Below are positions 1 through 33,946 of a stretch of DNA of 33,946 bases, one piece after another; the stretch's first letter is position 1; each line of letters starts with the position of its first letter. A program made the position numbers and the translations under genes. A model generated the notes under the pieces. That model did no database searches. It saw nothing but the letters and a program-made list of their open reading frames with translations, and had not been told where the DNA came from. Source of the stretch: Cyclobacteriaceae bacterium (lineage in GTDB: Bacteria > Bacteroidota > Bacteroidia > Cytophagales > Cyclobacteriaceae); assembly GCA_029858965.1 (NCBI GenBank), contig JAOUDZ010000039.1:1-33946 (forward strand), in the 5' to 3' direction.

Positions 1-776
1 ACGTCGAGGGCAGCGCCCGCAAGCTTATCTGTATTTAATGCCTCGGCCAGGTCGTGTTCGTTTATCAGTTGTCCACGAGCCGTGTTGATCATCAACAAGC
101 TCGGCTTGACGAGGTTCAACAAATCGCGATTAACAAATTGGTTATTCGCCTTTGTTAGTGGACAATGAAGGGATATTACATCGCTTGATGTGAACATGGT
201 TTTCAGATCGACGAATGTGGCTAATGCGGTATCCTTTTTTTCAATGCTATAATAGATTACGTTCATTCCAAATGCCTTGGCAATAGTAGCTACCTGCTCT
301 CCGATTTTGCCAAAACCAATGATGCCAAATGTTTTTTCATTTAACTCTGTAAGACTTGCTTTGGTATAACAAAAATCCGGAGATTTTTCCCACATCCCTT
401 CCTTGACTGAAGTACTGTTTAGTCCGACGTGATTCGTCAATTCCAAAAGTAATGCAAAAGTATGCTGCGCGACGGAAGCGGTTCCATAACCCGGGATATT
501 GCATACGGGGATGTTTCGTTTCCGGGCTGCTTCAACATCCACGATATTGAATCCTGTGGCTGTTACACAAATTAACTTCAGACCAGTTGCTGCCTGTATA
601 GTATCCGCTGAAATGGGGACCTTGTTGGTCAGGATGATATCAGCATCCTTGCACCGATCTTGTACCAGCGCATCAGGTGTGCGATCATACAAAGTAACTT
701 GTCCGAATTCCTCAATACCACCCCAGCTGAGATCTCCTGGATTTAAGGTATATCCGTCAATAATTACGATTTTCAC
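1..776 (-). CDS. D-2-hydroxyacid dehydrogenase (3' end cut by window edge)
   Basis: NAD(P)H-dependent reduction of 2-keto acids (glyoxylate, hydroxypyruvate or similar) is the family role; the substrate cannot be read here. The first 258 codons are present; the gene runs off the left edge, and the family is usually 310-330 residues. Seen: a Rossmann nucleotide loop GFGKIG at about residues 154-159 and the INTARG segment with the active-site Arg at about 234. The conserved Glu and His of the catalytic site would lie beyond the edge. The start is GTG at 776; an in-frame TGA lies three codons upstream, so no longer start is possible, and the protein opens VKIVIIDGYTLNPGDLSW, typical of glycerate dehydrogenase-like members. 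It stands 150 bases from the next minus-strand gene, and that gap holds nothing recognisable. Confidence 0.9.
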   Translation of the reverse strand, partial: MKIVIIDGYTLNPGDLSWGGIEEFGQVTLYDRTPDALVQDRCKDADIILTNKVPISADTIQAATGLKLICVTATGFNIVDVEAARKRNIPVCNIPGYGTASVAQHTFALLLELTNHVGLNSTSVKEGMWEKSPDFCYTKASLTELNEKTFGIIGFGKIGEQVATIAKAFGMNVIYYSIEKKDTALATFVDLKTMFTSSDVISLHCPLTKANNQFVNRDLLNLVKPSLLMINTARGQLINEHDLAEALNTDKLAGAALD

Positions 777-926
777 TGCTCTTCACTGGTTTGGATTAGC
801 GCTATTTGATCATGACCTGCATCTGTCTTGGCAAAATCTTGTTATCCTCACACTGGATGCTATCCTAGTCAAATTTCCAAATGAATAAATCCCTGCCTAT
901 ACCCTATACCCCACCCCCATTCCTCT

Positions 927-1904
927 CTAAATCCCTGCAACCCTAAGCATGCGCTTCAGCACCTGCAGATCTCTAGTCATAGCTGCAATTACCACTTCTC
1001 TTTCTATGGTTAACGTGTCTGTGCCGTGTTCTGCTCCACCCAAAGCATACTCGAAATGCAATGAGATAGGACCCTGTATTTCGTGTTTTTTGAGGAGCGA
1101 AAAGTAATTCTTGAAATCAACCAACCCCTCACCAAGGGGCACAAATTCTGAATCCCACTTACCTCCTGTTTTCGACCATTGAAAATCCTTTATATCCATA
1201 CTTTTGATGTAAGGCTTAAGTAGTTTGAGTCCGATAGGCCAGGCATTTGCACCCTCTATAGTTGCGTGCGAGACGTCGTATTGTGATCCGATCCAGGGTG
1301 AATTGATTCGACTCAGTACCGTATACAAATCCCAGATAGGTGAACCAAAGTGGGTACCGGAATGGTTTTGATATTCGCCGTAAATGGAATATTTTTTATT
1401 GAGCAAGGCTAACTTCAATAGCTGATTTTTGAATTCTGCCAGATTATCCTCAATGTTTTTCTTTTCGTCATAATTATACCATCCCATGCGATAATGGCGT
1501 ATGCCAAGCGCACTTGCGGTCTTCAGAATATTATCTGTTGCAGGATCATCGGCGTCTTTGATTGCCGTAGTGATCATGGTTACGTTCAGGCCGGTTCTCT
1601 TGATTGCTTCTACCGCTTTTGGTAAATCCTCAACAACTTTTTCCGGCAGTACATGGCCATCGGGTCTGACTGTAATATCAACTCCGTCAAATCCTATTCC
1701 GGCAGCAACCTGCGCCATTTCGGCGTACCCCAGCCACTGCAGATGTTTTGAGAACACATTAATTTTAAAAGCATCATCGTTAACCAGATGCACAGGGCTT
1801 GCTGGAAAGCTACTGTCTAGCCCAAACGCGTCTGTTCCGAACGCGGAAATGCCAGCTGTTGTGAGCACGGATTGGCGGATAAAATTCCTTCTGTTCGTTT
1901 TCAT
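927..1904 (-). CDS. Tat-exported sugar phosphate isomerase/epimerase-like TIM-barrel protein
   Basis: 325 residues. The N-terminus NRRNFIRQSV followed by a hydrophobic stretch and small residues near 28 is a twin-arginine signal, so the folded protein is probably exported. The rest matches the xylose isomerase-like TIM-barrel family (AP endonuclease 2 fold). Candidate metal ligands occur at the expected barrel-strand ends: Glu177 in GEYQNH, Asp210 and His213 in QYDVSHA, and Glu285 in HFEYA; MDIKD near 236-240 is also typical. Members act on sugars, inositols or keto-sugars; the substrate is not readable. It ends 151 bases before the start of the dehydrogenase on the same strand, so co-transcription is possible but not shown. 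Confidence 0.8.
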   Translation of the reverse strand: MKTNRRNFIRQSVLTTAGISAFGTDAFGLDSSFPASPVHLVNDDAFKINVFSKHLQWLGYAEMAQVAAGIGFDGVDITVRPDGHVLPEKVVEDLPKAVEAIKRTGLNVTMITTAIKDADDPATDNILKTASALGIRHYRMGWYNYDEKKNIEDNLAEFKNQLLKLALLNKKYSIYGEYQNHSGTHFGSPIWDLYTVLSRINSPWIGSQYDVSHATIEGANAWPIGLKLLKPYIKSMDIKDFQWSKTGGKWDSEFVPLGEGLVDFKNYFSLLKKHEIQGPISLHFEYALGGAEHGTDTLTIEREVVIAAMTRDLQVLKRMLRVAGI

Positions 1905-2150
1905 GCTGCTAATAACCTTGGATGAGGCCGAAAGTATTCTACACGTAATTTATGCCCAAAGATTAAGAGGAACCAAATTCTTTGCCATTTATTCCATTAA
2001 TGTGGCGATATTCAAATATGAATTCGCACTGCCAATTCATTTTTAGCCTACGAAGTCGTCTGCGCCTGCCTTGCTGCTCTTGCCAACGCGTTCGTTTTTG
2101 GTGGAATCATACAATGAGGAATTCATCATAAACGTAACTATGCCTATCCT

Positions 2151-2924
2151 ATGAAACGCACTCTCAGAAGTTTTTTGCTGATTATTAATTATAAAACGGT
2201 TATCGTCACAACACTAGCGGTAATCTCAACGTATTTCTGCATCCAACTGAATCTTACCGCACGATTTCCCGACATGCTGGTGGGCGTAGCCATCGTATTT
2301 CCCGTTGTATTCTCTATTGGATCAGCCTACAGCAGGAGGGAAACGGCACTGCAACGGCTTTCGGATTTCAAAGGCCACGCCATTGCCATTTATTTTGCAA
2401 CACGTGATTGGCCCAATGAGAAAAGTGACTTGCCGGAGCGGTCGCGAATCCTGATCATCGAAACCGTCAAAAGCATGCGGGAGATGTTCAGAAGCAGCCA
2501 TGATGCTGAATGGCTGGAAAATGAAAAGAACATGTATGAAAAATTCTCTGAATTGTCTGCGCTGACTATGGAAATGCGCAATTATGGCGTGCAAAGCGGA
2601 GAAATCTCGCGTGTAAGTCAATACGTGAGTAAAATGATAATCGCGTTCGACAATATGAAGATCATTCACAACTACCGGACGCCCATTACACTTCGTGCCT
2701 ACAGCAAAGTATTCATTTATATATTTCCCATTATTTACGGGCCTTATTTCGCGAGCACCCACCTGGATTATTCGGGATACCTTGAATACGTTATGCCTGT
2801 ACTCTACAGTTTTATTCTGGTTAGTCTAGACAATATTCAGGATCATCTGGAAAATCCGTTTGACGAAGTAGGGGAAGATGACATCAAGATAGATACACAT
2901 GATACCCTTAGTATGCTTTCTTAG
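2151..2924 (+). CDS. bestrophin-like four-helix membrane protein
   Basis: 257 residues with two hydrophobic segments near the N-terminus (about 17-34 and 43-60) and two near the C-terminus (about 187-204 and 210-224), separated by a charged helical middle. This is the layout of bacterial bestrophin-type anion channels. The tail supports the idea: NPFDEVGEDDIKID at about 235-248 resembles the NPFG plus acidic-cluster motif that follows the last membrane helix in bestrophins. It is shorter than the usual roughly 300 residues and the N-terminal bestrophin signature is not clear, so the family call is tentative. Start ATG at 2151; no close upstream gene. Function as an ion channel is inference. 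Confidence 0.5.
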   Translation: MKRTLRSFLLIINYKTVIVTTLAVISTYFCIQLNLTARFPDMLVGVAIVFPVVFSIGSAYSRRETALQRLSDFKGHAIAIYFATRDWPNEKSDLPERSRILIIETVKSMREMFRSSHDAEWLENEKNMYEKFSELSALTMEMRNYGVQSGEISRVSQYVSKMIIAFDNMKIIHNYRTPITLRAYSKVFIYIFPIIYGPYFASTHLDYSGYLEYVMPVLYSFILVSLDNIQDHLENPFDEVGEDDIKIDTHDTLSMLS

Positions 2925-2963
2925 GGAATGCATTCTTTGTTTTTTATTGGCATTGGGCATTCC
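2925..2963 (+). terminator. possible terminator hairpin
   Basis: GGAATGC (2925-2931) pairs with GCATTCC (2957-2963) and is followed by TTTT. It begins directly after the stop codon of the bestrophin-like gene, between two convergent genes. The 25-base loop is long, so this is weak. Confidence 0.3.
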
Positions 2964-2991
2964 TTTTAGTTTCTTACCGCTTGTTATTTTT

Positions 2992-4305
2992 TTACTGCTT
3001 GTGCTTATTCAAATCCATGTAGTCGACAACAAGATTGGTCAACGCTATGACACCCGTTTTAAATCCACTTTCATCCAAAAAGAATTCTGGCGTATGGTGC
3101 GGGGCTGAGGTCTTGGGATCCTTTCCCACTGGCAGTCCGCCGATATAAAAATAAAGACCGGGTACTTTTTCTGCAAAGCGGGAAAAATCTTCAGCACCGG
3201 TTTCTGCCGGTACTAATATTACGTTATCTATTCCTGCTGATCTTTGCAACGACGGCAGCATAGCTGAAGTGAGCGCAGGGTCATTAACGGTAACCGGATC
3301 ATGACTGCTGTACGGGATTTCTACGTCGGCTTTGGCACCTGCTGCTTCTGCAGTTTTCTGGACAATTTTTTTAATGCGATCAATGACCATAGACTCGTCT
3401 GCATCATTTAGCGTCCGGACAGTTCCCAGCATTTCTACCTCCTCCGGGATTATGTTGGAACGGTTTCCACCGTGGATAGAACCAATCGTTACGACGGCAG
3501 CGTTTTGTGTAACATTTACATTACGACTTAGAATAGTCTGCAGGCTATTGATAATCTGCGCTGATACAACAATTGGGTCAACCGAAGACCACGGTTCGGC
3601 GCCATGAGAAGATACGCCCTTAACCGTTATCCTCATATCATTTACGCTTGCAAACATACTACCAGGCCTGTAGGTGATTTTACCGGCCTCTACTTGCGCA
3701 TTGATGTGCAGACCAAAGATCACGTCGACCTTTGGGTTTTCCAATGCACCTTCCTTGACCATTAATTCGGCACCACCTTCTTCTCCCTTTGGTGCGCCTT
3801 CCTCAGCGGGTTGGAAAATGAATTTCACGGTTCCGCGTAAATCTTTTTTCATCTCCGCCAGTATTTTGGCTACTCCCATAAGCACAGCGACATGTGAGTC
3901 ATGACCGCAGGCATGCATAACACCTGTTTCCTGACCGTTGTAGATCGAAATGACTTTAGAAGCGAAAGGAACCTGCGTGCGTTCAACTACAGGTAGTGCA
4001 TCCATATCAGCACGAAGGGCCACGACAGGCCCGGGCTTACCACCTCTTAGAATCCCGATCACGCCGGTTTTGGCGACACCTGTCTTTACTTCGATTCCCA
4101 GCGATTGAAGGTGCCTCGCAACAAGTGCCGCAGTGCGCTCCTCACGATTACTCAATTCCGGATGTTCATGTATATCCCGCCGCCATGCGATAACCTGCTG
4201 CTCTACTTTGTCGGCGCCCCGGCTGATGTTTTTGCGCAGCGCTTCGTTTTGTCCCGTCGCAAGGAGTGAACTAAACATTATGGATAGTAAAAGAAATTCC
4301 TTCAT
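2992..4305 (-). CDS. exported M20-family amidohydrolase (peptidase M20D type)
   Basis: 437 residues. An N-terminal signal peptide of about 18 residues (MKEFLLLSIMFSSLLATGQ) points to export to the periplasm. The body is an M20D zinc amidohydrolase of the hippurate/IAA-amino-acid hydrolase group, which cleaves N-acyl amino acids or related amides. Seen: the ALRADMDALPV strand (97-106), the metal-binding HACGHDSH segment with Cys133 and His135, and the PAEEG box with Glu168 and Glu169; the C-terminal ETGAEDF segment is also a family hallmark. The gene converges on the bestrophin-like gene with a 67-base gap. The 173 bases upstream separate it from the divergent dehydrogenase fusion; no clear operator was seen there. 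Confidence 0.9.
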   Translation of the reverse strand: MKEFLLLSIMFSSLLATGQNEALRKNISRGADKVEQQVIAWRRDIHEHPELSNREERTAALVARHLQSLGIEVKTGVAKTGVIGILRGGKPGPVVALRADMDALPVVERTQVPFASKVISIYNGQETGVMHACGHDSHVAVLMGVAKILAEMKKDLRGTVKFIFQPAEEGAPKGEEGGAELMVKEGALENPKVDVIFGLHINAQVEAGKITYRPGSMFASVNDMRITVKGVSSHGAEPWSSVDPIVVSAQIINSLQTILSRNVNVTQNAAVVTIGSIHGGNRSNIIPEEVEMLGTVRTLNDADESMVIDRIKKIVQKTAEAAGAKADVEIPYSSHDPVTVNDPALTSAMLPSLQRSAGIDNVILVPAETGAEDFSRFAEKVPGLYFYIGGLPVGKDPKTSAPHHTPEFFLDESGFKTGVIALTNLVVDYMDLNKHKQ

Positions 4306-4478
4306 AAAATATTGATCTTAATGGGTACAGGAGGCAGTGAACGTTGACATTCGGTTAAAAAGTGCGCGTAAGCACGGTTCGTAAGATAAAGACTTGGTCT
4401 CACTAAAAATGTGTTTTTTATTCTTTTCTCTTACACCCTTTTTTAACTACCTTTTCCACTGAAGAAATCGAGAACACC

Positions 4479-7370
4479 ATGATTGCAAATGAAATAGAGG
4501 CATCGCCCGTCTTTACCGAGGAGTTAGCGAACTTAATTAAAGGAGAAGTACTCATTGACGAATATTCCTTAGGGATGTATTCTACGGATGCGAGCTTCTA
4601 TCAAATAAAACCATTGGCCGTGGTACTGCCGACCGACGATGCTGATGTCAGGAAAGCGGTTGAGATAGCACGAAAATATAAAATTAAAATTCTCCCCCGT
4701 GGAGGAGGGACCAGCCTTGCCGGCCAGACCGTAGGGGATGCCATGGTAATCGATTTCTCCAAGTATATGAATAGAATCCTGGAGGTCAATGCCAAAGAGC
4801 GATGGGTTCGCGTTCAACCGGGCCTGGTACGGGATGAGCTCAACGAAGAGATGGCGAAACATAAGCTGCATTTTGCTCCTGACCCGGCAACCTCCAGCAG
4901 AGCCAATGTGGGTGGGATGGTAGGGAACAATTCTTCCGGAACAAAAAGTATACTCTTTGGTAAAACAGTTGATCACGTACTTGAGGCCAGGGTTTTGTTG
5001 GCGGATGGTACGGAATTGTTATTGAAAGAATTGTCCGCCCTGGAATTCGATGAAAAGGAAAAACAAGACAGCCGCGAAGGTGCGCTTTACCGGAATATTA
5101 AACAGACAATCGAGTCGAACAGTGAAGAGATAAAGCAAAGATTCCCCAAGGTCATGCGAAGAGTGGGGGGCTACAATCTGGATGAGTTTGTATATACTGA
5201 CCGTTGGAATCTTGCCAAACTGATCACGGGCAGTGAGGGCACTTTGGCCCTAACGCTTGACCTGAAACTCAATCTGGAGCCGCTACCCGAATTTAAATCT
5301 GTCGTTGTTGTTCATTTTGCTGACTTGCTCGAGGCTGTGCGCGCCGTGCAGCCCATGCTGCCTTTCTCGCCTTCGGCCATTGAAATTATTGACAGAACAG
5401 TGTTGCGGTTGAGCGCGGAAAATCTCACTACCAGGCACCACTGTCATTTTATAGACAATGATCCTGCTGCGATCCTCATCGTAGAGTTCTATGGAGACAC
5501 ATTTGAATCGGTGATGCAACGGCCACGGGATATGATCGAGGCGCTGAAGCAACTTCACCTGGGCTATACGTACCCCTTATTCCCTGCCGGAAAAGATTAC
5601 GATGACGTTTGGGCACTCCGCAAAAAGGGATTAGGCCTCATGATGGGAATCAAAGGCGATAAAAAGGCATTGAGCTTTATTGAGGATTCTGCCATACCCA
5701 TTGAAGTATTGCCGGAATACATTGATCAGGTACTGAAAATCTGTGCGAAGCACAACACCGAAGTTTCCATGTATGCCCATGCCAGCGTGGGCGTTATTCA
5801 TGTGCAGCCATTGCTGGACCTGCGCGATGCGCAGGATATTGAAAATCTGAAGAACATCACGGAGGAAACATTTGAACTCGTTGTTAAATACGGCGGGTCA
5901 TGGAGCGGGGAGCATGGTGATGGCCTGGTCCGCAGCGCATACAATGAACGGTTTTTCGGGCCAGCGATTTATCAGGCCTTCAAGGATATCAAGAAATTCT
6001 TTGATCCGGATAATCTAATGAACCCCGGAAAGATTATCGATTCCCAAACAATCGAACACAATCTTCGATACGGCACGGCCTATCACGATCAGCCGGTAAA
6101 AACAGAGTTCCTGTATCGCTCCGAAAATAGTTTTAGCGAATCCGTACACATGTGTACCGGTGTGGGTGAATGTCGCAAGATGCTGGGTGGGACCATGTGC
6201 CCCAGTTTTAAAGCAACACGCGACGAGGAACACTCTACCAGGGGCAGGGCAAATGCCTTGCGATTAGCCATGTCAGGGCAGCTGGACCAGGAAGGCCTTT
6301 CCAGTAAACGCCTTCACCAGGTAATGGATTTATGCCTTTCCTGTAAAGCATGCAAGTCAGAGTGTCCCAGCAACGTGGATATGGCTAAAATGAAAAGCGA
6401 CGTGTTGCAGATGTATTATGATCAACACGGTATAAAATTGCGAGATCGGCTGATCAGGGATTCTTCCACAGCAGCGTCACGTTTTTCTGGTTTACTGTCG
6501 GGCTTTGTAAATTTCATTCAGGGTTCCACGTTATTCAGGTTTGCATTACACAAACTTGCTGGCTTCGACAAACGAAGGGTATTACCGAAATACACCGCCG
6601 AACCATTTTATAAGTGGTTTGACCGAGAGGGAAACAATACGTTTAGGAATGCAGCGAAAAGGGTTGTCCTTTTTGCCGACACATACCTTAATTTTCATGA
6701 ACCGGAGGTTGGTATATCCGCACTTCAATTGCTCAATTCCTGCGGATACGAAGTGATCCTGGCGAACGTAGGCTGCTGTCAACGACCAAAAATTTCGCAT
6801 GGATTCCTAAGAGACGCCAAGAAAGACGGAGCCAGGACTATTGATGGTTTGAAGGAGTATCTGGATCAGGGCTTAACCATTGTCGTATGTGAGCCTAGTT
6901 GTGCATCAGCCCTCAACGATGACCTTACTGACCTGATCGAAGACGAAGCCGTCGCAAAGCAACTCAGGGAGCAGGTCATGATGATTGATATTTTCCTGGC
7001 AAAGGAAGTTGAGCATGGAAATCTGAATACAGCATTTGAATCGCTGGCAGGAGATATTCTCGTCCACGGGCATTGTCATCAAAAAGCGCTGTATGGAACG
7101 CAGGGAATGAAAACTGTATTCTCTAAAAGCGATAACGCAATTGGTGAGATCCCTTCGGGATGTTGCGGAATGGCTGGTTCTTTTGGATATGAGGAAGAAC
7201 ACTATGAACTGTCGCGCAAAATTGGAGACAATGTTCTCTTTCCTGCTATAAAGAAGATGAAAGCGGGTACCACACTGGTTGCAAATGGGTTCAGCTGCCG
7301 CCATCAGATCGCTCATTTCACAGGCGTTAAACCGAAGCACTGGGTAGAAGTAGTAAGGGCAAAAAAATAG
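4479..7370 (+). CDS. FAD/Fe-S 2-hydroxyacid dehydrogenase fusion (GlcD-GlcF type; glycolate or D-lactate)
   Basis: 963 residues joining a GlcD-like flavoprotein to a GlcF-like iron-sulfur/CCG part, as in YdiJ-like proteins. Seen in order: the FAD-binding PRGGGTSLAGQT segment (about 74-85), VGGMVGNNSSGTKS (about 145-158), SGEHGDGLVRS near 480 closing the FAD-oxidase domain, an N-terminal Fe-S cysteine set starting at Cys559 (CTGVGEC, then MCPS), a second set CLSCKACKSECPS from Cys619, and two CCG-type modules (NVGCCQRP; PSGCCGMAGSFG). It oxidises a 2-hydroxy acid and probably passes electrons to quinone. The permease 30 bases downstream and malate synthase after it favour glycolate as substrate; D-lactate remains possible. 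Both halves look intact. Confidence 0.85.
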   Translation: MIANEIEASPVFTEELANLIKGEVLIDEYSLGMYSTDASFYQIKPLAVVLPTDDADVRKAVEIARKYKIKILPRGGGTSLAGQTVGDAMVIDFSKYMNRILEVNAKERWVRVQPGLVRDELNEEMAKHKLHFAPDPATSSRANVGGMVGNNSSGTKSILFGKTVDHVLEARVLLADGTELLLKELSALEFDEKEKQDSREGALYRNIKQTIESNSEEIKQRFPKVMRRVGGYNLDEFVYTDRWNLAKLITGSEGTLALTLDLKLNLEPLPEFKSVVVVHFADLLEAVRAVQPMLPFSPSAIEIIDRTVLRLSAENLTTRHHCHFIDNDPAAILIVEFYGDTFESVMQRPRDMIEALKQLHLGYTYPLFPAGKDYDDVWALRKKGLGLMMGIKGDKKALSFIEDSAIPIEVLPEYIDQVLKICAKHNTEVSMYAHASVGVIHVQPLLDLRDAQDIENLKNITEETFELVVKYGGSWSGEHGDGLVRSAYNERFFGPAIYQAFKDIKKFFDPDNLMNPGKIIDSQTIEHNLRYGTAYHDQPVKTEFLYRSENSFSESVHMCTGVGECRKMLGGTMCPSFKATRDEEHSTRGRANALRLAMSGQLDQEGLSSKRLHQVMDLCLSCKACKSECPSNVDMAKMKSDVLQMYYDQHGIKLRDRLIRDSSTAASRFSGLLSGFVNFIQGSTLFRFALHKLAGFDKRRVLPKYTAEPFYKWFDREGNNTFRNAAKRVVLFADTYLNFHEPEVGISALQLLNSCGYEVILANVGCCQRPKISHGFLRDAKKDGARTIDGLKEYLDQGLTIVVCEPSCASALNDDLTDLIEDEAVAKQLREQVMMIDIFLAKEVEHGNLNTAFESLAGDILVHGHCHQKALYGTQGMKTVFSKSDNAIGEIPSGCCGMAGSFGYEEEHYELSRKIGDNVLFPAIKKMKAGTTLVANGFSCRHQIAHFTGVKPKHWVEVVRAKK

Positions 7371-7400
7371 TTACTAACCAAACTGAGGGACCTTTTCAGC

Positions 7401-9149
7401 ATGCAATGGACTCAACTTATTGACCCGCTCAACAATCTTGGCTTGTCCGCACTTGTTGCGGCAATTCCTGTAATTTTTATTTTCTGGTCACTGATCAAGA
7501 AAATGAAAGGTTATCTGGCAAGCCTGCTTACCGTATTGTTGGCCATTATTGTTGCTATCGTCGTCTATGGAATGCCGTTGAAGCTTGCATTGTTGTCTGT
7601 AATGCATGGCGCTATGTATGGGCTATTTCCGATATGTTGGATTATTATCGGAGCAGTTTTTCTTTTTAACCTTACGGTAAAGAGTGGTCATTTCGAGGTC
7701 ATCAAGAATTTCATGGCCTCCATTACACCTGATCGAAGACTTCAGGCACTCCTCATCGCCTTTTCTTTTGGAGCCTTCCTGGAGGGCGCTGCAGGATTTG
7801 GTGCCCCTGTAGCAATCTCTGCGGCCATGCTTGTCGGGTTGGGATTCAATCCGCTGTATGCTGCCGGTATTTGTCTGATTGCCAATACTGCGCCCGTTGC
7901 ATTTGGTTCTGTGGGTACGCCGATAATTATTGCGTCGCGGGTATCCGATATTCCGGAAATGGCAATTTCGCAGATGGTGGGCAGAACCTTACCCTTATTG
8001 TCCGTTGTGGTGCCCTTTTACCTGGTGGTACTAATGTCGGGCCTAAAGCGATCCGTTGAGGTGTTACCCGCGATCCTTGTTTCCGGTATATCATTTGCCA
8101 TTTTGCAGTGGTTTACCGCCAATTATATTGGTGCCATGCTTCCGGATGTATTGGCTGGCATTGTATCGATAATATGCCTGATGGTACTGCTAAAATACTG
8201 GAAGCCAAAATCGATCTGGCGCTTCAGTGAAGAGCCGCAGCAAACTATTGACACGGAACTAAAGTATACATCTGCTCAGGTGATTAGGGCGTGGTCACCC
8301 TTCATTATCATGACCCTGTTTATTATTGCCTGGGGATTGGAACCTGTCAAGGGTGCACTCAATTCCATTGGCATTTTGAAATTTGATATTCCCGGGCTCC
8401 ATGACGGCATTCTAAAAGCTGACGGTACCCCGCTTGTTATCAAGATGTTTGAATTCAATTATCTTTCAGCGCCAGGATCAGCGCTGCTGTTTACAACGCT
8501 GATAGCCATACCGCTTATTGGCATGACGTACCGGCAGGGCCTGGAGATCTATTGGTCCACACTGAAGCAATTGAAATTCCCAATTATTACAATCGCTTCC
8601 ATTGTGGGCTTTGCCTTTATTGCCAATAATGCCGGGATGTCCATAACGATGGCCCTGGCCTTAGCCAGTACCGGGGTTCTCTTTCCTTTCTTTTCGCCCA
8701 TCCTGGGGTGGCTTGGGGTGTTCCTTACAGGCTCTGATACTTCTTCCAACGCATTGTTCTGCAAACTGCAATCCACTACCGCTGAAACACTTGGTGTTGA
8801 TCCGGTAGTAACGGTTAGTGCCAATGCCTCGGGAGGTGTTACAGGAAAAATGATTTCTCCACAGTCTATCGCGATTGGAGCAGCTGCTGTGGGGCTTGTT
8901 GGCAAAGAATCGGATCTGTTCAGGTTTACGGTAAAACACAGTTTTATCATGCTGTTTGTGATCTGTGTACTCACCACCTTGCAGGCATATGCTATGCCGT
9001 GGATAATTCCAGCTTACAAGATGCTTGAAGCAGCAACGACAACAGCGGTTGCCGACGTAGTGCAGGGCTTCAGCTACCTGATGATGTTGGGCGTAGCATT
9101 GGCTTTGGTGGTCATTACTGTTTTATTAATGAATAGGCAGAAGGCATGA
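7401..9149 (+). CDS. lctP: lactate/glycolate permease, LctP family
   Basis: 582 residues, almost wholly hydrophobic with a dozen or more membrane helices. It belongs to the LctP/LldP family, which includes the E. coli glycolate permease GlcA as well as lactate permeases. Seen: the conserved EGAAGFGAPVAI segment (about 127-138) and the IANTAPVAFGSVGTP segment (about 160-174), plus TGSDTSSNALF near 443, all family hallmarks. It brings the 2-hydroxy acid in with protons across the inner membrane. Only 30 bases separate it from the dehydrogenase fusion upstream, so the two are almost certainly one transcript. The substrate cannot be decided from sequence; see the malate synthase downstream for the glycolate argument. 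Confidence 0.9.
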   Translation: MQWTQLIDPLNNLGLSALVAAIPVIFIFWSLIKKMKGYLASLLTVLLAIIVAIVVYGMPLKLALLSVMHGAMYGLFPICWIIIGAVFLFNLTVKSGHFEVIKNFMASITPDRRLQALLIAFSFGAFLEGAAGFGAPVAISAAMLVGLGFNPLYAAGICLIANTAPVAFGSVGTPIIIASRVSDIPEMAISQMVGRTLPLLSVVVPFYLVVLMSGLKRSVEVLPAILVSGISFAILQWFTANYIGAMLPDVLAGIVSIICLMVLLKYWKPKSIWRFSEEPQQTIDTELKYTSAQVIRAWSPFIIMTLFIIAWGLEPVKGALNSIGILKFDIPGLHDGILKADGTPLVIKMFEFNYLSAPGSALLFTTLIAIPLIGMTYRQGLEIYWSTLKQLKFPIITIASIVGFAFIANNAGMSITMALALASTGVLFPFFSPILGWLGVFLTGSDTSSNALFCKLQSTTAETLGVDPVVTVSANASGGVTGKMISPQSIAIGAAAVGLVGKESDLFRFTVKHSFIMLFVICVLTTLQAYAMPWIIPAYKMLEAATTTAVADVVQGFSYLMMLGVALALVVITVLLMNRQKA

Positions 9150-9278
9150 TCGCTGAATGCTCTTTATAAATGTGTCCAGTGCAATAGGATTGAAATCATT
9201 AGGCTGTGTCGTAATCTTATTTATTTTTACTGACTGGTCTCAATTTAATAACTTTCGAAGTAACCGTAAACGTGTCAA

Positions 9279-11162
9279 ATGATTCACACCAACATTAAAA
9301 TCAGAAATGGACTGAAGGAAGACTACAGTGATGTTTATACTAAAGAAGTTCTTGAAGCGCTTTCTGCGCTGGCCTCTTTTAATAACGATATAAAGACTGC
9401 CATGGCGGCCCGCATCAAGCGGAGGGCCGATCGCCAGGAAAATGAATTGAGAATCAACTTTCTTGATCCTAATGCAATTATCCCGCGAACAAACATAAAG
9501 GTGGCTGATGCGCGCGCGGGCATGTTCGAAGGAGCAGCGATTCCCACCGACCTTCAACGACAATGGATTCAGGGTACCGGACCCGCCGCAAAACCAAATG
9601 CCTCATTGGAAAGTAGCATTCGAAATGTTGCCTATGCATTGCTTTCCGGGGCAGACGGATGGATGTTTGATGGTGAGGATGCCCTGGGCCAGATTAATGC
9701 CATGTCACTCGACAATCAACGCAACCTGAAGCTGGCAATTCATAAGGATCCTGTCTTCTTGCGGGTAGCCAGGCAGGTAGCTACTGAAATGAATAGGTGG
9801 TCGAATGGTTTTTTTGGTCGGGATATCATCAACGACTGGGCAGCGCAACTCGATTTTACAACAAAAATATTCCGCGCGCGTGGCCTTCACCTGGATGACC
9901 GCCACATCCGGGATGGCCAGGGACTGGCCCTGGCGGCCTCTATTGTAGACCTGACACTATATGTTGTGAACAACTATAAAGCTTTACAAAGTGCAGACTG
10001 CTCCATGGTGTTGTACTTGCCCAAAATACAAACTGCGGAAGAAGCTGCACTGTGGAACGACATGATGAATGCGCTGGAATCATTCCTCCACATTCCGTTA
10101 GGAAGTATCAAGGTTTATGTATTGGTAGAACAACTTGAGGCAACGTATCAGCTGATGGAAATCAGGGCTGCGTTAGGAAAGCACTTTGTGGGATTTAATA
10201 CCGGACGTTGGGATTATATTAATAGTGTAGCTGATGCTATGTCCTGGGACAGCAACTTCATCAACCCAAACATCGAAGCCATTGTGATGACATACGGGTA
10301 CATGCGCAATTACGAAGACAGGGTAAGGCGTGCCGTAAATACCCCGGATCGAAAGGGCAATTTCGCGCTTTGGCAGGGTGGCATGGAGCCCAACATACCG
10401 GTGGGGTCGGAGCAAGGTGTGGAGGCCAGTATGAAGAAGGCTGTTGCGGGGGCTGAACGCGAACAACGCGATGGCGCAAGCGGAAAGTGGGTAGCGCACT
10501 GGAAGATGGTGCATATCGTTAGGCCCGTCTGGGAAAAAGTTGGTGCGTCAAACCAATTGGGCAGAAAATTCCCTCCGCTAACTTACACGCAGCAAGATGC
10601 TGATGGACTGATATTGCTTGAACCTGCAGAAACTACCATCCGTGGTGCGCGCAATCTGCTGAGCGTTGCGCTGCAATATGGGAATGCTTTTTTGCAGGGC
10701 ATGCAGGCAGCAGCGCTTAAACCGGCAGACTATTTCGGCAATGATGATATCCTGTATCTGATGGAGGACATGGCAACCGGTGAGATTAGATTGAGTATCC
10801 TTTGGGAGTGGGTCCATAAAGGAGCCGTTCTAACGGAAGATGATGCAGAGACAAAAATAAAGGCAGGAGATGTTTTTGATGCTACCTTGTTCAACAGATT
10901 GCTGGAGGAGGAATATGGTAAGCTCCTCAATGCAACGAATAAAGATGTTCATGAGAATTCAAAGACATCAACACTCCCTATTTCAAGGCAAATAGCCTAT
11001 ACCTATGTGCTGGAAAGGGTGAAGGCTCCGTGGTTTATTGATTTACTTAACATAAACCTGAACAATACTGATTTGGAAATGGCAAAGAAGCGCATTGATT
11101 TCTATATGGAAAAATTCAAAAGAGAGGGTATTCGGATTACAGAGAACCTGGATTTTGTGTAG
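9279..11162 (+). CDS. aceB: malate synthase (A-like)
   Basis: Condenses glyoxylate with acetyl-CoA to malate. 627 residues, longer than the roughly 530 of E. coli malate synthase A, and divergent, but the active-site landmarks align. RGLHLDDRH (201-209) corresponds to the PRGWHL segment with the catalytic Arg. LVEQLEATYQLMEIRAAL (282-299) corresponds to LIETLPA..QMDEI, with the Mg-binding Glu284. KHFVGFNTGRWDYI (301-314) matches the family signature, with Asp312. LMEDMATGEIRLSILWEW, near the C-terminal domain, carries the catalytic Asp. No isocitrate lyase is in the window, so the glyoxylate more likely comes from the adjacent hydroxyacid dehydrogenase. A 129-base gap to the permease gene allows either operon readthrough or its own promoter. 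A lone TGA-N6-TCA at 9231-9242 lies in that gap but has no matching -7 element. Confidence 0.85.
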   Translation: MIHTNIKIRNGLKEDYSDVYTKEVLEALSALASFNNDIKTAMAARIKRRADRQENELRINFLDPNAIIPRTNIKVADARAGMFEGAAIPTDLQRQWIQGTGPAAKPNASLESSIRNVAYALLSGADGWMFDGEDALGQINAMSLDNQRNLKLAIHKDPVFLRVARQVATEMNRWSNGFFGRDIINDWAAQLDFTTKIFRARGLHLDDRHIRDGQGLALAASIVDLTLYVVNNYKALQSADCSMVLYLPKIQTAEEAALWNDMMNALESFLHIPLGSIKVYVLVEQLEATYQLMEIRAALGKHFVGFNTGRWDYINSVADAMSWDSNFINPNIEAIVMTYGYMRNYEDRVRRAVNTPDRKGNFALWQGGMEPNIPVGSEQGVEASMKKAVAGAEREQRDGASGKWVAHWKMVHIVRPVWEKVGASNQLGRKFPPLTYTQQDADGLILLEPAETTIRGARNLLSVALQYGNAFLQGMQAAALKPADYFGNDDILYLMEDMATGEIRLSILWEWVHKGAVLTEDDAETKIKAGDVFDATLFNRLLEEEYGKLLNATNKDVHENSKTSTLPISRQIAYTYVLERVKAPWFIDLLNINLNNTDLEMAKKRIDFYMEKFKREGIRITENLDFV

Positions 11163-11192
11163 GAGTCCTGTTGTTCAGAATCTTTATCAGGG

Positions 11193-11210
11193 CCTGATTG
11201 AAAAATCAGG
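11193..11210. terminator. possible bidirectional hairpin between convergent genes
   Basis: CCTGATT (11193-11199) pairs with AATCAGG (11204-11210), with a GAAA loop. It sits between malate synthase and the CHAD gene and overlaps the CHAD stop codon. No clear T-tract follows on either side, so terminator function is uncertain. Confidence 0.3.
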
Positions 11211-12024
11211 TCCGCTCAATAAGAACATACGTAGATAGGATTTGGTCAAATAGCTTCTCTCTATTTTCTATCAATTCACGCTTGATTTTCTGCAATTGCT
11301 TTATTTCAGCCTGATTGAATTGAGATGAAAAAACTGCCTTCCTTAAGTGATCTATAGCCACCTGATTGTCATGCCACGTACCGAATAATAACTGAAGCCT
11401 ATTGCAGGGCTTTGGTATTGACATATTCGGGTAGGTTGTTTTTGCAATGAAATAGAAGCCTTTTAGTTTTTTCCGAATGATATGGAGGTCTTGTTCCTTG
11501 AATATTGATCTCTCCATCAATGCGGAGAGTTGTTTTGCCCTCTTTTTCAAAAGGGACTTCACATCATTTTCAGTGACTGTGTCCAGTCGTGAGGTTATTC
11601 TACTCTTTTGACTTTTAATTTTCGCGAAAGTACCGGGTGTTATCTTTTCCACTGCTCTTCTTTTCTTTTTTTCAAGCCTTTGAAGTTGATCAAGATACTT
11701 GCTCGGAGTGTCGGGCATGCTTTTTTTTAAGAGTTCCTGCTCAACTTGAGCGCCTCTTATGGTGCCTGCCATCTTGAATAGGAGTTTGAACGGCCCAAAA
11801 AATTTGGAGAATCTGAAGTCTTTGTCAGAATACCGGAGCAATTCGAACAAGGCCCTCATTTTTTTCAATTCAACCCGAAGTTCGTGGATTCCTTCCTGCG
11901 TGATTTCTTGCCACGGCAGTTGCAGAATCCCTTCTATTTTCTTAAGACGCTTTTTGTAATATTTGCTGGCGAATCCGGTACTTTCCTTTCCGGATAAATG
12001 GCCCGTTTGCACAAGGTTATACAT
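11206..12024 (-). CDS. CHAD domain protein
   Basis: 272 residues, strongly basic and helical, no signal peptide or membrane segment. CHAD domains are helical bundles with conserved His/Arg/Lys that bind inorganic polyphosphate. Seen: the hallmark helix IHELRVELKKMRALFELLR at about 46-64 (His47, Arg50, Lys54, Arg57), and a second repeat with LHIIRKKLKGFYF in the C-terminal half followed by a short LFGTWHDNQVAIDHL stretch, also typical of the family. It begins 6 bases after the stop of the beta-helix gene on the same strand, so it is the last gene of a three-gene operon with that gene and the PfkB kinase. A polyphosphate-related role is family knowledge, not shown here. Confidence 0.85.
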   Translation of the reverse strand: MYNLVQTGHLSGKESTGFASKYYKKRLKKIEGILQLPWQEITQEGIHELRVELKKMRALFELLRYSDKDFRFSKFFGPFKLLFKMAGTIRGAQVEQELLKKSMPDTPSKYLDQLQRLEKKKRRAVEKITPGTFAKIKSQKSRITSRLDTVTENDVKSLLKKRAKQLSALMERSIFKEQDLHIIRKKLKGFYFIAKTTYPNMSIPKPCNRLQLLFGTWHDNQVAIDHLRKAVFSSQFNQAEIKQLQKIKRELIENREKLFDQILSTYVLIERT

Positions 12025-12030
12025 GTGTTC

Positions 12031-13218
12031 TTAGGTTGATGCTGCCGCGTTGCCGCGTTTCCATTTTATATGCTGCAATATTCCTCCGAAAGCCATACAT
12101 ACCAGTATAAACATAATAGCAGGGCCAACAAATGGGGTGAGTGACGCAAGTTTTAGAAAAATAAAAATGCCGAATGCGATAATTAGAATTCTGCTTGTTG
12201 TCAAGGCGTGCTGGTAGAACGTGTTGTTTATCCAGTGGGTTGCTAACAGTGACACAACAACGGTTCCCAGCAATAGCACTGCTACATATCCGATAAGCGC
12301 CAGGATTCCGATCGGAATGCCAACCAGGGTAATCATCGTGATAACGATGGCTATTGGAACACCAACCAGGAATAGGAATCCCAATCCTAACGATTTTAGG
12401 GATGCGTTTTTAACCGTATCAGCCGCTTTTTTAAATGTATCGCGGAAAAAATATTGTATCAAACCTATCATGAGTAGTGCAGTCCCTAAATACCATAACA
12501 GAATAAGGAAAGAAGCAAATCCTAAATAACGCCATTTTCCAGACTCAATCTCAAGAGACGGATCGAAAGTGGCCTTTCCGTTGTGTAATGCATTTTTGAA
12601 ATCCAATGAACCAGCTTTGTTCCAGTATTTTACATCTTTGTTGAAATGTGCATCTGAGCCTATCACAATCGTACTGGCGGCCAACACTGTATTTCCGTCA
12701 ACGGTTCCATTGATTGAAATGTTACCGCCTCTGCAATCAAGGTCGTTGCGTGCTATCCCATTCAAAGCAAATTCGCCGGATGCACTCTTGACATTTCCCT
12801 TTACTTCACCATCGAGTGTTACTTCTCCACCGCTGACAATGAGATTGCCGTTGATGATAACGCCTTTGTCTATTTCGACTTTACCTCCTGTTACAATAAC
12901 GTCCCCCGCTACGCTGTTTGAAAGTTTGATCGTGCCCCCCGCACTACGGATATCATCGCCAATGTACCCATCAAGAATAATGTCACTCCCAGCAGCCAGC
13001 AGATCCTGGGTAACCGTGTCAGTAATCGTGATCGTTCCACCGGCAACAACCAAATCCCCTTTTACAATCGCATTTATTGTTACCCTGCCGCCGGCAACAT
13101 AGAGATCATGATCTACCTTATCATTGATGATCACGCTTTTTCCGGATTGCATTTGCGCAAAGGCAGCAGTAATGGAGCCCATTAAAATTGAAAATAACAG
13201 CAGCCTACTTTTTTTCAT
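12031..13218 (-). CDS. exported bactofilin-like beta-helix protein with C-terminal membrane helices
   Basis: 395 residues. A signal peptide (about 1-21, ending AAFAQ) is followed by roughly 160 residues of short repeats in which gly-rich turns and alternating hydrophobic residues recur every 17-20 positions (GDLVVAGGTITI, GDVIVTGGKVEI, GNLIVSGGEVTL). This is the pattern of a right-handed beta-helix like the polymer-forming bactofilins. Unlike classical cytoplasmic bactofilins it has a leader, and four or so hydrophobic helices fill the region from about 235 to 385. So the beta-helix would face the periplasm, anchored by the membrane domain. The partner or polymer is unknown. It lies between PfkB (59-base gap) and CHAD (6-base gap). 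Confidence 0.7.
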   Translation of the reverse strand: MKKSRLLLFSILMGSITAAFAQMQSGKSVIINDKVDHDLYVAGGRVTINAIVKGDLVVAGGTITITDTVTQDLLAAGSDIILDGYIGDDIRSAGGTIKLSNSVAGDVIVTGGKVEIDKGVIINGNLIVSGGEVTLDGEVKGNVKSASGEFALNGIARNDLDCRGGNISINGTVDGNTVLAASTIVIGSDAHFNKDVKYWNKAGSLDFKNALHNGKATFDPSLEIESGKWRYLGFASFLILLWYLGTALLMIGLIQYFFRDTFKKAADTVKNASLKSLGLGFLFLVGVPIAIVITMITLVGIPIGILALIGYVAVLLLGTVVVSLLATHWINNTFYQHALTTSRILIIAFGIFIFLKLASLTPFVGPAIMFILVCMAFGGILQHIKWKRGNAAAST

Positions 13219-13277
13219 GATTTCTTCGGTTGATTTGTTTATTCATGCCCTTCAAATATGTCAAGTATCTTGAGTGT

Positions 13278-14408
13278 CTATGCATTCCCCAGAAGGTCGT
13301 CAATCCATATGGTGATGTAGTCAACGATGTCCTTGATGCCTGGACTAATGCCATTTTGAATATAGACGCCAGAAGTAGCCATCCCCAGGAGCATACATTG
13401 TGGTAACGAAAGACCTGCAAGTAAGCCCAGGCAATATCCGGCATTCAGATTGTCCCCGCCACCCGTCAGGACTTTTGGTTCTGTGACCAACCTGCCCTGC
13501 AATGCAAGTGTTTCGTGCTGACGGTAAACAATAGTCCTGTCAATAGGATGAACCAACAGACTATCAATTTTAATCGTTTTATAAAGTAAGTCTCCGGCCT
13601 CTTCAACCGGAGGCATCTTGCTTTTTGTATCGCGTCCATTGATAGCGGCCCAGATTTTGAGCGTTTCATTTTCGTTGAGCCCAACCGTAACTTTTCCATA
13701 GGCAGAAAAACTGCTCATTAAATCCAATACTTCGTCTATTTCTTCAGGAGTCTTTTTTGAAGGATCGCACAAGTCAAACAAAAAAAGAAAATCTTGCTTG
13801 CCTGAAGGTTTGATGATGTCATTGAGAACACCTTGCCAGATATCGCTCGCATGCGGCAGGTTCACCCAATCTACAAAGGCGAGGAGTTGACTGTTCATAA
13901 TCACCTTTCTGAGCTTTTCAATACCTGCCGTTTTTGTTATGTGTTGCCAGTCATAATGGTCAAAAACGCTTAGTTCGGAGAAGATCATTTTGCCATCTTC
14001 AAATTCTATTGCGTCGCTTTCACCTGCATTCAATGCGCTGATTACTTCACACTTACTGTCCATAGAAGAAAACACAGGGTGCTTTTCCGGGTAACCCATA
14101 CTCCCAACGCAGTAACTCTGGACGCCTAATTTCCCCAACGTGTTTGACAAAATTGGCGCATTGCCGCCAAGTTTTGTCCGCTGTGTGACCATTTCTATTT
14201 GTCCGCTTTTACCTGTCGCTGCCTTGATGCGGTCAGAGAACTCTTTTAACGTTTTGTAATATTCAGCTTTTAAGTGGTGCTTTTGCCTTACAGCCTTTTT
14301 GATCTTGTCAACAAAGCCGTCAAATCCGACAAAAATCTTTTTATCAGTAGTAATTCCCCTTACTTGCGTCTGTAAATCAGACAGCATGGCGATCGATGTA
14401 GTTGACAT
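13278..14408 (-). CDS. PfkB-family carbohydrate kinase
   Basis: 376 residues, cytoplasmic. Ribokinase/PfkB fold: an N-terminal KLGGNAPILSNTLGKLG segment (79-95) gives the glycine pair that clamps the substrate, NENE at 245-248 is the Mg/phosphate motif, and TGGGDNLNAGYCLGLLAG near 315-332 is the anion-hole motif with catalytic base Asp319 (a GGGD variant of the usual GAGD). The sugar or nucleoside substrate cannot be read. It is the first gene of the minus-strand operon with the beta-helix and CHAD genes. Its start faces the regulator gene across a 565-base spacer; TACTTTTA just upstream on the minus strand resembles a Bacteroidota -7 element. Confidence 0.8.
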   Translation of the reverse strand: MSTTSIAMLSDLQTQVRGITTDKKIFVGFDGFVDKIKKAVRQKHHLKAEYYKTLKEFSDRIKAATGKSGQIEMVTQRTKLGGNAPILSNTLGKLGVQSYCVGSMGYPEKHPVFSSMDSKCEVISALNAGESDAIEFEDGKMIFSELSVFDHYDWQHITKTAGIEKLRKVIMNSQLLAFVDWVNLPHASDIWQGVLNDIIKPSGKQDFLFLFDLCDPSKKTPEEIDEVLDLMSSFSAYGKVTVGLNENETLKIWAAINGRDTKSKMPPVEEAGDLLYKTIKIDSLLVHPIDRTIVYRQHETLALQGRLVTEPKVLTGGGDNLNAGYCLGLLAGLSLPQCMLLGMATSGVYIQNGISPGIKDIVDYITIWIDDLLGNA

Positions 14409-14480
14409 GCTAAAGCTTTAACCGGATTTAGTCTAAAAGTATAAGAATATTATTTCACCCGGAATGACTTTTACCGTAGT

Positions 14481-14621
14481 ATGGAATTGATTTATGTCAG
14501 TAATGATTCAGCAAAAATGAGCGAATACGATATTTCAGCACCTTATCATCTTGCCCGCTTCGCCAGAGCTGAAGCACTATTGAAAAAAATTAAGAAGAGG
14601 AGGGAAAAAGTTCCCACTTAA
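14481..14621 (+). CDS. possible small protein, 46 residues
   Basis: ATG to TAA encodes 46 residues with a basic C-terminus (LLKKIKKRREKVP) and a soluble N-terminal half. No family recognised. It lies in the spacer between the divergent PfkB and regulator genes, upstream of the tandem dyads. The only support is a plausible composition and an amphipathic, positively charged end; no clear ribosome-binding site was seen. Confidence 0.3.
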   Translation: MELIYVSNDSAKMSEYDISAPYHLARFARAEALLKKIKKRREKVPT

Positions 14622-14680
14622 GCAGCGCAGGCTGCAGAAATCACGGGTCTGCAGTAATTGCATTTATTTCAGTTTTTACG

Positions 14681-14748
14681 AAATGATTTAAGTCATTTGC
14701 GGCGATGACCTTGCTCATCCAAAGGGCGTCTCGGGGCATATAGTTTTA
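14681..14748 (+). promoter_or_regulatory. tandem FNR/CRP-like dyads plus -7 element, promoter of the regulator operon
   Basis: Dyad 1 is AAATGA-N6-TCATTT (14681-14698, core 14684-14695). Dyad 2 is GATGA-N6-TCATC (14705-14718, core 14706-14717). Their centres are 22 bp apart. TAGTTTTA at 14741-14748 matches the Bacteroidota TAnnTTTG -7 element with one mismatch and starts 29.5 bp after the centre of dyad 2. Transcription would begin near 14753, leaving a leader of about 47 bases before the small membrane protein at 14800. Confidence 0.6.
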
Positions 14749-14799
14749 GACTATTGAGAAACGGGTTAATCTACCGCGTAAAAGGTGGAATTTTTTGAT

Positions 14800-14958
14800 A
14801 TGAGTAATTCTTTTGTCCCTTTCAATTCACACCTGGTTGGCATCGTTTTGATGCCCACCGTATTGATTTGGGATGCTTGTATTATAATTCTTGCGGGTAC
14901 GACATGGTATTTGTTTCTCGCCATTGCCGTGATTTGGCAGTTTCGGGTTTCAACATAG
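14800..14958 (+). CDS. small single-span membrane protein, 52 residues
   Basis: ATG to TAG encodes 52 residues that are mostly hydrophobic (LVGIVLMPTVLIWDACIIIL then TTWYLFLAIAVIWQF), enough for one long or two short membrane segments. AAAGGTGG stands about 8 bases upstream, a good ribosome-binding site. The gene ends 15 bases before the start of the hybrid regulator and shares its promoter, so it is likely co-transcribed. No family recognised. A role as a membrane partner or signal input for the regulator is only a guess from position. Confidence 0.5.
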   Translation: MSNSFVPFNSHLVGIVLMPTVLIWDACIIILAGTTWYLFLAIAVIWQFRVST

Positions 14959-14973
14959 TCAATTGCATAAGTT

Positions 14974-16032
14974 ATGAGCCATAAGATTTTGTTAATTGAG
15001 GATGAAGCGGCAATGGCGGAGAATATTTCTGAAATTCTTGAGTTGGCGCACTACAACGTTACGATTGCTCCGAACGGAAAAATAGGTGTGGCATTGGCGC
15101 AGGAAAACCATCCGGATTTAATATTGTGTGATGTGATGATGCCTGAGCTTGACGGTTATGGGGTTATTAATATATTGAACAGTGACCCGGATACAGCAGC
15201 CATACCTTTTATCTTCCTTACGGCTAAAGCTGATCGGGAGGATGTTCGCGTAGGAATGAATTTTGGTGCGGATGATTACATCACAAAACCTTTTAGTAGC
15301 GCTGAACTACTGAAAGTGATAGAGACACGACTAAGAAAAGTAGAGCTGCTGAAGTCGGGTTCTGGAAAAGATCCGATGGATTCTTCTCATTTTTTTAATA
15401 AAACAAAAGAATTGCGGGAGTTTCAAAAATTATACGAGAACAGACCTGTTCGCTCGTACAAGCGTAAAGACCTGCTTTTCATGGAGGGGCAAATTCCAAA
15501 TGATCTCTATTATATACTGCAAGGCCAGGTCAAAACCTATAAGGTTAACTATGATGGCAAGGAGCTTATAACGGGCATATATGGTGCAGGGGAGTACTTG
15601 GGATATGTGCCACTACTGGAGGATAAGCCTTATGGTGAGCAGGCTGAAGTGCTTGAAGATGTACGGATTGCGGTGATACCTAAATCTGATTTTCTCGCGC
15701 TAATCTATTCTAGTAAAGATGTTGCCAGAAAGTTCATTAAAGCCCTTTCCAATAACCTTGATGAAATGGAGGAAAGACTGTTGAATCTGGCTTATCAGTC
15801 GGTAAGGCAGCGCGTGGCTGGCACTTTATTAAAACTGAATGAGAAATTCTCAAAACCGAATTCAGATGAACCGATTACCATTGCGCGCAGAGATATTTCC
15901 AATATTGTCGGAACCGCTACAGAGTCATTGAACCGTATTTTGACTGACTTTAAGACTGAAGGCCTGATCGAGACATCCGGGGCAGGCATAAAGATTATCA
16001 ACAAGGCCAAGCTTGAAAGGATACTGTATTGA
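14974..16032 (+). CDS. hybrid response regulator: REC + cyclic-nucleotide-binding fold + CRP/FNR helix-turn-helix
   Basis: 352 residues. Residues 1-122 are a receiver domain with acidic pocket Glu9/Asp10, phosphoacceptor Asp53, Thr83 and Lys105, all present. After a linker, about 155-250 form the CRP-type effector fold, and 278-350 carry the winged helix (RRDISNIVGTATESLNRIL at 305-323). Glu317 and Arg321 align with the recognition-helix Glu and Arg by which CRP and FNR read TGA/TCA. The only cysteine is Cys52, so there is no FNR-type iron-sulfur cluster; phosphorylation or a bound ligand is the more likely signal. No histidine kinase gene is in the window. Its own promoter carries two matching dyads, suggesting autoregulation. 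It is the best candidate to control the genes to its right. Confidence 0.9.
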   Translation: MSHKILLIEDEAAMAENISEILELAHYNVTIAPNGKIGVALAQENHPDLILCDVMMPELDGYGVINILNSDPDTAAIPFIFLTAKADREDVRVGMNFGADDYITKPFSSAELLKVIETRLRKVELLKSGSGKDPMDSSHFFNKTKELREFQKLYENRPVRSYKRKDLLFMEGQIPNDLYYILQGQVKTYKVNYDGKELITGIYGAGEYLGYVPLLEDKPYGEQAEVLEDVRIAVIPKSDFLALIYSSKDVARKFIKALSNNLDEMEERLLNLAYQSVRQRVAGTLLKLNEKFSKPNSDEPITIARRDISNIVGTATESLNRILTDFKTEGLIETSGAGIKIINKAKLERILY

Positions 16033-16283
16033 TAAGCATTGTACTGTGTATTTCTATATCCAGTTGCACTTGTCAAGTTCCCTATGTAGCGCAAACTGTT
16101 AGCGTCCTGGTTCTTAGATTTGGCTTTCCGCACAAACTTCAATGCTATCCGGAACGTCGTATAGTTTCAATTCATTAAAATGGATTAAATTAGGCGCCGG
16201 AAAGGAATTACCGTCAGGCCGTTCTTGTTTTCGATTCCCGCATTGACAAACGATCATAAACCGAAACTCATGAATTTTTCTCT

Positions 16284-18215
16284 ATGAAATCTACTACCAC
16301 CACATCTGGAAGAATTTTGCTGCTTATGCTAAAAAAGCTGTTTTTCAATGCGAAGGTAATACTGTTCATCATTCCGGTCATAATGACAATGGGCATCCCA
16401 TCATTTGCTCAGCAGCCCCTTCGCGACGCTTTTCCTTTCGATGACTTCACAATCCGCGAGGAAATGATTCCGATGCGCGATGGGGTCCGGCTTTATACCA
16501 TAATACTATCACCAAAAAACATTAAACAGGCATTGCCCATGATGCTTGAGCGCACACCATACAATGCCGCAAACACTATTGGAGGGCCTACTGCAAACAT
16601 GGACGTAGTATTGGGAAATAAATATATTGGTGACACGTTTATTTATGTCTTTCAGGATATACGGGGTCGATTTAAATCGGAGGGTGAAAACCTGCTCTAC
16701 CGCGTACCACGCGGTAATTTCAACAAGACAAATACCGACGAAACCACTGATGCATGGGATACAATTGACTGGTTGGTAAAGAATATAAAATCCAATGGCA
16801 AGGTTGGCGTTTGGGGTACTTCTTATCCGGGTTGGCTCACACTTGCGGCGCTTCGGGATCCCCATCCGGCGCTTGCAGCAGCTGTTCCATTCAATCCGGT
16901 CGTTGATGTCTGGAAGGCTGACGACTGGTTTCATTGGGGTGCGTTTCGCGCCACATATGGATTCGATTATATCTATGAAATGCAAACCAGGTCTGATGAG
17001 CCGATGAAGTTTCCGCATAATGTGCGCGATAATTATATATGGACGCTTGACCAGGGCGCAGCCGGTACAGGACTAAGCAAATACCTTGACAAGAGGTATG
17101 AAATGTGGGCGCGATTGATGGAAAATCCTGCTTATGGCCCCTATTGGAAAGATGTCGCCGCAGACCGATGGTTTGATGCTCCACCTCGCATCGTTCCGAC
17201 CATGCATGTACACGGTTTGTGGGACCAGGAAGATATTTATGGATCACCCGCAGTATACGCGACAATGGAAAAACACGATACTTCAAACGACCGAAATTTC
17301 TTCGTTGCCGGGCCCTGGTACCACGGGCAGCACTTTGCCGATGGAAGCAAGCTTGGCGATATCAGCTTCGGTGAGAATACATCTAAACGTTTCCGTGAAG
17401 ACGTACTAAAACCATTTCTAAATCATTTCTTGCATGCTACAGATGAAAAACTGCCGGCGCCGGTAACGGTGTTCGAGACTGGTACAAATCGCTGGAATAC
17501 ATTTGAACAATGGCCTCCTATGGGGACTACATCCCGTTTGTATTTGCAGCCTGAAGGTAAACTTTCCTTTACACCTCCCGTTGCTGGAGAGAAAACCACG
17601 GATTTTACCGCAGACCCCGCAAAACCGGTTCCCTATGCACCACGGCCTAACTGGGCAATTGACTATGACAACCCGACCTCTATTGCCAAATGGCGGAGAT
17701 GGCTTGTTGAGGATCAACGATTTGTAGATGGCAGACCAGATGTAGCAACCTGGGTCAGCGACCCGCTTACAGAACAGCTGACGATTCGCGGCCCTGTACT
17801 GGCTAAACTATTGGCGGAGACTACGGGTACCGACGCAGACTGGGTAGTGAAACTGATTGATGTGTATCCTGACGATAGCCAGGAAAATGAAATGTCGGGG
17901 TATCAGTTGATGATTAGCGCCGATATCTTTCGTGGACGGTATCGTGAAGATTTTGAGCAACCTAAACCTTTGGCCGCAGACAAAGCGCTGTCCTATACCA
18001 TACCATTGCCAATTGCCAACCACACTTTCAAGCAAGGTCACAGGCTGATGGTCCAGATTCAAAGCTCCTGGTTTCCACTGTATGATCGGAATCCACAGAC
18101 CTATGTTGAATCCATTATGACGGCTCCTGAAAAGGCATATCAGAAACAGCGGCACCGTGTCCACCATAATCCGAATTATGCAACATACCTGGAATTCAAT
18201 GTGTATCGAGACTGA
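16284..18215 (+). CDS. exported CocE/NonD-type hydrolase (X-Pro dipeptidyl-peptidase S15 family)
   Basis: 643 residues. A hydrophobic leader ending near FAQ (about 41-43) marks export; a second start, ATG 16326 (residue 15), gives a more usual signal peptide and may be the true one. The alpha/beta hydrolase domain has its nucleophile Ser180 in GTSYPG, an Asp in HGLWDQEDIYG and a His in GPWYHGQH, the expected triad order. The C-terminal third (from about 400) fits the jelly-roll domain of the family. Members hydrolyse esters or amides such as acyl amino acid esters, beta-lactam side chains or prolyl dipeptides; the substrate is not readable. It stands alone, 251 bases after the regulator; that gap holds no recognisable site. 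Confidence 0.85.
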   Translation: MKSTTTTSGRILLLMLKKLFFNAKVILFIIPVIMTMGIPSFAQQPLRDAFPFDDFTIREEMIPMRDGVRLYTIILSPKNIKQALPMMLERTPYNAANTIGGPTANMDVVLGNKYIGDTFIYVFQDIRGRFKSEGENLLYRVPRGNFNKTNTDETTDAWDTIDWLVKNIKSNGKVGVWGTSYPGWLTLAALRDPHPALAAAVPFNPVVDVWKADDWFHWGAFRATYGFDYIYEMQTRSDEPMKFPHNVRDNYIWTLDQGAAGTGLSKYLDKRYEMWARLMENPAYGPYWKDVAADRWFDAPPRIVPTMHVHGLWDQEDIYGSPAVYATMEKHDTSNDRNFFVAGPWYHGQHFADGSKLGDISFGENTSKRFREDVLKPFLNHFLHATDEKLPAPVTVFETGTNRWNTFEQWPPMGTTSRLYLQPEGKLSFTPPVAGEKTTDFTADPAKPVPYAPRPNWAIDYDNPTSIAKWRRWLVEDQRFVDGRPDVATWVSDPLTEQLTIRGPVLAKLLAETTGTDADWVVKLIDVYPDDSQENEMSGYQLMISADIFRGRYREDFEQPKPLAADKALSYTIPLPIANHTFKQGHRLMVQIQSSWFPLYDRNPQTYVESIMTAPEKAYQKQRHRVHHNPNYATYLEFNVYRD

Positions 18216-18354
18216 TTTACGATAACCTGAATGACCTACCCTGCCGCGACCAAAGATGCTAATAAATGCGCATGCTGGTGGGAGGGTTAATTATCGGAAT
18301 GAGAGCTCTGAATGGAATACCAACTTGATCCAATGCCGGAGGGGATGGCATGGA

Positions 18355-20064
18355 CTAGTCTTCGGAAATGCGCTTGTTTGTTAGGATAACGAATTGCCCC
18401 GGCTCTAATTTTATTTTCAGAAAGTGCCTGCTGCCATCTTCATTTTTTAAGACATGGATTTTTCCGTGGTCACCATAACTAAACCGAAAAGTACTTCCTT
18501 CGGGATTTAAATGCCTGTCTACCCCAATATATTCTTCGTCCACGTTTATAAGCGAGTCATTGTAAACGATTAGTATTTCTTCGTCGTACAGGATCCTTGA
18601 GAAGGCGATCATACAGTCGGCGTAAATTGGAAGATGAAAGACTTTTCCATCGTTTGAAAAATCACGCATATACATCCGGCCAAATTTCAGCACAGCGCTA
18701 TTCTTCCTGATGGTTGCCAGTTTCCTGATTTCCTCATAGATTTTATTGGTTTTATTTAACACGTTGATGGAATCATCTTTCAAACTGAACATCGACTCTC
18801 TCACATTCCAGTCTCCTTCACCGCCTCCGCTAAATCCTTGTTCTGTGCCATAATAAATACATGGCGTGCCCAATGCACACAATAAGAAACCGACACCGGC
18901 GATTATTTGAGCTTCTGTCGCGTCATGTCCAAATCTCTTTTTAAAGGTCTGACCAACCTGGTCGTGGTTATCGAGAAAGGTCACCAAAAATTCCCCGAAC
19001 TCACCCCTTGACATCGCACTTTTGCGAAGTGATTCGTAACGTTCAATTAGTTTTTCAGGGGTATCCTCGCCAAGAATGACCTTGGACAAGACATGGTACA
19101 ATGGAAAATCCAATACAGAATTCAGTCCATAATATATCGCTGTATCCTCAACGGTAATGGCGGTTTTGGGGCCGATGTATTTGTTGTACATGTATTCAGG
19201 ACCAACGAGTTCACCAAAAAGGAAGAAGTTCTGCTTGCCAAGCTTGTATGCATACTCACGCATGTGAGAACAAAACTGGCTAATATCTTTTTCGCCCATA
19301 TGCTTTACGGCGTCAAGTCTGAATCCGTCAACATCCGTTTCCCGGATCCAATAACAATGAATTTTTGTTAAAATTTCCTGTATGTGCAGCGCCTCTGGTG
19401 AATCATCGTTCTTGAAGGTCTTGAGATCTTGAAAGTCACCCTCTTTTGTTTCAGGATAGCTGTCAAAGTTTCTGATTTGTCCCTTGCGCCAGTATAGGTC
19501 GGGATTTCTTAATTCTGTGGGTACCGGTTTATCTTCGTAGCGCCATCGACCAAAGGGAAATACAGCGCCGTTGTAGTAGTAATACGGAAGATCATTTGGA
19601 TAAAACCAGTTGTTGCCGGAGTGATGCAATACTATATCGAGAAATACACGCATATTGTAAGCGTGGGCAGTATCCACCAAATTAGCCAGGTCTTCAAGTG
19701 ACCCAAATCTTTTGTCTACTGCAGTGTAATCCTGGATGGCATAACCATGGTATGCTTCCTTATTATTCTCATATACCGGACTTAGCCACAAGGCAGTGCA
19801 GCCGAGGTCTCTAATATAGTCCAGGTGATTTGTTATGCCCCGTAATGTGCCGCCGCAACTTTTTTGCAATTGGTCCGCGGTTCCAAAGCCCTTGGTCTTG
19901 CCCTCAGCTTTTACGGGCTTTCGTTTATGGTCATCATGAAAACGATCTACCATAAGGAAGTAAATGAATTCTTCTCTCCATTCACGATTGCAATTTCTCC
20001 AGTAGGTTTTTCCCGACTTTGGAGAAAGGTCCAGATCGTTAATCGAGGTGATTTTTTCTTTCAT
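18355..20064 (-). CDS. cytoplasmic GH13 alpha-amylase family glycosidase
   Basis: 569 residues with no signal peptide, so it should act on internal alpha-glucans such as glycogen or maltodextrin. GH13 catalytic residues are present: nucleophile Asp251 in DGFRLDAVKH, acid/base Glu285 in FGELVG, and Asp368 in FLDNHDQ; the early GCTALWLSPVYEN and VFLDIVLHHSG segments are conserved regions of the barrel. The C-terminal 90 residues look like the usual beta-sandwich. Start ATG 20064. It is divergent from ftsH across a 225-base spacer that holds two TGA-N6-TCA dyads, so it may share the stress control; no convincing -7 element was found at the fixed distance for either direction. The 139 bases between it and the CocE-like gene show no clear terminator. 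Confidence 0.9.
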   Translation of the reverse strand: MKEKITSINDLDLSPKSGKTYWRNCNREWREEFIYFLMVDRFHDDHKRKPVKAEGKTKGFGTADQLQKSCGGTLRGITNHLDYIRDLGCTALWLSPVYENNKEAYHGYAIQDYTAVDKRFGSLEDLANLVDTAHAYNMRVFLDIVLHHSGNNWFYPNDLPYYYYNGAVFPFGRWRYEDKPVPTELRNPDLYWRKGQIRNFDSYPETKEGDFQDLKTFKNDDSPEALHIQEILTKIHCYWIRETDVDGFRLDAVKHMGEKDISQFCSHMREYAYKLGKQNFFLFGELVGPEYMYNKYIGPKTAITVEDTAIYYGLNSVLDFPLYHVLSKVILGEDTPEKLIERYESLRKSAMSRGEFGEFLVTFLDNHDQVGQTFKKRFGHDATEAQIIAGVGFLLCALGTPCIYYGTEQGFSGGGEGDWNVRESMFSLKDDSINVLNKTNKIYEEIRKLATIRKNSAVLKFGRMYMRDFSNDGKVFHLPIYADCMIAFSRILYDEEILIVYNDSLINVDEEYIGVDRHLNPEGSTFRFSYGDHGKIHVLKNEDGSRHFLKIKLEPGQFVILTNKRISED

Positions 20065-20184
20065 AGGTAAGATGTTTAACTGAACCTATACTAACCCATT
20101 TGGCCATTACAAAGACAAGTGCTTTTTAGTCTGCATACGAAGCGCGAATTTCTATTTTAGAAGTGTAATAAGTAACGATTGTTT

Positions 20185-20210
20185 TGATGTGATTCAAATG
20201 ATATTTATCA
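20185..20210. promoter_or_regulatory. two FNR/CRP-like dyads between amylase and ftsH
   Basis: TTTGA-N6-TCAAA has its core at 20185-20196 and is one base from the E. coli FNR consensus. ATGATA-TT-TATCAT has its core at 20199-20210. Centres are 14 bp apart. They lie 121 bp upstream of the amylase start and 79 bp upstream of ftsH. The -7 spacing seen at the other promoters is not obvious here. Confidence 0.5.
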
Positions 20211-20289
20211 TATCCCTCCCTAGGTAAAGGTCATTCATTCTTTTCCTAATAAGCGCCAGCTTTAAGATGTCGGCAAACTAAGTTTTATT

Positions 20290-22221
20290 GTGGCGGAAAA
20301 ACCTAATCAGAAATCCCAACTTCCGCGTCCTAACCTGTGGGGCGGCTTACTGTTTGTTTTAGTTCTCATTGTCGTGGCCATCGTTGCTATCCCCGATTTT
20401 ATTTCGTCCAGCCAGGTAGTAACATGGCAGACATTTGAAAGGGATATTCTCAGCAAGGGTGCCGTTGAGAAGATTGTGGTAGTTAACAAGGAGACCGCCC
20501 AGGTTTATCTCAAGGAGGAATTCAAGAATGACTCATCTTTCACGGATGTTTTTAAATCACCATTGTGGGGTACGAATCATGGACCACACTATGCATTTAA
20601 CATTGGATCAGTTGAATCATTTGAAAGGAAGCTTGAGGAAGCAGAGCAGCATTATTCCCCGGAGGATAGGGTGAGTGTCAGCTATGTGGAGCAAAATAAC
20701 TTTGGCAACCTCATTTCATGGTTGATTCCATTGGTGATTATCTTTTTCTTATTTCGATTAGTCTTTCAGGCAAGGGGAGGAGGAGGTACTTCTATTTTTA
20801 ACTTTGGAAGGTCTACAGCGCGACTGCTGGAACAGGACCAGAAAAGCCCTGTGACTTTTGATGTTGTTGCAGGATTGGAGGAGGCAAAGCAGGAGGTAAA
20901 AGAGATTGTCGATTTCCTGAAAGACCCGGAACGTTACACGAAATTGGGTGCTAAAATTCCCAAGGGTGTTATCATTGTCGGTCCGCCCGGTACAGGCAAA
21001 ACACTCCTGGCAAAGGCAGTAGCGGGAGAGGCACGGGTACCCTTTTTTTCATTGTCGGGTTCTGAATTTGTTGAAATGTTTGTTGGTGTGGGCGCATCGC
21101 GCGTGCGTGATCTTTTTAAGCGCGCGAAAGAGAAAGCACCTTGCATCGTTTTTATTGATGAGATTGATGCCGTCGGAAGATCCAGGGGTAGAAATGCGAT
21201 GTATACTGGGGCCAATGATGAACGTGAAAGTACACTCAACCAATTACTTACAGAGATGGATGGATTCGGTACGAATACAGGAGTAATTGTGCTGGCTGCA
21301 ACAAACCGTGCTGATATACTTGATCCTGCGCTTCTCAGACCCGGGAGGTTTGACCGGCATATCTATCTTGAATTGCCAAATCAAAAGGAACGTGAGGAAA
21401 TATTTGAGGTTCATTTACGCCCTTTGGTTTTGGCAGAAAGTGTCGATACGGATTTTCTGGCAGCACAAACGCCTGGTTTCTCAGGCGCCGATATCGCCAA
21501 TATCTGCAACGAAGCAGCGCTTATTGCTGCCAGGCACAGAAAGGAGAAAGTTGAGAAGCAGGACTTTTTGGATGCGATTGACAGGATTGTTGCCGGTATT
21601 GAAAAGAAGAGTAAAATTATCTCTGCAGCCGAAAAAAAGATTATTGCCTATCATGAAGCCGGCCACGCTATTGTAAGCTGGTTCCTGGATGCCGTAGATC
21701 CCCTTGTTAAAGTTTCTATTATTCCGAGAGGCAAATCGCTGGGGGCATCCTGGTATTTGCCTGAAGAGCGACAGATAAAAACGCTAACGCAGCTAACGCA
21801 AAGGCTCTCTGCTTCGCTGGCGGGCCGCGCAGCCGAGGAAATCATCTTTGGTGAAGTTTCCTCAGGCGCACTTGACGATCTTGAGAAAGTTACAAAAGAA
21901 GCGTACGCCATGGTAGCCTACTATGGGTTTGACGCCAAGATCGGGAATGTTAGTTTCTTTGACTCCACCGGCAGGACGGAGACCGGGCTTCAGAAACCTT
22001 ACAGCGAAGATACCGGCAGACTCATCGACGAAGAGGTCCGAAAACTTGTTGAAGAGTGCTATCAACGCGCGATAGAAGTACTTACGCAACACAAGCAGGA
22101 ACTTATTGCGCTAGCGGAGTTACTCCTGCAGAAGGAGGTGATCTTCAAAGAGCAAATCGAAAAGGTTCTTGGAAAACGGGCTTCAGCGGAATCTGCAAAG
22201 CTTGCTGTCGTTAAACCTTAA
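20290..22221 (+). CDS. ftsH: ATP-dependent zinc metalloprotease FtsH
   Basis: 643 residues, inner-membrane AAA+ protease that degrades unassembled or damaged membrane proteins. Seen: first membrane helix about 16-36, a periplasmic stretch of about 100 residues, second helix about 143-160, Walker A GPPGTGKT at 231-238, Walker B IVFIDEID, the second-region-of-homology arginine segment ([17 protein letters not shown]), zinc motif HEAGH at 455-459 and the third ligand Asp in GALDDLEK near 530. Start is GTG 20290. Only 11 bases separate it from the erythromycin esterase-like gene, so the two form an operon. Bacteroidota usually carry a housekeeping ftsH elsewhere, so this may be an accessory stress copy; that is inference from context. 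Confidence 0.95.
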
Positions 22222-22232
22222 ACATAACTGCG

Positions 22233-23561
22233 ATGGACATTCATTCGACAATTAAAAATCAAGTGCAAATCGTGGTCGATTACATACGTCCCCGTTTCAT
22301 ACCCCTGCAAACACCGGTTGACCTTGATGCACTCCTCGACCAGATCGACGATGCAAAGGTTGTGATGCTCGGAGAAGCCTCTCACGGAACCCATGAGTAC
22401 TATGCATGGCGTGCGCTGATATCGCAACGGCTTATTGAGGAAAAGGGATTCAACTTCATTGCGGTGGAAGGTGATTGGCCGGATTGCTACAGGGTGAACC
22501 GGTACGTGAAGAATTATACCGGCACGGAAGCCAGTGCTTTTGAAGTGCTGCATGCGTTTGACAGGTGGCCTACCTGGATGTGGGCGAATTGGGAAATTGT
22601 TGCACTTGCAGAATGGTTATACAATCACAATGTCGCACTTCCGGTTAACAAAAAGGTCGGTTTCTATGGATTGGATGTATACAGTTTATGGGAATCGATG
22701 GAAGCAATTATGGTGTATTTAAGATCCACTGATCCGGCAGCACTCAAGGTTGCCGAGCGCGCATTTCAGTGTTTTGAACCCTACAAGAAGGATGAAGGCA
22801 CCGGATATGCGTATGCTTCGTTGCTGGTACCGGAACCTTGTACAAAGGAGGTTGTCACGCTGTTGTCAGAAATTCAGCGCAAAGTTCAGCAGTACAACAG
22901 TGATCACGAAAATGTTTTCAGTGCCGAACAGAATGCTTTGATCGCCTACAATGCCGAAAAATATTATCGGGCTATGTTGCAGGGGGGAAGTAAGACGTGG
23001 AATATTCGGGATTCACATATGGCAGAAACGCTGGAACGCCTCCTGCAATTTCACGGGAAGGATGCGAAGGCAATTATCTGGGCGCACAATACACATATCG
23101 GTGATGCTAGTGCTACAGATATGCGATACCAGGGAATGCACAATATTGGTGAGATGGCAAGGAAGCAATACGGAGACAAACGTATTTTCCTGATAGGTTT
23201 TGGTTCTTACAAAGGTAGCGTTATTGCGGCGCCACGTTGGGGCGCCACGCCCGAATACATGAGTGTGCCACCCGCCGCAGAAGGGAGTTGGGAAGATATA
23301 CTCCATAAAACCGGTGTGCAAAACGGCTATCTCTTATTGAATGATTTTGAGGGTACCAGTCTTTTAAGCGATGTGATCGGGCATCGTGCGATAGGTGTGG
23401 TGTACAATCCTGAACGTGAAAAACTTGGGAACTATGTTCCAAGCCGGATCACCGACAGGTATGATGCATTTGTATTCCTGGATCAGACAAAAGCCCTACA
23501 TGGTCTGCATCTTGTACCTGACGGACATCAGATGCCTGAAACGTATCCATTTGGGGTATAA
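22233..23561 (+). CDS. erythromycin esterase family protein
   Basis: 442 residues, cytoplasmic. Matches the erythromycin esterase/succinoglycan-biosynthesis-related family: GEASHGTHEYY with Glu48, His51 and Glu55, VEGDWPD with Glu79, and WAHNTHIGDAS further on, positions where the hydrolytic residues of EreA/EreB-type enzymes lie. Most members outside resistance plasmids have no known substrate, so macrolide resistance should not be assumed. It is translated 11 bases after ftsH. The convergent phosphoribosyltransferase gene is its immediate neighbour; these two domains are fused in one protein in some actinobacteria (mycobacterial Rv2030c, from memory), which suggests they work together. Confidence 0.85.
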   Translation: MDIHSTIKNQVQIVVDYIRPRFIPLQTPVDLDALLDQIDDAKVVMLGEASHGTHEYYAWRALISQRLIEEKGFNFIAVEGDWPDCYRVNRYVKNYTGTEASAFEVLHAFDRWPTWMWANWEIVALAEWLYNHNVALPVNKKVGFYGLDVYSLWESMEAIMVYLRSTDPAALKVAERAFQCFEPYKKDEGTGYAYASLLVPEPCTKEVVTLLSEIQRKVQQYNSDHENVFSAEQNALIAYNAEKYYRAMLQGGSKTWNIRDSHMAETLERLLQFHGKDAKAIIWAHNTHIGDASATDMRYQGMHNIGEMARKQYGDKRIFLIGFGSYKGSVIAAPRWGATPEYMSVPPAAEGSWEDILHKTGVQNGYLLLNDFEGTSLLSDVIGHRAIGVVYNPEREKLGNYVPSRITDRYDAFVFLDQTKALHGLHLVPDGHQMPETYPFGV

Positions 23562-23610
23562 CGGTAAACTACAGTTGACTTCATAACTTCCAATAAATTT
23601 TCGGATTTGG

Positions 23611-24255
23611 TCAGGAGGCTTTCTTGAGGCGTTCTTCTTCCCACTTTTCAACAAAGCCGATGGTCTCCTCATCGGAAAGACTGCTGAAGTATTCGTAGCC
23701 TTGCCCCACAGCATAGAAAAAAGATGGCGTTTCCAGAATGATCACATCATCGACCATTTTCCCCAGTTCATAGACCATACGCTGTCCTGAAATTGGCGCA
23801 GCCACAACAATCTTCCCGGCCTTCTTTTTCTTACAGAGTGCAATAGCCGAAAACAAGGTTGCGCCGGTTGCGATTCCATCGTCAGCGAGGATTACCGTAC
23901 GACCACTTATGTTAGGGAGTGGCTTACCTTTCCTGAGTTTACTGATTCTTCGTTCAATTTCCTTTTTTTCCCGCTCAAGGATGTCACTGATTTCTTCTTC
24001 AGAAACATTCTCTGCGTAGTCAGACAGATAAACGCTGCCATCTTCAGCAACTGCGCCAAAGGCTGCTTCCGGATTGGATGGGTGCCCCAGCTTTCTGGTG
24101 ATAATAAGCGCCAGATCTGCATTCAGGTAGCGCGCTACATAGTAGGCAATTGCTGCTCCCCCTCTGGGTATGCCAAGCACGAGCGCACCCTTGTCCCGAT
24201 ATGCAGCAAGCGCCTTGCTGAGCTTTTCCCCGGCATCTTTGCGATCAATGAACAT
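23611..24255 (-). CDS. phosphoribosyltransferase-fold protein
   Basis: 214 residues. Type I phosphoribosyltransferase fold with the PRPP loop VILADDGIATGAT at 121-133 (the Asp pair 125/126 included) and the GIPRGGAAIAY segment at 28-37. ITRKLGHPSNPEAAFGAVAEDG (52-73) is characteristic of the stand-alone subfamily that is often fused to dienelactone hydrolase-like or erythromycin esterase-like domains. The acceptor base is unknown and some members may not be true transferases. It ends 49 bases from the converging esterase gene and starts opposite the basic helical protein, with two dyads in the shared 183-base spacer. Confidence 0.85.
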   Translation of the reverse strand: MFIDRKDAGEKLSKALAAYRDKGALVLGIPRGGAAIAYYVARYLNADLALIITRKLGHPSNPEAAFGAVAEDGSVYLSDYAENVSEEEISDILEREKKEIERRISKLRKGKPLPNISGRTVILADDGIATGATLFSAIALCKKKKAGKIVVAAPISGQRMVYELGKMVDDVIILETPSFFYAVGQGYEYFSSLSDEETIGFVEKWEEERLKKAS

Positions 24256-24318
24256 ACAGCAATATTAAAAAGGTATAAATCTCACGCTGCTATAATACCA
24301 TTCTATTTATTCCAGCGA

Positions 24319-24372
24319 AATGATAAACATCATTGGATAACCTGATTTTTGACTCATCTGACAAAAATCAGA
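24319..24372. promoter_or_regulatory. two FNR/CRP-like dyads in a divergent spacer, with a long inverted repeat
   Basis: AATGAT-AAAC-ATCATT lies at 24319-24334 and TCTGA-N6-TCAGA at 24357-24372; centres are 38 bp apart. CTGATTTTTG (24342-24351) and CAAAAATCAG (24362-24371) form a perfect 10-base inverted repeat overlapping the second dyad. On the minus strand TATTATAG (24290-24297) starts 29.5 bp from the first dyad centre but has two mismatches to TAnnTTTG. Control of the phosphoribosyltransferase is therefore plausible; the + direction has no good -7 element. Confidence 0.5.
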
Positions 24373-24438
24373 GACGGGAAGGGATATCGATCATAGGAAG
24401 ATTAGAGCAGAACTGAAACCTTGTGTAAAAAATACACC

Positions 24439-24948
24439 ATGGCTAAGAAAACAATTAAAGCGAAGAAAACCGTAAAAAAAACGATTCCAAGAAAAACAAC
24501 TGCGAAAAAGGCAGGACCCGTGACGACCGTTGATTCGGTAGAAAATTCCTGGGCCAGGTTGTTTGTCTTGGCTGCGCATTGGCAGTCCGACATGCAATTC
24601 TTTTCGGATGAATTGCGTTTTTTGAGAAGTTTGGTAGATAAGTACTTTCTCTGGTTAATTGACGAGAATCATATTGAAGCCACAAAAAAAATGGCAACTG
24701 AACTGGGAAAGATTGAAAAAAACAGATCCCGGCTGGATCTGAGTGTGGGGAATCATCTAAAGCATCTGACAAATCTTATCGAAAATCCATTTGCTCATGA
24801 CGCGCAATCATGCAAGGATGAACATGCCAAACTCGAAGATTGGCTCGCGGATTTTTCAAAAGATTTTCGTGAGGTGAAGAAAGGGATATTTCAGTTAACC
24901 GAGCAGGTTATGGAATCCAAAAAGGCGCAATATGTGCTTGGTCAGTAA
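24439..24948 (+). CDS. unknown helical protein with lysine-rich N-terminal tail
   Basis: 169 residues from ATG 24439; a TTG six codons earlier (24421) is less likely. The first 27 residues are rich in Lys/Thr with several KK and AKK steps, like a histone H1-type tail able to bind nucleic acid or polyphosphate. The rest is predicted helical and charged (for example HWQSDMQFFSDELRFLRSLV, then repeated Glu/Lys-rich helices), resembling a coiled-coil bundle; no catalytic motif is visible and no family is recognised. It is 31 bases upstream of the P-loop kinase gene and probably shares its transcript. Confidence 0.75.
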   Translation: MAKKTIKAKKTVKKTIPRKTTAKKAGPVTTVDSVENSWARLFVLAAHWQSDMQFFSDELRFLRSLVDKYFLWLIDENHIEATKKMATELGKIEKNRSRLDLSVGNHLKHLTNLIENPFAHDAQSCKDEHAKLEDWLADFSKDFREVKKGIFQLTEQVMESKKAQYVLGQ

Positions 24949-24979
24949 TGAATGAACTGCAAACGCAAATTAGCCTGGC

Positions 24980-25492
24980 ATGATCATCATCGTCGCAGGC
25001 TTACCAGGATCTGGCAAAAGCTTCTTTGCTGAAAAGCTAGCAGCGAAACTGGGTGCTGCATATGTTAACAGCGATAGGATAAGGACAGAAGTGAATGCGC
25101 TGGGTAAATATTCGCTGCGGGACAAGATGGTTATTTATGAAAAAATGGCTGGCCTGACAAGAGAAATTCTTGAGAAGCAGTCAACTGTTGTCGTTGATGC
25201 GACTTTCTATCACGATTCCATGCGCGAGCTTTTTTATCGCGTGGCCAGGGACTGTTCATCAGGAATTAGCTGGATTCACGTAACGGCAAGTGAAGCTTTG
25301 GTTAGAACGCGGCTTGGGAAACCTAGGGTAAACAGTGAGGCCGATTTCGGCGTCTATCAGAAAATCCGGGATCAATTTGAGGAAATGACTATGCCCCATC
25401 TGACAATGGAATCTACAAATGACAACATAGAATCTATGTTGACAAAAGCAATCGCGTACATTAAGGGCATACATGAAAGCATATCAAATTGA
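24980..25492 (+). CDS. P-loop AAA-type kinase, 170 residues
   Basis: Small nucleotide-binding protein with Walker A GLPGSGKS at 7-14, a VNSDRIR segment (about 34-40) and VVVDATFYHDS (Walker B-like) near 72-82, matching the zeta/gluconate-kinase-like AAA family. Its stop overlaps the start of the next gene by 20 bases, so translation is coupled. In many proteobacteria and actinobacteria this domain is fused behind an APH-like kinase domain in one polypeptide (mycobacterial Rv2004c, from memory); here the two are separate and in the opposite order. The substrate is unknown. A zeta-type toxin was considered, but no antitoxin gene is adjacent. Confidence 0.85.
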   Translation: MIIIVAGLPGSGKSFFAEKLAAKLGAAYVNSDRIRTEVNALGKYSLRDKMVIYEKMAGLTREILEKQSTVVVDATFYHDSMRELFYRVARDCSSGISWIHVTASEALVRTRLGKPRVNSEADFGVYQKIRDQFEEMTMPHLTMESTNDNIESMLTKAIAYIKGIHESISN

Positions 25493-26477
25493 ACAACTCG
25501 CAAGGCATGGATTGTTTTGCCGCCAATCGGTGCAAGGTAAAGTTGAGGAGACGCATATCTCATGGGTTATTCTTTCTGGCAAAAATGCGTTCAAGATAAA
25601 GAAGCCATTGAAGCTTCCGTTTTTGGATTTTTCAACACTGCATCTCCGTAAATATTTCTGCAACCGGGAGCTTGTATTGAACAGCCGTTTCAGTGATATC
25701 TATCAGGATGTTATTCCGGTACAGCTGAACAACGGTAGGTTTTGTCTTGGGAAATGTCAGGGTAAGGTCGTCGATTATGCTGTCCAGATGAAAAGGCTTA
25801 TGACGGCCAAACGGCTGGATAACGTGTTGCGATCAGGGAAGCCCAAAATTGAGCGGATCAGATTGCTGGCTGAGTCTACCGCTTTGTTTCATCATCGCGC
25901 TGAAATAGTACACTCGCCTTTCAATATAAAGCGGGCGCGCGATACGTTTAATGATATCAGGTTATTGCATCACTTTATACAAAAGGCGATGGGTGCCGGC
26001 TACGCAAAACGTATAGCGCGTGCGGTTCAGTGGAGCGATGATTTTCTAAGCACACATGCCAGGCGACTGCAGCAAAGGATTGATTCCGGCTTCAAACGGG
26101 ATGTGCACGGCGATCTTCACAGCGGCAACATCTTTTTGTACCGTAAACCTGTCCTCTTTGATTGTATTGAATTCAATGACGTATATCGACAGATTGACTT
26201 GTTGTATGAGGTGGCTTTTCTCTGCATGGATTTTGAGTCCTTCAATCAACCACGGCTTGCTGATTTGTTTTTCAAGGTATACAATAAGAATATGCGTTGC
26301 ATTGAGGTTGAGGAAGACAAGCGAATTTTCAATTATTTTAAATGTCTGCGGGCAAATGTTCGTGCAAAAGTACATGCGATGCGCGCGATGCAGCGGCGTG
26401 ACTCAAATGAAGCCAGAGACTATCTTGATGAAGTGCGAAGGTACCTTTTGCACATGAAGGAATACATGGGTAATTAA
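25473..26477 (+). CDS. APH-like phosphotransferase, partner of the P-loop kinase
   Basis: 334 residues. KIKKPLKLPFLDFSTL (41-56) supplies the Lys-bearing N-lobe typical of the family that is elsewhere fused to an AAA domain. HGDLHSGN (212-219, catalytic Asp214) is the Brenner loop, and FDCIEFN with Asp230 is the metal-binding DFG-like motif. Despite the name, aminoglycoside resistance is unlikely; chromosomal members of this subfamily lie in stress or dormancy gene sets. It overlaps the P-loop gene by 20 bases in another frame, so no fusion protein is made, but co-production is ensured. The 232 bases downstream lead into the htrA promoter. Confidence 0.85.
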   Translation: MKAYQIEQLARHGLFCRQSVQGKVEETHISWVILSGKNAFKIKKPLKLPFLDFSTLHLRKYFCNRELVLNSRFSDIYQDVIPVQLNNGRFCLGKCQGKVVDYAVQMKRLMTAKRLDNVLRSGKPKIERIRLLAESTALFHHRAEIVHSPFNIKRARDTFNDIRLLHHFIQKAMGAGYAKRIARAVQWSDDFLSTHARRLQQRIDSGFKRDVHGDLHSGNIFLYRKPVLFDCIEFNDVYRQIDLLYEVAFLCMDFESFNQPRLADLFFKVYNKNMRCIEVEEDKRIFNYFKCLRANVRAKVHAMRAMQRRDSNEARDYLDEVRRYLLHMKEYMGN

Positions 26478-26606
26478 ATTTATTGCAAGACACAGGCATA
26501 TACTGTGCAGCAGCAATTGCGGACCGGGCGAAAGCTTAATCATTTATTTAATTAGGTTTGGAGACAAGCGACTTGTTGCATCTGTTCGGTCTTTGCTCAT
26601 CAACCC

Positions 26607-26671
26607 TGACGAAGGTCTGATGAAAGTTTGATAAAAATCATTTCAAAATATAGCGGCTGATTAGAATTTTG
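26607..26671 (+). promoter_or_regulatory. htrA promoter with FNR/CRP-like dyads
   Basis: TGAT-AAAA-ATCA (26629-26640) is the main dyad. A degenerate one, TGA-N6-TCT (26607-26618), has its centre exactly 22 bp upstream. GAATTTTG (26664-26671), one mismatch from TAnnTTTG, begins 29.5 bp after the main dyad centre. This predicts a start near 26676, about 34 bases before the htrA ATG. Confidence 0.55.
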
Positions 26672-26709
26672 CCAAAACATTAAATGTGCATTGTAGCATA
26701 AAACAAGGT

Positions 26710-28191
26710 ATGAAAAAAGTTCTAACAATACTGTTGGTTGCTAATCTGGCGGTTGCCGTGTCGAGTTGCGAAGGTCAGGTTAAGCAAACAGGCGCCAGCA
26801 AAGAAGTTTACTCAATTGTTGCAAAGCAGCTTCAAGCCGGCCTCGATACGGGATCGCTGAAAGCAAAAAACAATTCTGGTATTGATTTCAGGGAAGCCGC
26901 CCGCAAGGTAACGCCCTGTGTAGTTCACGTCAATTCTAAATGGAATGCTCCTGAAGACCAGCAGGAGCTGAAAGAAGATAATCCTTTCAGGGATTTTTTT
27001 GGAGATGAATTTTGGGGAGATTTCTTCAGGCCTTTCCGACCACATGGTCCCAGGCAAGGTACTGCGTCGGGCGTCATTCTCACAAGTGACGGATACATTG
27101 TCACAAACAACCATGTGATCGAAGACGCAGATGAAATAGAAGTCGTCTTGCATGATCAACGATCATATAGAGCGAAGATCGTCGGAGCTGATCCTAAGAC
27201 TGATTTAGCATTGCTCAAAATCGATGAAACCAATTTATCATTCCTGCCATATGGAAATTCTGATGATGTGGAAGTAGGCGAATGGGTATTGGCTGTGGGC
27301 AATCCTTTTAACCTGGCTTCCACGGTGACTGCCGGGATCGTGAGCGCTAAAGCCCGGAATATCAATATCCTGAGAGACCGGGAAGCGATTGAATCTTTCA
27401 TTCAGACCGATGCTGCCGTCAATCCGGGAAATAGCGGTGGAGCGCTTGTTAATTTGGATGGACAATTGATTGGCATTAACGCTGCAATAGCAACGCCTAC
27501 TGGCGCTTTCGCTGGCTATTCATTTGCCATTCCTGTGAACATCGTCAAGAAGGTGGCTGATGACCTGTTGCAATTTGGCAGTGTGCAAAGAGGATACCTG
27601 GGTATCATGATTCGCGATATGACCGGGAGTCTTGCCAAGGATTTGGATTTGAAGTTTACACCAGGCGTCTACGTGGATAGCCTTGTTCAGGATGGTGCCG
27701 CGGCAGAGGCAGGGCTGAAGCAAGGTGATATTATCACAAAAATTGACGGCGCGAAAGTTGAATCCTCTCCGCAACTGCAGGAAATTGTGGCCCGACATAG
27801 GCCTGGTGAAAAATTGCTGATCACTTTTAACAGAAAAGGTCAGGAAAAAAATATACCAGTTGTGCTGAAAGCCACGAGCGGAACAGTTGCAGTCAGCAGG
27901 AAAAGCAGTGAGGCAGTTTTGGAGATGTTGGGCATTGATGTATCGGAGATCACAGCGCGGCAGAAGAAGCAACTGGGTATCCAGCACGGGCTTGAAGTCA
28001 CACGTATTGTCAAGGGTAAGGTAAGTGAGTTCACAACGATGAAGGAAGGATTTATTATTACCAGGATTAACAATATACCCGTGAAATCAAAAGATGATCT
28101 CGCCGATATTATAAGCAAGAAGGGTGGTGTGTTGATTGAAGGTGTTTATCCGGGAAGCAAGGAAGTAATTTATTACGGAGTTGGAATCTGA
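26710..28191 (+). CDS. htrA: HtrA/Deg serine protease, probable lipoprotein
   Basis: 493 residues from ATG 26710; an upstream GTG at 26686 would add eight unlikely residues. The leader ends in a lipobox-like VSSC with Cys20, so the protease is probably lipid-anchored rather than soluble in the periplasm. The trypsin-like domain has the full triad: His135 in TNNHVIEDAD, Asp165 in DPKTDLALLK and Ser242 in NPGNSGGAL. A PDZ domain follows (about 290-375) with GYLGI and AAEAGLKQGDIITKIDG. The C-terminal 90 residues look like a second, divergent PDZ domain. It degrades or refolds damaged envelope proteins. The upstream dyads suggest it belongs to the island's regulon. Confidence 0.9.
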   Translation: MKKVLTILLVANLAVAVSSCEGQVKQTGASKEVYSIVAKQLQAGLDTGSLKAKNNSGIDFREAARKVTPCVVHVNSKWNAPEDQQELKEDNPFRDFFGDEFWGDFFRPFRPHGPRQGTASGVILTSDGYIVTNNHVIEDADEIEVVLHDQRSYRAKIVGADPKTDLALLKIDETNLSFLPYGNSDDVEVGEWVLAVGNPFNLASTVTAGIVSAKARNINILRDREAIESFIQTDAAVNPGNSGGALVNLDGQLIGINAAIATPTGAFAGYSFAIPVNIVKKVADDLLQFGSVQRGYLGIMIRDMTGSLAKDLDLKFTPGVYVDSLVQDGAAAEAGLKQGDIITKIDGAKVESSPQLQEIVARHRPGEKLLITFNRKGQEKNIPVVLKATSGTVAVSRKSSEAVLEMLGIDVSEITARQKKQLGIQHGLEVTRIVKGKVSEFTTMKEGFIITRINNIPVKSKDDLADIISKKGGVLIEGVYPGSKEVIYYGVGI

Positions 28192-28197
28192 TTTGCC

Positions 28198-28265
28198 GTG
28201 ATTTAAAATCACAACGGTTTGATGACGGTCATCATGGTCTAAGGACTTTGTTTAGTTTAATATTG
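28198..28265 (+). promoter_or_regulatory. ytxH promoter with tandem dyads
   Basis: GTGATTT-A-AAATCAC (28198-28212) and TGATGAC-G-GTCATCA (28220-28234) are both perfect seven-base dyads with centres 22 bp apart. The second contains two overlapping TGA-N6-TCA frames. TAATATTG (28258-28265), one mismatch from TAnnTTTG, begins 29.5 bp from the centre of the frame at 28223-28234. The predicted start is near 28270, 30 bases before the ytxH ATG. Confidence 0.6.
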
Positions 28266-28299
28266 GGTATAAGAAAGTAGTAACAAAAACAACACAGCT

Positions 28300-28557
28300 A
28301 TGAATCCAGGAAAAGCATTATTAGGCGTATTTGCAGGGATTGCAGCAGGCGCAGTATTAGGTGTGTTATTTGCACCCGAAAAAGGATCGAACACACGACA
28401 GAATCTTGTAAAAAAAGGCGATGATTTGGCGCACGCGTTGAATCATAAGATCGACGAAAAGTTTGATGAACTAATGAGCACGATTACCGGAAAATTCAAA
28501 AAGGACAAATCGCGCAATGATGAGGTTCCATCGAACAAAGCTGAATTCGTGGGTTAA
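28300..28557 (+). CDS. YtxH domain protein
   Basis: 85 residues. The N-terminal glycine-rich hydrophobic helix (LLGVFAGIAAGAVLGVLFAP) followed by EKGSNTRQNLVKKGDDL is the YtxH signature: one membrane span, then a cytoplasmic amphipathic tail. YtxH proteins are general-stress proteins in Bacillus and common in Bacteroidota; their biochemical role is unknown. It has its own dyad-bearing promoter and is followed 9 bases later by the PEBP gene, so the two form an operon. Confidence 0.85.
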   Translation: MNPGKALLGVFAGIAAGAVLGVLFAPEKGSNTRQNLVKKGDDLAHALNHKIDEKFDELMSTITGKFKKDKSRNDEVPSNKAEFVG

Positions 28558-28566
28558 TTTGACTAC

Positions 28567-29031
28567 ATGCCACGTCAAACAGTAGCTGCCTATGGCATAT
28601 TGGATGTCTCTAGCGAGGCTTTCACGCAAAACGGAACAATTCCCGTCAGGTATGCATGCGATGGTGACGATGTGAGTCCGCCACTGACGATCAACAAAAT
28701 TCCTGCACAAGCAAAAAGTCTGGCACTCATAGTCGAAGACCCGGATGCACCTGGCGGGACTTGGCTGCATTGGTTGGCTTGGAATATTCCCGTAGTCAAA
28801 CAAATTGGCGAAAATGAAGTGCCAGGTGATCAGGGGATGAATGATTTTGGCAAGATTTCATATGGGGGACCTTGCCCTCCTTCGGGTACACACCGGTATA
28901 TTTTTAAGGTTTACGCGCTGGACGATTTACTGGACCTTACTGAAGGTTCCAGCAAAGCGGAATTGGAAACGGCAATGCAAAATCATATCCTCGCGCATGG
29001 CCAGTTAACAGGTGTCTACAAAAGGCCATAG
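28567..29031 (+). CDS. YbhB/YbcL family (PEBP, Raf kinase inhibitor-like) protein
   Basis: 154 residues, no signal peptide. PEBP fold with both ligand-pocket motifs: DPDAPGGTWLHWLAWNIP (about 58-75) and YGGPCPPSGTHRYIFKVYALD (about 98-118), of which the central PPSGTHRY segment is the most conserved. These proteins bind small anionic or phosphate ligands; the bacterial role is not established. It begins 9 bases after ytxH and should be co-transcribed with it. Start ATG 28567. Confidence 0.9.
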   Translation: MPRQTVAAYGILDVSSEAFTQNGTIPVRYACDGDDVSPPLTINKIPAQAKSLALIVEDPDAPGGTWLHWLAWNIPVVKQIGENEVPGDQGMNDFGKISYGGPCPPSGTHRYIFKVYALDDLLDLTEGSSKAELETAMQNHILAHGQLTGVYKRP

Positions 29032-29106
29032 TCGTACTAGTCTACACAGCCTTAGGATAAAATTAGTGCTGCTGTTTTGATGAAGGAAGTAATTCTAAGG
29101 GATTTC

Positions 29107-29346
29107 TCACATTTGCCAAAGACAGATTTGGGGTAAGTATTTGTCCAGGTCAACATAATCTGCTACCCGGATTTCTTCAATTTCGTTTGAATCAAAATTG
29201 TAGTAAGCTTCTACGAAATAGTGATCAAGAGCGTAAAGCAAAATCTTGTGGTTCTGTGATTCAACAGAATGGATAAAGACACCGAATTCCCTCATGATCA
29301 ATGCCTTTTTGGAAAGGGATAGTTCATCGAAATAGGTTACTTTCAT
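29107..29346 (-). CDS. hypothetical protein, 79 residues
   Basis: 79 residues, acidic and soluble, with many aromatic residues (HKILLYALDHYFVEAYYNFD) and a DLDKYLPQICLWQ tail; no family recognised. It is convergent with the PEBP gene (75-base gap). A dyad lies 150 bases upstream, with a -7-like element pointing towards this gene, which supports it being real and stress-controlled. Confidence 0.65.
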   Translation of the reverse strand: MKVTYFDELSLSKKALIMREFGVFIHSVESQNHKILLYALDHYFVEAYYNFDSNEIEEIRVADYVDLDKYLPQICLWQM

Positions 29347-29465
29347 CGCATTTCATTAATGGCCAAAGAAGATGGATCTGAAATCTTATAACTGAAACCT
29401 GCGTGGTCTCAGATTCCGGCTCATGCTCCAACTTTCGATTTTTACTCCAGGTATTAACCCTACGA

Positions 29466-29510
29466 CTAACCTACAGCCGGATATTATCCAACGGCAATGA
29501 CTTTTGTCAT
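29466..29510 (-). promoter_or_regulatory. FNR/CRP-like dyad with minus-strand -7 element
   Basis: ATGAC-TTTT-GTCAT (29497-29510) is a perfect dyad. On the minus strand TAGGTTAG (complement of 29466-29473), one mismatch from TAnnTTTG, begins 30.5 bp from its centre, pointing at the 79-residue gene with a leader of about 115 bases. For nadE on the + strand no -7 element stands at the same distance; TATCTTTA near 29574 may be its own. Confidence 0.45.
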
Positions 29511-29623
29511 CTGGATTTAGCAACAGTTAACACAATTGGTCAAATCTTCTCAGCTAAATTATAAGCAACTTGCTATCTTTAACAGGAATAAGACAATTTG
29601 CCCTTAATTGAAATGCGTATACC

Positions 29624-31588
29624 ATGAAGATTGCACTTGCCCAGATGGAAGTATTACCAGGCTTTGTGGATAAAAATATTGGAAAGATGCTCGCCATGAT
29701 TCAGCAAGCCAAGACAGCGCAGGCCGATTTGATTGTTTTTCCTGAGTTGTGCGTAAGCGGTTATGTCCTTTCCGATCATTGGACCAATGAGGCCTTCTGC
29801 AATGCGCTGATGGAGTACAATGAGGTTTTACTTGAAGCCAGCATGGGGATTGCCATCGCCTATGGCAATATTTACCTGGATAAGGATATCAATGCCCGCT
29901 GGAACGACACCGCCTATCATCCCAATAAGGATGGAAGAACCCGAAAATATAACGCCGTATATGTTATGCAGAACGGGCGCTACGCTAAGCGTGAAAATGA
30001 GAACAATGTTCTGCCTGAAGGCGTCCACCCGAAAACACTCCTTCCGGCATACAGAATCTATGATGATGCACGTTACTTTTTTTCCCTGCAGGATACCGCC
30101 AATGATGCTGGTGTTCCTATTTCATCGCTCGCACAGCCATTTGTTCTTGAAACCAACACGGGAGCGGTAAAGATTGGTTTCGAAGTGTGCGAAGACCTGT
30201 GGTGTAACGACTACAGGGTTTCGGGCAAGCCGGTAAATATTACGAATGTGCTGATTGAAAATGGGGCAGAGATGATTGTTAACATTTCTGCCTCTCCATG
30301 GAATCATGGCAAGAACGCCTCACGCGACAGGCGTGTCGCATTTCTTTATGAGCAGGCTTTAGAGCATTTCGTTCCTTTTTTTTATGTGAACAATGTAGGT
30401 GTGCAAAACAATGGTAAAAACTTTGTCACTTTCGATGGCGGCTCGACTGTTTATAACAAGAACGGGAAGCCGGTGCTGTTCGCAGCGAAACCTTACCAGG
30501 AGGAGTTGATCGTATTTGAGGATTCCATTGTGAAGCAAAACCCGGTTGAAAGGAATGAAGGCTCTGAGATAAGCCAGAAGTATGATGCTATCATAAATGG
30601 AATTAAGCACATGAAGACCTTCAAAAGGGATACTGAGCCGCTTCAATTTGTGATTGGCTTAAGCGGAGGAATAGATAGCGCGGTGGTTGCATCTTTGCTG
30701 ACGATTGCCTGTGGAAGTGAAAATGTCATAGCCGTTAATATGCCTTCCAAATACAACCAAGGTAGAACGAAAGACATTGCTGAAGGGGTTGCGAATGCCC
30801 TGGGCATTGAATACATCAGTATTCCGATTGACGCCTTGGCCTCGGTCCATAACGATGTCTTTGAGAAACTGGATAGAAAGTTCGAACCCCCAACCTGGTC
30901 GGCTGATCTTTCAAATGAAAATATCCAGGCAAAAGTCCGGGGCACATCCATTCTGTCAAACTTTGCCGGGAGGTATAATCGATTCTTTACCTGCAATGGC
31001 AATAAACTTGAAATTGCACTGGGATATACAACATTATATGGCGATGTAAATGGTGCACTTGCGCCTATTGGCGATTTAACCAAGAGCGAAGTGTATGCGC
31101 TTGCAAGATTTTTAAACGAAGATGTTTTCAGAGAGCCGATCATACCTCTGGCGTTGCTGCCAGATGAATTATTTTCTTTCGACGGCCAGTGGGTAATCCC
31201 CTCTGCTGAACTGAAAAAGGATCAGATCGATCCAATCCGTTTTGGATATCATTGTGCCCTGCTGGTAGTTTTCACCCAGTATATGCATAACACGGCAGAA
31301 GACATTTGTGAATGGTATCTGCAAGGTACGATGGAAAAAAATCTTGGGATTTCCAGGGCGCTGATGGTAAGATGGGGGATGGATGATCCAAATGCATTTG
31401 TGGAAGATTTGGAGTGGTTTGTTGCTACAATTCAAAAGAATGTTTTCAAACGCGTTCAGTCTCCCCCGATTATTATTACAAGCCGGTCTGCCTATGGATA
31501 TGATATCAGGGAGAGTATCTTGCCTTCGATGACTACTTCGCGATACAAGGCACTCAAAGCGAAAGTTCTGAAGAAGGAAAAATATTGA
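29624..31588 (+). CDS. nadE: glutamine-dependent NAD+ synthetase
   Basis: 654 residues. Converts deamido-NAD to NAD using glutamine and ATP, the last step of NAD synthesis. The N-terminal nitrilase-type glutaminase domain has the triad Glu41 (FPELCVSGY), Lys122 (AKRENE) and Cys189 (GFEVCEDLW). The C-terminal synthetase domain has the ATP pyrophosphatase loop SGGIDS at 347-352 and GYTTLYGDVNGALAPIGDLTKSEVY features near 465-490. Both domains look complete. It is a single-gene unit: 277 bases upstream with the dyad at 29498, and 377 bases downstream without a convincing gene. Confidence 0.95.
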   Translation: MKIALAQMEVLPGFVDKNIGKMLAMIQQAKTAQADLIVFPELCVSGYVLSDHWTNEAFCNALMEYNEVLLEASMGIAIAYGNIYLDKDINARWNDTAYHPNKDGRTRKYNAVYVMQNGRYAKRENENNVLPEGVHPKTLLPAYRIYDDARYFFSLQDTANDAGVPISSLAQPFVLETNTGAVKIGFEVCEDLWCNDYRVSGKPVNITNVLIENGAEMIVNISASPWNHGKNASRDRRVAFLYEQALEHFVPFFYVNNVGVQNNGKNFVTFDGGSTVYNKNGKPVLFAAKPYQEELIVFEDSIVKQNPVERNEGSEISQKYDAIINGIKHMKTFKRDTEPLQFVIGLSGGIDSAVVASLLTIACGSENVIAVNMPSKYNQGRTKDIAEGVANALGIEYISIPIDALASVHNDVFEKLDRKFEPPTWSADLSNENIQAKVRGTSILSNFAGRYNRFFTCNGNKLEIALGYTTLYGDVNGALAPIGDLTKSEVYALARFLNEDVFREPIIPLALLPDELFSFDGQWVIPSAELKKDQIDPIRFGYHCALLVVFTQYMHNTAEDICEWYLQGTMEKNLGISRALMVRWGMDDPNAFVEDLEWFVATIQKNVFKRVQSPPIIITSRSAYGYDIRESILPSMTTSRYKALKAKVLKKEKY

Positions 31589-31644
31589 GCTTCAGTTGTT
31601 TCTGCTACGTTGCCGGAAAGGCTCCGATGAAAATCTTTCCTGAT

Positions 31645-31660
31645 CATGATATTCATCATG
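31645..31660. promoter_or_regulatory. FNR/CRP-like dyad after nadE
   Basis: CATGAT-ATTC-ATCATG is a perfect six-base dyad (core TGA-N6-TCA at 31647-31658). It lies 57 bases after the nadE stop and is followed by GCTTTTTTG, so it might instead be the stem of a weak nadE terminator. TTTCTTTA at 31682-31689 starts 29.5 bp after its centre with two mismatches to TAnnTTTG. Confidence 0.35.
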
Positions 31661-31689
31661 GCTTTTTTGTATATGATGTGTTTTCTTTA

Positions 31690-31888
31690 TTTAAGGATAA
31701 TGAATTGCTACTCGATTCTGATAAGTAGGGCGACAGATAACAGCAACGTAACTACTCGCCTGAATTGTTGTGAGAGCAACTTCTTCTTGTGTTGGGTGGC
31801 ATGATTACCCAGATGGCATGAAGCAACTACCGTTAAGGGTATCGGTTCCATTGCTGTCCAAAAGGCGGAAGTATTGTTCCGCCTTTTG
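31690..31888 (+). ncRNA. candidate small RNA between nadE and the next gene
   Basis: The 377-base spacer 31589-31965 has no convincing gene. It holds a dyad (31645), a possible -7 element (31682) and a strong hairpin with T-tract (31859-31888), so a transcript of about 195 bases starting near 31693 would be bounded at both ends. A 45-codon ATG frame inside (31694-31831) is cysteine-rich and unlike a real protein. A minus-strand frame at 31708-31983 also looks non-coding. Confidence 0.2.
31859..31888. terminator. rho-independent terminator-like hairpin
   Basis: CAAAAGGCGGAA (31859-31870) pairs perfectly with TTCCGCCTTTTG (31877-31888) around a six-base loop. A-tracts and T-tracts on both sides make it able to act in either direction. 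Confidence 0.7.
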
Positions 31889-31965
31889 CCATTTAGGTTT
31901 CTCTTGATGGTTTGGGAAGACTGAAAATGAATCCTTGGTCTTGTAATGGTTAACTGCAAAGTATC

Positions 31966-32223
31966 ATGAAAGCAAGCGGGCAAAATTTACCTTATAAAAT
32001 ATCCGAGTACATTCAGTCGAAATTTAGAGAAGATTTTCTGTTCGAAGTGAAGCAGGTTCGGCCGATTGGAGGACAATTGATGTATACGGTGGAGGTATCC
32101 AAGGACGGGTACATTTACACCTTGAATTTCAATGTGGAAGGCGACCTTATTGCAGAAGAAGCAGCGCAAGCCTTTCCGCCGGATTCGCACGACGAGAATA
32201 CCTACGGAGACTTAACGGCTTGA
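31966..32223 (+). CDS. hypothetical protein, 85 residues
   Basis: 85 residues, soluble. A basic N-terminal helix (YKISEYIQSKFREDFLFEVKQVR) is followed by beta-type stretches (LMYTVEVSKDGYIYTLNFNVEGDLI) ending in an acidic tail. The alternation resembles a small PepSY-like alpha/beta unit, but there is no signal peptide and no firm family match. It lies after the strong hairpin at 31859, so it needs its own promoter; none was identified. It converges with the hydrolase gene. Confidence 0.65.
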   Translation: MKASGQNLPYKISEYIQSKFREDFLFEVKQVRPIGGQLMYTVEVSKDGYIYTLNFNVEGDLIAEEAAQAFPPDSHDENTYGDLTA

Positions 32224-32300
32224 CAATCGGTGATAAGACAAACTTGCTGATTAATTCGCAAAATGGAGGCGCCAAATGCAAATCTTTGGACACTCCAAGC

Positions 32301-32364
32301 AAGGACAATACCCGAGCGTCTCCCGCTTATTGATTGGTCGGTCTCAGGACTTGGTATTGTCCTT
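32301..32364. repeat. 12-base inverted repeat at the 3' end of the hydrolase gene
   Basis: AAGGACAATACC (32301-32312) and GGTATTGTCCTT (32353-32364) are perfect complements 40 bases apart. The right arm encodes the last residues of the hydrolase; the left arm lies past its stop. It could form a 3'-end structure on the minus-strand transcript. Confidence 0.6.
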
Positions 32365-33006
32365 ACGGGTTAAATATTGTATAAACCAATCGCCCGATAT
32401 CTCAGCAACCTTTTCCAGCGTTCCAGGTTCCTCAAAGAGATGTGTGGCACCTTTTATGATTTCCAGACGCTTTATCCCGGTCATTTCTTCCATTGCTGCA
32501 CGGTTAAGCGAAATAACTTCTTGATCAAGTTCGCCCACAATCAGTAGGGTAGGTGCTTCAAGTCCCTGCAAATGATGTATGGCCATGTCCGGTCTGCCCC
32601 CGCGCGATACAACGGCATGGACTTCCTTTTGCAGCGTCGATGCGGCAACGAGCGCAGAAGCTGCACCGGTGCTGGCACCGAAATATCCTATCGGAACAGC
32701 TTTAATACGGGCCATGTTTAAAAGGAATCCTGTTACTTGTATGAGTCGACTTGAAAGCAGGTCGATATTGAACCGGTTGCTGTAGACGTTGTCTTCTTCC
32801 CTGGTAAGTAAATCAAATAAAAAAGTTCCCAATCCAATCCGATGAAGATGTTGCGCTACAAAATTGTTTCGGGGACTGAACCTGCCGCTGCCGCTTCCGT
32901 GTGAGAAAACGACAAGGCCTGTAGTATGTTCCGGAAAAACAAGTTCACCAGGCAATACAACATTCCCAATTTTTATTTCCAGCGACATACCAGATGCAAC
33001 ATTCAT
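32344..33006 (-). CDS. dienelactone hydrolase-like alpha/beta hydrolase
   Basis: 220 residues, no leader. Alpha/beta hydrolase fold with oxyanion segment VVFSHGSGSGRFSPRNN (32-48), nucleophile Ser112 in GASTG, Asp161 in VGELDQEV and His189 in GATHLFEE, a complete triad in the right order. This subfamily is often found fused to the C-terminus of a phosphoribosyltransferase domain like that at 23611-24255, so the two separate proteins here may act in one pathway. The substrate is unknown. A strong hairpin at 33051-33078 separates it from the upstream BON gene. Confidence 0.85.
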   Translation of the reverse strand: MNVASGMSLEIKIGNVVLPGELVFPEHTTGLVVFSHGSGSGRFSPRNNFVAQHLHRIGLGTFLFDLLTREEDNVYSNRFNIDLLSSRLIQVTGFLLNMARIKAVPIGYFGASTGAASALVAASTLQKEVHAVVSRGGRPDMAIHHLQGLEAPTLLIVGELDQEVISLNRAAMEEMTGIKRLEIIKGATHLFEEPGTLEKVAEISGDWFIQYLTRKDNTKS

Positions 33007-33050
33007 CTTGTTTCAGGTTTTGAACACTTTCACAAAAGGCAGAACCAAAT

Positions 33051-33078
33051 AAAAAGGCGGAATGCTTTCCGCCTTTTT
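33051..33078 (-). terminator. terminator of the BON gene
   Basis: AAAAAGGCGGAA (33051-33062) pairs with TTCCGCCTTTTT (33067-33078) around a four-base loop, with T-runs on both strands. It lies 25 bases past the BON stop on the minus strand. Confidence 0.75.
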
Positions 33079-33102
33079 TACATGGAGTCATCACCAGCCT
33101 GC

Positions 33103-33777
33103 TTACGCAAAAACCTCAGTATCGATATCAATTTGATTATCAACAATAAGCACGCCGGGGGAGGACCACGCAATTCTTTCGGCCTCTTCTTTTTCTGCCC
33201 ACGACCTCACCGTTCCTGAGAGCTTCACTCGGCTACCCGAGGACTCAAGTTTAATGGCCGAAGAGTCGATCGTCGCACTTCTGTGGAAGGCTTCAGCGAT
33301 TCTACTCTTGATTTCCTTTGTGTCTATAGCGCGAGATTTAATGGAGATATTATTGCTGACGCCTTTAACGCCCAGAAGATTTTCCACACTATTTCGAGCG
33401 GAACTCTTTTGGTACTCCCACTCCACTTCTCCGGTTAATGTTACCCAGCCGTTGTCCACAACCACTTCAATCTTGTCCTCATCCACAGCGCTGCTCCAAC
33501 GCAGCGCATTTTTTATGGCTTCAGCAATTTGCGTGTCGGTTCTGGCCAGGAGTTTGTCCATTTTCACTTCCACATCGGAGGCAACTACTTTTACGCCATG
33601 TACACGTTGCGCGGCGCGTTCAGCAGCGATTTTCTTACTGTATGTGTCCACTAATCCGGAAAGTGTTACCACGCCATCATTGGCGGAAACGCCAATCTGA
33701 GTATGCACATCCCTTAGTTGTGCATCCCATTTGATTTCGGCCATTACATCTCTTTGAAGTTCATCGTTAGTTTTCAT
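33103..33777 (-). CDS. triple BON-domain protein
   Basis: 224 residues with three BON repeats, about 5-72, 78-147 and 152-220. Each shows the alpha-beta-beta pattern with a central glycine ([39 protein letters not shown]). BON domains are thought to bind membranes or phospholipids and occur in OsmY-type stress proteins. There is no signal peptide, so unlike OsmY this one should be cytoplasmic. Start ATG 33777; a dyad-bearing promoter lies about 80-120 bases upstream and a strong terminator follows, so it is a single-gene unit of the same regulon. Confidence 0.9.
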
Positions 33778-33856
33778 AATGGTTACTAGTTAAAAAATGA
33801 TAAAATAGATGATTTCAGTGTCTCAGCTTAATAAATCCCCTTTGTTTGTTGATGTA

Positions 33857-33899
33857 CTAAATTACTGTAGGGTAGGGACGAAGTCGATGACGAACGTCA
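33857..33899 (-). promoter_or_regulatory. BON gene promoter with FNR/CRP-like dyad
   Basis: TGACG-AA-CGTCA (33888-33899) is a perfect dyad. On the minus strand TAATTTAG (complement of 33857-33864), one mismatch from TAnnTTTG, starts 29.5 bp from the dyad centre. The predicted start is near 33852, 75 bases upstream of the BON ATG. The remaining bases to the window edge hold nothing recognisable. Confidence 0.55.
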
Positions 33900-33946
33900 A
33901 TAAACAAGTAGATTTTTTGCTGACCTGATGATCTTCCTCAAACCTT

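Follow-up and report, generated by a model that had tools for sequence, protein, structure and literature searches.

TGA-N6-TCA dyads around a receiver-CRP fusion gene as probable operators of a CRP/FNR-type activator circuit in Bacteroidota

The window, by which we mean the whole stretch of 33,946 nucleotides analysed here, encodes a regulator in which a receiver domain is joined to a CRP/FNR-type module (hereafter REC-CRP). TGA-N6-TCA dyads lie upstream of this gene and in many of the spacers to its right. The window genes near dyads encode UspA, Hsp20, a ribosome-hibernation-type protein, dodecin, PPDK and FtsH, and further a DegQ-like protease, BON and YtxH proteins and NAD synthase. Gene starts are the output of a simple home-made gene caller. 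The sites and genes are the following:

14974..16032, + strand: REC-CRP regulator gene, 352 aa (receiver, cNMP-binding-type fold, Crp-type HTH)
14684..14695, + strand: distal dyad of the REC-CRP tandem, ATGATTTAAGTCAT including flanks; predicted centre -63.5
14706..14717, + strand: proximal dyad of the REC-CRP tandem, TGACCTTGCTCA; spaced 22 bp from the distal dyad; predicted centre -41.5
14741..14748, + strand: REC-CRP -7 box TAGTTTTA, 5/6 to TAnnTTTG; predicted transcription start at about 14753
18355-20064, - strand: alpha-amylase-family gene
20185..20196, no strand assigned: dyad TGATGTGATTCA in the divergent alpha-amylase-family/ftsH spacer; standard offsets without a good -7 box
20199..20210, no strand assigned: dyad TGATATTTATCA, extended ATGATATTTATCAT, in the same spacer; -7 match of just 3/6 at offset 35 on either strand
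20290-22221, + strand: ftsH gene
24321..24332, - strand: dyad TGATAAACATCA (extended), upstream of the phosphoribosyltransferase gene 23611-24255 (-)
24268-24275, - strand: -7 box TACCTTTT for the 24321 dyad, at offset 57, the distance of a distal site
24359..24370, + strand: dyad TGACAAAAATCA, upstream of the gene group 24421-26477; -7 match 4/6 at offset 57
26629..26640, + strand: dyad TGATAAAAATCA, upstream of the DegQ-like protease gene 26686-28191; -7 box GAATTTTG at 26664-26671
28223..28234, + strand: dyad TGACGGTCATCA (extended), upstream of the YtxH and PEBP genes 28300-29031; -7 box TAATATTG at 28258-28265
29498..29509, + strand: dyad TGACTTTTGTCA (extended), upstream of the NAD synthase gene 29624-31588; -7 match 4/6 at offset 57
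31647..31658, + strand: dyad TGATATTCATCA (extended), 319 b upstream of the small ORF 31966-32223; -7 match 4/6 at offset 35
33888..33899, - strand: dyad TGACGAACGTCA, upstream of the BON-domain gene 33103-33777 (-); -7 box TAATTTAG at 33857-33864 (-)
33929..33940, no strand assigned: contig-end dyad TGATCTTCCTCA; the - strand lacks a good -7 box

TGA-N6-TCA was found 28 times in the window, as against 11.5 +/- 3.3 times in dinucleotide shuffles, none of which (0/100) reached 28. The 16 spacers within 14401-33946 (3,115 b in total, hereafter the right spacers) hold 15 dyads. The first-pass annotation had expected about one chance match in the spacers, and base composition indeed predicts 1.0, while 1,000 Markov simulations gave 1.16 +/- 1.07 with a maximum of 5. 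With these 15 copies, TGA with a gap of 6 tops all 832 inverted three-base dyads (64 x 13, gaps 0-12) in the right spacers; TTT with a gap of 11 comes next (11 copies), and TGA dyads with any other gap from 0 to 15 number 0-5 each. Spacers of the window contain 6 copies of the extended form ATGAYNNNNRTCAT, versus 0 in 37.9 kb of sampled spacer from the same genome, and the whole 5.1-Mb genome has 73.

All of the dyads that had been listed at the outset (14684, 14706, 20185, 20199, 24321, 24359, 26629, 28220/28223, 29498, 31647 and 33888, with 9231 on the left side) were recovered at their positions, but the spacer dyads 14488, 33021 and 33929 were missing from that list. The left 14 kb had been credited with the dyad at 9231 alone; this dyad is present, but another at 107, at the left edge and inside a called gene, had been overlooked. 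Two of the added dyads may be chance matches, because their -7 boxes are absent or off the usual distances: no box of at least 5/6 was found at these distances for 33021, and 14488 has one at offset 58 only. The dyads 28220 and 28223 overlap, and only the latter has a -7 box at a standard offset. When these two are counted as one, 6 of the eleven places first listed have a -7 box of at least 5/6 at offset 35 or 57 on a gene-facing strand and the remaining 5 have none. The reading that every transcription unit is under dyad control does not hold, as the spacer 16033-16283 upstream of the X-Pro peptidase gene has no dyad and the site at 33021 looks poor.

The arrangement of the dyads is highly regular. 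Across 80 loci around REC-CRP homologues, 154 dyad pairs lie 10-70 bp apart, and 106 of these are spaced by exactly 22 bp, 12 by 23 bp and at most 5 by any other distance. After removal of near-copies, 98 pairs at 22 bp remain, and a 22- or 23-bp pair is present in 52 of the 80 loci. REC-CRP homologues themselves are preceded by 22-bp tandems (L049, L052, L053, L056 and L057) or by a 23-bp tandem (L050), and in two kinase/REC-CRP gene pairs the tandem lies upstream of the kinase gene (L058, 22 bp; L051, 23 bp). Of 555 oriented dyads, 111 have a -7 box TAnnTTTG with at least 5/6 matches at offset 35, and 80 have one at offset 57 (35+22); offsets 58 and 36 gave 26 and 20, and the mean count at offsets other than 34-36, 57 and 58 was 5.0. 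Within the window, offsets 35 and 57 are occupied in 4 and 2 of 22 oriented dyads versus 0.13 (binomial P = 3e-5 for the four boxes at offset 35). Loci L129-148 of the same genome, most of them chosen for holding a site, gave 11 and 9 of 62 versus 0.55. According to PMC9723704, the sigma-A -7 box spans -12 to -5. The box at offset 35 would therefore place the centre of the proximal dyad at -41.5 and that of the distal dyad at -63.5, and -41.5 is the position of a class II activator.

We also searched for the composite site in which a dyad is followed after 23 b by TANNTTTG. This site was found 200 times in 39 genomes versus 18 times for the reversed pattern, and 9 versus 2 times in the source genome. 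None of these nine lies inside the window, whose boxes match 5/6 at best, and two genomes (G010 and G036) contain no composite site despite having a REC-CRP homologue. Whole-genome counts of ATGAYNNNNRTCAT in the 39 genomes were rejected as a proxy for the presence of REC-CRP: they are uninformative because spacers and coding regions are pooled and the reversed-pattern control spans 2 to 59. The 22-bp pairing and the -7 box peak at 35 b make it very likely that the dyads function as operators. The same preferred pairing and -7 box distance, together with the stress and microaerobic genes downstream of dyads in relatives, favour the original reading of the motif as a CRP/FNR half-site pattern.

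Outside such islands, dyads are sparse. Twenty stretches of the same genome, sampled by contig number (240 kb, including 37.9 kb of spacer), presented 17 spacer dyads (0.45/kb) versus 78 coding dyads (0.39/kb). At 0.45/kb the right spacers would be expected to hold 1.4 dyads (Poisson P(>=15) ~3e-11), so that the local excess proposed initially stands out against background spacers of this genome. Other islands of the Chryseolinea-like source genome are also dense in dyads, and the sites are scattered over the genome beyond the 19 kb first marked out, which does not support a regulon made up of that 19 kb. Spacers near REC-CRP homologues in many Bacteroidota carry dyads as well. TGA with a gap of 6 is the most enriched spacer dyad in the 80 loci when AAA and TTT are excluded: the 12 closest loci hold 108 copies versus 13.5 expected and the other 68 hold 361 versus 65. 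The flanks favour ATGAY-N4-RTCAT.

Conservation upstream of orthologues, which had been proposed as a check, is strong at the level of families but patchy gene by gene. In the locus set, genes led by a dyad belong prominently to the UspA, CBS and Hsp20 families. A dyad precedes 5/5 members of a cbb3-type oxidase family and 7/9 members of a CcoI-like ATPase family, the Pfam identity of each coming from one member, but just 1/7 members of a cytochrome-c oxidase-type family (the L103 cluster). For the BON gene 33103-33777, only 1/6 same-genus homologues has a dyad within 300 b upstream (the start of one could not be located), and in the locus set 2/6 BON members have one, the window's own included. 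Several Usp loci of the same genome have no spacer dyad (e.g., L175, L176, L178, L180, L186 and L187). Taken together, the dyad-adjacent genes of the window and those added by relatives (CBS proteins, cbb3-type oxidase and CcoI-like ATPase) suggest that the response serves survival under low oxygen or energy stress.

The first-pass annotation had postulated a CRP/FNR-type factor, and REC-CRP, encoded directly behind the first dyad pair, is such a protein. It matches Response_reg (E 2.7e-27), cNMP_binding (1.8e-21) and HTH_Crp_2 (2.4e-14) in Pfam, with PF00027 and PF13545 above cut-off, and residues 159-340 match solved CRP chains. The phospho-acceptor D53 and K105 are invariant in 82/82 full-length homologues, as are a Glu and an Arg of the recognition helix, the residues that read TGA in CRP/FNR proteins. 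Among 81 homologues, 30 have at least 60 b of free upstream DNA, and 29 of these 30 present an upstream dyad. REC-CRP is thus the best candidate reader of the dyads and its gene is apparently autoregulated. No CxxC was found within its first 45 residues, an end that is occupied by the receiver domain. The cAMP-type Arg-Ser pair is absent from the two commonest residues per column of the aligned stretch GEYLGYVPLLEDKPYGEQAEVLE in the 82 homologues. Exchange of N for I in the recognition helix was accompanied by no clear shift in the flanking bases and therefore yields no covariation tying protein to motif. A small ORF (14800-14958) lies in the REC-CRP leader; the leaders of L053 and L056 have small ORFs of different sequence, and those of L049, L050 and L052 have no ORF of at least 25 codons.

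A kinase is encoded directly upstream in 53 of the 84 genes of the REC-CRP cluster, two of whose members are short (the C80 factor being one). The FixL PAS signature is present in 41/69 members of the kinase cluster from relatives, and the best PDB match of the L083 kinase is FixL (E 1.8e-28, residues 7-142). No cluster kinase adjoins the window REC-CRP, and the kinases near its closest homologues, of PAS or CHASE3-PAS type, lack the FixL signature. The sole FixL-like PAS match in the source genome is partial (36% identical) and lies at the end of contig C2.

The proposal of a single CRP/FNR factor is weakened by several results: a second REC-CRP, further CRP-family genes and dyads that are kept in genomes without REC-CRP. 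The second protein, REC-CRP2 on contig C212, is 69% identical to that of the window (REC-CRP1). The source genome has 6 PF13545 matches in total, of which only the two REC-CRP proteins have a VGTATE-type helix. In genomes without REC-CRP, stand-alone CRP/FNR factors have a recognition helix similar to that of REC-CRP; 8/11 carry an N-terminal CxxC, and in only 4/11 (L037, L044, L045 and L047) does a dyad lie 350 b or less from the factor's own start. A dyad lies upstream of Usp genes in 15/28 loci from genomes without REC-CRP versus 17/30 from genomes with it (30 loci per group with open frames at the Pfam match, L250 and L262 being dropped from the former group). The operators are therefore not dependent on REC-CRP, and this similar frequency rules out REC-CRP alone as the explanation of the motif. 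In a tree of the CRP parts (28 hand-picked rows), REC-CRP and stand-alone factors lie close together with weak support, and the C80, C132 and C191 proteins of the source genome sit on long branches.

We consider it probable that the dyads are operators of a Bacteroidota CRP/FNR-type activator circuit, with REC-CRP as their likeliest reader here and a low-oxygen or energy-stress survival response as the suggested output. One activator dimer would bind the dyad at -41.5 beside RNA polymerase at a TAnnTTTG promoter, in class II fashion. Often a second dimer would sit two helical turns (22 bp) farther upstream, at -63.5, facing the same side of the DNA. REC-CRP would act as a response regulator in which a CRP/FNR output module is joined directly to a FixJ-like receiver. 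Once phosphorylated at D53 by a PAS histidine kinase, it would bind DNA and, from the 14684/14706 tandem, increase expression of its own gene. DNA binding, D53 phosphorylation, activation and a low-oxygen or redox signal are all inferred from the sequences. It is also quite possible, if slightly short of probable, that Bacteroidota retain an old operator grid (-41.5/-63.5, 22 bp) at low-oxygen and dormancy genes that has been served by swapped sensors: a stand-alone FNR-like factor in some lineages, and in others a FixJ-FixK merger under a phosphorelay, often with a FixL-like kinase. In the lineage of the window, the merger would then have lost its coupling to FixL and given rise to two copies, one for stress and one for exopolysaccharide.

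An origin of the dyads in base composition or in a decayed repeat, with no regulatory role, is extremely improbable. Spacer density outside the islands (0.45/kb) is indeed about the same as coding density (0.39/kb), but the right spacers hold 15 dyads versus about 1, the 22-bp and -7 box peaks recur over many loci and composite sites far outnumber reversed ones; the enrichment and the -7 box peak rule out chance or composition as the source. Inner and outer bases differ among the copies, unlike those of a repeat. A rather unlikely alternative is that the operators are genuine but chiefly read by REC-CRP2 or the FNR-like C80 protein, with REC-CRP1 in a minor or specialised role. REC-CRP2 closely resembles REC-CRP1 and has an adjoining kinase, the C80 gene adjoins a ScdA/hemerythrin gene with a nos-type gene nearby, both neighbourhoods hold spacer dyads, and dyads persist in genomes without REC-CRP. 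However, a tandem lies directly upstream of REC-CRP1 and also near its homologues, almost all homologues with free upstream DNA (29/30) have a dyad, and the C80, C132 and C191 proteins do not have the VGTATE-type helix common to REC-CRP and the stand-alone factors.

The circuit might instead sense carbon or energy status, in a MalR/CRP-like manner, rather than oxygen or redox, a reading to which we give a low likelihood. Amylase-family and ketohexokinase genes lie beside window sites, and PMC8510549 positions a CRP/FNR homologue of Saprospiraceae close to MalR and predicts carbon sensing for it, although the paper may concern different CRP/FNR homologues. Many REC-CRP genes, however, adjoin FixL-type PAS kinases, dyads lead the cbb3-type oxidase and CcoI-like ATPase families, and most stand-alone factors carry a CxxC near the N-terminus.

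The literature that we could search, with subscription journals mostly uncovered and some sources seen in part, held no description of a REC-CRP regulator or of the 22-bp tandem in Bacteroidota, and had little to say about control by CRP/FNR-type factors in members of this phylum from the environment. The 22-bp tandem with its -7 box distance constitutes a simple, genome-searchable signature of a stress/low-oxygen regulon, and the REC-CRP fusion is named as a protein whose phosphorylation and oxygen dependence are directly testable.

Several known systems resemble parts of this circuit. REC-CRP shares the fold and HTH of CRP, and the dyads its half-site spacing. E. coli CRP holds cAMP through an Arg-Ser pair and a Glu, whereas the cAMP-holding residues are not the common ones across the 82 homologues; the CRP site consensus is TGTGA-N6-TCACA, whereas the flanks here read ATGAY-N4-RTCAT. 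The TGA...TCA dyad, the predicted class II position, the anaerobic-type targets and the N-terminal CxxC of 8/11 stand-alone relatives recall FNR/FnrN. E. coli FNR carries a four-cysteine set, but REC-CRP has a receiver domain in place of the cysteine region. DosR of Mycobacterium combines two-component control with a dispersed dormancy regulon in which universal stress proteins and Hsp20 abound, and here too two-component-type control would go with a dispersed set that includes both; the DNA-binding domain of DosR is of the NarL/LuxR type, whereas that of REC-CRP is CRP-type and the operator is another. REC-CRP resembles FixJ in its receiver with a phosphorylatable Asp and a Lys (D53, K105), but the output of FixJ is a LuxR-type HTH and that of REC-CRP is HTH_Crp_2. 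The FixLJ-FixK system of Alphaproteobacteria likewise links a PAS kinase and a receiver protein to a CRP/FNR-type activator that contains no iron-sulphur cluster, and has a cbb3-type oxidase among its targets. According to PMC4999443, FixK and FnrN use one box, TTGANCNNGATCAANG, which contains TGA-N6-TCA. Unlike in FixLJ-FixK, receiver and CRP/FNR output are joined in one protein, so that the middle transcription step is missing, and the window REC-CRP has no FixL neighbour; the operators here are often 22-bp tandems on TAnnTTTG promoters, and the dyad-led genes belong prominently to UspA, CBS and Hsp20 families.

All sites reported in the first-pass annotation are present in the window sequence. 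The right-hand spacers (16 spacers, 3,115 b of intergenic DNA within 14401-33946) contain 15 TGA-N6-TCA dyads versus approximately one expected, and this motif ranks first in frequency among 832 dyad types. The 5.1-Mb genome containing the window (contig C131) was used as background: 20 stretches picked by contig number alone presented 17 dyads in 37.9 kb of spacer, so that the density in the right-hand spacers is about ten times the background. The closest named loci to the window come from Chryseolinea, Parachryseolinea, Dawidia and Ohtaekwangia. On the left, the dyad at 9231 is without a -7 box (TAnnTTTG) at the usual offsets and the dyad at 107, near the edge, falls inside a predicted gene. 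We predict with high confidence that the dyads are CRP/FNR-type operators. The annotated enrichment stands, and its interpretation as one 19-kb regulon under one CRP/FNR-type factor is right in part.

The window encodes a candidate reader of these sites:

14974-16032 (+): REC-CRP, a receiver followed by a cNMP-binding-type domain and a Crp-type HTH

Judging from sequence, REC-CRP is likely to be the reader of the dyads in its own genome. Four residues are invariant across 82 full-length homologues: the phospho-acceptor Asp and the Lys, and, in the recognition helix, a Glu and an Arg. Among 81 homologues from 80 loci, the upstream DNA was free over 60 b or more in 30 cases, and a dyad was present there in 29 of the 30. 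In near relatives, a tandem pair recurs before REC-CRP or, if a kinase gene precedes it in one unit, before that gene. The predicted 220-b leader of REC-CRP includes a 52-aa hydrophobic ORF (14800-14958, +), for which no counterpart of similar sequence was found in five homologous leaders. One related locus (L057:10028-14777) possesses a pair of REC-CRP genes with 65% and 48% identity to the window copy; a PAS kinase immediately precedes the second of them.

Three regularities (pairing at 22 bp, offset to the box and a composite site), which played no part in picking the sites, indicate that the dyads are operators. Spacers around 80 homologues of the window REC-CRP gene contain 469 dyads. When dyads lie 10-70 bp apart, 106 of 154 pairs are spaced by 22 bp and 12 by 23 bp, with at most five at every other distance; 98 pairs remain at 22 bp once near-copies are removed, and a pair spaced by 22 or 23 bp occurs in 52 of the 80 loci. 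With upstream regions aligned on the dyad, TA..TTT emerges at offset 35. For 555 oriented dyads (those in divergent spacers counted twice), a -7 box matching at least five of six positions was found at offset 35 in 111 cases and at offset 57 (35 + 22) in 80, relative to 26 at 58, 20 at 36 and a mean of 5 at the remaining offsets. Offsets 35 and 57 are also the most frequent in the window and in other loci of its genome. A study of Flavobacterium psychrophilum places the sigma-A box TAnnTTTG at -12 to -5 (PMC9723704), which would center the dyads at -41.5 and -63.5. Across 39 genomes, the composite of a dyad, 23 b and TANNTTTG was detected 200 times versus 18 for the reversed pattern, and it is present in 35 of them. 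None of the nine composites of the window's own genome is inside the window, where boxes reach five of six matches at best; five of the eleven annotated places have no well-placed -7 box.

When only genes with 60 b or more free upstream are counted, and divergent spacers are credited to both genes, a dyad leads 336/780 genes at REC-CRP loci, 13/130 in random stretches of the window's own genome and 13/20 in the window. Counting all loci included in this comparison, dyads precede UspA (51/84), CBS (55/70), kinase (48/62), Hsp20 (10/10), CcoI-like ATPase (7/9), cbb3-type subunit (5/5) and radical-SAM (4/4) genes, and few cytochrome-c oxidase-type (1/7) or AMP-ligase-like (1/5) genes; Pfam was run on one member each of the CBS, Hsp20, ATPase, cbb3 subunit, radical-SAM and kinase clusters, the others being named by reading sequences. 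These families suggest a response to energy stress or lack of oxygen, and oxygen or redox is a plausible signal for the circuit. One dyad-led gene group of the window encodes a protein that begins with a lysine-rich stretch and matches no Pfam family (24421-24948) and an APH-like protein slightly below the Pfam cut-off (25473-26477).

A kinase of one family lies directly upstream, on the same strand, of 53 of the 84 REC-CRP cluster genes, a total that counts two short members. A FixL-like PAS signature was found in 41 of the 69 members of this kinase cluster, and FixL is the best solved relative of the kinase at locus L083. The window REC-CRP has no neighbor from this cluster; in near relatives, PAS or CHASE3-PAS kinases without the FixL-like signature lie close to REC-CRP. 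Elsewhere in the genome, the end of contig C2 carries the start of a PAS kinase of the L050 type (108 aa, 64% identical), which is cut off by the contig end and separated from a UspA gene by an interval that holds a dyad (C2:3712-4571). This kinase may be the sensor absent from the window.

The sites are not confined to the single 19-kb island that had been proposed: the extended form ATGAYNNNNRTCAT has 73 copies genome-wide, and several of 20 further stretches (most chosen for containing this form, hence enriched by choice and excluded from the enrichment estimate) are rich in spacer dyads. Pfam identified Hsp20, S30AE (ribosome-hibernation-type), dodecin, DUF2267, DUF892, PPDK, LOG-type, ScdA/hemerythrin and nos-type genes in these stretches, which also contain UspA genes and, as assigned by reading sequences, pyruvate-dehydrogenase-like and ATPase-like operons and an FNR-like gene. 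On one contig (C80:1-20000), five spacer dyads cluster at 18495-18856 between a small cytochrome-like gene and a PPDK-like gene; the same contig carries the nos-type gene, the ScdA/hemerythrin gene and the FNR-like factor.

The comparison across genomes also speaks against control by a single factor: a dyad lies within 300 b of 15/28 Usp loci in genomes without a listed full-length REC-CRP, 22-bp pairs included, versus 17/30 in genomes with one. All 11 stand-alone CRP/FNR factors taken from the former genomes (L037-L047, Cytophagales-type genomes) present a related VGTATE-type helix; eight have an N-terminal CxxC and are possibly iron-sulphur FNR proteins of Bacteroidota. In four of the 11 cases, a dyad lies no more than 350 b from the factor's own start, at 67-69 b in L044 and L047. 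Together, the dyads and 22-bp pairs without REC-CRP and these VGTATE-type factors indicate that the operator grid is older or wider than REC-CRP. None of the six PF13545 matches of the window's own genome is a stand-alone VGTATE factor, which leaves REC-CRP and a second copy, REC-CRP2, as the best candidate readers there. REC-CRP2 (C212:30000-49999) is 69% identical to the window copy and lies behind its own kinase, directly before an exopolysaccharide-type gene (assigned by reading sequence), with the dyad GATGATCGTGGTCATC in front; two related loci (L054 and L055) present the same gene order and similar GG-centered sites. This situation parallels that of Alphaproteobacteria, where, according to one study, very similar boxes are recognized by FnrN, which carries an iron-sulphur cluster, and by FixK, which lacks it, and FnrN has been replaced by FixLJ-FixK in Caulobacterales (PMC4999443).
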